A stretch of DNA of 64,000 nucleotides, from positions 7,164,169 through 7,228,168 of the forward strand of contig NC_087079.1 of the NCBI RefSeq assembly GCF_026151205.1, read 5' to 3'. The position numbers and the translations under genes are program-made. Within the stretch, counting starts at the first letter, position 1; every line of letters begins with the position of its first letter. The stretch is from Bolinopsis microptera. Its lineage: Eukaryota; Ctenophora; Tentaculata; Lobata; Bolinopsidae. Positions 1 to 64,000 of this stretch are shown in pieces. The notes under the pieces were generated by a model, which worked only from the letters and a program-made list of their open reading frames with translations, searched no databases and was not told where the DNA came from.

Positions 1-34
1 CTATGGTCATTTAGCATATCCGCTTCTACAATAC

Positions 35-3000
35 CTGTATTTATACACTCGGGTTCATTAAAATCGAAAATAAATTCCGTTCCTGAGGTGCAGGTCACCT
101 CGCTGCTCCCTTTATTGAGAGCTCTGGATTCAACACAATTCACTTCCACCACGGTTCCTGGGACTACTGGGAACTGTGTTGTTGTTCTGATCGCAGTTCT
201 CCACTCAGCCTTCAGTCCCGTACAGCTCACTGTCTATATGTCATATTAAATCACGTTAAACTGATTAATAAGGGTTATTTTGACGGTTTCTTATGTTCTC
301 TTCCGCAGTTCCGCGATTTAGTTTTCATGACCCAACCCGAACCCTTTCAAGCAACCTCAAATATAACTATAGTATCGTTTGCTCGGGGGTCCAAGTCTCA
401 AATACTGTATACAATTTACCATTCTGTAGCGCAGTTAAATTAAATTTAAAACATAACCATAATATAAGATTTAAAGTTATCTTACCACAGGCAGTTTTGT
501 AAGTGTTTGGTTTCCATCCAGCGTCACATGTCTCACAGCTTGTCATAGCATCATTCCGATATGTTCCTTCCCCACACGGCTCTGGAATTATAACGTTATA
601 TATATATATATATTACAACTGGTAAATCGTTGTGGAAGATAAGGAAATCGTTATTATATAAGTACACTTCAGATGTGTTACAATTAAATTAGAATTGAAA
701 CAATAGGTGAATAATTAAATATCCACACAACCACGGTTATTTGATAGAATTATTACCACCCAGACTCTTACGGTTTTTGTCTTTTCGTACCACAAATTTT
801 GCCTTCTTGATTCTAAGCCCTATCTGGCGCCTTATCCTTATCCCGTCTTAACCCTTAGCCTATCTTTGCCCATCTATACAATATAGATATAATCATCTCA
901 GCTCGGTTCTTGCTAACAATCCTTACCACATGTTGTTCTCGCTGAGTTTCGTTCCTGGCCAAGTTCACAAGTTGTACACAAGGCTGCTCCTTCTGAACTG
1001 ATCGTGTTATCAGGACATTCTTTACATGTGTTCATCTCAATGTTCTTGTAGCTTCCAGCTGGACATGGCTCTGAAGAATTAGGAAATCTTTAAGCAGCAA
1101 TTCGTTTGAACTACCTTATTTAGAAGTTATTGTGAGTACCAATATCCTCGGTTTCCATTCTATAGCACAGTCAATTCAAATTTAAAACACAACAATAATA
1201 TTAAATATAAGCTTTAAAGTTATCTTACCACAGGCTGTTTTGTCAGAGTTTGGTGTCAATCCAGCGTCACATGTCTCACAGCTTGTCATATCATCATTCC
1301 GATATGTTTTTTCTCCACACGGCTCTACAATTATAACGTTACAAATGGCAAATCGTTGTGGAAGATAAGAAAATCGTTATTATATAATTACACTACAGAT
1401 GTGTTACAATTACATAAGATTTAAAACAATAGGTGAAAAATTAAATATCCACACAACCACGGTTTTTGATAGAATTATTACCACCCAGACTCTTACGGTT
1501 CTTGTCTTTTCGTACCACAAATTTTGCCTTCTTGATTCTAAGCCCTATCTGGCGCCTTATCCTTATCCCGTCTTAACTCTTAGCCTATCTTTGCCCATCT
1601 ATACAATATAGATATAATCATCTCAGCTCGGTTCTTGCTAACAATCCTTACCACATGTTGTTCTCGCTGAGTTTCGTTCCTGGCCAAGTTCACAAGCTGT
1701 ACACAAGGCTGCTCCTTCTGAACTGATCGTGTTATCAGGACATTCTTCACATGTGTTCATCTCAATGTTCTTGTAGCTTCCAGCTGGACATGGCTCTGAA
1801 GAATTAGGAAATATTTAAGCAGCAATTTGTTTGAACTACCTTATTAATATTATGAAGTTATTGTGAGTATCAATATCCTCGGTTTCCATTCTATAGCACA
1901 GTTAATTCAAATTTAAAACATAACAATAATATTAAATTTAATAAGCTTTAAAGTTATCTTACCACAAGCTGTTTTATCAGAGTTTGGTGTCGATCCAGCG
2001 TCACATGTCTCACAGCTTGTCATAGCATCATTCCGATATGTTCCTTCTCCACACGGCTCTGGAATTAATAACGTTAAAACTGGCAAATCGTAGTGGAAGG
2101 TAAGAAAATCGTTATTATATAACTATTTAAGTACAGTTCAGATGTCTTACAATAACATTAGATTTATAACAATATGTGAAGAATTAAATATCCACATATT
2201 CCACGGTTTTTCGAGGAAATTATTGCCACCCAGACTTTTACGATTCTTGTAATTTCGTACCACACATTTTCCTTCTTGGTTCTAAGCCCAATACAAATTA
2301 AAATTGTTATCAGTCATTATAGGATTAATGCTAAAAATTCGCCTCAGCAACAAACTATGAAGCACAATGCACATTGCACAATGCACATATTGTGTAAACT
2401 CTGCAAAATAAATATTGAACCAAAAAAGTTTTGAGTTTGTTTGGTAAAATACCTTACTGCTTATATGTTCAAGATATTTTGTAAAAACGTCAGTTTTCAA
2501 TTGATAATTGTTTCAACCTTTAGTAGCTGAAAATGGCTTGTCTCCATGATGTCTACTACAAAATATGCAATATTTCTAAATTATAGTTAGCTATTTTGCA
2601 ATCTGAAAGAATGTGATTTTATCTCATTCGGAGAATAGTAATTGATAAAATTATGACCACTTTATTAAGTTATAAATAACAATATGTACTAACTATCCTA
2701 TATCCCATATCCTATAATATATGTGTTTATGTTAAATAACTAAATGGCATACTTGAAATTTAGACAGAACACACGTAATCACGAGCGTACGAGAGAATCA
2801 GCAAGTTGGCTTATTTGTAAATTAAAGTTATTGTTTGTTAAACCAATGCTTGTTGTTATTAGTTACCTGGTTGTGGTATGTAGTAATCAGATGCTGTGTC
2901 GGAGGAATGGAACTGTATCTTTGCCACGTATCCGGTCCAGTACGTGCTCCAGCCACTGCTACTACACGTTGCTTGAGAGATCAGTATGTTGAGCACCTCT

Positions 3001-3292
3001 ACCTCGTTACAGTGTATCACTAGTCTAACACCTGCAGTTCTGGTTAGAGTGATACTCCACACCTTGTTAATAGTAGAGGGGGGTTTAACAGGGAAGTTAG
3101 TGGAGGTTGAGCTGCAGTAGGGGATCCAGTATTGTGGAGTAGAGCTGAAGTAGAGGACGACTCCTCCTGAAAGCGGTCCCTCAGCTGAGTAGAAGAACAC
3201 AAACACCTTATCGCCACTCCCCAGCACACTATTAGTTTTAATTTCTAAAGGTTTCGACTCAGAATCCCACTCTATTTCCACCTCACGTTTCA
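35..3292 (-). CDS. Secreted modular protein (unnamed domain + GCC2/GCC3 repeats + Sushi), 3' part
   Basis: Seven exons can be read on the minus strand, all joined in phase 1: 3292-2867, 2058-1963, 1795-1652, 1324-1229, 1070-927, 581-486 and 229-35. The first encodes about 142 residues of a beta-rich domain with the motifs WSITLTRTAGVRLVIHC and SSDTASDYY, which I know only as a recurrent unnamed unit in invertebrate extracellular proteins. The next five are alternating 32- and 48-residue cysteine-rich exons (EPCGEGTYRND..C..C; EPCPAGSYKN..C..C) typical of GCC2/GCC3 ephrin-receptor-like repeats. The last is a Sushi/CCP domain (VNC...GSSEVTC..G...PECI). This mix is found in SVEP1-like proteins. 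Exon 2058-1963 might not follow 2867 directly, because the 800-bp gap could hide an exon. The signal-peptide exon and the C-terminus are not seen; the gene continues past position 1. A role in adhesion or recognition is inference. Confidence 0.8.
486..2058 (-). repeat. Tandem duplication of a two-exon unit, about 735 bp period
   Basis: Exons of type A (486-581, 1229-1324, 1963-2058; 96 nt each) alternate with type B (927-1070, 1652-1795; 144 nt each). The intervening introns are also nearly identical between copies, for example the stretches near 720-900 and 1440-1620. The unit was therefore duplicated as genomic DNA, recently enough for the introns to remain alignable. All borders stay in phase 1, so the protein gains whole repeats. 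Confidence 0.9.
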
Positions 3293-4261
3293 CTGGTAAC
3301 CAACCTGTTAATTGTATGCTTAATTCATAAGTATACTGAGCAACGATTAATGAATATCATGAATTTAAAGAAGAGGTGTTCTAGCAAAATTGTAAAGGAA
3401 TTGTATGAATTTTGCCCATAGTTTATTCTCAGAATTTAAGGGCCCGACCATACTATGACTGTTGTCACCATGACTGTTGTCACCATGACTGTTGTCATGG
3501 TGCGGTCAGATGTAATGACCATATGTACGTAGTGTGTTTAATGTTTATAGGGCGTGCCAAGGATACGTGACAACTCCTCAGGCACTCGGCTTTTCAAAAG
3601 CCGTACCTAGCTGATAATCCGTGCCTGACGTGACTGCAGGCACAGTCTATTCAGTACTTGTGCCAACTGTCATGGATAACGTTACGTCACGATTACCTAA
3701 TAAGGTCAATATTTTGCGTGATATGGAAATTTGCAGTGCAGAGTGCAAAGATAGTACTATAGTACAGACAGATCTGTCTGAAAAAATCGATCTACTGACA
3801 GAAGAAGCTTCCGAAGGATTTATGACGTTTTTAGGTTCAATTTTAAGTTTCATTCGGGTGGCCAACTTTTCCAAAATTGTCCACGTGTCTTAAGGCCACT
3901 TTTTGCCACGTTTGCCACTTTTTACCTCCTTTCTTTTTTGTCAAATATCTTCAGCTGTGAACATCGTAGAAGGATACGAATTAATAGAGGGTAATTATCA
4001 TATCGACGAGAAAAACTTTTGTAAGACAAATGTTCTTGTCCGACAATTAGATAATTGGATAGTTACTAATTAGCAAGTAAGCAAGTAAAAATCATAAAAA
4101 TGTTTATTGGCTCAAAATGATCGGAATTTCTTGAAACACTGGGAAAGGTAGGTAGTTTTTGAAAAAACTTTCGAAAATTTAAAATTTTTTTCCGCCAAAC
4201 GTTTTTTCGAATAGAAGTTCTACTGAAAGCATCAAACCATGGTTTGGTGGCCGAACTGCAT

Positions 4262-4380
4262 CCGACCGAATTGGTCCCCACTGGGAACCAGATTGGTCCC
4301 CACTGGGAATCGAACCCCAGTCGTCCGTGTGGGAAGTAAATGTATTAAAACCACTAAACCACCCGGCCGACGTGACAGCA
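4262..4380 (-). repeat. tRNA-derived SINE-like fragment
   Basis: On the minus strand a pol III A box (TGGTTTAGTGG) is followed about 35 nt later by a perfect B box (GGTTCGATTCC) inside a CTGGG/CCCAG T-arm stem. The acceptor arm does not pair and no proper anticodon arm forms, so it is not a functional tRNA. A 20-bp segment (TGGTCCCCACTGGGAA) is repeated just downstream. It sits directly beside the mariner MITE. Confidence 0.5.
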
Positions 4381-4394
4381 CTCACATTTTACTA

Positions 4395-5162
4395 CAGGGT
4401 GGGCCAAAAGTCAGTACCCATACGTTGGCCTTTATAGCTCAGTCACTGAGTGCCCAATTTAAATACTTCTTTCTGGTATGACTTAGTACCACCACTGGTT
4501 CGAGGAATTTGTCAACTCGAAAAATATTCGCGTTCATTTTTTTCAAATGGAGGTTCATTTTCACATTTATTTGATAGTTTGGATAGTCGGATCAAGCTAA
4601 ATGTTATTGTATTGTGTTTGGCCATTCGAATTACGTTTGTCCTGAAAGAATTAGAACTGTAGCTTCTCAGATGACCGAGATATGAAGCATAACGAGTTTA
4701 TTCATTACGTGTGATCAGGTGATTGGTTTACCTAATCACGTGATAAGGTGCCCCCGTTAACTACCCCGTTAAACATTATGGGAATTGTTAATGGTGCCCA
4801 ATTAAGGTGTCGTGTCACGGTGTCACATAATCACCCAGTCAATATTGTTAACGAGATACAGAAAATGCTTGATAACTTCGTCATTTCTAATCCGTTTTGC
4901 CTCATGTTTTTAGATCATATGCAACATGTGATAATCTACCGTCTCTGAAAAAAATTAGGCGTTCAGCATGTTCAGAGAAAAAACTATAGGTGTTTTAATA
5001 TTGAATGGGCGTGGTCTAAAATATTCAAATTTTCAAATTTTGACGACGGAATCCTCGAACCAGTAAGTACAGTATGCCATCTGCAAAGCAACAGCTCTCA
5101 AATATAAAACACGGCGGAGCTATTAAGGCCAACGTATGGGTACTGACTTTTGGCCCACCCTG
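4395..5162. mobile_element. Tc1/mariner-type MITE with 46-bp inverted ends and TA duplication
   Basis: Positions 4395-4440 (starting CAGGGTGGGCCAAAAGTCAG) are repeated inverted at 5117-5162 with one mismatch. Both ends are flanked by TA (4393-4394 and 5163-5164), the target-site duplication of Tc1/mariner/IS630 elements, and the CAGGGTG terminus is typical of mariners. At 768 bp without a recognisable DDE transposase it is non-autonomous. Confidence 0.85.
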
Positions 5163-5285
5163 TATTTTCATCCCAATTATCATAGTATGTTTAGAGATCG
5201 AGCCTAAAATCATGACAAATGGCACAGTGTGTTAAGAGGCCGTGCCTTTACAGTTACTCGTGACAACAGTCATAGTATGGCTCTT

Positions 5286-6300
5286 ACTTCCTTTTTCCAT
5301 AGGTAGTATACAAATTTGCGAAATTTGTGACTAAAATTATGGTATTACCAAAATGTTTGTAACCAAATTTATTGTGAACCAAATTTATTGACCTTAAGGT
5401 ATACTTTTATGCGATACATTGCATGAATATCATTATGGTTAACTTTTAATCAGTATATTATGTAATCATTTGATTTAACCTGTTATCCGGTTTGCAGAGC
5501 CATGTAATTCAAATTTTTCCCGATTACTTCATTTCCCGATTACTTCGCTGCCTGTTAGGTGCCTTGCTGTCACTCGATAGGCAGCAGTATTTATGCGACC
5601 AAAAATTTTTTTTCTTACAACGACATATTATGCTATCTTTTATAATCCAATATTTTAGAACTTTACACCTTGTTGTATTTGCGGAAGATCAAAGCATACA
5701 GACTGTTACAATGCTGAAAAACAGCAAACTTTTTCCCTAGAGCGTTAATTGTATATCCCTAGGAGGTCACTAGTATCAAGATCTTAGTTTTAAGTTATAT
5801 TTAAACAAAACGCTTATTTAACAATAGATGTATCTCCAATCAGATAATGTAACTACACAAGCCACTAAGCCACAGCAATTAAGTCTATGATGTGTAGGCT
5901 GAGACATCTAGAAAATGCCGTTTTGAGTATAAGTTGTTAACTCAGATTCAGACCCTTGTTTGTTTCAGCTGTTAGATTTAGCATGAAGCAAACAGAGGAG
6001 TGAATTACCGAGAATTAAACAATTTGAACTTATATAGTGACACCAGATGGATTTTTATTATTATCAATATCATTTAGGTCTTGATTCTTTTCTGTTTGAT
6101 CCCTGTCACCCTGTGGTCAATTCAAAGATAATACTTTCGACACTTGCACTTCTACTGGATAAACTTCACCTCATTGGACACACTACCTACAGCTCTTATC
6201 CCGCGCGCGGACGAACACTAAGTATCAGCCCGAAAGCAGCTCAAAAAGATTTCTACTGAGCTTGATTAATTTAGTAAACCTAAATTCGTTACAATTTGCA
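5286..6300. other. No gene recognised
   Basis: AT-rich intergenic or intronic DNA. It contains a small direct repeat of CCCGATTACTTC near 5519-5545. Short open frames here show no family motifs. Confidence 0.5.
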
Positions 6301-6309
6301 GGCCGTGAA

Positions 6310-6465
6310 TGGATGGGGAAAACGAGCGACCGATTACATTCCAGGTATCATTTTGCATAAATTTGAGAACGGTAACTTAACTTGATTTACTTCCTTTGTG
6401 TCTGGAAAAAGGAGATACGGTCGATGGTCCAATCTACCCAATTTTTGGTTTTTGGTGAAAAATAT
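6310..6465 (-). repeat. Diverged arm of the foldback repeat seen at 26.1-26.6 kb
   Basis: The segment matches one arm of the later inverted repeat (GAGCGACCGATT, TATCATTTTGCA, CTACCCAATT and GGTTTTTGGT in the same order) but has lost the open frame. It shows that the foldback family is dispersed in this genome. Confidence 0.5.
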
Positions 6466-6505
6466 TTGATACTATAATTATCTCATTTCACCGGGTATAA
6501 GTGGT

Positions 6506-6533
6506 ACTACTACTACTACTACTACTACTACTA
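6506..6533. repeat. ACT trinucleotide microsatellite
   Basis: About nine uninterrupted ACT/TAC units. Confidence 0.9.
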
Positions 6534-6804
6534 TTTTCTATAACGATAAATTATTGATCTATTTTTGATCAATGATAAGTAAAATAGCAGCTCATGCATG
6601 CACATGTCACGTAGCTTACCACAGAGAGATAGCGAGATGATTTGTAGGAATATTAACGTCGTTTGAAGATTCCGCATGTCTGCCATTCTACATTGTTAGA
6701 AAAATCGATGTTTAACTTTAAACGAAATATTAACAACTGAAGATTGAGGAAAGTACATAATACAAGTTTACTAATTAACTCGCCAGAGTGCTATCACGTT
6801 AAAT

Positions 6805-7233
6805 TACGTCACTTACTACGTCACTCATTACGTCACTCATTACGTCACTCACTACGTCACTCACTACGTCAATCACTACGCCACTCACTACATCACTCAC
6901 TACGTCACACACTACGTCACACACTACGTCACTCACTACGTTACTCACTACGTCACTCACTACGTCACTCACTACGTCACTCACTACGTCACTCACTACG
7001 TCACTCACTACGTCACTCACTACGTCACTCACTACGTCACACACTACGCCACTCACTACGACAGTCACTACGTCACTCACTACGTCACTCACTACGTCAC
7101 TCACTACGTCACTCACTACGTCACTCACTACGTCACTCACTACGTCACTTACTACGCCACTCACTACGTCACTCACTACGCCACTCACTACGTCACTCAC
7201 TACGTCACTCACTACGTCACTCACTACGTCACT
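6805..7233. repeat. 12-bp minisatellite, about 36 copies
   Basis: Tandem TACGTCACTCAC units with scattered single-base variants (ACACAC, TACGCC, ACTTAC). Because 12 is a multiple of three, both strands show long spurious open frames. The array ends about 20 bp before the 3' splice site of the oxidase-like exon at 7254, so it is probably intronic. Confidence 0.95.
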
Positions 7234-7253
7234 AAATCATTGCACTCTTTCAG

Positions 7254-7392
7254 GTACAAACTGAAGAGCGGTAACTTTGATTTCGGTGTGAAGAAAATCT
7301 ACTTCTACTGGCTGTGTTTTGACGCTTCTGTATTTGGCTGGTTCACTTCTGTTATATCCGAGCTGGTCACTTGTATGGGGACTACATGTTGA
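7254..7392 (+). CDS. Isolated NADPH oxidase (NOX1/2-like) C-terminal exon
   Basis: After a good acceptor (TGCACTCTTTCAG) the frame reads YKLKSGNFDFGVKKIYFYW, then LCFDASVFGWFTSVISELV, ending at TGA 7390-7392. NOX1-4 proteins carry KKIYFYW..C....F.WF...L..L at the same place in the NAD-binding lobe of the ferric-reductase fold, so the family call is good. In a complete NOX, roughly 100 more residues follow (the NADPH-binding end), and the upstream GxGxGxxP exon should precede it. I find neither nearby, and the exon ends in a stop soon after the motif. It is either the relic of a gene copied here or part of a gene whose other exons lie far off. The Arg/Asp seen after the FYW.C motif in active enzymes is altered (CFDAS). 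Confidence 0.5.
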
Positions 7393-8201
7393 GCAGAAGT
7401 GCGATAAAGCGGTACAACATTAACAGGCGCGTATCAGAGCAATAGGCAAAACATATTTGCCCCTACACTCCTACAGGAACGAGATACATTTATAACCAAA
7501 CAATTCTCCCAACGCTAGGTTATGTCACCTTTGTGTGGTAGCATCGGATTGACAAGGCCCAGTACAAAAAATAAAAGGATGCTAGCGGTACGAAGACATG
7601 CATCATGATAGCCAGATCTCAAAAGCACGGCTCTAGATAATCTGAAGAATATGATAGTGATCAACCCCATTTATTTCAAAAAATTGTCCATACTAACAGC
7701 CAGGAAGTTACAAAAATAGGGAAATTTTCAGGAGCAAGATTCTGTGTGATTCGAGATATATAAACAATAAACATATATGCAAGGACCAGACACAAAATTT
7801 TCACACCGAGGCAACTGCAGTGTATTAACGTTTTGACGAACACAGAATTAGAATAAATCTATAATAAGACAAAAAGATCGTAGGGAATAAGTAATCGGGT
7901 TTGGATATATGAGGTGGCCCGATGGGCGATGGACCTGCGTTGTCGACAAAAGTCTGCTCCTTCGCAATATGGACCACTCCCCTATAAGTATAATTATGTG
8001 TATAAAAAGAGTATATTTTACGCGCTTGACGCTATAAGCCATGTGTTAATTAATTACAGGCATAGCAACCAGTTTTTGGTGCTTGACGACTGTTACACTT
8101 ACACACGGATCAATCATTAATTTAAATGTTATTTTGGTGACACAAGCTTAATAAATTACCGAGTGATAAAATTCAGCAATTCAAAACAAATAAAATCATG
8201 T
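7393..8201. other. No gene recognised
   Basis: I searched for further NADPH-oxidase exons here and saw none. The sequence is AT-rich without clear repeats. Confidence 0.4.
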
Positions 8202-8210
8202 TATCAGCTG

Positions 8211-9054
8211 CGCTCCTACTAAATCGCTCGCCCAAATCGAGCTTGCTAAATCACTCTACAGTCGATCTTCGAGATTGTTCTAAAAGGGCCCCCGACAGTT
8301 GAAACCAATTTCAATCGATGTATTTTCGGACGCTGATTCCGAATCACCCACCATGACATAGGGTTAAAATGCTTTCCTGACGAGATATTGGCAAAAAACT
8401 GTTTCGATCACGTGATATGACCGTATAAGGAAGTTAGTCTAGTATCTAGTTAGGGTTAGGGTTTCAGCATATGCTTTTGTTAAGGATTGGGTTAGGGTTA
8501 GGGTTGGGATCAAATTAGAGGGTTAGGGTTTCGAATAGTCGTTCAGGACCAGCTAGAGAAGGGGTTGAAAAAGTCACGTGACAGTCGAGTGTAGATTACC
8601 TGGGGACCCCAGGCTATTATGTTCATTAAGATTAGGCGGAATGACAGGCTGAGCGCGGCCCAGTAAAGTGTAGAGTGATTAATCATCATCCCGCCCAAAT
8701 TTTAAGAAAATTCTTGTGAAAAGGCCCTTTAGGCATGAAAGTGATCTGGATCGGTGTATTTTTGGACGCTGATTCCGAATCACCCCCCATGACGTAGGGT
8801 TAAAATGCTTCCCTGGAGAGTTATGGGCAAAAAACCGTTTTGGTTACGTGACAGGCTAGTAAAACGTGAATTCGATTATTTAGGGCTCGGGTTAGGGTTA
8901 GGGTTAGGGTTGTGGTTAAGATTATGGATAGCTTCGAGGTTATGGTTAGGGTTAGGGTTGGGATTAGGGTTTATGTAAAACCGTTTTGTACGGCTGCAAA
9001 ACCAAAAAAACCAAAGTCACGTGAAATTTTTGGGCGAGCGATTTAGTAAGAGCC
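8211..9054. mobile_element. MULE-like non-autonomous element, 9-bp duplication
   Basis: Terminal inverted repeats of about 26 bp (left CGCTCCTACTAAATCGCTCG, right end inverted with two mismatches) are flanked by a perfect 9-bp direct repeat TATCAGCTG at 8202-8210 and 9055-9063. A 9-bp duplication is usual for Mutator-like elements. The interior contains two diverged copies of a roughly 110-bp block (8310-8415 and 8745-8850, sharing GACGCTGATTCCGAATCACC) and several short runs of GGGTTAGGGTTA. There is no transposase. A 71-bp element is nested at 8596-8666. A solo copy of this terminal sequence lies at 10323-10346. Confidence 0.75.
8596..8666 (+). mobile_element. Tiny hairpin element, family 2 (TTAC...GTAA), 71 bp
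   Basis: Starts TTACCTGGGGACCCCAGG and ends GCGGCCCAGTAA. It is flanked by a perfect 8-bp repeat AGTGTAGA (8588-8595, 8667-8674). The first 18 bases contain the perfect palindrome CCTGGGG-A-CCCCAGG. Other copies are at 10758-10869 and 54763-54845. Confidence 0.75.
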
Positions 9055-9386
9055 TATCAGCTGATAGACCTTAGACTCGTGGCTGATTATTTCTTCATTT
9101 AACAATTAATGATAATCGACACTGAATGGTAAAAAGCGAATACAGAGTTGAGAACAGATGTTATTTTACATTTACATTCAAGAAGCAACTAATATCGAAA
9201 TTGCGGTATGCTTTTAAAGAATCCTACACCAAATAAAAGGCTCGAAAGTCGATGGTGCTGTAGATGTGTCGAGTAAGCATAAAAATGTATTAGTTTATCA
9301 TTATGTTAGAAATAGATACAAATAATAACTAAGACGATCGACAGAATATTTTATTACAGTCAATAAAGTTGGCATACGATGCACTG

Positions 9387-9982
9387 TAGGAGGTGCACCA
9401 TAAAAATAAACTTGCTCGGATTTTAAAAATTTTTGTACCATTGTTTTCTAGAGACTGTGAGAATTTTAACAATACCAAATTTGTCATACCTTTTTGGAAA
9501 GATCAGTGAGTTTCGCCTAGGTGCCATATTTGATGGTGCGCGGCTTTTGGAGCAAAATTAGCTGTAAAAGTTGCGTAATTTGACCAAATTTGACCAAATT
9601 CGTTGATTTTTGTCGTATTATTTGGATATATCTTCAGTTCCTTGAATGAGATCATTCTGAAAATTGGCGACGACCTTCCAATAGGGCTTTTACAACTGTC
9701 CGAAAAATTTGGTGGATATCGGAGTTGATATAGTGATCAAAATGGGGCAAAATACGCTGCTTTTAGCTGTAACATAATGTCTGATGGTTGGATAGGCTTT
9801 AAACTTTTCGGACACCTTCCTTGTAAGTCTATGAGTAAGCTTACCAATTTTTGTTGCAATCGGAGGTCGGAAAGGATACTTAATATCTATTTGTTTGAAG
9901 AAAATTGTGCTGGCCGAAATTAGCGCTAAAAAACCATCCTACAGTCGGCACGCGCGGCTCACTGTCGATGGCGCACTACCTA
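9387..9982 (+). mobile_element. Putative DNA element with short inverted ends
   Basis: The left end TAGGAGGTGCACCAT is matched inverted at the right end (TAGGTAGTGCGCCAT). The flanks ATGCACTG and ATGCAGTA look like an imperfect 8-bp duplication. An inverted partial copy lies at 14142-14317 and shares both the GTACAAAAATTTT region and the terminal CTGTCGATGGCGCACTACCTA-type end. No coding capacity is visible. Confidence 0.5.
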
Positions 9983-10268
9983 GATGCAGTAATATGACGT
10001 GAAATGATACACATCGTTATTTTTAACACGAGACAAAACCGCGCAAAGTATGACTATGAAATGATTTACAATCAAACCACATACACTTACACTTACAGAT
10101 CGACGGCGACACGTACCTCAGATGCGCGCAGGATTTTTTAAGTTCTGCACGCCTAATATAATATAAAAGATTATTAAATGCACGCCAAACACCACTCTGG
10201 CCCGGATACAATAAAGTAAAACAATTACATTGTATGCGGTAGGGAAATTTGATCGTGAGTGGTGTTCA

Positions 10269-10315
10269 TGTTACTGTTACCGCGGCGAAATTCTTTTGCA
10301 GCGGTAACAGTAACA
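10269..10315. repeat. Perfect 15-bp hairpin
   Basis: TGTTACTGTTACCGC at 10269-10283 is repeated as its exact reverse complement at 10301-10315 with a 17-nt loop. A terminal repeat of the MULE-like family follows at 10323-10346. Confidence 0.85.
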
Positions 10316-10757
10316 GTTTAAATTAAGGCGAGCGATTTAGTAGGAGCGCTCACTAGCAGCAGCAGTTAGGACGCATTAGACTAAAAATCAGTTTTTATAC
10401 CAAAATCGTTTGTTATCGAATTTACCCTAGGGAAATTAACGTCCGCGGTAAATTTAGATTTCCAGAGAGCGGGAGTTAAAACCTTACGTCAGGCACAACT
10501 CTAACTCTCTAAATGAACTCTGTCCAGGTTTGTGTCCGGACATTGGGAGAGGGACAAATCTTAATATGCTAAACTAATCATGGTAAGCACCCATTAAAAT
10601 AGAATAAACTGTGCTCATCTACATAGGATTCCTTGTCTAAACGTTGACCGTTTAGAACTTATTTACATTGCCAACTTGGAGATTTTTCCGAAAGTGGTTG
10701 GTTTCGGGCTGGGGCATTGGGAGAGCATATAGGGACAAATCTTAATATGCTAAACTA

Positions 10758-10869
10758 TTACCTGAGGACCCCAGGCTATTATGTTCATTACCTGAGGAAC
10801 CCAGGCTATTATGTTCATTAACATAGAATAAAGATTTGGCGGAATGACAGGCTGAGCGCGGCCCAGTAA
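10758..10869 (+). mobile_element. Tiny hairpin element, family 2, 112 bp
   Basis: Begins TTACCTGAGGACCCC and ends GCGGCCCAGTAA. It is flanked by a perfect 9-bp repeat GCTAAACTA (10749-10757, 10870-10878). Neighbouring copies of the host repeat have an uninterrupted GCTAAACTAAT at this point, so the empty site is visible in the same window. The first 30 bp are tandemly duplicated inside the element. Confidence 0.85.
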
Positions 10870-11019
10870 GCTAAACTAATGGTAAGCACCCATTAAAATA
10901 GAATAAACTATGCTCATCCACATAAGATTCCTTGTCTAAACGTTGACCGTTTAGAACTGATTTACATTGCCAACTTGGAGATTTTTCTGAAAGTGGTTGG
11001 TTTGGGGCTGGGGCATTGG

Positions 11020-11123
11020 TTGTCATACGTTGTATGACGCTCCCCTTGTATTTTGAGTGTGCTGTATCGTAAAAACGTTACAGGATCTATGGTGAAACGA
11101 CATTGGGGTCACGACGTGATCGA
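11020..11123 (-). mobile_element. Tiny multi-hairpin element, family 1, diverged copy
   Basis: Runs from TTGTCATACGTTGTATGAC to a degenerate GTCACGACGTGATC end. It is flanked by an 8-bp repeat GGCATTGG (11012-11019, 11124-11131). The central hairpins have decayed, so this is an older insertion. Confidence 0.7.
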
Positions 11124-11419
11124 GGCATTGGGAGAGCAGAGAGGGACAAATCTTAATATGCTAAACTAATGGTAAGCACCCATTAAATTAGGATAAACTA
11201 TGATCATCCACGTGGGACTCCTTGTCTAACGGACGGTTAACTTTAAGAGCTGCTTTACTAAGAACTTAAGAAACTTGGTACCTTGAATTATTGAAGTGGT
11301 GGAATTGCCGGCCCAGTCTACAAGACGCAGCTTACTGTACTAAGAAACTTGGTACCTTGAATTATTGAAGTGGTGGAATTGCCGGCCCAGTCTACAAGAC
11401 GCAGCTTACTGTACTAAAT

Positions 11420-12180
11420 CCTTGATCTGGAAGATAATTGTGTCCTTTAAGAGTTCGGGTGATCCTGTAGAATTGCAGGTCACTCTATAATATGCAGAGA
11501 CCACAGTCCAAACGGTATATATCTAACTATGGTCCAGTTATGAGGGTTATTTTGATTGTTGATTGGGACTGGCCAAAAAGTGCTAACCAATGTTAACGAA
11601 ATAGAAATTTAATGCACAATAATTATGTGAGTTGTGAAATTTCTGAAATCCTACACACCTAATATTGTTTATTCATTATCTTTTCTTAATCTTATTATTG
11701 TAAGAAAAGATAATGAAAAAATGATAATATACCTACAATTCTACGTGGTTATTGTCACAAAATCTTAATTTCTCTCTTAAATTAAAAGAAAATAATCTGA
11801 ACATTAAGATTCTAACGAGCCAGTTAGTAAAGACGGCTAGGAAAGGTGTGCAATGGGAGAGCCAAGCTCGCAAGATTCGTCGAATTATTATATGTTATAC
11901 TTATAGGTACTCATTTTGTGTCATTTCCTTGTACTTGTAGCCCAATGCGATTGTTTAACTTAACTTTAAGATTTATGAAGACTTATGTAATTACAGAGAC
12001 TGAGAGTAGCAGAGGATTTTTGCGTGTGGCTCGAAAACACAATTATTAGACCAAAAATAAGTTTTTAGCAATTTCAAACGGGAAAAACGTCCGCGGTAAA
12101 TCTAGATTTGCAGAAATCAGGAGTATAAGCCAAAAGTGAGGCACAACTCTAAAATAACTCCAGCTAGTTCTGGGTCCTGG
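11420..12180. other. No gene recognised
   Basis: AT-rich. It contains an inverted repeat around 11677-11716 (TTATCTTTTCTTA / TAAGAAAAGATAA). Confidence 0.5.
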
Positions 12181-12544
12181 CATAGGTTGAGAGACGTCTT
12201 GAGAAAATCTTTATATGCTAAAATGAATGTAATGGTAACTGGTAAGTGCCAATTAAATCAGGATAAACTCTGTTTATTAACAATAACATGAGACTCCATG
12301 TTGACAGTTTAGCAGTTTTTATAAGCAACGTAATGTCGTGAATTATTGAAATGGTGGAATGGTTGGTTGCAGCCTGCTCGACGCAGATTACTGAACTAAA
12401 CCCTTGACTAAAGGATAATGATGTCCTTTAAAAGCTGTGCGGAGAATTGCAGGTCAATCTAATCTATAAGTTTATAAAACACATAACGCAGACACCCACA
12501 AGGATTAAATTTTAATTTCCCGCGACGATGGACGAGTGCAAAGC

Positions 12545-12685
12545 TTGTATCACGTGGTGACCCCCACGGTCACTTCGACGCTACTTGTATCACGTTGCGA
12601 CCCCCACGGTCGTTTCACTTATCGTCCTGACGATACAGGGGGAGCCGCGCACTTCGTGCGCGGCGGGTCATACAACGTATGACAA
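12545..12685 (+). mobile_element. Tiny multi-hairpin element, family 1, 141 bp
   Basis: Begins TTGTATCACGTGGTGACCCC, ends CATACAACGTATGACAA, and is flanked by a perfect 8-bp repeat TGCAAAGC (12537-12544, 12686-12693). It carries an extra internal copy of the 5' end at 12582. Hairpins: TATCGTC/GACGATA, CCGCGCAC-TTC-GTGCGCGG and GTCATAC-AAC-GTATGAC. Confidence 0.88.
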
Positions 12686-12794
12686 TGCAAAGCACGAGGG
12701 ATTCTTATGAAAATAACGCTGACTTGCTTAAGCACGAGGGGTTATTTTAATATAACTTTTAGCGTGCAGGCGTTTTGTGTTCACTGTTATAAAC

Positions 12795-12892
12795 TTGTAT
12801 CACGCGGTGACCCCCACTGCCGCTGTAGCGTCTTCGACGCTACAGGGGGAGCCGCGCACTTCGTGCGCGGCGGGTCATACAACGTATGACAA
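12795..12892 (+). mobile_element. Tiny multi-hairpin element, family 1, 98 bp
   Basis: Same ends as its neighbour, flanked by a perfect 8-bp repeat TTATAAAC (12787-12794, 12893-12900). The central stem is CTGTAGCGTC-TTC-GACGCTACAG, a 10-bp perfect stem. Confidence 0.9.
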
Positions 12893-12969
12893 TTATAAAC
12901 CCCTCTGGGTTAGAATAAAATTCTGATAATCCCGGCTCCCGCTAGATAGATTTTGTGTTTTGATAATCC

Positions 12970-13079
12970 TTGTCATACGTTGTATTGTGTATGACCCACC
13001 GCGCACGAAGTGCGCGGCTCCCCCTGTAGCGTCGAAAACGCTACAGTGAAGCGACCGTGGGGGTCACCACGTGATACAA
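12970..13079 (-). mobile_element. Tiny multi-hairpin element, family 1, 110 bp, inverted orientation
   Basis: Begins TTGTCATACG and ends CACCACGTGATACAA. It is flanked by a perfect 8-bp repeat GATAATCC (12962-12969, 13080-13087). Its orientation is opposite to the two preceding copies. Confidence 0.9.
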
Positions 13080-13089
13080 GATAATCCCG

Positions 13090-13950
13090 GCTCCCGCTGT
13101 TAGTTTTTTCCCGCTGAATAAATAACCCCAGCACAGCTTCTATAATCCCGCCCCGCTAATTTGGCTCAACAAGATTTGTTTTGTTTTGATATTCCATGAG
13201 AATTTCAACCGCGCACTGTCACGTGTTTTGATGACGTGTATCACGTGACTAACTACTACGACGCGCATTGGTAAAAAATGTCATGTGACCTATGGCTTAA
13301 CGTAAAAACTATAAATACACTTTATTTACGTATCGGTCTAACTGCAGGCGCTGGCAATACTCCAGCACACTGCTTACATTACTTAAACTCTTACATTACT
13401 TGGACCAGTTCCAGAACTTGTCTCGACGGTTACATTTGTCTGGTTAATTTTGTCGTAGCAATTGCCCTGTTTGATATAAGCCATGTATTATAGTCGTCTA
13501 CTTTGATGAACTTCATGACACGATATCATTATTAGCTTCACCTTTTATCGCTTGCCAGGCTTAACGGATGATGATTAATCACTCTACAGTCGACTGTCAC
13601 GTGACGAAAACGCTGCGATTTCATTGGTCAACCTGATATCGCGCCGCAAATCTCTTTAAACACAAAATATTCATCGCGCGTGCAGTAAACTCAAATAAAG
13701 TCTTAATTTGTTACCGGAATTTGGCAACTATATCAAACATCAGGACACTTGTCGCATGATGCTCAGTAAATTGCTAATCAGATGTACGGCACTTATTATA
13801 GAGTCTACAGTACATGAATTCATGAAAGAATGTAATTGTATGCAATAAGATTAAGAAATTACGGAAAATTGGTAGAATGCAAGCCTTCCATCACGTCCAT
13901 CACAGATTCACAGCTGGGAGGAAAAAAAGGAGGGGAGGAAAAAGGAAGGG
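13090..13950. other. No firm gene
   Basis: Dispersed short motifs only: a TCACGTGAC palindrome recurs near 13241 and 13597, with CTACAGTCGACTGTC beside it at 13584. Confidence 0.4.
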
Positions 13951-13975
13951 GAAAATAGAAAACTGAGAAAGGAAA

Positions 13976-14107
13976 CTAATTATCTGCTTTCAGACTGTCT
14001 TTGAAGTTGAGGGTTAGTCTGTAGATTTTGTTAACTGTGCTGGTTGAGAGTTTGATCAAACTTACGTCCTCTTCACTGGGAGTATCCTTGCAATCAGACT
14101 GCGACAT
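13976..14107 (-). CDS. Small open frame or first exon, unknown
   Basis: A 43-codon frame starts MSQSDCKDTPSEEDVSL. A consensus donor (GTAAGT) lies right after the codon for the first Asp following SEE, and downstream on the same strand a long pyrimidine tract ends in CAG at about 13917. That looks like a real intron, but joining those borders gives an immediate stop, so I cannot build a protein. It may be the first exon of an undetected gene or chance. Confidence 0.25.
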   Translation of the reverse strand: MSQSDCKDTPSEEDVSLIKLSTSTVNKIYRLTLNFKDSLKADN

Positions 14108-14141
14108 GAACGTGGAGGCAAGATTGAAGCTACCTTTTCGA

Positions 14142-14344
14142 AAAGGTATACAAATTTGGTACTGTGAAAACTCTTACAGTTTCTAAAAAACAATGGTACA
14201 AAAATTTTGAAAATCCGATCATAATTATAACTCGTGCAAATCCGATCAAGTTTATTTTTATAAAAACAACCCTACAGTCGGCGTGCTCGGCTCACTGTCG
14301 ATGGCGCACTACCTACTATACAGCTGGCTGACGCCGAGTAGGGT
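14142..14344 (-). repeat. Inverted partial copy of the 9387-9982 element plus hairpin
   Basis: Positions 14142-14262 are the reverse complement of the start of the 9.4-kb element, and 14271-14317 match its other end. CCCTACAGTCGGCGT (14272) and ACGCCGAGTAGGG (14331) could pair and enclose the terminal motif. Confidence 0.55.
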
Positions 14345-14841
14345 GTTTTGGCCGTTCTAACTTAAGACTTTTATGAATTAAAGCAGCCGTATTGATCTTC
14401 CAAACCTACAACTTTCAAGGGCTAGAATTCGCTGTATTTTGCCGTTAAAACACAACTTGTACTGTTTAACTTCATGATTGGGCCGTAATTCAAAAGCAAA
14501 TTGGCAAAAAGTGGTGCTCACGGTCTCGCTTAACGTCACTTATCGCTCAGTTAAGAGCGACCATGGTCTTAAGCGACAGACAGCCTGCAGGCATATGATC
14601 CGAATACGAAATATCCTTGTGTTCGGTATTTAATAGCCCTAATTGGTTACTTCGTACCCAGGAAAAGTTACCGGCTGGTGGTGGTACTAGAGTTGGTTTA
14701 ATTTAAACATACGGCTTGACCTCGCGCGCGACAACAAGCATGATTTGCACGCGTGGCGCATTTCAATGTTCAGGCAGCTACCACGTGACACAATTCAGCC
14801 AACCAGAGTACAGGAATCCGCAAAGTTAAAGTTGCAAACTT

Positions 14842-15054
14842 TTGATCGGCCCGAAAGGGGACTTTTCTGGAGATTTTGAGATAACTCAATGCAACAATTA
14901 CGTTGTCTTGAATTTTCCTTCTGGAGAGGTAACGTTACTTTTAAAAGAGGAACATGTTACAAAAAAACCGAAAGTCTCCAACTCTTTTACTTTCAAAGTT
15001 AAGCCCCATCCGGTCAGTACAGGGTTCCTGGGTAACCCTGATATAACGAGAATG
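14842..15054 (+). CDS. Unrecognised open frame, possible exon or gene fragment
   Basis: About 70 codons of balanced composition (begins MIGPKGDFSGDFEITQCNNY, then VVLNFPSGEVTLLLKEEHV) run up to a truncated family 1 element at 15058, inside which the frame continues meaninglessly. No family is recognised. It may be a fragment interrupted by the insertion. Confidence 0.25.
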
Positions 15055-15057
15055 ATA

Positions 15058-15108
15058 TGCGCGGCTCCCCTGTATCGTCAGGACCGTGGGGGTCGCAACG
15101 TGATACAA
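15058..15108 (-). mobile_element. Tiny multi-hairpin element, family 1, truncated
   Basis: Retains TGCGCGGCTCCCCTGTATCG and the end CAACGTGATACAA. The other end is missing and no duplication is seen. Confidence 0.6.
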
Positions 15109-15116
15109 AATATTAC

Positions 15117-15235
15117 GTGATCAAGACAGTTTTTCGCCAATATCTCGGTAGGGGAGCATTTTAACCTTATCACTTATGTCATCTAGGGTGATTCTGAATC
15201 AGCGTCCGAAAATACATCGAGGTCCCCAGGTAATG
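15117..15235 (-). repeat. Copy of the internal MULE block, joined to a family 2 end
   Basis: The reverse complement of this segment matches 8310-8415 (GACGCTGATTC, GGTTAAAATGCT). It runs directly into TTACCTGGGGACC, the start of family 2, without the rest of that element. Confidence 0.6.
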
Positions 15236-15295
15236 GTTAAAGCAAATTCAGCATCCACTAGTCAGTCAGTAAATTTTCTGTTTAAACTATAATAC

Positions 15296-15423
15296 TTGAT
15301 TGACGATGTCAACCCTTTACTTCCAGATCGTTGCTTTGCGAATAAACAAAGCAACAATCTCGTCATATGTCGATGTGAAGTAAGAATGACAATTTGCGCG
15401 GCGCGTCGAAGTCCTCCAATCAA
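15296..15423 (+). mobile_element. Tiny multi-hairpin element, family 3, diverged
   Basis: Begins TTGATTGACGATGTCAACC and ends AAGTCCTCCAATCAA. Internal stem GTTGCTTTG/CAAAGCAAC. No clear duplication, so probably the older of two nearby copies. Confidence 0.6.
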
Positions 15424-15539
15424 AGTGATACCCCAAAATATTTTTAATCTACATGCAGGCCGGCTCATAAAATTAAACTAGTCATATCATGAAATTATTC
15501 AAACTATGTACACAAATAAATTTAGCAATAATTACTATT

Positions 15540-15649
15540 TTGGTTGACGATGTCAACCCATCGAGATCGTTGCTTTGCGAAGCAGAGCAACGATCGAAGA
15601 AGCAAGAATGCTAGTTCGCGCGGCGCGTCGAAGCGGCGAAGTCCTCCAA
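15540..15649 (+). mobile_element. Tiny multi-hairpin element, family 3, 110 bp
   Basis: Begins TTGGTTGACGATGTCAACC and ends GAAGTCCTCCAA. It is flanked by a 9-bp repeat with one mismatch, ATTACTATT/ATTACCATT (15531-15539, 15650-15658). Hairpins TTGAC-GAT-GTCAA and GATCGTTGCT/AGCAACGATC, plus a GCGCGGCGCG core. Confidence 0.75.
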
Positions 15650-16056
15650 ATTACCATTTAACTATACGGTTAAACACCTTTTATAGGAAAACAAATTTTA
15701 GGAAAACAAGTTTAAATTATGGTATTTATTTATAACAATCAAAACATATCAAATCATAAAAATAAAGCCGTGCGTTGGTTGACTGTCTCAGTAAGTTGAA
15801 TAATTTAAGCTTGAAGGTGTCCCGCGCATTTACAGAACTTTATGCGGCGATCACATGATCACGAGGACCTGTGAGCGCCAAATTTAATTTAAAGTTTCTA
15901 TAAACAATAAATCATACATTAACTACGAGTTACTCAGATCATGCTTTTGAATTATAGGAGTGCGGATTGTCAGGTATTTCATTCATTCATACTTAATCGG
16001 TTTAAAGCTGTATATTTAGAACTCACTATTGTTTAAACTATGAAAGCATAACATAG

Positions 16057-16184
16057 TTGACGGATGATACTCGTTTTAATTTCTTCGAAGTAGCGCGCGC
16101 CGCTTTCTTCTCGAAATGTTAAATGGCCCGACGGCAAGTGCTACGAAGTAGCGCGCGCCGGGCCAGACTATTAACAATGGTCAA
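16057..16184 (+). mobile_element. Tiny GC-core element, family 5, 128 bp
   Basis: Begins TTGACGGATGATACTCG and ends AACAATGGTCAA (TTGAC/GTCAA ends). It is flanked by a 9-bp repeat with one mismatch (ATAACATAG at 16048-16056, ACAACATAG at 16185-16193). Two internal copies of CGAAGTAGCGCGCGCC. Confidence 0.75.
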
Positions 16185-16219
16185 ACAACATAGACAATAC
16201 CAAAGGCTTATCCACCAGT

Positions 16220-17095
16220 TACTCATGCTCAGGGATCGACCGGGGACGAAATTTAGCGGGGGCCGGGACCAAGTTGAATTAACCGGGGCCGGGATTAACC
16301 GGGATTTTGAAATTTTGCCAAGGCCGGGGTCGGGGTTGACGGATGTTACTCGTCTAAATTTCTTCGAAGTAGCGCGCGCCGCTTTCTTCTCGATGGCAAG
16401 AGCTACGAAGTAGCGCGCGCCGGGCCAGATCATTAACAATGGTCAAGGGTCGGGGCCGGGATTGGCTAAAATATGCCGGGGCCGGGATTTTTAATCTAAT
16501 TTTGAAAATTTTTGAAAGTTTCCGGAAACTCGTATCAATGTGATACTTAATGTTTAAGTATAATTACATTAAACGCTGTTTACATTACTACTATGAGTTG
16601 GCGTTATTTCACTGCCAAATATTTCCGACACTGAAGCTGACACCGGAAACGAGTAGTCATTTGTGATCTGATGACTATCATCATCATCTGCATTGAACAC
16701 ATGACTTTACTCGAACTTTTTAATCAACCTCGACCTTTTTTAATCGCAACATTAATATTTTACATTCTTTGTAAATTCAAAGTTGAAATTTTTTGAATAT
16801 CAAACTGGAATGATGTTAAGTCCTCGTATTTATATTTTCACTCGATCTCATGTTACATAACATTTTTTGTTTGATTTAAGTCTAAAAATCAAGATAAATT
16901 CTGATATGATAATCTATCGGTTTAAATTGAGGCAGAAAATACGAGAAATCCCGGCAAAAATTGACAAAAACAGCCGGGGCCGGGATTGGGGGCCTCTGGC
17001 CAGGGCCGGGGCCGGAATTTTGAAAATGATTTTGCCGGGGCCGGGGCCGGGGAAAAAACACAAATCCCGGCCGTATCCGGGGCCGGGATCCCGGT
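16220..17095. repeat. GC-rich GGGGCCGGGA minisatellite tracts
   Basis: Imperfect repeats of GGGGCCGGGATT occupy about 16220-16340, 16447-16495 and 16970-17095, separated by AT-rich DNA. The first tract is split by a family 5 insertion. Confidence 0.8.
16336..16446 (+). mobile_element. Tiny GC-core element, family 5, 111 bp
   Basis: Same ends as the copy at 16057. It is flanked by a perfect 9-bp repeat GGGTCGGGG (16327-16335, 16447-16455), although the host is itself a GC-rich repeat, which weakens the duplication evidence slightly. Confidence 0.75.
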
Positions 17096-17127
17096 CGATC
17101 ACTGCTCATGCTGCATGTAAAGTCTGA

Positions 17128-18238
17128 TAATATTTTGTTTTATCTCTAGCAAGCATTCGGAGTGTCATATTTATTATAGAAGAGTGTCATATTTATTATA
17201 GAAGAGCCAGCCAACCTCCACATTATAATCTTTTGTGTGCCAAGTTCGTTTATAAAATAGCTAATCATATAATGAAATTGATCCAATAATCTAAGATGAA
17301 CGGTATATCTTAGCTCATCGTCATTAAAATCCGAATGGATGAATTAATCAAGTAATGTTCCCTTTCAACACAACTAAACAACAAACAAATGCTTGCTCAC
17401 CAGTTGTGATGCAATCGTGGGGGCATGCAGTTGGTTCAGATAACTCTCACCCCGACGACGGCGTCGAGAAATTATCAAATTATGCATTTGCGCCATACTG
17501 GACACATTTTATATTATAAGTGTTATCTACAGTATAGCTTAACTGGCAAGCAAGCATCGTCCCACTCGGCCGGGACGAAAATACCGAGTCCAATCACAGA
17601 AAGTTAACCATTAACTAAGATAAATATAACAGCTCGGACATCAACAAAAATCACACATTCCAGCCGAGAGAGGAAAGTAGGTAAGCTGCTGGGCTCAACA
17701 AATTTTGATAATTGTAAAGAAATTTGTTCTTGTGCCCTATAATAATAATTTAATATTGACTGTGCGTGAGAGTGAAAGTGAAAGTGAATGTGAATCTATA
17801 ATATTATTCAATTGCAATGCAAACCACAAAATAAATGCAAAATGCTAAAAATCTGAGTCGAATAATATTAATGTTATTTTGCATAAAGTAGCTGAAATGT
17901 AATTGGCAATGCTTATTTTTTGTTGATTTTTTAAAATTACAAAAATGAATCTCCAAACTGGCCACATAACACAACTTCTCCATTTCATCTTCCTCCATAA
18001 TGTTCCAAATCACTGAATGACAGAAGTATTAGTATAATATAGTAATATGTTTACAGTAAGCTACGATAAAGATTTACTGAAGGAGTATCCTATGAAGTTT
18101 TTTGATCTTTTGGCAGTGGGCAGGCCCCCTCGTCATTTAATCCTCATCAATTTTCCTATCATTCGACCGACTGAGAAGACAATAGACAGACGTGTAATTT
18201 CGTATATATCTAATGGTTCCTTAGCTACTGCCTAGACT
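17128..18238. other. No gene recognised
   Basis: AT-rich. A 23-bp direct repeat (AGTGTCATATTTATTATAGA) lies at 17159-17205. Confidence 0.5.
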
Positions 18239-18239
18239 A

Positions 18240-18306
18240 TGTGACACTGGGAATCGAACCCAGGACCTTCTGCGCTGATTGCAGAGGGTGGAAGGCCACC
18301 TGCCCT
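18240..18306 (-). repeat. tRNA-like fragment beside the LINE 3' end
   Basis: On the minus strand a perfect B box (GGTTCGATTCC) lies in a CTGGG/CCCAG arm, preceded by a TCTGC/GCAGA stem with a 7-nt loop. The loop lacks U33 and the acceptor arm does not pair with its partner, so it is a tRNA pseudogene or SINE head rather than a working tRNA. Confidence 0.45.
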
Positions 18307-18762
18307 GTCTAGTATTCATTTTTTATTTGAAAATTCAATTAATTATTATATATATAAATCAAGCGTTACATTTCAGCCATGCAAAATTACAATGACATAT
18401 TTTGATATACTAATTGATAAATGGAACTGCAATATAAGTTGCTTAATGTTTGGCCGGATGACAACTAACTAAAAGAGAAAAATAAACTTGATTACATAAT
18501 AATTAATTCGGCTGAACCAACACATAGCAAGAGCCACATTAACGTTGGGGCCGTCTACCAAATTTGAATGACATACAATAACAAAAAATCAAACATATCA
18601 TAAATAATTATATATGGATTTTGTTCATTACAATTCCGTCACAACTGATAGAAGAAAAAAGAAAGGACAAGCGGATAGGAAATTGGACGGCAGAATTGTA
18701 ACCAACAAAAACATATTTGAGCTAGTCTGGCCAGACTGTATCGGCAGCCCAGAGGTACTTGA

Positions 18763-21700
18763 TCAGATTGGCCTTAAAAGTAGAAATCCGCTCTGACTGC
18801 CGGATACATACTGGTAGAAGCTATTTCGGAAGGCATCCGAGCAGGGCACAGTGGTACTCATGTAAGTTGAAGTATCCGACCTATCAATTATTTGAGCATT
18901 GTGCCTAGTGTATCGGGTGCCCTCTGGACGGCATAGGACTATATAAGTAGGAAGCGAAACTGGGATTATGCTATTCACTATTTTATAGAAGGTCATAAGA
19001 TCGTTATAAATAAACTTCTGCATGACAGGGAGAATATTTAGCTTCTTTTGCTCTGTAGCAAGTTTATCGTCATTATAACTGGAGTAGGGTTCACCATTGA
19101 TCCATTTAATAGCCCTCTTTTGGATAGCAACAAACTGTTGAAGATGAGTTGCAGATTGAGGGGACCATATGACAGAACAATGTTCAAATATAGACCTAAT
19201 TAACGCCAAATAGAACGATCTTTTCTGCCTTTTATCAGTAGTGAAATGACATGTTCTCTTAAGTAGTCCAAGTCTGGAGTTAGCTTTGGAAACAAGCGCT
19301 TTACATTGTGCACCCCAATTAAACCTGGAGTTTATTGCGACTCCTAAATCTGACTGAGAGGGCACAAAGTCAATATCACTTCCAGAAAGTTTATAGAAGA
19401 AGGTATTGAATGGCAAGTTATCCAGCACGTTTCTTTGCAGGGACACAGAAAGGGCTTTGCACTTTTGTGGATGGAACTTCATTCGATTTCTCACTGACCA
19501 ATCATACAATCTATTGATGTCATTTTGGATTATGTGATGGTCAGGGTAACCAAGAATCTCCCTCCAAATTTTAGTGTCATCTGCATAAAGGGCGATATTG
19601 GTGCCTTCAGAGACACAGGAGAACATGTCATTTATAAATATTACAAACAATAGAGGGCCAAGAATAGAACCTTGAGGGACACCAGACCGAACTGGTAGAG
19701 AGGAAGACGTTTGGCCTCCTATCACTACTTGTTGTTGTCGCCCCTCAAGATAGGACTTGATAAATTTAAGCATTAGTCCATCGACTTTAAAAATATTCTT
19801 TAATTTACTTAAAATGAGGTCATGCGAAACGCTATCAAAAGCTTTCGCAAAATCAAAATATATTATATCAGTCCTGGACCTGTTGTTCAGTGCAAGTGCA
19901 AGATTGTCCGTGAAAGGTATCATTTGGGTTGTGCATGAACGTTCATTAACAAAACCGTGTTGTCGGTCATCCAACAGATCAGAACATGCAGCGTATAATG
20001 CTGTCTTTATGCACCTTTCAAAGACTTTCATTACAAGAGATGTTAACGAGATAGGCCTGTAGTTCTCAACCGAAGACTTATCACCCTTTTTGTGCACTGG
20101 TACTACAAGTGCCAGCTTCCAATCAGGGGGTATGCATCCGCTTGAGAAAGACAGGTTAAATAAAACACTAAGTGGGTATGCAAGGCTTTGGGCACAGTTT
20201 TTGAGGACTTTCCCATGAATCCCATCAGGGCCAGGGGCCTTGTTAGGATTTAACTTTTTAAGAATCAACAGAACATCTTCTCTACTAAACACAAGACTGG
20301 AAAAACAATCATCACGAAAATCTATGTCAATGCCATAATCGCTCTCTTGAGAAAACTGCTCATAAAAATATTCGTTAAAAAGGGCAGCTTGATCAGATGG
20401 ATTGTTTCGAAAGCGATTATGATATTTAACAGTTTCAGGGATCCTGGTTGACTTTGATTTAGACTTAACGTAGGTCCAGAATTTCTTGGAGATAAGAGCA
20501 TCATCGGAGTCATCCTCAACACTGAGTCTCATTTTTTCGTCCATCATATTTTTAAATTTTGTTCGAAATGCACGAAACTTTTGTTTATGAGACTCAGAGT
20601 TGCTCCCCTTATGCCTTATTCTCCATTTCTCCTTATTTCGTAGGAGACGATCACATTCGGAGTCATACCATGGAGGCTGGAACTGAGACTTAATGGTCTT
20701 TTTAGGGATCCATCGGTCACAGGCTGCATCAAGAACTCCTCTGAATCGACTCCAGGCAAGATAAGGATCATTACACTCAAATATACTATCCCAATCGATG
20801 CTAAATAACTCAGAATTCAGGCCCCTAAAATTACCTTTACTATAATTAAAGATCTTTCTTTTAGGCTGCTTAATATACTTGGTCTTAACATCAATGTCAA
20901 ATGTTATACAAAAGTGGTCGGACATACACATTTCGTTTTGATCTAAAACTTTAACATTCTTAATAAGGTTCTGAATGTTAGTGAACACAAGATCTAAGGT
21001 GTTGCCTGACTTGTGAGTAGGGGAGCTAATAAGTTGTGTATGTCCGAGGTCATCAGTGAGAAAATTTACAAAGCTAGAATGTAGCTGGCAAGATGACTGA
21101 CCATCTGGCCAGGAAATCGAAGCTAAATTAAAGTCCCCTACCAGAATGTGTCTTTGCAACTTTCTGGCAGATGCTAAAGTAACAAAATGTTTCTTGAAAG
21201 ATTCAAAATTATCTAAGCCAAGCGTTCCTACTCTATAGAATGTAGATATGCTAAAGTTTCTTCCACACTGAGTCTTGATTATGACGGATAATAATTCAGC
21301 TTGAACACTAACCTTTGAGAACTTTAGACTCGAGATATCAATGTCTGTTCTATGGGCAATCAGAACACCACCACCGTTTTTTCTGAATTTCTTGGGCTGG
21401 GTTGCATCCACTGGATGCGATCTTAGGGATCGATCAAGCCTAAATACTTTGTATTTGTCAGGGAGCACTTCATTACTGAGAATGGAATTTTTCAGCCATG
21501 TCTCGTTTAGAATAATGATGTGAGGCTTATGTTTGTAGATATAACCATGGAATTCATGTATCTTGGTCATATTTAGTGGTGGTGTTCCTGATGCTAGATC
21601 ACGGGTATTTAGGAAACCATGGACATTATTGTAAACAACGGATAAATTTGGTCCAGGGTTCAGTAAGGAACAATTACAAATTACTATCAGGGAAATATTA

Positions 21701-22197
21701 AGGAGAGATAGAAAAACCAGACCACACCTAGACATGACCCCAAGCCAGCTGCTGGTAATACCGAAAAGTAACTTAACAGTCTGTTTCGGTGACATGGTAG
21801 GTGACAGTTCGGTTTTTGTGGTAGATAGCAATTTTACAGAAATTGCAGCTAAGGCTGTCCCAATGCCCCTCTCCCCCCTATACACAAGTTTAAAGTGTCT
21901 GAGAAAAATGGTACAAAATATTACCATAAAGTAAAGATTTATGGATGACCTCAAACATGGTACAGAGTGTATTTTAGGTTGGAGGGGAGCACTAGGGAGT
22001 ATATTAGCATCGATAGTCAAAGAAAATATATACAAAATAACATAAAAATAAAATAGACCCAATAGAGCACATAACATATGACGAGACAGAAGACAGGACA
22101 ACAAATTTTCCCCGTTACCTCTATAACTTTTGCTGATGATAACATACCTAGAAAACATACCAGTTGCAACACGGTGTTGTTGAGCTGATATTCCCAT
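18763..22197 (-). CDS. LINE ORF2: AP endonuclease + reverse transcriptase
   Basis: 1144 codons. After a hydrophobic N-terminal stretch comes CSLLNPGPNL, a NPGP motif common at the start of CR1/L2 ORF2 proteins. The endonuclease-exonuclease-phosphatase domain follows (about residues 190-440; ILNETWL, HILVGDFNLASISWPDG, MSDHFCITFDI). The reverse transcriptase covers about 620-880 (APGPDGIHGKVL, HKKGDKSSVENYRPISLTS, IYFDFAKAFDSVSHD, SGVPQGSILGPLLF, LYADDTK near residue 873). The C-terminal tail resembles the CR1 group. These enzymes nick chromosomal DNA and copy the element RNA at the target. All catalytic motifs look intact. Confidence 0.95.
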   Translation of the reverse strand: MGISAQQHRVATGMFSRYVIISKSYRGNGENLLSCLLSRHMLCALLGLFYFYVILYIFSLTIDANILPSAPLQPKIHSVPCLRSSINLYFMVIFCTIFLRHFKLVYRGERGIGTALAAISVKLLSTTKTELSPTMSPKQTVKLLFGITSSWLGVMSRCGLVFLSLLNISLIVICNCSLLNPGPNLSVVYNNVHGFLNTRDLASGTPPLNMTKIHEFHGYIYKHKPHIIILNETWLKNSILSNEVLPDKYKVFRLDRSLRSHPVDATQPKKFRKNGGGVLIAHRTDIDISSLKFSKVSVQAELLSVIIKTQCGRNFSISTFYRVGTLGLDNFESFKKHFVTLASARKLQRHILVGDFNLASISWPDGQSSCQLHSSFVNFLTDDLGHTQLISSPTHKSGNTLDLVFTNIQNLIKNVKVLDQNEMCMSDHFCITFDIDVKTKYIKQPKRKIFNYSKGNFRGLNSELFSIDWDSIFECNDPYLAWSRFRGVLDAACDRWIPKKTIKSQFQPPWYDSECDRLLRNKEKWRIRHKGSNSESHKQKFRAFRTKFKNMMDEKMRLSVEDDSDDALISKKFWTYVKSKSKSTRIPETVKYHNRFRNNPSDQAALFNEYFYEQFSQESDYGIDIDFRDDCFSSLVFSREDVLLILKKLNPNKAPGPDGIHGKVLKNCAQSLAYPLSVLFNLSFSSGCIPPDWKLALVVPVHKKGDKSSVENYRPISLTSLVMKVFERCIKTALYAACSDLLDDRQHGFVNERSCTTQMIPFTDNLALALNNRSRTDIIYFDFAKAFDSVSHDLILSKLKNIFKVDGLMLKFIKSYLEGRQQQVVIGGQTSSSLPVRSGVPQGSILGPLLFVIFINDMFSCVSEGTNIALYADDTKIWREILGYPDHHIIQNDINRLYDWSVRNRMKFHPQKCKALSVSLQRNVLDNLPFNTFFYKLSGSDIDFVPSQSDLGVAINSRFNWGAQCKALVSKANSRLGLLKRTCHFTTDKRQKRSFYLALIRSIFEHCSVIWSPQSATHLQQFVAIQKRAIKWINGEPYSSYNDDKLATEQKKLNILPVMQKFIYNDLMTFYKIVNSIIPVSLPTYIVLCRPEGTRYTRHNAQIIDRSDTSTYMSTTVPCSDAFRNSFYQYVSGSQSGFLLLRPI

Positions 22198-22383
22198 AAA
22201 ACTTATAAGTATATTATTAACAGAATTGTGTCTCGCCGTTGTGTTTTGTTAGGTATTGTGCTATAATATGAAGTAACATACATTATGCTATCACTTCGTT
22301 TGAATACATATAAATAACATCCAAATGATCAGATCCAATAGGATACTGATGCAGACAATGAAAAATTGAATTGAATTACCACA

Positions 22384-23903
22384 TCAGTATCCCAATGGAT
22401 TAAACCACTTTGAGTGTATAATTCTGAGATAGAACTTTGCCAACACTGGCATCCCAGCCTTAGGGCTGGGATGAATATCATAAAAGCCCCTATTGTCACA
22501 CTTAGGAAATAATCTCTCGTTTCTGTTTCCAAAGCGGTCTAAGAAAGCCCAAAAAACATCAAGGTAAAACAGTTTATGCCTAGAGCAGCGATCAAAGATC
22601 AAATTATTCATAGCACAAACATTACCAGGGATTTTCTCTTGTCCGTTGGGGTGGACTGGTGGAATTGCTTGTACAAAAACACGTGCATTCGGATAAAGTT
22701 TCTTGGCTGTCTTCATAAGGTCACTCACAGGGGTCTTGAGATGATTGACACCCTGGGTACAGTACCGGATGTCGTTGGCACCGAAGCTTAAGAACAGTTT
22801 CTTTACCTGCACTAGAGGGTTCTTTGTATAAAAGGCCTCAATAGAGTTCTGTATAGCGGAGATCTTAAGCCCACCCTTAGCTATGTTGGTGACAGTTTCT
22901 TTACCTCTACTTAGGCGATCAGCGTCCAATCGGGCAGCAAAGGAGTCACCAGCAATGAGGATGATAGACTTCTGGTGTTTGTGGGAGTCTGTGATGGGAG
23001 CTTTTGGAGATACTTTATTAGGACTGTCGGATGTAGGAGAGGGAAGAATAGGAAATGAAGGGGAAGAGGGGGGTGTGGCTAACTTTCTGAAGGAGAGACT
23101 ATACCTCCAACAAATTTCATTGTCAGAAGGTACATCTCCTGGGGCAATCCTGTGCCTCATGACTTGCTGTGCACCAGGCTTCATGATGTTCAGAGTGCCA
23201 TTGGTGGCAGGGAGGGTGAAGTCTGCGTTAATCAACTCTCGGGCTGGCCTTGACCTAGAGGCCCTAGTTGTGCGTTGTTCTACTTGGGTTGTATCAAGCA
23301 CAAACTCAAGCGACCGTGGAGCCCCTATTGAGTAAGTGCAAATGGAGCTGGACTGTGATATTATTAGGTCTTCATCATCTTTATGGAGGCTTAACTTAGC
23401 TTGCTGAGTGTCGTACCTAGTAACAAGGCAAGCATCCATGTTGTTGGTGGTGGAGGGGAGGTCATTAATAAGTCCCATCAACTTAAAGATGCTAGGGAAG
23501 TTGTTGATGGGATGTGGCTTGTTAACTATGTTTCCAAAACAGTAGTTTTCTGACGAAGGGCTTAGCCATAGGGTGTGGACTTTTTTAGGTTTGCCTTCAA
23601 GATTCATTGAATCTAATTCTTCTGTGATTGCCTGGAATAGACTTTCGTCCATTCCAGGGAGGACCGGAACATGCTCTACGAGCGGATGTGGGCTTTGCAC
23701 GAAATTTTGAACAGTAGTTTCCTTCTTGTTTTTCTTTTCCTTCTTCTTTTCATCTATACGTTCTATTTTAGAAGCAAGCTTCTCCTCTTTCAGACTGTCC
23801 AGGATACTCTGAGCTTCTGAGTAAGGAGGGTATGCATATGTTGCTTTACTTCAATAGATAAGTCTTGCAGTAAGGTGAGAAAGTTGGCGGGCAGTGTTGG
23901 CAT
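22384..23903 (-). CDS. LINE ORF1: AlkB-like dioxygenase fused to SGNH esterase (frameshifted 5' end)
   Basis: The long frame (23700 to 22384 as an open 438 codons; its first codon there is GTG) begins upstream with a lysine-rich coiled segment. An ATG at 23903-23901 starts MPTLPANFLTLLQDLSIEV in the neighbouring frame and meets a stop at 23790, so one indel near 23830 separates start and body. Numbering from 23700, residues about 85-207 match the AlkB family: LSLHKDDE with H106 and D108 as iron ligands, H183 as third ligand, and R199-x5-R205. Residues about 245-430 match the SGNH fold of CR1 ORF1 esterases: GDS (252-254), AKGG, GAND with N310, and a late H411. Between them is a Ser/Pro linker. 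ORF1 probably binds the element RNA. The dioxygenase could demethylate it; that is inference. Confidence 0.85.
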
Positions 23904-24211
23904 CTTGTTGTGAAGTGTGGGAGGATCGGGAGGAGACTGGGTGATCCGGATAAGAGATCAACAGCAGGATGTTTCAGTGGCACCGCTATAAACCATAGCA
24001 ATCTGGATCTGAAACAGTTAATAGGCCAGAGATTTATAGTTCAGAGTGAAAAATTATGAATTATAATGAACAGAAGTGTTGTAAAGAACTGTATAGCAGA
24101 AAAAATAATGCAATACTTAATTAAGGGAGAAGTAGCTTAAAAAGGAGTTAATAAATTTCAAACATCACTAGATCTCTAACAATAAAACTAACCTCGTACC
24201 AGACCGCAGGA

Positions 24212-24238
24212 GCCCTGGTAGTACAAGACTACCAGGGC
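24212..24238. repeat. Perfect 11-bp hairpin in LINE 5' leader
   Basis: GCCCTGGTAGT-ACAAG-ACTACCAGGGC: an 11-bp perfect stem with a 5-nt loop, just upstream of ORF1. Confidence 0.85.
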
Positions 24239-24930
24239 ATTAGGAAGAAACGATTACCACCTCAACAACCTGTTATCTAACTCAAATCCATCACACCCAG
24301 GACACCGGCAGACTTTACTCCAGCGATTTACTCATCGGTAGCCATGCCTAAAATTATTTGTTATATAGTAGTGTTGAAAGTATTAAAACTGGAAAACTGT
24401 ACAGGTATCCTAGGAAGATATACATCTGGCCTTTTCAAAAGATCGTACATTTTGATAGGGCATCCTTTATACTTAACAATATTAGATGGATCAACGCCAA
24501 AAAATACTAGAATGATTTGATTGGATCTGAAACTTTCGCCAGTATTACCTTTTTAATATAATAATTATGGTAATACAAATCGTAAATGTAGAGTGAAGAA
24601 GTTACATCAATAATATAACTATGACTTGGCAACACAAGTACAAGCAACAAGGAACAGGAGATCACTATACTGAATTGGTTTCTTGATCTAGTTAGGAGCT
24701 GAAGTTAATGTCCTGGAAAGAGTGTTAACAAAACCTTGCACGTTTTCTCACTCTTCCCTGGCCCCATCTTCTTGGCTCACTCATCTGGATAAGATATTTT
24801 CAGTGACTATTTCTTGTGTAATGTACAATATTATATATCAGACTAACCTATATCTACTATTTAAGTTAAGTATATATAATGTATATCACATACTGTTACA
24901 AAAGTGCAGCGAAGTTTTTTAAATAGTTGT

Positions 24931-25175
24931 AAGGTCTGTACAAAGCGCCTAGTCCGTACAAAGCGCCTAGTCTGTACAAAGCGCCTAGTCCGTACAAAGC
25001 GCCTAGTCCGTACAAAGGGCCTAGTCTGTACAAAGCGCCTAGTCTGTACAAAGCGCCTAGTCCGTACAAAGCGCCTAGTCCGTACAAAGTGCCTAGTCCA
25101 TACAAAGCGCCTAGTCCGTACAAAGCGCCTAGCCTGTACAAAGCACCTAGTCCATACAAAGTGCCTAGTCTAACA
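24931..25175. repeat. 18-bp minisatellite, about 13 copies
   Basis: Tandem CGTACAAAGCGCCTAGTC units with C/T variants. The period is a multiple of three, so long open frames on both strands are spurious. Confidence 0.95.
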
Positions 25176-25380
25176 CAAGATAAACTTGTATTTACTAGTA
25201 TTTGTTGTATGAAGTTCCACCTAAAATGTGTTCACCTAACACCTAGTGACATCACTGAACTGGCATAGCAAAATTCCCGTTTCCAATGTGCATGATCATC
25301 TATCAAATCAAATTGACAATCAAGATGATACCGATGCTGATTTTTTAAAAACAATACTCTGATGTCCATTAGGATTAAAA

Positions 25381-28300
25381 ATGGTTCGAGGCAGCTGCTA
25401 CAAGTGTGGTGAGAAGGGACATCAGGTCAAGGACTGCACCGCTACTGGTAAGTTTGGAGAGACAGCATTTAGCCAGCCATCAGCGATAACGTTAGATTTC
25501 AAATTGCTGAGATTGCTGTAGATTTTTCCAAAACTACAGATAATTCAACCAATTCTAATTTTCAGAGACTTTGTGTTACAATTGCAACAAAACTGGACAC
25601 ATTTCTACTGAATGTCTTGAAGAACGTAAGTTTTTCACTCCTTGATTAAATACACAACATGATATAAACCGGACCCTCACACAGCACACTCAGTACTCTC
25701 AAATTATACTTGTCTTGAGGCCTACATGCAAGCAATCTACATGAGTCATACATCATTTAACACGTTCTATTGAGTTATAATATTTAACTTACGTATGATA
25801 TAAGCTCTAACAGTTGACACACGTTCAGGTAGAGAACGTCAACCATCAGATACCAGGAGACGTAGCCGAGGTGAGTGATGTTGTCTAATACTTAATAAAC
25901 GTATTATAGTAGTTCCATATTGAAATGTTAGTCAAAATTCTTTACCTTGAGTTTGATACTTCTTGAGAACGTTTTTTGCTAAACTTAATTCGCAGGCGGT
26001 GGTCGACCCAGGGGAGAGTTTAAGCCTGAGGGTGAAGGAGATGCTTTTGAAGGCCGAGGCCGAGGTGAACTAAGGGAGAGTTTTTTGGTCGAGGCCTACA
26101 TATTTTGAGCTAGGCCAAGCTATTTTGGAACAAAGAGATTATTTCGGTTCACGAAATTTGACCAAAACCCATAATTGGGTATCTTGGACCGTTGCCAGTG
26201 TCTCTCTTTCCCAAACAAAAGTAAATGATATTAATTTGAATGACCGTCTGCAAATGCAAAATGATACCGAGAATGAAATCGGTCGCTCGCTTTTCCCATT
26301 CGTTCACGGCTTACGAATTGTATAAATAAGTTTCGATTAATTGCATCAATCACATGCTGTAAAAATCTATTTTGGTTGCTTTCGGGTCGATATCTAGTAT
26401 TTCGTTATTGCCGAGTACAGCTGCCTTCAGGTAGTTCTTCTTAATCTATTATAATTGTAATTGTAAATGAATGGGAAAAGCAAGCGACCGATTTCATTCT
26501 CGGTATCATTTTGCATTTGCAGACGGTCATTCAAATTAATATCATTTATTTTTGTTTGGGAATGAGAGACACTAGCAGCGGCCCACTCTACCCAATTATG
26601 GTTTTTGGTCAAATATCATCTCTTTTTGATTAATGTCAGGGTAATGGGACTACTGCGGAAATACCTTAGTATTGCCGTACAACTACTACAGAAGTAATCC
26701 TGATAACACTCGACCTCTGCCTGATCCAGAGGATGTCACCATTTTACCTTCACACAGACATCAAACGCTGTAAGAAGATGACGATCAGACCTCGTTAATG
26801 TCAGGGTACTTTACAAAGTCGAAATATAAAGTGATAACTTCATTAATAAGGAGGTAATTTCAACGATTTCGAAATTTTAACTTTGTGAACATTTCCTTGT
26901 GTTTAGATAAGCATATCTGTCGATCACTGACTAAATATGCCACTTTATACCCATTCAGGTTGGCATTAAATTCATATATAATGCCATTTAACTGTCGTGG
27001 GAAAGCTGATAAAAATCGTGAAAACAGCAATTTTCAGTGATTTTAGCAATTTTCAATCAATTTGGGCGTGTCCCACGTGTGCAACTTTTCGATTTTCAAC
27101 TTTTAAATTAATATATATTATATACTTCACGACAATCTGTTGTAAAACAGGGGTTCCTTAAAATTTTAGAACTCTAACTCAATATGGCGATTTAGGGTTT
27201 TTTACCGAATTTCGCGCATATTTTGCGCAAATTTCTTAAAAACCTCCACATAACTATTTCTTTTTCCTGTCATCTTTGACATTGAATTACAATTTTTATA
27301 ACTTAAAATATGTTATATGCCTGCTAAACTGCTTTCGATGAGTCTAAATGCCTGAAAAAAGGGGGTATAATACAGTACAGGGGGTAAATAGTAAATAGTA
27401 TGGTGATTATAATGTCGGCGGTGGTGCTTGCCAGCACTGTGATAACAACAATGTTTAACGATTTGAGGCGTTAACTTTATCTAATACTCCCATTCAAATG
27501 GCATGTTCTCAATTCTCGAAAAAAATGCATGCACTATAAAATTTTACTGAAAAGTATAAGTAGGAATTAGGATGAAATCAGATTTGGCTGTATTATTAGA
27601 TATTCGAATGGAGTCTATCTTCAATGGTAAAAATTCTTCACCTTGAGTTTGATACTTCTTGAGAACGTTTTTTGCTAAACTTAATTCGCAGGCGGTGGTC
27701 GACCCAGGGGAGAGTTTAAGCCTGAGGGCGAAGGAGATGCTTTTGAAGGCCGAGGCCGAGGTGAAGTAAGGGAAAGTTTTTTGGTCATGGCCTACATAAA
27801 TTTCCAACCAAAATTCATTCTCGCATTATTTTAAAACGTCATCAAAATTTCAATGTTCGGTGAAGAAAACTTTCAAGTAGTCCTTGGCAAAATCCGCTGT
27901 AGAAACTTAAAAATCTGCCGACGCCGAATTTGATTCTTTACCGAGAAATGGTTTTCTGACCGAGGCCGAGGAAACATTGATCAACCCTCGTCTTATAAAC
28001 GAGGCAGGGGCCTCGGTAGACCACTGTTTGCAATTTCCGCTCAATGACATTTTTAACCCGTACCCTATTTGAAACCAGATGTTATCTTCAGATAAGGGCT
28101 GTTTTAACTGCGGTAGACCCGGGCACTGGGCTAGGGATTGTCAGAGCAGGGGGGATCTTATATGCTACAACTGTAGAGGAGAGGGTCATCTTGCTAGGGA
28201 TTGTCCTTCTGAGGTAAAATAGCTCCTGCTGCGGTCCTTAAATTGTTTATATTTTCTGCGAATTTCATTCTGTCGACCACTTCACCAGTGTAAAACTACA

Positions 28301-31245
28301 AAAGCTACTACGTTACATGAGATCGTTACATTAGACCACCTGGTTCAGGACTTTTTAACTATTTCCTAATTCCCAGGAGGACTCAGACCAGACCTGCTAC
28401 AACTGCAACGGAACTGGGCACATTGCCAAGTACTGTGCCTCTGATACAGTAGCGGGAGGAGAACGAGAAGGAGGAGAGATCCGTGAGAGTAGAGCCCCCC
28501 GCGGTGGACGAGGAGGTCAGTACAATTATTCTTGCTACAGATGTGGCGGACAAGGTCACCAAGCCAGGGACTGTCCTAGTGACTCGAGGGAGTGTTACGG
28601 TTGTGGTGGACACGGACATCTTCAGAAGGAATGCCCTAGCAAGGAGGCTGGAGGTGCTGGGGGTGACTTTGAGGCTCCAACTTGTTACAATTGTGGCAAA
28701 GCTGGTGAGAATTCTTATGTTTTTTGTGCTCTTTAATTTACTTCTCGACATGTGAATATTCTTTAGTCTTAAAAAATGTATATCATCAAACTTAGCCTGA
28801 TACAAATTACCATCATGTGAACATTTTAGCCTGTAAATCCTGAGTTTCACTGGTATGAATATGATAAAACTAAGTTTAACTGCCAGCTAGAACACACTAC
28901 ATAATAAGATAAACCAGTTGTCTTAACAGATTGTTCATTATTACACACACAAAACCGTGAAATAGTATATTTATATAATATGTATGAATGAAAAGCATTA
29001 ATATTAAAATAGTATATTAAACTATGAGACGTACCATGTGATCACTACGCTCAATTTGTAATAGTTCAAGTAGCTTGTAGTGAAGTTGTGTGTAAGATTT
29101 GAGTGTAAGTGTAAAGAATATAATGGAATATTATCGATATCACTAATTAAGAACCCTCTAGTCAAAATACCAACCATATTTATAACTTGATAAATTAATA
29201 ATAAATTTTTCAGGACATTTGGCTCGAGAATGTGATCGGCGCAGGGAACGCACCAACGAAGGACAGGTAAGTCTACAGACTACATTTAACACTAAGTGTG
29301 ATATGGACTCATATATTATTATAAGGTTTGCTGTTTTGGGCTCTTCTAGGTAACTTCTGGGCCCCTCTGGCCCCTTACCCTCTATCATACTGGCACCAAT
29401 TTGACACATAACTATTGTGTAGTCTGGGACCGCGGAATCTTAATTTTATGATTTGCTTGGCAAAAGTCCCTACCTTGCCAGTGCCCAGTAAATTGGTGCC
29501 CCTTTCGCTCTCTCTCTCTAAGCCGCCGCTCACATAATACCGGGGGTAAACTAACATTTTGTTGTTTAACCTACTACCTCAAGCAGCTGCACTATTTGGA
29601 TCTTTTAACTTTTAAGTGCCCGGAATGAGGCAACGTGGCCCGGCTGAGTGCATTCTGAGCACGTTCATATAATGTACGGGCAACCTGTCCGATATGGACA
29701 TGAAACTAGTTCTACACGTTATTCAATTAGACTCAAGAGAGGTCCAGGGGGATGCAATTTTGAAATGATACCATTAGTCCCCCTGGCCCCTTCCCTCCTC
29801 ACATTCCTGATAACATTCCTCATTTCAGACCTGTTACCGTTGTGGAGAGAAGGGACACATGGCGCGTGACTGTACCATGGAGGAGGGGGTCTGCTACTCT
29901 TGCAATGAATCTGGTACTTTTTTATAGTTTTATAGTTTTATACGTTGGAATTAATTGAGTTAATTACTTCCCTTATCATCAGAGGTAACATGATACAAGT
30001 ACGGACATATTTTACCATTATATATAGTGAGATGCCAAAATTTCCTTTTTTTTCGTGTTCGTCAAATTTTGCGAATTTTGCGATTGTTCAGTCCTTTTTG
30101 CGAAATGTACGGGGGAAAATGTGACAATTAAAATAATCTTTGCCAGGGTTATAAAAATGCTCATAAGACTTGAGGTTTGCAGTTAAATTAATACATTTTC
30201 AATAACGTCACGTATGACGATTTATATTTAATGATGAAACATCGCCATGAAAGAAGCCCAAAATGCTGGCAGACAGCCAGTATGTGTAGGAACTAAAACT
30301 TATAGTTCTAAACCTTATAGTGCTAGCCAATAGCAGGAACTTCAGTAAGCAATACCCCCGACTCATTCAAATAACAAATTCCTACCTGGATCATCATGCC
30401 GACCGCATCAAGAAACAAACCTAAAAATATCAACAAAAAACGAACACAAAAATCCAAAGTTTGCGTTACAGTAGTATAGGACGAAAAATTGATGACGAAA
30501 AAAAACTATTAATATAGCATATTTCAATTCAATTATAAAATTCACTATCTACTGATTATATAATATGGTACCACTGAACGTATAATATGGTACTCCTGGC
30601 AAACGGGCACAATAAAGACAAACCCGGCACACAAGATAAGGAACACGTTGCAAAACGACATTAACTCCAGGACGACTGCTATCCCATGAGGCACAAATTA
30701 GATTAGTGTGAAGGTGGCAAATGTCTTATCACCCAATGAGGAGAGGCCGTGAACCTTTCACTAGCCAATAGGAGCGCAGTATTCTGCAAACCTGCCCTCA
30801 TTAGATTACCATAGGAACGCCAAGTGTATCAGGTTACACTTGGAACGCAAAGGTTACCTGTTACTCGTGTTGCTTAATTCTATGATACATGGATTACCAC
30901 ACTATTTTTATATAGTTGGAAGGTGTTAACTCTGTTAAGGGATCATTTGCACCCGTACTTAATTTTGCCTCTAATAATCATCCCTCAATGAAAATTCGTT
31001 TATCATGTATGCTGAGAATACCCCAAATTATGGCTTTCAGCTTTGAACTGCTGAGTTGCAATTTGTTTAATCGCAAAACCATGACGTCCATATAATTATA
31101 AAACTCTATTTCAGGACACATAGCAAAGGACTGCCCAGTGAAACCGCAAGGAGCATTCCAGGGTGAATGTTACAAATGTGGTGAGCGAGGCCACATCGCC
31201 GCGCTCTGTCCCGACGCTGGTGGTAACGACCAAGAAGTGATGTAG
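25381..31245 (+). CDS. CNBP-like CCHC zinc-knuckle protein, 318 aa, nine exons
   Basis: Exons: 25381-25447, 25566-25625, 25829-25870, 25996-26064, 28092-28213, 28377-28704, 29214-29266, 29829-29913 and 31115-31245. All have GT-AG borders and sum to 957 nt in frame. The protein starts MVRGSCYKCGEKGHQVKDC and carries eleven C-x2-C-x4-H-x4-C knuckles, at residues 6, 26, 83, 104, 127, 173, 193, 223, 249, 269 and 294. Arg/Ser-rich (43-56), Gly/Arg (57-79) and RGGRGG (about 159-167) linkers lie between. CNBP usually has seven knuckles; this expanded form resembles HEXBP/GIS2-type proteins. Such proteins bind single-stranded nucleic acid, often G-rich mRNA, in cytoplasm and nucleus. Several introns split a knuckle at the same Gly codon before His, suggesting growth by exon duplication. 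A second copy of exon 4 lies at 27692-27760. Confidence 0.92.
26131..26634. mobile_element. Foldback element in the CNBP-like gene
   Basis: Arms of about 165-175 bp (26131-26304 and 26468-26634) are inverted copies separated by about 160 bp. Both arms keep an open frame reading toward the centre with shared peptide NDINLNDRLQMQNDTENEIG. The 5' tips (AAAGAGAT) also pair. No target duplication was found. A decayed single arm is at 6310-6465. Confidence 0.75.
27632..27795 (+). repeat. Duplicate of exon 4 with its flanks
   Basis: About 160 bp matches 25938-26103 almost perfectly, including the 3' splice site (TTCGCAG), the 69-nt exon (27692-27760) and its donor. The copy is in phase and would add 23 residues if included. 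It may be an alternative exon or a silent duplicate. Confidence 0.85.
27965..28015 (+). CDS. Possible extra RG-rich mini-exon of the CNBP-like gene
   Basis: A 51-nt segment (RGNIDQPSSYKRGRGL) has acceptor- and donor-like borders and the right phase (1 to 1). The acceptor (TTTTCTGACCGAG) is poor, and GACCGAGGCCGAGG also occurs in a dispersed repeat near 38 kb, so it may be repeat-derived. Confidence 0.25.
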
Positions 31246-32458
31246 CGGATGGTCCTTGTGCACCGCCTCACTTGTTAGCGCCCACGTGGAGAGTAGTGGT
31301 GATAATGCACCGCCTCCCCCAGCTAGAATGTGAGGTGTGTAGCTGTGCAGTAGCTCTAAAGGAGAGTGTTATTTTATTCTATTATTTTCATAGTGTGAGG
31401 TGGGGTGATTTGATACGAGACTTTTGAGGCGATGAAAATGATACGAACATTGAAGAATTTAATTGAGATGAACCTCCAGCTGTGGGACGTCCTCCATCTT
31501 TTAACTGCCCAGTAGACTGGAGCAATATGTGGACGTCCACTCATGTTAAATGAAGTCACGAGGTAGGGAAATGTGATTCGCACTGTTGAACTGTCTACGA
31601 TGTTAGAACCATGTGGTGTGGAAAGGTGGTTTTGGTGGTGATCTCACCATATTTCAAGGCGGGCTCGAACTTGAAATTGTTTTAAGATTTTGAGGCAAGA
31701 GATTGCTGTAAAAATGATGGCCGACATATTGAGTACAATACATTTGTAGCGCCCAGATAATCTTAACCTTAATTTAGTGTACCTTTGCGTTTACATGCAA
31801 GAAGTTTCAGGTCTGCGCGATTCGCTAGTTCGATTCAGTCTTGATGTACTAATTTATTTACTAAAACTTTAGTTAGTTAACTTTAAATACTTCTCATTAC
31901 GATCCCGGTGGTCAACACCTTTGTCTTATGCTTTTGTTGCAGCTTTTTTTAATTAATTTATTTATCAAACAATTTTAATATCAGAAGTATGCTTGAAATC
32001 AAATATTATATACGACTTAAGTTCGGTGAAATGATGTACGCGTTCTCCAAGAGATATATATATAATTATATGTTTATGTTTTTCCTAATCTATGTTTCTG
32101 AATGTATCCAAATTCCAAAATAACGACATACACGTAATACCTTGTTTTATGATGATTATTTTAATATAGAGGGTAATCTGGGACTTTAAAGTTGCCATAT
32201 TGAGCGATATGTAGTTTGGTTTAAATTAATTTAGTTATATAGACGAGTGTAGTTCGTGCTGCCAAGTTTATTCCGGTTTTACATGTTGAAATATTAGTGC
32301 TTGACTAAATTATAATCAAATTATTCCACCTTCTACAAAAATTGTTCGTCTCTCATTTTTAAAAATCACGTACAAAATAACTGTGGGTAGCTATGGTTAA
32401 AAAGTGGTAAAGCTGTTGATACAGATATCTATCTACCCTATCTATAGTTAGTAAGCAA
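31246..32458 (+). other. Downstream region of the CNBP-like gene
   Basis: Presumably includes the 3' UTR. No other gene seen. Confidence 0.4.
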
Positions 32459-32485
32459 GTGTGGTCTGTAAAGGGTTGTAGTTAC

Positions 32486-32690
32486 ACTGTATCTATACAC
32501 TATACACTATACACGGTACACTATACACTTTACACATTACACTATACACTATACACGGTACACTATACTACTATACACTGTATCTATACACTATACACTC
32601 TATCTATACACGGTCCACTATACACGGTACACTATACACTGTATCTATACACTATATATATACACTATATACACTATACACTTTACCCAT
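32486..32690. repeat. TACACTA-type simple repeat
   Basis: Degenerate repeats of CTATACACTATACAC and variants over about 200 bp. Confidence 0.9.
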
Positions 32691-33428
32691 AATTTGACGT
32701 AGAACATATTTCTTGATTAATCGTATTCACTCCACTATTGCACAGTGCAGTGGATAATAGACAAAACTTAGGTCTATCTAGTATTCAATATTATATCTAG
32801 TATGTCTCCGGTACACTGATTTCTTGCTAAATGCTACAAACAAGAATTTAGATTACCTACCTGTCCAATTTAATTTGATTTTGATACATTCCATTCTGTT
32901 ACACATACTGACATACCTCTTTTACGGCATTTAACAGTACCTTGTTTAAGTTACTTGTGAAGAGTTTCCCCTTCATTTCAATGATTGACGGCTCATGACC
33001 AGACTATATAATGTTATCTACAACCACTTTTATTACTTTAATTACTTTAATCACCAGTCACAACCACGCATTTCAACGTCTTACAGCTTCATGATATAGA
33101 GCCTGGGTATATTTAGTAGGTATTACTATAATTATATATTACATAATATGCTAGTTTACTTATATATTAAGATCAAAGGAATTCAGATTTGACGAATATT
33201 GTTAGGTCTGAAGTAGTTAAGGTCATCAATTATTAAAGATATGCTTTGTCCAGCAGAGTAGGGGGAATAGCTGGTAACGTTTTGGGATAAAGTTGAGAAA
33301 CTGTATACCTTTTCTCACCCTCGAAATGTATGATAAAAGTATACACTACATACCATACAGGGACACATGATGTATAGTTCAGTAATCCATTTCCGGGTGT
33401 GTATATCTGACCACCCCGCTGCTGACCC

Positions 33429-33624
33429 CTAGCCTCCTAGTGTACCTCTGGTCTCCTCGATGTTTCTTTGAATTCCGTTTAGTTCAGCTGACTGATAATC
33501 GTTATTCTCTGCACGCCTCTGCTTAGATACATACCATCGCCTCAGTTTGCTCTGGTATCTGTTCATTAAAAACAAGTATGCAAATAGAAATGACGAAAAC
33601 GCGTACGTCGCAAGATTCCTTGTC
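33429..33624 (-). CDS. Candidate 3'-terminal exon with a membrane segment
   Basis: After an acceptor (TTTTACCTTATTAG) the minus strand is open for about 64 codons in one frame: TRNLATYAFSSFLFAYLFLM, then a basic, charged tail (RYQSKLRRWYVSKQRR) ending in TAG at 33431-33429. This looks like a last transmembrane helix with a cytosolic tail. A second frame is also open for 36 codons, and I found no convincing upstream exons, so the call is tentative. Confidence 0.3.
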
Positions 33625-35282
33625 CTAATAAGGTAAAAGCTTATAAATAAGTTTTTACCTTTCTTAATATGATCAGTAGTTTACGTCATTGTTACGTAGA
33701 TTATTGCAATGAAAGACCTCTAAGTTAGTGACAAACGATCAACTTTCAATCACTGTGAGGTAAATCCTACCTCGTATTGACATAGTTTACATTACAATAC
33801 ATTTACTTTGAACAGATTATGATATTGACAGCTTTTTGGCGCCACCAACCCCAACCCCCCCCCCGGGCCCCCCCTCCCCCTTCCGGTCCAGCCGCATAGC
33901 GCTGGCTGCCCTTTATTGCGCCCTTGGTCAGCATTTTATTTAAGAGTGTTCATCTGAAATAAATTTGACAGCACTCTGCCTCTATCGCACAGAATAGCGG
34001 CAGTACATTGGTATTGTTCTTTTACAGCCATCTCGGCGATGCTAACCATACTGAAAATTCCCTGGTCACCCTGATTTAAGTCTTTAGTACTACTCAACTA
34101 TTCTAATTATTACTCGAGTATTCCAATTACGTACAGTATGGGATATTTTTGGTCCGCGTCACATCATAAATAAGCCTTGTAATAATGTACTGTACTTTGC
34201 ATGCCTCGTAAAAACTGATACAGCTACAGCCTCTACAATCTGCTTAACTCAATTAAAAGATCATATTTCTTGTTCCAAGTTCTATGTTTTCACTTTTGGC
34301 TCTAAATTGTGAAAATGTAGACATTCTCGTGCAGAACGTTACTCTGAGTGGATAGTGGGACCAAAAACTGCCTATTACTAGCTTTTCTGTCCGGTAGAAA
34401 GTACCTTTTCGCGCACGACTGCTCTCTTTTTAATCGAGCTTGCTAGCTTCATTATTGCAACGTAGCGAAGAGAGAACATTTTTCCAAAGAACTGGATTGG
34501 AATTATTCTTCAAATCGTCATAGTATTCTAGGAATCACAAGCTTCTCCTCAAAGTGGGTACAATGCTATTGACTATAGTGCATATCCCTCTACAGTACAT
34601 CACACATGTTCAGCAGGGTGTACATGTTGAATTCTATTATGAAGCTGTAGCCTGTTATAGTGTGTAGGTACATACCTCAACATTGAACTATAACACTGAC
34701 TCCATCGAGTTTCCTAGCAAACAATTAACTCTTGATTCAAACTGGCTGCACATTGAATAAACAGACTAATATCTCATGCTATTCCCGGATCACTTTACCG
34801 CTACACGTTATCACATCCCACGTGACTTATATTTTCCCACGGGACTATTAAGTGTAAAGTTAAACAAAAAGTATTTCCGAACAGATACTTAAGTTTTTTA
34901 ACTTAAGTCGGTATTTTTTCCCGATCCATGACTCAATGTGAGGTAAAACGGAACATGATAGTCTCCTCCTTACACATAATAACAATAATTATGTAGTATA
35001 ATACAAGCGCCAATTATCTGACACGAGACCTCCGGAGTAAACTGAAGTCCCCCACTTGCCACTGTTGCTCTCATCCAGACAACACCACCTGGATTTCAAA
35101 ATGCAGATCGGCACCCCTACTCGATGATGAGCAATAATCAATTGAGCTACATAATTGTAAATACAGGCTCTTTAAAACACCTGGTATTCGTCAGCAGCTG
35201 TCAATTCTTACAAAAGTTATCAACCATTTCTCAGTGGGTCTGTGTTGTAGGTTTATAAATCAAGAGGCTTGCATATAATGAC

Positions 35283-35393
35283 CTACCAAGACGCGCGCCG
35301 TGTTGGACTCTTCGACGGTCTTGATCGATAATATTTGAATTATAACCTACACAGGCCGTAGGTAGGAAACAAATATTTTACGAGTATCACCCG
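35283..35393 (-). mobile_element. Tiny element, family 4, damaged copy
   Basis: Contains ACCAAGACGCGCGCCG and the end GAGTATCACCCGTTA. An internal insertion or divergence separates the halves, and the TTGTAGG end is not intact. Confidence 0.5.
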
Positions 35394-36253
35394 TTATATT
35401 AAGGTATGTGTGAAGTATTGATGTACAAATGCGATGGTTCGAAGTATCGTCCCTACTCCAATTGAGCTGAGAACCACGATACGACAGCATTTTCAAGTGC
35501 AGTTGATTTGCGTCAGGTGAAACGTGTCCGATACCGTATTTCTTCCTCAGATTGAACTTGTAAAATCTTTGGTGATTACATTAGTATATATAGTTCGGGG
35601 TACCTAGTACAAGTACAACTACAGATTGATGGTACTTATATTAGCTTGTGTAGCTGTTTTAATCAATGCACTAAGAAGAGTTGACCAGTGTTCACATTTA
35701 TACTGTTTTGGAGAGTTCACCAGCAGTGTTGTACTCTATATTACCAGTGCGGTAAGGATTAGTAATATTACCTGGTTTGAATAAAAGAATGTTTAATCTT
35801 TAAAGCCAACAACTTTAATAAAACAAGTCCTGATCATCGTCATGCTACTCAAATCACCAGCATAATTAGAAGTAAAGGGGGAGACAGTTTTTATCAAAAA
35901 CGTTTTTTAATATCAGATACAATAAATTCAACATCTACTTACTAGCTAATATATACCGGGTTAACTTGCTTCGCAAAATTATCTTTAACTTTTAATTTTA
36001 ATGGAAGAATTTAGGAACGAGGACGTTTAGATATAATAGAAAAGTCAGATTGAAAAATTTGAAATTGAATGCCTTGACAAACAAACCAGCTTTCCAAAAA
36101 TAATAAACTCAGCCAAAAATAGAATTAAAAAAAGTTAAAACCGCTCAAAAATTCAAATACATAAATCAGGTCCTTTAATTTCCATGCCTTCCTACTGGCG
36201 GCCCAATTTCCGGTCGGTATCATCAGAGAACTCGTATTATGAGAGAGGATTCG

Positions 36254-39200
36254 CTAACAAATGTGCTTTGCCATGAAGTTGAAGTGATCTTCCATGAAAC
36301 TCATTATGAAGAAATATCCGTGATCATACCCCTGAAAAATTCAGCGTTGTTATTATTGAAACGAGGAAGTTCAGGGGGAAAACTCGTAACCTAAAACAGG
36401 TTATTTCAAACTTAATATTTAATTACAATGTCATTACATTGATATTTGATAACATATTGAACTTACCGGGTGCATCCTGAAGTTGAGGTTGATAAGTTTG
36501 TTGCCGCTGCAAGCGTTAGCGAAGTTTTCCGGCAATAGTTGCTTGTCGTTCAAATAAGGATCATCTTCGCCCTGGGAATACGATAAAATGAGTTTCTTAC
36601 AGGTAAATCAGTCAAGTAAAACCGTATTAGGTAAATATTTCAATCTGATATCTGATATGAAGGAATGCTGTGCCCAGTCAAATAGATTCTTCTCGATCAG
36701 TCATCTTCAAAGGAGAATTAAGGAGATTAAGCTAGCATGTAGCAGGGGTTTAATTTATAAAATAATGAAATATGCCGCGCGCGATCCACATAATTACCCT
36801 CGCGGCGCAGGGATTTCTATCATTATCGAAGCGCCGCTGCCGCTAAATCAACATATTTTGTGGACAATTTGGACAATAAATTCGATTTAAATGCGATTGT
36901 AATTTGTGTACAATTCAAAAGGCTACCTTGGACTAAAGATAAATACACATCGCCATGACAGAGTAATGAAATACTACAAGTGCTAGTAAATTCGTCTCAC
37001 CTGGTCCAAAAGGATTTCCAACTTCGGGCCATCATACTCCTTTGCAGTAAAGGTTGCGTCGTATTGCTGAAATACGATCCTAATTATGATGTTTCAAAGT
37101 TAACATGATTACAAGATGATAACGGTGAATACGTGATGCAAAAATGCAAGTTCCTTGCCCTGGAATTAACACAAATATCACACATATCACACATAACTAA
37201 GATACATGACAGATAACATGACATATTGCTGGAAATAATGTGTAAGTAGTGCATGCAACACAGAGCAGGTCAAAACGGCGAGTTTTAAGTTTTTACATAA
37301 TCTCATTACATATTACACATAATTACATAATATTACACATGTATGTAACATTAGGCTAAAAGTTTGTAGCATTAGTCGAACCATAAGTGTATAATACTTG
37401 ATACATTTCGACAGAAATTATGGCGGAAGCAAAAAATTTCATATTCGCAGACCATCTTTCGAAATGAAAGGAAAATCATATAATTTCACGGCCTGACCTA
37501 TAATCTACTCGTGTGTACTGCTAAATCGCTATAAGTAAAAACAGACGAGTCCGCAACTTTTAATCGCTTCTGCAGTAGTAGCCAAGTTTATTTAATCTAC
37601 AAAATATCCCGCCTATTAAAATCTTCAGCCTAGGTACAACACTATTATGTAATTATAAGCCTTCCCGAGAAATTCCTGAAATTTCAGTGCAACTATTTAC
37701 AGCATTTTGAAATTTGATCCTATTATTTCAGCATGGTATGTTTTAAACGACAAAGTCGTTGTGTATTTTCAATTATAAGAAATCACACCTGCAAATAGTG
37801 TACCCTCTAAAAGGTTTCGTTCTCTTCATCTACAGTATTATAACTCGGCTGGCTACAATAAATAAGTAAAACGAGACCAACAGTAATTCTATAAAACTTC
37901 TGGTTATTGGTCAGCCTACCCACAAATATGCAAAACATGCAGGCTCGGCCACGATTTAAGAAAACCATCATTAAGCCAGCAAAATAAAGTACTACTTCTG
38001 TAACATTACCTAAGGTTCGCGATAGAATTATTTTGACGGTCACCACCTTCAAGTGATCGACCGAGCACTCGGCCTCGGCTTTACCGAAGAATGACGATTT
38101 TTCCTCGGCCTCGGCTTTACCGAAGAATGACGATTTTTCCTTGGCCTCGGTCAGAAGAATGATTCTTCGGTTTGCCTCGGCCTCGGTAAAAATCGAGTTG
38201 CCATTCCTCGGCCTCGGCAAAATTTGAAGATTTAACCGAGGATTTGACCGAGGATTTTGTACATAGCTATAGGCACTTTAAAAATTCGTAATTTTGGAAA
38301 ATTGGTACGCAACTCTTGTTGAAAGTAAAATAAACGGCAATCTTAAGAAATTCTACCTCATTCTACATCCTAATTGTTAGCGAAATATCTGATGCAATTA
38401 ATACTTTTTTGTACCAAAATTCCTCGGTCGAAATTAGAACTCCTCGGTCTCGGTTAAATTACAATATGCCTTCCTCGGCCTCGGTCGCAAATCCTGCCCT
38501 CGGTCGATCACTGCCACCTTCTGAACAAAACTAAGATTATAGCCCTACCAAAAATAGAAAAGACTTCCCAGCGCATACAGATATGTGGAAAAGATCCAAA
38601 CTATCATTTTCATGTCATTTCATGTCATTTTCCCGCAAACATAGTCGTATTATCTGCCATTATATTATAATATCCCGTCAGCGCCAGGCTTCAGTTTTTT
38701 TCCAAAGAACATAACCCTTTTTAATAACATACGGTTTACCATTAGTTTTGCATGCCGTATGTCTCACAGACACCTTTTTAGTATCAGATATGCAGATAAT
38801 ATGCACATGTTTAGTATAATATGCACATTTTTAAGTATCAGATATGCAATTATGCAGTACTTACATCTGATGTGTACACTGGATTATTCTGAAATATTAC
38901 ACCCGTTTCTTAGGCAACATGGCGTCACAATGAATAGCGTGTATGAGAGGTAAAAACAGATTTCATGTGCACTTGCGTTTAAAAAGAGAGGTAACATTTA
39001 GAGTGAGTTTCCTTGGCAACGTAATTAATTCCATAAGGAGTTAATGAGTATTCGATGTAATAATCTTCATTTTGACGATCTTTAAATCAGTTTCGTGTCG
39101 GTTTCTGCTACAAGCTTCGGATTAAAATATGCTAAAAATGAGAAAATTACAAAATCTGAGCTGCTAGGCTGTATCAAATCACAGAACAATTCGAAAATGT

Positions 39201-42200
39201 AGCCTGTAAGTCGCTTCTAACAAAAGCAAAAACAAAGGATCAGAGGAGATGAAAAAAGCTTTGATTACACATTCCAAACATGAAAACGAACGACAAAAAT
39301 CCTGAGAATGTTTTTAAAAACAAGGGTTACCTTCCAGGCTGATTTGTTGTCTCCGAGATATCCGGAAAATGCTTTCGTTCCCCAGGGACATTCTGAGGGA
39401 TTGGAGATGGGAGCAAACACCGAGCAACACTGAAAGTGTATTGAATTAGACCGTGCAAAAACACTGACAATACTTTTATAAGAATTTGATTGTAGATAAA
39501 TATAATTATATTATAAGATAAAATGTATGTACCATTTCAAACATTTGTACCATTTCAAACATTTGTACATTGGATCTATCCTGAACCCTGATTTGTGAAT
39601 GATCTGTGATATTGATTTTATTATTTGCATCATTTAGCAAAGAAACACCTTTCTGTGGAAGCCAGTATGACTCAAGTGTAATTCTATTACTCGAGAAATC
39701 GGGTGTGAGGGTTAAATGAGGAGCTGCACATTGCAGCAAAGTCTCGGACAAAGAAAGTATGGTACACACTACCTTAACCGTCACTGGCCATAAAGATCCT
39801 TCGGCTTCCTGTAATTGGCTGGTTGCACTTGTGTAACATTGTGGCTGTTGGAATACACCGAAGTAAAATAAGTGTCTAGATAAAAAAAAAAAAAAAAAAA
39901 TAAGTAGACAATGAATGTGTACTGTGTAATGTGATGCTAACAAAAGAGTCACTGGAATGCAAACTTTTATCAAGATCTGCACTGCAAATATACATTATAA
40001 TCTAGATACATTGTATTATATCGGGGAAGAGCATTGTGCCTTTGTATATCACTGCATTCTTTGCTATTGTATTATATCACTGTATTGTATTATATCACTG
40101 TATTGTACTTATTATTAACACGGACAATATCAATGAGGAGTCTTATAATTATTGTGTTTATTTTTAATAAAGAGTTATTATTATCGTATCCAGGTCCACA
40201 ATTGAGGGAATGTTGAAGCTATTAAGTGATGTGTACAGGGGAATGTGTACAGTAACTGATATGCCCTGATATCATTGATGTGTACAGTAACTGATATGCC
40301 CTGATACCATTGGTCAAGATCCTGACAATAGCGCCCCGTTTCTTCTATTGAGATGCGAATATAATTCTAATTTCCAACAATAACTTATTAGCTTATTGAA
40401 GAGTATGAGGGTATATTGTAAGAATACAAGCCTTACTTTATCTATTGATCAATACAGTGAGTGAGCCATATCGTAATATATTTAAATATACACTCTCAGC
40501 AATCAGCACTCATCTGTGTACAAACTATACACTGCGTATAGCTATACAGGTCTGTACAGTGTACACACCAGTACAGTACACACCAGTACAGTGTACACCA
40601 AGACACCATGACACTACATTATTTTTACCAGGTTCCGAAACCTTAGTATTACAAAAGATAGCACACCATTAACTGCTATCTTTTAAAACCCTTTCACTAC
40701 ACTACACAGTACTCATCATAATATTTACACAACTTCAATGGAATGTACATATTTTAACTTTGAATGCATCAAATATAATGGTCTCATGTCTACAAGCCCG
40801 GCCTTGTAACGATGGTAAGTTCTACTTTTAAAACTAAAGTGTGGCACACACAAGTGTAATACTAACTAAGTAACTAGAACACACGTGTAACTAACTAGAG
40901 TACACGTGTAACTAACTAGAGCACACGTGTAACTAACTAAGTAACTAGAGCACACGTGTAACTAACTAGAGTACACGTGTAACTAACTAGAGTACACGTG
41001 TAACTAACTAACTAACTAGACTCTAGAGCACACGTGTAACTAACTAGAGCACACGTGTAACTAACTAAGTAACCAGAGCACACGTGTAACACTAATTGAT
41101 ACTGTAAGGGATGTATCTGAATGTGACACTGAACCTGGATTTGTCATTTCAAACCGTCTGTTTCCATGAGAGAATACAAATTGTAAATGTAGGGTAACAG
41201 ACATTTATCTAAACATTAAGGATGTCACTTTCCTGTTTACTCGTATAGACTATTGAATCTACTACTGAATAGACTATTGAATCTAACTCAACTGTATCCT
41301 CGTATTATAGACTATATTCAACTTTCAAAGTTTTCAAAACATTTTTTAACTCCAAGTGTAAATGAATAATCTACAGTGCACATAATTATCACTTTGATTT
41401 TTTCCATTTGTAATTATCTCTATTTACGTAGTCTGGAAACGTGACAGAAAACACATACAAGTCACCACTTAGAGTTAAGTTCACGAATTTATCTGCAATT
41501 ATGTATGTCATGTTGGTTGGTAGTGCTACATCTTCATGTCTCAGTCTATGACGAAGCTTCAAATGCCATTATATTACGCACTTAAGTTCGCGTACTAAAG
41601 TTCGCGTACTAAAGTTCGACAACATTACAGTTGTTACATTCTCGCATTTCCTCTGCTGTATCCAATGAGGTGTAAAATGTACCGAAGTTTGAACTCTATA
41701 ATCCATATCTGTAAACATTCTATTCAATAAAATGAATCATTGACCTCAGACTCAATTGTTAGTTAAAACACTTTAATAGAAATGTAGACTAAGCGGAGAG
41801 ATAAAAGACTATCGTGGTAACTCGTACTCAGTTTTGTAGATCTAGATTGTAGAGCACGCTATATAAATAACTACCACATACCACACATATTATCACAAAC
41901 GATTAGTAACCAGGTACGGTACCGAGATTTAGCTGCTGAAAACAGTCGGATATAAATCTATTTGCCTGTTTGGAGTTCTGGAGAATTACAATCATAATTC
42001 ATACTGAAAAATTCTGGAATTTCTAACTGCTCGTTGCTAGATGTCAAAAAATTGTTTTATCTGCCATTGAACCCTGTGATCCTATGATGAGGACCCGGCA
42101 ATAGCCGTTGGATCACAAGCAGAAACTATTTGTCGAACTAGAGTACGCTACCTGGACTCTAGTTTGACACGTACCGAAGTTCGACAGAGGTGATATCTGG

Positions 42201-44034
42201 CGAACTTAAGTTGTCGAACCATTATAGTGCGTTTCGAACTAGTGTACGCGAATCCCATTATATTGCCATTACATTGTCAATCTACCGCTAATTTTACATT
42301 CCACGGCTCTATGGTTTACATTTTACAAGTAGTAAGTAACTTAGTGAGTAATGTTTTACAAGGAAGCAATACTCATTGTATTTCTACATTCCTGATTCAT
42401 CTATATAGGAAAATGATCTTTGATATAATATGATATACTATGGAAATGAGGAAATGTGATTATGATATAATTTCGGTCATTAATTTACATTGACGGTAAA
42501 TTCCATTAAAATATCACGATTAATGTCTCAACTCACAACACATTAATTTAGGTTGACTAAACACATAACATTCCATGTTTTCAGTTTCAAACTTTCCCTC
42601 AACGACTTATAAACAGTGAGAATAGGGGAAGCGAGGGGATGGGGGCTTGAAAGGTGAGCTGGATAGAAGGCGGGGGGGGGCTGGAGAGGGAAGAGGGGCT
42701 TGGGAGAGTGGGGCCGTGGGGGAGAAAGGAGGGGCTACAGAAAGGGGGCTGGAAAGAGGGGGCGGTTACTGACCTTGTATTTTCCGGGGTTCCTCAGAGC
42801 AGCGATCAGAGCTCCGTGTCCTCCCATACTGTGTCCTGAGATTGCACTCCTTCCAACGTTAACATTGAAGTTACTTTGAACCACTGTTGGCATCTGAAAT
42901 GAGTATATAACCAGACTATTTTAAAAAGCCAGGGTGGGTACCCACTACTCACTCCCTTTTTACAATAAGTTCTAGAGTTTTCGTAACAGAGTTACAGACG
43001 CTTCTCCAGTCTTATAAGCAGATAGAAGTTATATAACCGTTAAAGAAGTAACTAAGAAACTAAGGCACTAAGGTACTCAGTAACCAAGTAAACAAATAAG
43101 TTAAGTAACTAAGTACATAACAAGTAACTAAGTAAATAAGTAACTAAGTACATAACTAAGTAACTAAGAAACTAATGTCCTAAGGCACTAAATAACCAAG
43201 TAACCTATTGAACAAATAAGTCAAGTAACTAAGTACATAACAAGTAACTAAGTAAATAAGTAACTAAGTACATAACAGGTAACTAAGTAAATAAGTAACT
43301 AAGTAACAAGTAAGTAAGCAACCTCTCCCGTAACATAAGAGTACATCCTATAATTTGTTTTCCAGGGTTCCTCAGTAGCGTTGACGTAGAATCCAGCTCC
43401 GGACCCAAAGTCGTAACTCTCGTGTTCTCCCGCCAGGTCAAAACCACGAGGGCTCGTGTCCGGGTTAACCACGACAATACCGTGCTTAGCTGCGTACCTG
43501 AAGTGTTTATTGTTTAATGAAGTGTGATTTAAATGCTAAAGCCAGTCAAAAGTATGAAAACTTAGATTTCTAAAATGAGTATTTGTTGTAGGCTTGGGTG
43601 GTCAGAAATAAGAACAAACCGTTGGAAACCACTCTTCATGATATAGTTTTGTTCAGTGCAGGTCAGTCCAGAAAGGTAGTAAACTATCGGAAGATTCTTT
43701 TTTTTCTCATGTTGTGGTGGCAGATAGACTCCAAACTTCATTGTGCATTTCAAGATGGAGCTGAAATCAAAATAAATTGCAACACCACTAATTTAATCTT
43801 AGTAGTCCGGTACTTTATACAACATACTGCATTTAATTCTATATAACAGTGCTAGTGGGTTTACTCAAACATATTACAAATAAATTAGAGTAGAGGTTTA
43901 GCTAATACGTAGAGGTTGTGTTTACTGAAATTAATGATAAACAATGAAAATAGAACTTACCTCTCATGTTCATAGACACATTGAAGTCCTCCATAACATT
44001 TACTTTGAGAGACTAATTTTACAGTCTTGGACAT
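36254..44034 (-). CDS. ESD: S-formylglutathione hydrolase (esterase D), 285 aa, eight exons
   Basis: Minus-strand exons: 44034-43961, 43760-43620, 43497-43323, 42893-42774, 39429-39331, 37066-37001, 36571-36467 and 36331-36254. All have GT-AG borders; they sum to 285 codons plus stop, against 282 in human ESD. The enzyme hydrolyses S-formylglutathione to formate and glutathione in cytosolic formaldehyde detoxification. The protein starts [20 protein letters not shown] and includes [36 protein letters not shown] with nucleophile Ser152, LLDQGEDD with the acid at Asp228/229, and GYDHGYFF with His264. The alpha/beta-hydrolase triad is complete. Introns are long (up to 3.3 kb) and filled with simple repeats and a MULE-like insertion, yet every coding exon is intact, so the gene is very likely functional. 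Confidence 0.95.
38043..38520 (-). repeat. GCCGAGGCCGAGG-rich dispersed repeat in an ESD intron
   Basis: Imperfect repeats of GGCCGAGGAAAAATCGTCAT (minus strand), including a tandem pair of about 45 bp. Open frames through it are repeat artefacts. Similar motifs occur near 27.9 kb. Confidence 0.75.
40860..41090. repeat. AACTAACTAGAGYACACGTGT minisatellite
   Basis: About ten units of roughly 20-28 bp, each with an ACACGTGT palindrome, in an ESD intron. Confidence 0.9.
41576..42254. mobile_element. MULE-like MITE in ESD intron 4, 10-bp duplication
   Basis: The 679-bp segment is flanked by a perfect 10-bp repeat CCATTATATT (41566-41575, 42255-42264). Its ends carry inverted TTCGCGTAC..AGTTCG motifs, partly tandem at the left end, and inner palindromes such as AACTAGAGT/ACTCTAGTT. 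No coding sequence. Confidence 0.65.
43060..43315. repeat. AACTAAGT-type simple repeat in an ESD intron
   Basis: Degenerate TAACTAAGTA repeats. A block of about 95 bp is duplicated (near 43080 and 43180). The array ends beside the exon 3 donor at 43322. Confidence 0.85.
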
Positions 44035-44664
44035 CCTGTTAAGTGTTATATGATGAAACACTGATATACAGACTTAAGTTCATTTCACCCTTTTCATGAA
44101 ATGGAGGTGTCTACGCAAGGTGTGAATACAAAATTACACATTATTTTAGGGGGGCATCGTCATTGTGGGACAATTTTTAAAAACTTGACTCAACTACTTT
44201 AAAAGTAGTCAGCGAAATTGCATGTTTTTCTCTAGAAACACACTTTTTTAGAAATTTTATTGGTCTATCCTGTAAAATGACCTAATTTGTTGAATTTTAC
44301 CTTTTTGGAATGTTTCTAATGAAGTTTTAGTAAGAATCGAGGGAGCCAGTTATGTCAGTAATAAAGAGAATCATAACGATTATCTTTGGTTTCATCCTTA
44401 TAGTTATGTGGCAAAGAAGCGATTTATAAATCAGTCACACAGTTCTTGACACTGTCACAGAGTTCATGCCACTGTTACAGAGGGTGGTTCAGCGGTGTAA
44501 CAAAGGGCCCCGCTGACCCCGCTGTGCAGGGGGGGGGGGGGTTGCCATCATGGGGGAAAGAATGAACTACAGTACTAGCTAAATCTCACTTTTTTAGAGA
44601 TTTTACAGACATGTCCTCTAAAATCATCTAATTTGTCCAATTTTAGGGAGGCACCAAAGATTAC

Positions 44665-47600
44665 ATAATGGGGGGGGGGGGGGTGTCATGTCCGTCTATG
44701 TCCGCCTATGTCCTGTCCTTTTTGGATTCTATGAGACAACGGACGTGTTTTTTGGGACATTGGCGGACACGGACGGACATTGGCGGACTCGGACGGACAT
44801 TGGCGGACTCGGACGGACATTTGCGGACCCGGACGGACATTGGCGGACTCGGACGGACATTGGTGGACATTAGCGGACATTGGTGGACATTAGCGGACAA
44901 ACATTTTGAGAATTTTTCCCAGAAGGAGGACCTAGGTGGAGGAGGAGGAGAACTGAGGAGGATGACTCAGGAGGAGGAGGACTCAGGAGGAGGACTGAGA
45001 AGGAGGAGGACTGAGGAGGATGGCTGAGGAGGATGGCTGAGGAGGATGACTGAGAGGGAGGAGGAGGAGGAAGAGGAGGAAGAGGACTGAGGAGGAGGAT
45101 GAGAAGGACTGAGGAGGAGAAGGAGGACCTAGGAGGATGAGGACCCAGGAGGAGGACCCAGGAAAAGGCCCTAGGAGGAGGAGGAGGACTGGGGAGGAGG
45201 AGGACTGTTGAGGACTGATGAGGAGAACTGAGGACGAGGAGGAGGAGTAGGAGGAGGACTGAGGAGGGGAGGAGGAAAACGACTGGGGAGGATCAGGAAG
45301 ACCCAGGAGGAGGAGGAGGAGGAGGACCCAGGAGGAGGAGGAGGACTGAGGAGGACTGAGGAGGAGGACTGACGATGACTGAGAAGGAGGAGGACTGAGG
45401 AGTACTGAGGAGGATGGCTGAGGAGGATGGCTGAGGAGGATGGCTGAGGAGGATGACTGAGAGGGAGGAGGAGGAGGACTCAGGAGGAAGAGGAGGAGGA
45501 GGACTCAGGAGGAGGACCTAGAAGAAATGAGAAGGAGGACTCAGGAGAACTGAGGAGGAGGAGGAGGAGGAGGACTGAATAGGAGGAGGAGAAGGAGGGG
45601 GACTTGGAGAGGACTGAGGAGGAGGAGGACTGATGAGAAGGATGAGGAGGAGGACTGAGGAGGAGGACTGAGGAGGAGGAGGAAGAGGAGGAGGATGAAG
45701 AGGAGGAGGAGGACCCAGGAGGAGGAGGACTGAGGAGGAGGACTGAGGAGGACTGAGGAGGATGACCGAGAGGGAAGAGGAGGAGGAGGAGGAGGACTCA
45801 GAAGGAGAAGGAGGAGGACTAAGGAGGACTGAGAAGGAGGAGGACTGAAGAGGAGGAGGAGGACTGAAGAGGAGGAGGAGGACTGAATAGGAGGAGGATG
45901 AGGGGGACTGGGGGAGGACTGAAGAGGAGGATGAAGGACTGAGGAGAAGGATGAGGAGGAGGACTGAGGAGGACTGAGGACTGAGGAGGAAGAGGAGGAG
46001 GATGAAGAGGAGGAGGAGGACCCAGGAGGAGGACCCAGGACGAGGACTCATAAGGAGGAGGACTGGGGAGGAGGAGGACTGTTGAGGACTGATGAGGAGG
46101 ACTGAGGACGAGGAGGAGGAGTAGGAGGAGGACTGAGGAGGGGAGGAGGAAGAGGACTGAGGAAGATCATGAAGACCCAGGAGGAGGAGGAGGAAGAGTA
46201 GCAAGAGGAAGCATCTAAATGTTATTTCCATTTTTGTCCGTTTTTGTCCATTTTTGTCCGTTTTTGTCCGCTCTATTTTTTGTCCGTTTTGAAAATATAG
46301 GGTACCGAACGGTGGAGGAGGACTGAGGAGGGGAGGAGGACTGACGAGGAGGACTGACGATGACTGAGAAGGAGGAGGACTGAGGAGTACTGAGGAGGAT
46401 GGCTGAGGAGGATGGCTGAGGAGGATGGCTGAGGAGGATGACTGAGAGGGAGGAGGAGGAGGACTCAGGAGGAGGACTCAGGAGTAAGAGGAGGAGGAGG
46501 ACTTAGGAGAAATGAGAAGGAGGACTGAGGAGAACTGAGGAGGAGGAGGAGGAGGAGGAGGAGGACTGAATAGGAGGAGGAGAAGGAGGGGGACTGGGAG
46601 AGGACTGAGGAGGAGGAGGACTGATGAGAAGGATGAGGAGGACTGAGGAGGAGGACTGAGGACCGAGGAGGAAGAGGAGGAGGAGGACCCAGGAGGAGGA
46701 GGACTGAGGAGGAGGACCCAGGATGGCTGAGGAGGATGACTGAGAGGGAAGAGGAGGAGGAGGAGGAGGAGGACTCAGGAGGACTGAGAAGGAGGAGGAC
46801 TGAGGAGGAGGAGGAGGAGGATGACTGAATAGGAGGAGGAGGGGGACTGGGGGAGGACTGAGGAGGATGACCGAGAGGGAAGAGGAGGAGGAGGAGGACT
46901 CAGAAGGAGAAGGAGGAGGACTAAGGAGGACTGAGAAGGAGGAGGACTGAAGAGGAGGAGGAGGACTGAATAGGAGGAGGATGAGGGGGACTGGGGGAGG
47001 ACTGAAGAGGAGGATGAAGGACTGAGGAGAAGGATGAGGAGGAGGACTGAGGAGGACTGAGGACTGAGAAGGAAGAGGAGGAGGATGAAGAGGAGGAGGA
47101 GGACCCAGGAGGAGGACCCAGGACGAGGACTCATGAGGAGGAGGACTGGGGAGGAGGAGGACTGTTGAGGACTGATGAGGAGGACTGAGGACGAGGAGGA
47201 GGAGTAGGAGGAGGATTGAGGAGGGGAGGAGGAAGAGGACTGAGGAAGATCAGGAAGACCCAGGAGGAGGAGGAGGAAGAGTAGGAGGAGGAAGCATCTA
47301 AATGTTATTTCCATTTTTGTCCGTTTTTGTCCATTTTTGTCCGTTTTTGTCCGCTCTATTTTTTGTCCGTTTTGAAAATATAGGGTACCGAACGGTGGAG
47401 GAGGACTGAGGAGGGGAGGAGGACTGACGAGGAGGACTGACGATGACTGAGAAGGAGGAGGACTGAGGAGTACTGAGGAGGATGGCTGAGGAGGATGGCT
47501 GAGGAGGATGGCTGAGGAGGATGACTGAGAGGGAGGAGGAGGAGGACTCAGGAGGAGGAGGAGGACTCAGGAGTAAGAGGAGGAGGAGGACTTAGGAGAA

Positions 47601-48493
47601 ATGAGAAGGAGGACTGAGGAGAACTGAGGAGGAGGAGGAGGAGGAGGAGGACTGAATAGGAGGAGGAGAAGGAGGGGGACTGGGAGAGGACTGAGGAGGA
47701 GGAGGACTGATGAGAAGGATGAGGAGGACTGAGGAGGAGGACTGAGGACCGAGGAGGAAGAGGAGGAGGATGAAGAGGAGGAGGAGGACCCAGGAGGAGG
47801 AGGACTGAGGAGGAGGACCCAGGAGGACTGAGGAGGATGGCTGAGGAGGATGACTGAGAGGGAAGAGGAGGAGGAGGAGGAGGAGGACTCAGGAGGAGGA
47901 GGAGGAGGACTGAGGAGGACTGAGAAGGAGGAGGACTGAGGAGGAGGAGGAGGAGGAGGAGGACTGAATAGGAGGAGGAGGGGGACTGGGGGAGGACTGA
48001 GGAGGAGGGAGGAGGACCCAGGACGAGGACTCAGGAGGAGGAGGACTGGGGAGGAGGAGGACTGTTGAGGACTGATGAGGAGGACTGAGGACGAGGAGGA
48101 GGAGTAGTAGGAGGACTGAGGAGGGGAGGAGGAAGAGGACTGAGGAAGATCAGGAAGACCCAGGAAGAGGAGGAGGAAGAGTAGGAGGAGGAAGCATCTA
48201 AATGTTATTTCCATTTTTGTCCGTTTTTGTCCGCTCTATTTTTTGTCCGTTTTGAAAATATAGGGTACCGAACGGACAAAAAACATGATCCCCCTCTATA
48301 ACAGCAAAAATTGAACATTTTATTTAGCAATTTAGGTGTCCATTAATGTCCGCTAATGTCCGCTAATGTCCGTCTATGTCCGCCTATGTCCGCCTATGTC
48401 CGCCTATGTCCGCCTATGTCCTGTCCTTTTTGGATTCTATGAGACAAGCGGACATAGACGAACGTGACACCCCCCCCCCCCCCCCCCCATAAT
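44665..48493. mobile_element. Large satellite-filled element with inverted poly-G ends
   Basis: The left end (ATAATG, 13 or more G, TGTCATGTCCGTCTATGTCC) is repeated inverted at the right end (TGTCACGTTCGTCTATGTCC, long G run, ATTAT on the opposite strand). Subterminal tandem TGTCCGCCTATG and CGGACATTGGCGGACT repeats occur near both ends, together with a direct copy of CTTTTTGGATTCTATGAGAC. The interior is 3.2 kb of GAGGA-type repeats in three higher-order units, each ending in a TTTTTGTCCGTT block (46211, 47290, 48192). No transposase is present. Long Ser/Pro/Leu open frames on the minus strand are translations of the repeat. Confidence 0.65.
44930..48200 (+). repeat. Purine-rich GAGGAGGACTGA minisatellite, higher-order
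   Basis: The plus strand is overwhelmingly G and A, with a regular ACTGA/ACTCA interruption. Three higher-order repeats of about 0.9-1.1 kb are nearly identical over long stretches. Such a purine strand could form triplex structures. Confidence 0.95.
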
Positions 48494-49534
48494 ATACTAG
48501 GGACCGCTGCGCTGATAAACTTCGAGGCCATGAAAGTGGAGCAATTGCACTTTTTACGTTTGAAGGTGGGTCTCCGACCCACTATTTGTTAACTCCTCAC
48601 TATAGTTTCAAACCATTGCTTCATATCATCACAGTTACCGATAATTCAGTTGATCCAAAGGTTTACAGTAAAATTACCGATACGTTATGACCTTACTAAT
48701 AATAATAATAATAAATTAATGTTATTTTTATACAGCACCAAAAGGTTAAATAATTTAAATGTAACCCTTATGCACAGCTGTAAATGATACTTAAATTAAC
48801 GAGAGTGTGCATCTTTGCCTTAGACGGAGGCGGAACAAGAAACTGTTCAGAAAACAGGCGATAAAAACTGTAAAATATAACGTGACTAAACAAGGCAGAT
48901 GCACCTAACAAGCAGATATCCAAGAAGGGTTAGCAGGTTTTCTAACAGAAATCGCAGTATGAAACTCAACAGCCTAACAAATTTAAAAATCAGGTTTATA
49001 AGAGTGAAATTCCCTGATATATTAAAAATTCTATAAAAACTCAATAAAAATTCCTTAAAAAATCCATAGAAATTCTATAGACTCCAAATATACAAACAAT
49101 CTGAAGTTTCCAATATACAATAAAAACTGAATGAAGAAGTTTACTGCAGAACAGTAACTGATGATAAAGATTATATCTGAAAATCCAATACAGTCATACC
49201 AAACAATCTGGGAAACATAAAAGTAGAGACAGTAAAAAAGAGAAGAAAAAGATGCTCTAGTACTTGAGACAAAATACAAAGAATAAGGTAGCTTTCTCCC
49301 GGGTGCCAACCCAAAAAATGTTGGTGTCCCAGGATAGAGCCTCCTTTTCCGACCTACACTACAATTTTGTTGGCAGACACAGTGAAACGCAAAAAAAAAG
49401 ATTATTATCTTAAATGTTGCCCAAAAATCCTTGAAAACTAATAGCCTAAAATAATTTAATTTAAAGCGTGAAATTGACCTGCTATAAGATAAACAATTTA
49501 ATTAAATTTGAACCTTCAATAAAGGATTAGTTAC

Positions 49535-52387
49535 TCAGTACAAATCAAAGGACTTTCTAAACAGGTGAGCTTTAAGTTTTCCCTTAAAGTCCTTGATGTT
49601 TACACATTTCGTGATTTCTTGAGGAAGATTGTTCCATAATCTTGGAGCAGATGAAGAGAAGGCTCTGGGTGGACTGTTTATGGGGCAATGAAGAGACACA
49701 TCTCTTCCACCACTGGAATTGTACTTAACAAGGTTTGACAGGTATGAAGGTGCAAGCCCATGGAGCAGTTTGAAAGTTAACAGGAGTATTTTAAATTCAA
49801 TACGTTCTTGTACCTTGAGCCAATGAAGTTCTTTTATGTAGGGATCAACTTCTTCTCTCTTCTTTAGACCTTTGACTAAGCGGCATGCTCTGTTTTGCAG
49901 AGATTGTAGCTGTTTCAAAACAGAATGATTAGCTCCAAAGTAAAGTGCATTACAGTAGTCAAGGGAACTGATGATAAGAGATTGCACGATGATTTGCATT
50001 TGAGTTTCAGAGAGGAATGGTTTCATTTTTGCAATGTTTCGCATCTTGTGGCAGTTTGCAGCTTTGAGCTTCTTTATTTGAGGATTAAATGTTAGTGTGG
50101 AGTCCAATGTAAAGCCAAGGTTTTTAGTAACATTGACAAGTCTTATGCAGACAGAAGGTTTAAGGAAGACACCACCAATTTCCAACTCCGACAAAAGACG
50201 TTTTGAACCAAAAACCATGATCTCAGTTTTTGTCGGATTTAGTAGAAGGAAGTGATCCGCCATCCAGCTCTCAATTTCTTGAAAGCAGGAGGACAGGTCT
50301 TCGCTCAGGACGTGATATTCTGTAGGAGTGGAGAATGACTTGTAAATCTGATGATCGTCAGCATAGCCATGGATGAGGAATTGCTTTGATTTTACAGTCG
50401 AATAGATTGAGCGGATGTAGATATTGTACAAAACAGGGCCGAGGACAGAGCCTTGTGGGACACCAAATTTTATAACAATTTCTTCAGATTCTAGGTCACC
50501 GATCTTTACTTTTTGACAACGACCATGGATGAAGCTGGTAAACCATTTTAAGGCAGTTCCCTCGATCCCAATCTCACACTTCAATATGTTGATTAATTTT
50601 CTGTGATCAACAGTGTCGAATGCAGCACTTAGGTCTAAAAGCATCACAACTGTCGCAGTATTTTCATTACTGGCTACAAGGAGGTCATTGACTATGGTAA
50701 TGAGGAGTGTTTCTGTGCTGTGATGCTTTTTGTAACCAGACTGGTGGTCAATGTCTAAATTGTTCTTGGCTAGATGTTCATTAATGCATTTTAATACAAA
50801 GCGCTCTATGAGTTTACCAATGAATGGAAGATTAGAGATGGGCCTATAATTCTTTAAATTCTCAGTGTCCAGGGAGTCACCTTTGATTAGGGGAGTGAGA
50901 TGTGCTAGTTTGATTCCCTCCATACTTCCGGTTGAAAGGGAAACGTTGATAATATCACAGAGAGTAGGGAGGATTAGTTCAAGGTGCTCTGACAGGAGTT
51001 CTTTAGGTAATGGATCAATTGATGAGGTTTTGATGCCAGATTCTTTGATCAATTCTCTTACTTCAAAAATAGTGGCTTTTCTAAATTCAGATAATACCTG
51101 GCCATTGAAGTTTGCAGAGCTATTAGTCACAGTAGTGTTGGGAAATGATGATCTGATTTTCTCAATTTTTTCAGTAAAATACTGGTTAAAGGCATTTACT
51201 GTTTCCTGGAGATCTTCTGAAGATGGCAATGTGAGGTTCTTTTCTTTATCCAGGAAAGTGTCCACAAATTTGTAAAGGCTCTTTTGTGAGTGTTTGTATT
51301 TTTGGAAAGTATTAGAGAAGAACAGTTTTTTCTTTTTGAGAGTCAGCTCTGAACAGTGCTCTCGCAAATGAACAAAGATAGAATGATCAATTTCAAGACT
51401 TGACTTTTTCCAGGCTTTCTCAGCCTTTCTTCTATCAACTCTTGCAACTTTGTATTCGCCATCAAACCAGGGAGCAGTGGGAATATCTTTGATGGTTTTG
51501 GAATATTCTGGAGCATGTAAATTGAGAATGTTTTGGCACCCATTATTGAATTGATTAACAACTTCACAGAAGCTCTTTTCTTCGAAGACCAACTCAGAAA
51601 GAGCAATGGATAAATCACCTTTAAATAGCTCCTGATCGATGTCTCTGATCTTTCTGAAACGTATGATTTTCTCACATTTGTCAATGTCTGGAGGCTTATG
51701 AAGCTGAAATAAAATTGGATAGTGGTCACAAGATGGGAAACTTTTGACCATGTTTTGTATCACCTCAACAGAATTATGATCTACTACCTTGTGTGAAGAA
51801 ATGACAGGATCAAGAATGTGACCTTTTTTATGTGTTGGCGAGGAGACAAGTTGATGGAGTCCAAAAGATGAGAGTATGGTTTTCCACTCACTCACATGGG
51901 CAGAGATTCTATCTAGGTGCATATTAACATCTCCACATAGCAAGAAATGCTTGTATTTTGAAAATACTTCAGTCAAGAAGTCTTCAAAATCAGACAGGAA
52001 CCTTCCCAAGGGCCCAGGTGGACGATAGATGCAGGAGCAGAAAACGACAGACCCATCAAACAGTTTCAGTTTTGCGTTAATTGCCTCAAATGATCCATCA
52101 TTGTTGGCAAAAACTTTGACTAGCCGAACACATGATTTGTAGATTATGGCAACACCTCCACCTGATTTATTCTTGCGATGCATTTGGTAAAGTTTATACC
52201 CGTGGTCTTTTATTTTTGCAGTGGTGTTGTTGTTTGCATCAGTCAGCCATGTTTCTGTAACAAAGAAAAGAGAAATGTCGTTATCTTCTAAAAAGTTCAT
52301 AACATGCTCGACTTTGTTGTTGAGGGAGCGTACATTCCAGCTTGCACACTTCATACTTAGGATTTTAACTCCAGTCTTGTTCTTCAC
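49535..52387 (-). CDS. L2 LINE ORF2: endonuclease + reverse transcriptase, about 950 aa
   Basis: The endonuclease domain spans about residues 12-230 (CASWNVRSLNNK, VTETWL, SGGGVAIIY, CIYRPPGP, LLCGDVNMHLD, SCDHYPILF). The reverse transcriptase is around 480-750 (LTPLIKGDS, NYRPISNLPFIGKLIERF, LLDLSAAFDTVDH, GVPQGSVLGPVLY, GYADDHQ near residue 674). The C-terminus has the L2-typical RAFSSSAPRLWNNLPQEI ending. The first codon of the open frame is GTG and overlaps the ORF1 stop (TGGTGA). The first ATG is 11 codons later, so translation may restart there. No stop or frameshift, so the copy is young. Confidence 0.95.
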   Translation of the reverse strand: MKNKTGVKILSMKCASWNVRSLNNKVEHVMNFLEDNDISLFFVTETWLTDANNNTTAKIKDHGYKLYQMHRKNKSGGGVAIIYKSCVRLVKVFANNDGSFEAINAKLKLFDGSVVFCSCIYRPPGPLGRFLSDFEDFLTEVFSKYKHFLLCGDVNMHLDRISAHVSEWKTILSSFGLHQLVSSPTHKKGHILDPVISSHKVVDHNSVEVIQNMVKSFPSCDHYPILFQLHKPPDIDKCEKIIRFRKIRDIDQELFKGDLSIALSELVFEEKSFCEVVNQFNNGCQNILNLHAPEYSKTIKDIPTAPWFDGEYKVARVDRRKAEKAWKKSSLEIDHSIFVHLREHCSELTLKKKKLFFSNTFQKYKHSQKSLYKFVDTFLDKEKNLTLPSSEDLQETVNAFNQYFTEKIEKIRSSFPNTTVTNSSANFNGQVLSEFRKATIFEVRELIKESGIKTSSIDPLPKELLSEHLELILPTLCDIINVSLSTGSMEGIKLAHLTPLIKGDSLDTENLKNYRPISNLPFIGKLIERFVLKCINEHLAKNNLDIDHQSGYKKHHSTETLLITIVNDLLVASNENTATVVMLLDLSAAFDTVDHRKLINILKCEIGIEGTALKWFTSFIHGRCQKVKIGDLESEEIVIKFGVPQGSVLGPVLYNIYIRSIYSTVKSKQFLIHGYADDHQIYKSFSTPTEYHVLSEDLSSCFQEIESWMADHFLLLNPTKTEIMVFGSKRLLSELEIGGVFLKPSVCIRLVNVTKNLGFTLDSTLTFNPQIKKLKAANCHKMRNIAKMKPFLSETQMQIIVQSLIISSLDYCNALYFGANHSVLKQLQSLQNRACRLVKGLKKREEVDPYIKELHWLKVQERIEFKILLLTFKLLHGLAPSYLSNLVKYNSSGGRDVSLHCPINSPPRAFSSSAPRLWNNLPQEITKCVNIKDFKGKLKAHLFRKSFDLY

Positions 52388-53005
52388 CAGTTTTTTGAAG
52401 TGTAATATGAAATTGATTTCTTAAGCTTATGTTGTTCAGACACATAGGTAGGGCATGTTCTGTCTGTAGCTGAGTGTGTGTATTGCTCATTAGTTCTCTT
52501 AGATTTCTTGCAATTTACACAGGAAGGCTTAAAGGATGGTGAACCCTTGTTTGGACATGAGTTAGTTTCATGCTCGTCAGAGCAAAGCGCACAAACGGGA
52601 TGAGATGCTTTACAATGGGCAATGTAATGCCCGAAAAGTTGGCATTTATTACATCTTTTGACGTAAAAATGGTCATACACTTTGCAGCGGTAGAGTCCTA
52701 TCGAGAGGTAGTTGTCCCGGTTCTCTATTAGCTTTCGTATAGAGTTACTCACTCTAACAGAAGCCTGGAACAGCGGGTTTTCATCATTATGATTTCGTTG
52801 TTTGCGCACAGAGATAACAGAGAATGTCTCGCCAGAATCAGTGAGGGACTTGATTTCAGGATAAAGTTTCATAATGGAAGCAGAGAGATTTTCAGGTGAG
52901 ACGTCCTCTCTGATTCCTGATATGGATATTGTAGGCAATTTTTCTTTAGGTTGCTTAAGACCTTGCTTACTCAGAGTAGATGTAATGCTATTTGATAGCT
53001 AAACC
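52384..53005 (-). CDS. L2 LINE ORF1, N-terminally truncated, zinc knuckles
   Basis: The open frame begins without a start after a stop at about 53005. It contains a probable RNA-binding fold (LPTISISGIREDVSPENL) and then three Cys/His clusters: CNKCQLFGHYIAHC (a CCHC knuckle), CALCSDEHETNSC and CVNCKKSKRTN. This is the gag-like ORF1 of the I/Jockey/L2 type. Its last codons overlap the start of ORF2. Confidence 0.8.
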
Positions 53006-53024
53006 CATTGAAACGAGGTCGATC

Positions 53025-53313
53025 ATGAACCATACCTGGGATACTACTTGCCTACAAGTGTTTAAATAATATAGCTCCTCCTTACTTAAAAGAGTTGATA
53101 TCTCCTAGGCAGCAAAGTTTTAAAAATGTACGTCTTGATAATGATTATTTTTACCTTAGTTTTCCGCCCCCTCCTTCTCTAAACACAGAGAAAGCTTTTA
53201 GTCACTGTGCAGTTAAAGTATTTAATTCCTTGCCATACGACATAACATCAGCTGAGTCAGTTACATCTTTTAAGACCAAACTTAAAACATACTTCTTTTC
53301 TCTAGCATTTGAT
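53025..53313 (+). pseudogene. 3' fragment of a second L2-type LINE (plus strand)
   Basis: The plus strand reads ILLAYKCLNNIAPPYLKELI, then KAFSHCAVKVFNSLPYDI and FKTKLKTYFF before a stop. This is the C-terminal tail shared by L2 ORF2 proteins (compare the FKGKLKAHLF tail of the neighbouring element). Everything upstream is missing, and it lies head-to-head with the truncated element on the minus strand. Confidence 0.8.
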
Positions 53314-53319
53314 TGATTT

Positions 53320-54028
53320 TGCATTTACATAGGTAAAATGAACTTGTCATGTCTAATTTTTAATTAAACTAAGCTCAGTTAATGTAAGAGCCGCTTTAGA
53401 AAGCACTGGAGTGTATCTCCAGGATTAAATTATATCGAGTTATATGATTTAGCTATAAGGCGGTTTATGTCTTATGAATGTTGTATTTATTATCGTTATA
53501 CACAGCAGTTAATGCCACTTAATGTTCGGAGGAGTGGCACCACTCTCTTGCTACCGCCATAGGCAAGCATAACTATACCATTTGATACTCTCTAGTTCAA
53601 TGGATTCAAAATAATGACGAATCGCCTAATTCCCACGAGAAGTCCAGTAGACCATCGTGGCCTTGCTTCGAATTCAGGGATTTACGGTTTACTACCACTT
53701 AGTAGTATTCATTCAAACTTATCAAGTACCGCTTTCCTTTTATTTGTTCATAATTAACAGAGCTAGCTCTGTTACAGCTGTAGATATCCAGCGTTAACTT
53801 AGAAGCAAGCGTATAGCGTGTTATAAGTTATTCTATACAAATTTATGTTTGCGCTCGATTTTATCACACTAACTACATAAATCTCAAGCGAAGTAGTGCG
53901 CGTCGTGGAACATTTTTAGGTCACGTGTAATTTGAAATCAGAAGTACAATTTTTTCGAATAATATTACAAAAGTAGTAAAGAGTCAAATCAATCAATCAA
54001 GTTTGAAGTTGATTTTATGATTTTTATA
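53320..54028. other. No gene; possible LINE 3' UTR then unique DNA
   Basis: The first 150 bp may be the 3' UTR of the LINE fragment (AAGAGCCGCTTTAGAAAGC). Nothing recognised afterwards. Confidence 0.4.
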
Positions 54029-54195
54029 TACCTTAAGAACGACAAATTTAGTTTACCATAAATTTAGTCTGCTTTAAAATTAGTCGCCGAAAAATTTAGT
54101 TTTGAGACTGAATGAGCATAAAATTTGGTTTACAACAATTTTAGTCAAAAGTTTGATTAAGTTTATGATAGACTAAATTTGTTGTTTTTAAGGTA
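54029..54195. mobile_element. 167-bp palindromic MITE
   Basis: TACCTTAAGAACGACAAATT at the left end matches the inverted right end with a few mismatches over about 40 bp, with little else between the arms. Confidence 0.65.
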
Positions 54196-54298
54196 AAATG
54201 CAAATTGACATGTATTTATTTAAGCAAAATAAAGTCAATTTTTCACAATTAGTGCATTTACAAAAGTTTGGTATAAATAGCGCAATTTTGTAAAATGG

Positions 54299-54413
54299 TT
54301 GATTGACGGTGTCAACCAATCGAGATCTTTGCTCTGCGAAGCAAAGCAACGATCGACGATGCGATGCAAAAAAGCTAGTTTGCGCGGCGCGTCGAAGCGG
54401 CAAAGTCCTCCAA
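54299..54413 (+). mobile_element. Tiny multi-hairpin element, family 3, 115 bp
   Basis: Begins TTGATTGACGGTGTCAACC, ends AAAGTCCTCCAA, and is flanked by a perfect 9-bp repeat GTAAAATGG (54290-54298, 54414-54422). Same hairpin order as the copies at 15.3 and 15.5 kb. Confidence 0.88.
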
Positions 54414-54630
54414 GTAAAATGGGGCCGGCTGTCGTATTGATGGATTGTCTGATCTCGTTTACATTTTTGTTTTTCGAAAGAGCGCGCGCCACTTACTTTT
54501 CGAAATATTAAAGCTAAGATTTACCAAACCATTTGTCTTTTCTCAAAAAATTGTCTTTTATCAAATGCTCATGCTCTCGCGCCATTGCAGGCGCGCTTCT
54601 TTCACAAATAAATAAACGCCGGGATGACAT

Positions 54631-54729
54631 TAACGGGTGATACTCGTTAAATATCTGTTCCATATAGAGGACCGTCGACGAGTCCAACTCGGCGCGCGTC
54701 CTGGTAGGTTGTAAACCTACATGCTACAA
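54631..54729 (-). mobile_element. Tiny multi-hairpin element, family 4, 99 bp
   Basis: Begins TAACGGGTGATACTCG and ends CTACATGCTACAA. It is flanked by a perfect 9-bp repeat GGATGACAT (54622-54630, 54730-54738). Hairpin GTAGGTT-GTA-AACCTAC and a GGCGCGCGTCC core. Confidence 0.85.
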
Positions 54730-54762
54730 GGATGACATGACTCATGTCAGACATGATGGCGC

Positions 54763-54845
54763 TTACCTGGGGACCTCAGGCTATCATGTTCATAAAATAG
54801 AGATTAGGCGGAATGACAGGCTGAGCGCGGCCCTGGGCCCAGTAA
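54763..54845 (+). mobile_element. Tiny hairpin element, family 2, 83 bp
   Basis: Begins TTACCTGGGGACCTCAGG and ends GGGCCCAGTAA. Flanks show no clear duplication, so older or rearranged. Confidence 0.65.
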
Positions 54846-55113
54846 AAGGGCGTGCGCTACTGCAAGGGCTCGGGAAAGAGCAATAGCTCTAGGATATATT
54901 AAACTAGAAGCAATTGTGCGACATGCTACGAAGTACTATATACAACGTAGCACACATCGGGTCAGTCCATTAATGCCAGTTCCTGTGCACGGCGCTCTTC
55001 TCAAGCTTCCTATATATATACGTGAGAGGAGCAAGTAATAAACTAGCAAGCGCAATTGCAATTCAAGCTAGGTAAAGCTAAGGTCGGTTTGCTCTGACTA
55101 GAGCCCTCGCACG

Positions 55114-55236
55114 TTGTATCACGTGGTGACCCCCACGGTCGCTTCACTATAGTATCGTTTTCACTATAGTATCGTCTTCGACGATACAGGGGGAGCCGCG
55201 CACTTCGTGCGCGGCGGGTCATACAACGTATGACAA
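55114..55236 (+). mobile_element. Tiny multi-hairpin element, family 1, 123 bp
   Basis: Begins TTGTATCACGTGGTGACCCC and ends CATACAACGTATGACAA. It is flanked by a perfect 8-bp repeat CTCGCACG (55106-55113, 55237-55244). The central stem is GTATCGTC-TTC-GACGATAC, differing from the copy at 12.8 kb by a compensatory pair. Confidence 0.92.
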
Positions 55237-55472
55237 CTCGCACGTACTTGCAGTAGTACGTGCCCGCAGTCACGTATAGTTGTTCACGAAGACTCGTGGT
55301 TATGTAAACACTGAACAGGTCGGTAAAATAAAATCGATCAACAGATTGTAGCGCGATGCACTACTGGGTCGCGCCGCGCATCAAATAATTCTTCGGTAGA
55401 TCGGCGAGATGCACCACTGTGCCTCACCGAGCTGCGCAGGATTGACATCGTGAATCAAGGGTTACACTAGTA

Positions 55473-55530
55473 TTAATATAACCTCACTGAACTTCTGGAG
55501 GCAGTTGTTTCAGAAGCAGATATTCTGTTT
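55473..55530 (-). pseudogene. C-terminal remnant of a GPCR paralogue
   Basis: The minus strand reads NRISASETTASRSSVRLY and a stop, matching NRISAFETTVSRSSLGV at the end of the GPCR at 56.1 kb. DNA identity is about 85% over 50 bp. No more of the receptor is seen, so this is a relic of a tandem duplicate. Confidence 0.7.
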
Positions 55531-55701
55531 GAGAAGACTATAGTCTGTTAAAAATATAATGCTTTTGGACACGAAGGGAAACACACAACGTAAGGCTTGA
55601 AATCTTCGTAAAACTACATCATTAGAGCCTGTAAAAACCTTTAACTTTAAGATAAGCACTCTTTCAAGTAAAATTCATATATTATAATCATCATAGTTTA
55701 T

Positions 55702-55769
55702 TTGTAGGTTTACAACCTACCAGGACGCGCGCCGAGTTGGAACAGATATTTTACAAGTATCACCCGTTA
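55702..55769 (+). mobile_element. Tiny multi-hairpin element, family 4, 68 bp
   Basis: Begins TTGTAGGTTTACAACCTACC and ends AGTATCACCCGTTA. It is flanked by a perfect 9-bp repeat ATAGTTTAT (55693-55701, 55770-55778). The hairpin is GTAGGTT-TAC-AACCTAC. Opposite orientation to the copy at 54.6 kb. Confidence 0.88.
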
Positions 55770-56087
55770 ATAGTTTATTAACTCAAACGTAAAAATTGTA
55801 ACAAAGGCAAAATTTGATCAGTCAAAATTCGTAGCATGTAAGTAATTATGATGGGGTACAACTCCACTCGGAAAATTATAGTATAGTATGAAACAAACTA
55901 AAGCTGACAAGCAGTGACTAGAACTACTTATCAAACAAAAATGCCTTAATCGGTCTTAAAACTGCAGTGTACTATTACTGTAAATTGATGACGCTAAGAA
56001 ATGTCGTTAAAGTAGTGACGATAACATTAAAAGCATAATATAATCTCTTCTACATACCAGCTATATAGCAGACTAGTCCGTATCTCA

Positions 56088-57398
56088 CTAGACCCCAAGT
56101 GAACTTCTGGAAACCGTAGTTTCAAAAGCAGATATCCTGTTTGTCACAAAGTCTTTAAAGTTTCTGCTGGTTACGAGGTACAGAAAGGGATTGCTGGCAC
56201 AGCTGGTGAAGATTATGAATATTCCCAATTTGTAAAACACAACGGACGGTTTGGAGAAGATATGAGCGACATTGTAGGACAACAACGGACAATACGACAA
56301 AAAGAAGACAAAAGAAACACTCAGCACGACAACTAATCCCTGTTTGTTCAAATCAGCAACCTTGTGAACAAATGCAAGCAACCACAGGGTAGCTACAAGT
56401 AACGTTATCAGAGGTATAAAAATGAATATCCCGCTGTTGATTAGCTCTAGATGTACCCATATGGTTCCAGCTCTGTTGCCAATCATACACCGATACAAAT
56501 ACGGCATATAAGGTAGATCCCTACCGAGAAATAAAAGTTGTAATGGGTAAACAAGTGTAATCAACCACATGATTCCAACGAGGATATATCCCGTCGTTTT
56601 GGTTTGAATTCGGGCCCTCATCGGACATAACAAACACGACAACTTGCATACACTCAGAGCACACACCATGATGACATTAGCAATCCCGAACACGAACTGA
56701 AGCAGAGCACAAGCCTCACACAGGAAGGTTCCAAGTACCCAGCCATTTGCTGCTGAGGATATGATAGTGGGGAGAATAACTACAAGAGTGTATCCCAGAT
56801 CTGCAACGGCAATGTTTTGGACTAAAACCTGAAAATTAAGGGGGTTTTGCAGAAGTTTGTCAGATTGGGCGACATCTGTCCGACAGCGATATCACTTCAA
56901 ACACAAGAAAGTAATGCCGGACAGATGTCGTGTTACCATTTTGTCCAACCATCAACCAACCGATCAAATCTAAAAGGTGGAAACAACGGGGAATCAGGAA
57001 ATATCATCAGGTAATAAGGTCGCACCTTTGAAATGTTGTCTATAGCAATAGCATCGTACTTAATAGAAGCGACTAGTACTACGCTGTTGCCTATGAGAGA
57101 CAGTAGAGTTGCTATAACCGACCAAACTAAGATACTGTAACGTTCCACTTCACTATTTTCTGAAATCGAACAGTTCTCATTATATATCAGTATTTAACAC
57201 CATCCTTCCGCAAGTACAGTAAAACTCCAAATTTGGAGGAAACAGCCGCGGTAAATCGGGGGTTTCAGGTCTTTCGTAAACAAACCCTTATATCTTATCT
57301 AAATGTATGAAAACAATGTTATGCACCGATTTGTACTGTAAAAGTTCCAGAACAGAAACGTGTATCTTACCATAACCTGCGTGTCTTTTCATCATCAT
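56088..57398 (-). CDS. Class A (rhodopsin-like) GPCR, 300 aa, three exons
   Basis: Minus-strand exons 57398-57371, 57159-57026 and 56828-56088 join in phases 1 and 0 with GT-AG borders. The short first exon (MMMKRHAGY) is the least certain. TM1 contains LLSLIGNSVVLVA (the GN of TM1), TM2 QNIAVADLG, TM3 begins after W84 with Cys91, TM4 contains MWLITLVYPL, TM6 SYCPLLSY and TM7 SNPFLYLV (NPxxY as N267-Y271). The G-protein-contacting D/ERY at the end of TM3 is replaced by CKL (115-117), which is unusual and may mean altered coupling. The N-terminus is very short. The ligand cannot be told from sequence; peptide or amine receptors and orphan lineage-specific families are all possible. Confidence 0.85.
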
Positions 57399-58043
57399 CA
57401 AACAAAATGTACCCACCGTTAAAATGTAAGATCAATAATTAGAACTAGTGAGAATAATCTACAATCACGGCAGCAAATACTATTAAACTGTAGTCGGCAT
57501 TCGAGTCTATATTGTTTTATACTACGAACAATAAGCATTCCATTGTGGAAAACACAAGACGAAAATAGACTAATTCGACATTGTAAAACCGCTAAAGCAG
57601 ATTAGCTAATCCTTAAAAAGACGTAAATAGAAAAGACAAAACAACTCTTCCACTGACCATGTGAAACTGCAGAGCATTGTGAAACTACAGAGACAGCTGA
57701 CAAACAATGAAACATTAGTCTAAACCAGTCAGGAAAAATAATACGGATTACAATGTTAAGATTAGACAACAGCTCAACAGATGGGTCACATGGGAAATCT
57801 TGAAATGAAATGAGGTATTTATATCCCGCTCATATGATTAACCAACTACACAAGGAAGGTGGTTAACCATGTCAGAGCGGCTGACTGTGAGTAATGTGAG
57901 AAATGTGAACAAAAGTATAACTCATTATAAGGCATATAAATTAATAAAGTGACTCTTTCTACATTTTAGGTCCACAGAGAAGTTATGTTTGACTAAAGTT
58001 GCAGGTCTCTAGATATAGCGGGAATTTATAGAACGTTACGAAG
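57399..58043. other. Upstream region of the GPCR
   Basis: Likely holds its promoter. No other exon seen. A palindromic AAGGAAGGTGGTTAACCATG stretch lies near 57852. Confidence 0.4.
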
Positions 58044-61000
58044 TTTGAAATGAGAAGCCAGTACTCCCTTTAATATTCATACCACCCTCATAATACAGGT
58101 ACTTGAAATGAGAAGCCAGTACCCCCTTTAATATTCATACCACCCTCATGATACAGGTACTTGAAATGAGAAGCCAGTACTCCCTTTAATATTCATACCA
58201 CCCTCATGATACAGGTACTTGAAATGAGAAGCCAGTACTCCCTTTAATATTCATACCACCCTCATGATACAGGTACTTGAAATGAGAAGCCAGTACTCCC
58301 TTTAATATTCATACCACCCTCATGATACAGGTACTTGAAATGAGAAGCCAGTACTCCCTTTAATATTCATACCACCCTCATGATACAGGTACTTGAAATG
58401 AGAAGCCAGTACTCCCTTTAATATTCATACCACCCTCATGATACAGGTACTTGAAATGAGAAGCCAGTACTCCCTTTAATATTCATACCACCCTCATGAT
58501 ACAGGTACTTGAAATGAGAAGCCAGTACTCCCTTTAATATTCATACCACCCTCATGATACAGGTACTGGAAATGAGAAGCCAGTACCCCCTTTAATATTC
58601 ATACCACCCTCATGATACAGGTACTTGAAATGAGAAGCCAGTACTCCCTTTAATATTCATACCACCCTCATGATACAGGTACTGGAAATGAGAAGCCAGT
58701 ACTCCCTTTAATATTCATACCACCCTCATGATACAGGTACTGGAAATGAGAAGCCAGTACTCCCTTTAATATTCATACCACCCTCATGATACAGGTACTT
58801 GAAATGAGAAGCCAGTACTCCCTTTAATATTCATACCACCCTCATGATACAGGTACTGGAAATGAGAAGCCAGTACCCCCTTTAATATTAATACCACCCT
58901 CATGATACAGGTACTTGAAATGAGAAGCCAGTACCCCCTTTAATATTAATACCACCCTCATGATACAGGTACTTGAAATGAGAAGCCAGTACTCCCTTTA
59001 ATATTCATACCACCCTCATGATACAGGTACTTGAAATGAGAAGCCAGTACTCCCTTTAATATTCATACCACCCTCATGATACAGGTACTTGAAATGAGAA
59101 GCCAGTACTCCCTTTAATATTCATACCACCCTCATGATACAGGTACTTGAAATGAGAAGCCAGTACTCCCTTAATATTCATACCACCCTCATGATACAGG
59201 TACTTGAAATGAGAAGCCAGTACTCCCTTTAATATTCATACCACCCTCATGATACAGGTACTGGAAATGAGAAGCCAGTACTCCCTTTAATATTCATACC
59301 ACCCTCATGATACAGGTACTGGAAATGAGAAGCCAGTACCCCCTTTCATATTCATACCACCCTCATGATACAGGTACTTGAAATGAGAAGCCAGTACCCC
59401 CTTTGATATTCATACCACCCTCATGATACAGGTACTTGAAATGAGAAGCCAGTACTCCCTTTAATATTCATACCACCCTCATGATACAGGTACTTGAAAT
59501 GAGAAGCCAGTACTCCCTTTAATATTCATACCACCCTCATGATACAGGTACTTGAAATGAGAAGCCAGTACTCCCTTTAATATTCATACCACCCTCATGA
59601 TACAGGTACTTGAAATGAGAAGCCAGTACTCCCTTAATATTCATACCACCCTCATGATACAGGTACTTGAAATGAGAAGCCAGTACTCCCTTTAATATTC
59701 ATACCACCCTCATGATACAGGTACTTGAAATGAGAAGCCAGTACTCCCTTTAATATTCATACCACCCTCATGATACAGGTACTTGAAATGAGAAGCCAGT
59801 ACTCCCTTTAATATTCATACCACCCTCATGATACAGGTACTTGAAATGAGAAGCCAGTACTCCCTTTAATATTCATACCACCCTCATGATACAGGTACTT
59901 GAAATGAGAAGCCAGTACTCCCTTTAATATTCATACCACCCTCATGATACAGGTACTTGAAATGAGAAGCCAGTACTCCCTTTAATATTCATACCACCCT
60001 CATGATACAGGTACTTGAAATGAGAAGCCAGTACTCCCTTTAATATTCATACCACCCTCATGATACAGGTACTTGAAATGAGAAGCCAGTACTCCCTTTA
60101 ATATTCATACCACCCTCATGATACAGGTACTTGAAATGAGAAGCCAGTACTCCCTTTAATATTCATACCACCCTCATGATACAGGTACTTGAAATGAGAA
60201 GCCAGTACTCCCTTTAATATTCATACCACCCTCATGATACAGGTACTTGAAATGAGAAGCCAGTACTCCCTTTAATATTCATACCACCCTCATGATACAG
60301 GTACTTGAAATGAGAAGCCAGTACTCCCTTTAATATTCATACCACCCTCATGATACAGGTACTTGAAATGAGAAGCCAGTACTCCCTTTAATATTAATAC
60401 CACCCTCATGATACAGGTACTTGAAATGAGAAGCCAGTACTCCCTTTAATATTCATACCACCCTCATGATACAGGTACTTGAAATGAGAAGCCAGTACTC
60501 CCTTTAATATTCATACCACCCTCATGATACAGGTACTTGAAATGAGAAGCCAGTACTCCCTTTAATATTCATACCACCCTCATGATACAGGTACTTGAAA
60601 TGAGAAGCCAGTACTCCCTTTAATATTCATACCACCCTCATGATACAGGTACTTGAAATGAGAAGCCAGTACTCCCTTTAATATTCATACCACCCTCATG
60701 ATACAGGTACTTGAAATGAGAAGCCAGTACTCCCTTTATGTTCATACCACCCTCATGATACAGGTACTTGAAATGAGAAGCCAGTACTCCCTTTAATATT
60801 CATACCACCCTCATGATACAGGTACTTGAAATGAGAAGCCAGTACTCCCTTTAATATTCATACCACCCTCATGATACAGGTACTTGAAATGAGAAGCCAG
60901 TACTCCCTTTAATATTCATACCACCCTCATGATACAGGTACTTGAAATGAGAAGCCAGTACTCCCTTTAATATTCATACCACCCTCATGATACAGGTACT

Positions 61001-62672
61001 TGAAATGAGAAGCCAGTACTCCCTTTAATATTCATACCACCCTCATGATACAGGTACTTGAAATGAGAAGCCAGTACTCCCTTTAATATTCATACCACCC
61101 TCATGATACAGGTACTTGAAATGAGAAGCCAGTACTCCCTTTAATATTCATACCACCCTCATGATACAGGTACTTGAAATGAGAAGCCAGTACTCCCTTT
61201 AATATTCATACCACCCTCATGATACAGGTACTTGAAATGAGAAGCCAGTACTCCCTTTAATATTCATACCACCCTCATGATACAGGTACTTGAAATGAGA
61301 AGCCAGTACTCCCTTTAATATTCATACCACCCTCATGATACAGGTACTTGAAATGAGAAGCCAGTACTCCCTTTAATATTCATACCACCCTCATGATACA
61401 GGTACTTGAAATGAGAAGCCAGTACTCCCTTTAATATTCATACCACCCTCATGATACAGGTACTTGAAATGAGAAGCCAGTACTCCCTTTAATATTCATA
61501 CCACCCTCATGATACAGGTACTTGAAATGAGAAGCCAGTACTCCCTTTAATATTCATACCACCCTCATGATACAGGTACTTGAAATGAGAAGCCAGTACT
61601 CCCTTTAATATTCATACCACCCTCATGATACAGGTACTTGAAATGAGAAGCCAGTACTCCCTTTAATATTCATACCACCCTCATGATACAGGTACTTGAA
61701 ATGAGAAGCCAGTACTCCCTTTAATATTCATACCACCCTCATGATACAGGTACTTGAAATGAGAAGCCAGTACTCCCTTTAATATTCATACCACCCTCAT
61801 GATACAGGTACTTGAAATGAGAAGCCAGTACTCCCTTTAATATTCATACCACCCTCATGATACAGGTACTTGAAATGAGAAGCCAGTACTCCCTTTAATA
61901 TTCATACCACCCTCATGATACAGGTACTTGAAATGAGAAGCCAGTACTCCCTTTAATATTCATACCACCCTCATGATACAGGTACTTGAAATGAGAAGCC
62001 AGTACTCCCTTTAATATTCATACCACCCTCATGATACAGGTACTGGAAATGAGAAGCCAGTACTCCCTTTAATATTCATACCACCCTCATGATACAGGTA
62101 CTTGAAATGAGAAGCCAGTCCTCCCTTAATATTCATACCACCCTCATGATACAGGTACTTGAAATGAGAAGCCAGTGCTCCCTTTAATATTCATACCACC
62201 CTCATGATACAGGTACTTGAAATGAGAAGCCAGTACCCCCTTTAATATTCATACCACCCTCATGATACAGGTACTTGAAATGAGAAGCCAGTACTCCCTT
62301 TAATATTCATACCACCCTCATGATACAGGTACTTGAAATGAGAAGCCAATACTACCTTTAATATTCATACCACCCTCATGATACAGGTACCTGAAATGAG
62401 AAGCCAGTACTCCCTTTAATATTCATACCACCCTCATGATACAGGTACTTGAAATGAGAAGCCATTACTCCCTTTAATATTCATACCACCCTCATGATAC
62501 ATGTACTTGAAATGAGAAGCCAGTACTCCCTTTAATATTCATACCACCCTCATGATACAGGTACTTGAAATGAGAAGCCAGTACTCCCTTTAATATTCAT
62601 ACCACCCTCATGATACATGTACTTGAAATGAGAAGCCAGTACTCCCTTTAATATTCATACCACCCTCATGAT
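58044..62672. repeat. 58-bp satellite, about 80 copies
   Basis: Tandem head-to-tail units (TTGAAATGAGAAGCCAGTAC, then CCCTTTAATATTCATACCAC and CCTCATGATACAGGTAC). Central copies are nearly identical. Variants (ACTGG for ACTTG, CCCCC for CTCCC, ATTAATACC) cluster at about 58.5-59.4 kb and near the right end. A few units are shortened by one or two bases (for example near 59170, 59635, 60737 and 62124). No coding sense. Confidence 0.97.
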
Positions 62673-62829
62673 TAGCTGGAGTAACTCAACCAACAAACGA
62701 TGAAAACTTGCCACTCTACTCTCTAAGCCAAATAGGCCAACGTTAGGCCTGTTTTTACAATGATGAATGAACTCAAATATCGGACACAGGCCTAAAAAAG
62801 GTTCTTGTTTAAATGATACGAAAGTATTA

Positions 62830-63013
62830 ATTCACAACTTCAGTAATTACTAGCTCCACAGATTAAAAGTATCGGATTTCTGGTTCATTCCAGCTAGAAT
62901 GTGTCTTGCTAATTTACTCATTGTGTTCTGCTACCCTGCTCGATTATCTGACACTAAAACTTCTCAGGTTCACTACAAATTCACAACTTCAGTAATTACT
63001 AGCTCCACAGATT
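62830..63013. repeat. 35-bp direct repeat upstream of the pentraxin gene
   Basis: ATTCACAACTTCAGTAATTA followed by CTAGCTCCACAGATT occurs at 62830-62864 and again at 62979-63013, 149 bp apart, just before the start codon. Confidence 0.9.
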
Positions 63014-63089
63014 CTCTACATTATATTTCCCTGTTAACCACGTCAGCACCCAGTGACCTAGTTTTATTTCTGAATTATAACTTTCCGCG

Positions 63090-64000
63090 ATGTTGCTTTT
63101 ATTCGTTCTCGCGATCTTCCTTGTGTTCCCTGTTACTGAAGCAGTGGACGGAAAGTACACTGCCCTGCAGTTTGGGACCACTACAAGTGACTACATAAGC
63201 TTTAATCACGACATGACCCCGTTCCGTACATCATTGACCCTCTGCTCCTGGGTTAAGCGAGTATACACCTCATCCTCCTACCCGACGGTGTTCCACTACT
63301 GGGCGAGCTCGAATACTTATGAGATACTGATTACATCTAACGGGATATACAACAGAGTAGCAGGTGATAGTGTTTTGGACTACTTACCGAGTAAATTCAC
63401 TACCCCGGCTGGACAATGGTTCCACTATTGTCTGACTTGGTCCTCCTCCTCACGGACTATGCAGCTCTACCTGGACGGGGAACTAGCAGCTAGTGACCAG
63501 ACTTCAGGAAGACAACTCTACACCAGCGGGACTGTGTGGTTTAATAGATTCGGTAACAGTGTTAGTAATGGTTTTGTTTTTGGAGGCCAATTATACAGAT
63601 TTAATATGTATACAGAGGTGCTGAGCTCGGAGACAATAAAAAGAATAGCAGACGGAGGTTTGTGTGCCGAAGCAGAGGAGACTATCAGCAGCAGACAACT
63701 ACGCTGGGAGGACGTGCTGGCAAAGTCAAGATCTGGGTCTGTGGTTGAGGTCACCGAGTGTGATGTGATACCTACGAAGCAACTAAAAGCAATGAGGGAA
63801 CAATTAGCTGCAGTCACTAGTAAACTCAACGCTACTGAAGGCGATCTAGAAACAGTGACCGGTAAATTTAATAGCACAAAGGATGAGTTACAAAATGTAA
63901 CAGACCGACTTAATCGGACAGAAGATGAGCTTGGGTCTTGTCTGTCTATTCTTAACGATCTTATCTTAGTACCAGTACTAGCTTGTACCACAGGGATCCT
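63090..64000 (+). CDS. Secreted pentraxin/LamG domain + coiled-coil protein, 5' part
   Basis: Open for 303 codons from ATG 63090 to the window end. A signal peptide (MLLLFVLAIFLVFPVTEA) precedes a concanavalin-like pentraxin domain, about residues 22-190: LQFGTTTSDYISF, LTLCSWVKR, FTTPAGQWFHYCLTWSSSSR, LYLDGELAASDQTSGR, FGGQLYRFNMYTEVLS, ADGGLC. The two Cys after CSW and HYC are the conserved disulfide pair. Residues about 245-295 form a heptad-rich coiled coil with four N-glycosylation sequons (NAT, NST, NVT, NRT). It probably oligomerises through the coiled coil and displays a lectin-like head. It could continue into Sushi or GCC2 modules like the gene at the left edge. The last codons, after about 63955, may already be intronic. 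Confidence 0.88.
   Translation, partial: MLLLFVLAIFLVFPVTEAVDGKYTALQFGTTTSDYISFNHDMTPFRTSLTLCSWVKRVYTSSSYPTVFHYWASSNTYEILITSNGIYNRVAGDSVLDYLPSKFTTPAGQWFHYCLTWSSSSRTMQLYLDGELAASDQTSGRQLYTSGTVWFNRFGNSVSNGFVFGGQLYRFNMYTEVLSSETIKRIADGGLCAEAEETISSRQLRWEDVLAKSRSGSVVEVTECDVIPTKQLKAMREQLAAVTSKLNATEGDLETVTGKFNSTKDELQNVTDRLNRTEDELGSCLSILNDLILVPVLACTTGI

What the first reader, a model, noticed from the sequence alone, without database searches (positions are those of the whole stretch)
8588..55778. Five families of 68-141 bp multi-hairpin mobile elements with clear target-site duplications
Thirteen intact or near-intact insertions plus truncated ones fall into five sequence families sharing one design. 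They are tiny, built from consecutive short-loop hairpins, carry a CG-alternating core (CGCGCG type), and start with TTG/TTA. Ten have 8- or 9-bp flanking duplications (eight perfect, several differing at one base in families 3 and 5). They cluster at 8-17 kb and 54-56 kb. Families 4 and 5 share ACGGRTGATACTCGTT, suggesting common descent. Seen directly: ends, hairpins and duplications. Inference: a cut-and-paste transposase of hAT (8 bp) or MULE (9 bp) type moves them. I know of no described group matching this set, but I cannot search.
Basis: partly seen in the sequence, partly recalled or inferred. Interest (0 to 1): 0.82.

Follow-up and report, generated by a model that had tools for sequence, protein, structure and literature searches.

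The report
Tiny mobile DNA with dyad ends
A comb-jelly-like animal genome carries many copies of several families of tiny (about 70-130 base) jumping DNA pieces whose ends share one folded shape rather than one sequence, and the enzyme that moves them is still unknown.

Summary
The genome is 264.65 Mb with 13 large contigs, ctenophore-like (inferred). All five families recur genome-wide. With fixed ends, 77 of 108 sampled copies have a perfect target-site duplication; flanks mispaired between copies give 0-0.4%. In 8 of 11 nested insertions examined, removing the insert and one duplication restores the host element.

The new point is the end design: 11 of 12 ends (six families) read TT + 7-nt arm + 3-nt loop + 7-nt arm; mean pairing 5.9 of 7 against a shuffle maximum of 3.7. 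With the commonest variants of A-E it is 9 of 10 ends, mean 5.65. Ordinary terminal inverted repeats are only 2-5 bp. Duplication length (8 mostly in A and B, 9 mostly in C and D, mixed in E) does not mark two enzymes: families A-E each give both lengths, and both groups share one target signature.

The hAT/MULE assignment is not borne out by the loci sampled; no coding partner was found.

Best reading: non-autonomous, MITE-like elements moved by a DDE-type enzyme that recognises a dyad at each end; a new variant of a known kind. Recognition by shape rather than sequence is possible but unproven.

The parts
8596..8666 (+). Family A copy, 71 bp, TSD AGTGTAGA (8 bp)
   Evidence: both ends TT+7-3-7
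10758..10869 (+). Family A copy with its first 30 bp duplicated, TSD GCTAAACTA (9 bp)
54763..54845 (+). Family A copy, no clear TSD
11020..11123 (+). Old diverged family B copy, TSD GGCATTGG (8 bp)
12545..12685 (-). Family B copy, 141 bp, TSD TGCAAAGC
12795..12892 (-). Family B copy, TSD TTATAAAC
12970..13079 (+). Family B copy, TSD GATAATCC
55114..55236 (-). Family B copy, TSD CTCGCACG
15296..15419 (+). Family C copy, no TSD found
15540..15649 (+). Family C copy, 9-bp TSD with one mismatch
54299..54413 (+). Family C copy, TSD GTAAAATGG (9 bp)
16057..16184 (+). Family D copy, 9-bp TSD with one mismatch
16336..16446 (+). Family D copy, TSD GGGTCGGGG (9 bp)
54630..54729 (+). Family E copy, TSD GGATGACA (8 bp)
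55702..55770 (-). Family E copy, 69 bp, TSD TAGTTTAT (8 bp)
55346..55458 (+). Family F copy (sixth family), no TSD in the window; F copies elsewhere have one (L063, L125, L152, L154)
35281..35396 (-). Degraded family E copy (two matching stretches)
54464..54512 (+). Fragment of family D
15058..15108 (+). 3' fragment of family B; right end set by the end motif, left end approximate

Best explanation
These are non-autonomous DNA transposons, MITE-like in size and behaviour. An unidentified DDE-type transposase, or a set of related ones, acts in trans: it binds a dyad site (TT + 7-3-7) at each end, excises the element, and joins it to staggered cuts 8 or 9 bp apart at targets that favour a pyrimidine three bases outside the cut and G as the first duplicated base. 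Shown: families, ends, duplications, nested insertions, shared end geometry, shared target signature. Inferred: DDE chemistry, excision, dimer binding to the dyad, and that one enzyme type serves all families.
For: Duplications 77/108 against 0-0.4% in mispaired flanks. Nested insertions restore the host element in 8 of 11 chosen cases. End geometry at 11/12 ends, mean 5.88/7 against a maximum of 3.67 over 1,000 shuffles even when the best geometry is taken; 9 of 10 ends and mean 5.65 with the commonest variant of each A-E end. A design-only scan (dyad + TSD) gives 127 hits in 352 kb against 4 in reversed sequence, and 75 vs 1 with both ends at least 5/7; of the 127, 101 have two known-type ends, 19 one, 7 neither. 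These loci were mostly fetched for their copies, so 127 is not a genome density. Target signature in two groups: Y at -3, p = 3e-5 (A+B, 45 targets) and 5e-8 (C-F, 43 targets); G at position 1, p = 4e-6 and 3.5e-4. Many copies are near-identical: 10 E copies are one 69-bp sequence, 8 B copies one 103-bp sequence.
Against: No coding partner with these ends was found in what was examined: 19 of 19 B-type ends with a different interior, 700 bp inward each, 4 unresolved; 20 of 40 such E-type ends, 1.92 kb inward each, 2 unresolved; 22 loci for 88 MULE matches; 6 hAT loci. The C 3' end does not fit the dyad rule (3/7). TIRs in the usual sense are nearly absent. Excision was not tested.
Confidence: 0.72

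Rival explanations
1. One enzyme recognises the shape (a hairpin or cruciform extruded at each end) instead of the base sequence, so unrelated families are mobilised together.
For: Geometry constant while end sequences differ between families; arm changes that keep pairing in the C-type end: GG/CC 16, AA/TT 4, GA/TC 4 of 31; D and E 5' ends GA/TC 22, AA/TT 4 of 48; a 152-bp insertion that uses two E 3' ends with an 8-bp TSD (L168); two families side by side at the same 9-bp target (L173).
Against: A dyad bound as double-stranded DNA by a dimer predicts the same geometry. The genome-wide conditional test is dominated by one subfamily: of the 100 listed of 263 matches, 89 are AA/TT; 91 of the 93 with A at the first arm base have T opposite, but all 7 with T or C there are unpaired (tallied by eye). 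In one search, 7 of the 31 C-type ends have a mismatched or G-T pair at the varied positions, and 21 of the 48 D/E ends are AA/TA with one mismatch. The B 3' variant breaks rather than keeps a pair.
Confidence: 0.2
2. A MULE (Mutator-like) transposase not among the sampled loci, or one whose ends could not be set, moves them.
For: 88 MULE matches in the genome, many with open frames; mixed 8/9-bp duplications are usual for MULEs (recalled).
Against: 22 MULE loci fetched (about 12 groups by score): no TT + 7-3-7 element with a duplication around the coding region; ends that could be read are GGG-like or other.
Confidence: 0.25
3. A hAT transposase moves them (first reader, for the 8-bp families).
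For: hAT is abundant (150 scored of 366 candidates); hAT duplications are usually 8 bp (PMC12730594, passage), as in most A and B copies.
Against: In three groups (6 loci) the readable ends are other, CAGG-like in two groups; 9-bp duplications prevail in C and D.
Confidence: 0.05
4. Retroposition of a structured small RNA (SINE-like).
For: Stable internal hairpins in B and C.
Against: Duplications of 8 or 9 bp and sharply defined ends on both sides; no tRNA gene (bacterial code) and no Rfam match at the gathering score in the window.
Confidence: 0.03
5. The dyads are by-products of hairpin-templated repair that makes arms match, with no role in mobility.
For: The third B hairpin shows frequent indels and partial copies, and several B copies have indels in the 5' dyad.
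Against: Terminal dyads sit at a fixed distance from the end in six families; 20 of 25 B copies have the identical 19-nt 5' end.
Confidence: 0.1

Closest known systems
MITEs (miniature inverted-repeat transposable elements)
   Same: Size, copy number, no coding, 8/9-bp duplications, near-identical copies
   Different: Usual TIRs nearly absent (2-5 bp perfect runs); each end is instead its own dyad; internal hairpins fill much of families B and C
CMITE of Acropora corals (PMC2872659; abstract, introduction and part of methods seen)
   Same: Non-bilaterian MITE group with unusual features, families sharing parts
   Different: CMITEs are linked to piggyBac-like transposons and were found by matching 13-14 bp TIRs; here TSDs are 8/9 bp and TIRs are 2-5 bp
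Mutator TIRs at placozoan loop anchors (PMC12221973; section 9 and passages seen)
   Same: Short transposon ends spread through a non-bilaterian genome; the same paper links ctenophore loop promoters to transposable-element insertions and a GC-rich motif
   Different: No family like this one appears in the passages seen; the ctenophore motif's letters are not in them, so overlap is untested
Merlin superfamily (PMC8101967; passages seen)
   Same: 8- or 9-bp duplications; hits reported in three ctenophores
   Different: Merlin termini are 5'-GG with TIRs of 24-462 bp
Double-hairpin and GC-cluster elements of mitochondria (recalled; abstract openings in search listings only)
   Same: Tiny mobile hairpin elements
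   Different: Organellar (recalled); these copies lie on the large contigs and have 8/9-bp duplications

Membership tests
MITE | Short, non-coding, many near-identical copies | tested here: met
MITE | Target-site duplication of characteristic length | tested here: met
   8 or 9 bp (one of 10), 77/108
MITE | Terminal inverted repeats of about 10 bp or more | tested here: not met
   Perfect terminal runs 2-5 bp, 8-13 of 19 identical without gaps, six families
MITE | Related autonomous element with the same ends | tested here: inconclusive
   None found in the loci examined
MULE (Mutator-like) non-autonomous | Ends shared with a MULE element of the genome | tested here: inconclusive
   22 loci fetched for 88 matches; none shows these ends, but ends of several groups could not be set
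hAT non-autonomous | 8-bp target-site duplication | tested here: inconclusive
   Mostly 8 bp in A and B, mostly 9 bp in C and D, mixed in E
hAT non-autonomous | Ends shared with a hAT element of the genome | tested here: inconclusive
   6 loci (3 groups) of 366 candidates; none shows these ends
Merlin non-autonomous | 5'-GG termini | tested here: not met
   Ends are TT; Merlin rule from PMC8101967
KDZ / Zisupton | Zisupton 8-bp TSD with a KDZ transposase; Kyakuja CA..TG ends and 7-bp TSD | not tested
   Kyakuja ends differ (PMC12730594); no KDZ search of the genome was made

The most novel reading that the evidence does not exclude
A single transposase in this ctenophore-like genome recognises a terminal hairpin or cruciform by shape (TT + 7-3-7) and so drives many families with unrelated end sequences, with any two such ends, close to the lower size limit for a transposon: 69 bp in many copies, and 31-56 bp in three single copies with intact duplications.
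Probability: 0.18. Interest if true: 0.85.

Novelty: new variant of a known kind. Interest (0 to 1): 0.55.

Why it matters
Transposon families are normally sorted by end sequence; here the conserved feature is end geometry. If the ends are read as a dyad or a hairpin, annotation by sequence or by ordinary inverted repeats could miss such families, while a geometry-plus-duplication scan finds them (127 hits against 4 in control, in loci mostly chosen for their copies). Ctenophores sit at a deep branch of the animals, and none of the titles and abstract openings listed is a study of ctenophore transposons. The GC-rich, CpG-bearing elements are also candidates for the transposable elements linked to loop promoters in Mnemiopsis (PMC12221973), which can be tested directly.

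Tried and rejected
Autonomous partner by paired ends: a pair of E-type ends 2.1 kb apart was fetched as L114 and proved to be a cluster of copies and pieces of A-F with no long element by the design scan.

B 5' ends with a different interior (19 places, all fetched with 700 bp inward): most are deletion forms, insertions inside the B dyad or copies with another family nested in them; four (L122, L123, L136, L139) run into other DNA with no convincing B 3' end in the stretch held, so a longer element there is not excluded. The longest stop-free stretch in these 19 loci is 140 codons.

E 3' ends with a different interior (40 places; 20 fetched with 1.92 kb inward): 18 have an E-like other end by a loose pattern (in L173 it may be chance), 11 of them with a duplication; L163 and L166 have none. 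The four longest stop-free stretches (373, 228, 213, 196 codons) have no transposase family in Pfam at E 0.01: two have no match, one matches PIH1 and DUF1935 (the latter below its cut-off), one DUF6451. The 20 not fetched are untested.

MULE and hAT loci: see rivals. Minimal copies of 56, 35 and 31 bp (L134, L162, L121) are one locus each and may be deletions after insertion, so I do not claim that 31 bp moves. Coral CMITE, Merlin and KDZ were compared from papers only.

Print search: nine listings, of which looked for such elements; no title or abstract opening shown describes a matching group. Subscription journals, Repbase and preprints are not covered, so this does not prove the group is undescribed.

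Organism: inferred, not named by any tool. Thirteen contigs add up to 258.07 of 264.65 Mb (97.5%; lengths, added by hand). The Bolinopsis microptera paper gives 13 chromosome-scale scaffolds with 97.23% and a 1n size of about 254 Mb (PMC10232365, figure legend), so the fit is close but not exact. Mnemiopsis also has 13 chromosomes, with a 247.97-Mb assembly (PMC11797021, abstract opening). A glutamate receptor with a long open frame (L144) matches ML032222a best (197.8 bits; the next distinct molecule 110.4), with many substitutions, so Mnemiopsis itself is unlikely. That ML032222a is a Mnemiopsis protein is recalled.
Full report
Setting. The window lies in a 264.65-Mb genome of 232 contigs. 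Thirteen contigs of 15-26 Mb carry 97.5% of it (lengths, added by hand). Together with a glutamate receptor closest to ML032222a, recalled as a Mnemiopsis protein, this points to a lobate ctenophore, most likely Bolinopsis (compare PMC10232365, passages seen); this is inference.

Families. B (103 bp commonest) starts TTGTCATACG and ends GTGATACAA. C (mostly 108-117 bp) starts TTGGTTGAC or a variant and ends CCTCCAA. D (mostly 124-133 bp) starts TTGACGG and ends TGGTCAA. E (69 bp commonest) starts TTAACGGGTG and ends ACCTACAA. Each DNA search lists 40-45 matches out of hundreds to over a thousand rough candidates. I fetched 20 places per family out of those listed; they are the copies closest to the query, so they are not an unbiased sample.

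Duplications. With ends fixed by sequence, perfect duplications directly adjoining the ends are found in 16/21 A, 19/25 B, 15/22 C, 17/24 D and 10/16 E copies (8 or 9 bp, one C copy at 10), no copy being counted twice, while flanks mispaired between copies of a family match in 0-0.4%. A looser collection over the loci held by then gives 90 insertions with perfect duplications: A 17 of 8 bp and 3 of 9 bp, B 24 and 1, C 3 and 12, D 4 and 14, E 5 and 6, F 0 and 1. In the window, 11 of 16 copies are perfect, 2 have one mismatch and 3 have none.

Mobility. I chose eleven nested insertions seen in the loci: B in A, C in A, C in E (two), F in B, E in B, A in B, B in E, D in F, D in B and D in E. After removing the insert and one duplication, eight give a stretch of the host family across the junction (from 41/41 bases for F in B to 81/100 for D in E). 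Two had no perfect duplication by the pattern used, and in one the alignment stopped at the junction. L173 shows A and F side by side, separated and flanked by three copies of the same 9-mer.

End design. Reading each end inward, TT is followed by a 7-nt arm, a 3-nt loop and a 7-nt arm in 11 of 12 ends of six families (scores 5-7 of 7, G-T counted as half); the C 3' end scores 3. The mean at this geometry is 5.88 of 7. Geometries with another centre reach at most 3.25; the values of 4.7-5.5 in the table have the same centre with arms shifted outward or inward. The best geometry over 1,000 shuffles reaches 3.67. With the commonest variant of each A-E end the scores are 5, 5.5, 7, 5, 7, 3, 5.5, 6, 5.5 and 7, mean 5.65, so the result stands. 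In contrast, the two ends of a family agree in only 2-5 leading bases. A scan that knows only the design (TT, dyad at one end at least 6/7, AA at the other, perfect 8/9-bp duplication) gives 78 hits in 191 kb against 2 in reversed sequence, and 127 in 352 kb against 4; of the 127, 101 have two ends of known type, 19 one and 7 neither. It also returned family F. Most of the loci were fetched because they hold copies, so these numbers show specificity, not genome density.

Shared ends. D and E share their 5' end (65 genome matches to the shared motif). The C 5' end and the F 3' end resemble each other (TTGATTGACGATGTCAATC and TTGATTCACGATGTCAATC). L168 carries two E 3' ends as the ends of one 152-bp insertion with an 8-bp duplication. 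So ends behave like exchangeable modules.

Pairing changes. In the C-type end the two outer pairs occur as GG/CC 16, AA/TT 4, GA/TC 4, GA/CC 4, GA/TT 2 and AG/CC 1 of 31. In the genome, 263 copies of this end do not start with G. Of the 100 listed, 89 are AA/TT; 91 of 93 with A at the first arm base have T opposite, and all 7 with T or C are unpaired (by eye). This favours pairing but counts few independent events. The B 3' end varies against pairing.

Target signature. Reading the target across both flanks of 88 insertions, both the A+B group (45) and the C-F group (43) avoid A and favour a pyrimidine three bases outside the duplication (pyrimidine p = 3e-5 and 5e-8) and favour G as the first duplicated base (p = 4e-6 and 3.5e-4, both half-sites of a target counted, 12 positions tested, no correction). 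The positions stood out already, but the two groups agree. Another strong deviation, G and lack of C at -4 in C-F (p = 6e-5 for G), is absent in A+B. The shared part is the best evidence that one type of enzyme serves all families, and it argues against two superfamilies split by duplication length.

Partner. MULE (88 matches) and hAT (150 scored of 366 candidates) are both abundant. Twenty-two MULE loci (about 12 groups by score) and six hAT loci (3 groups) were fetched; none shows TT + 7-3-7 ends with a duplication around a coding region. Ends of several MULE groups could not be set, so MULE remains possible. Terminal dyads of B and E attached to other interiors led mostly to nested, shortened or degraded copies; six of these 39 loci (L122, L123, L136, L139, L163, L166) stay unresolved in the stretch held, and the longest stop-free stretches show no transposase family. 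Merlin is unlikely because its ends are GG (PMC8101967). KDZ was not searched.

Mechanism, shown and inferred. Shown: insertion with an 8/9-bp duplication, common end geometry, common target signature, no coding. Inferred: a DDE-type enzyme in trans, dimer binding to a dyad at each end, excision. Whether the dyad is read as double-stranded sequence or as an extruded hairpin is open; the second is the novel case.

Verdict. Real, repeated mobile elements; a new variant of the MITE kind because the usual inverted repeats are replaced by self-contained dyads at each end; partner unknown; hAT not supported, MULE not shown.

Noticed in passing
window 55089-55113 and 55237 onward; L093 and L154: Probable seventh family (G), starting TTGCTCTRACYAGAGC; the B copy at 55114 sits inside it (read). 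A similar stretch lies inside an E copy (L093) and an F copy (L154), seen.
   Followed up: partly
window 8450-8970: Interstitial runs of the telomere-like repeat GGGTTA in two blocks.
   Followed up: no
window 57893 onward: Long tandem array of a 58-bp unit (80 overlapping matches to a 300-nt reference), many 98-100% alike.
   Followed up: no
window 18763-22248 and 49535-52420, minus strand: Long open frames that look like LINE reverse transcriptases by eye; no family search was made.
   Followed up: no
window 44647-48483: Low-complexity region with serine/proline-rich open frames and inverted repeats 3.4-3.7 kb apart.
   Followed up: no
L114 (C1:19418100-19420700): Dense cluster of copies and pieces from all six families within about 1.4 kb, which suggests insertion near or into one another (by eye).
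   Followed up: partly
L121:3940-3970, L162:1886-1920, L134:645-700: Elements of 31, 35 and 56 bp with perfect 8-9 bp duplications, little more than the two ends.
   Followed up: partly
G000 C12:11782391-11809362 and others: Large set of glutamate receptor genes with open frames up to 989 codons, partly in clusters (32 matches).
   Followed up: no
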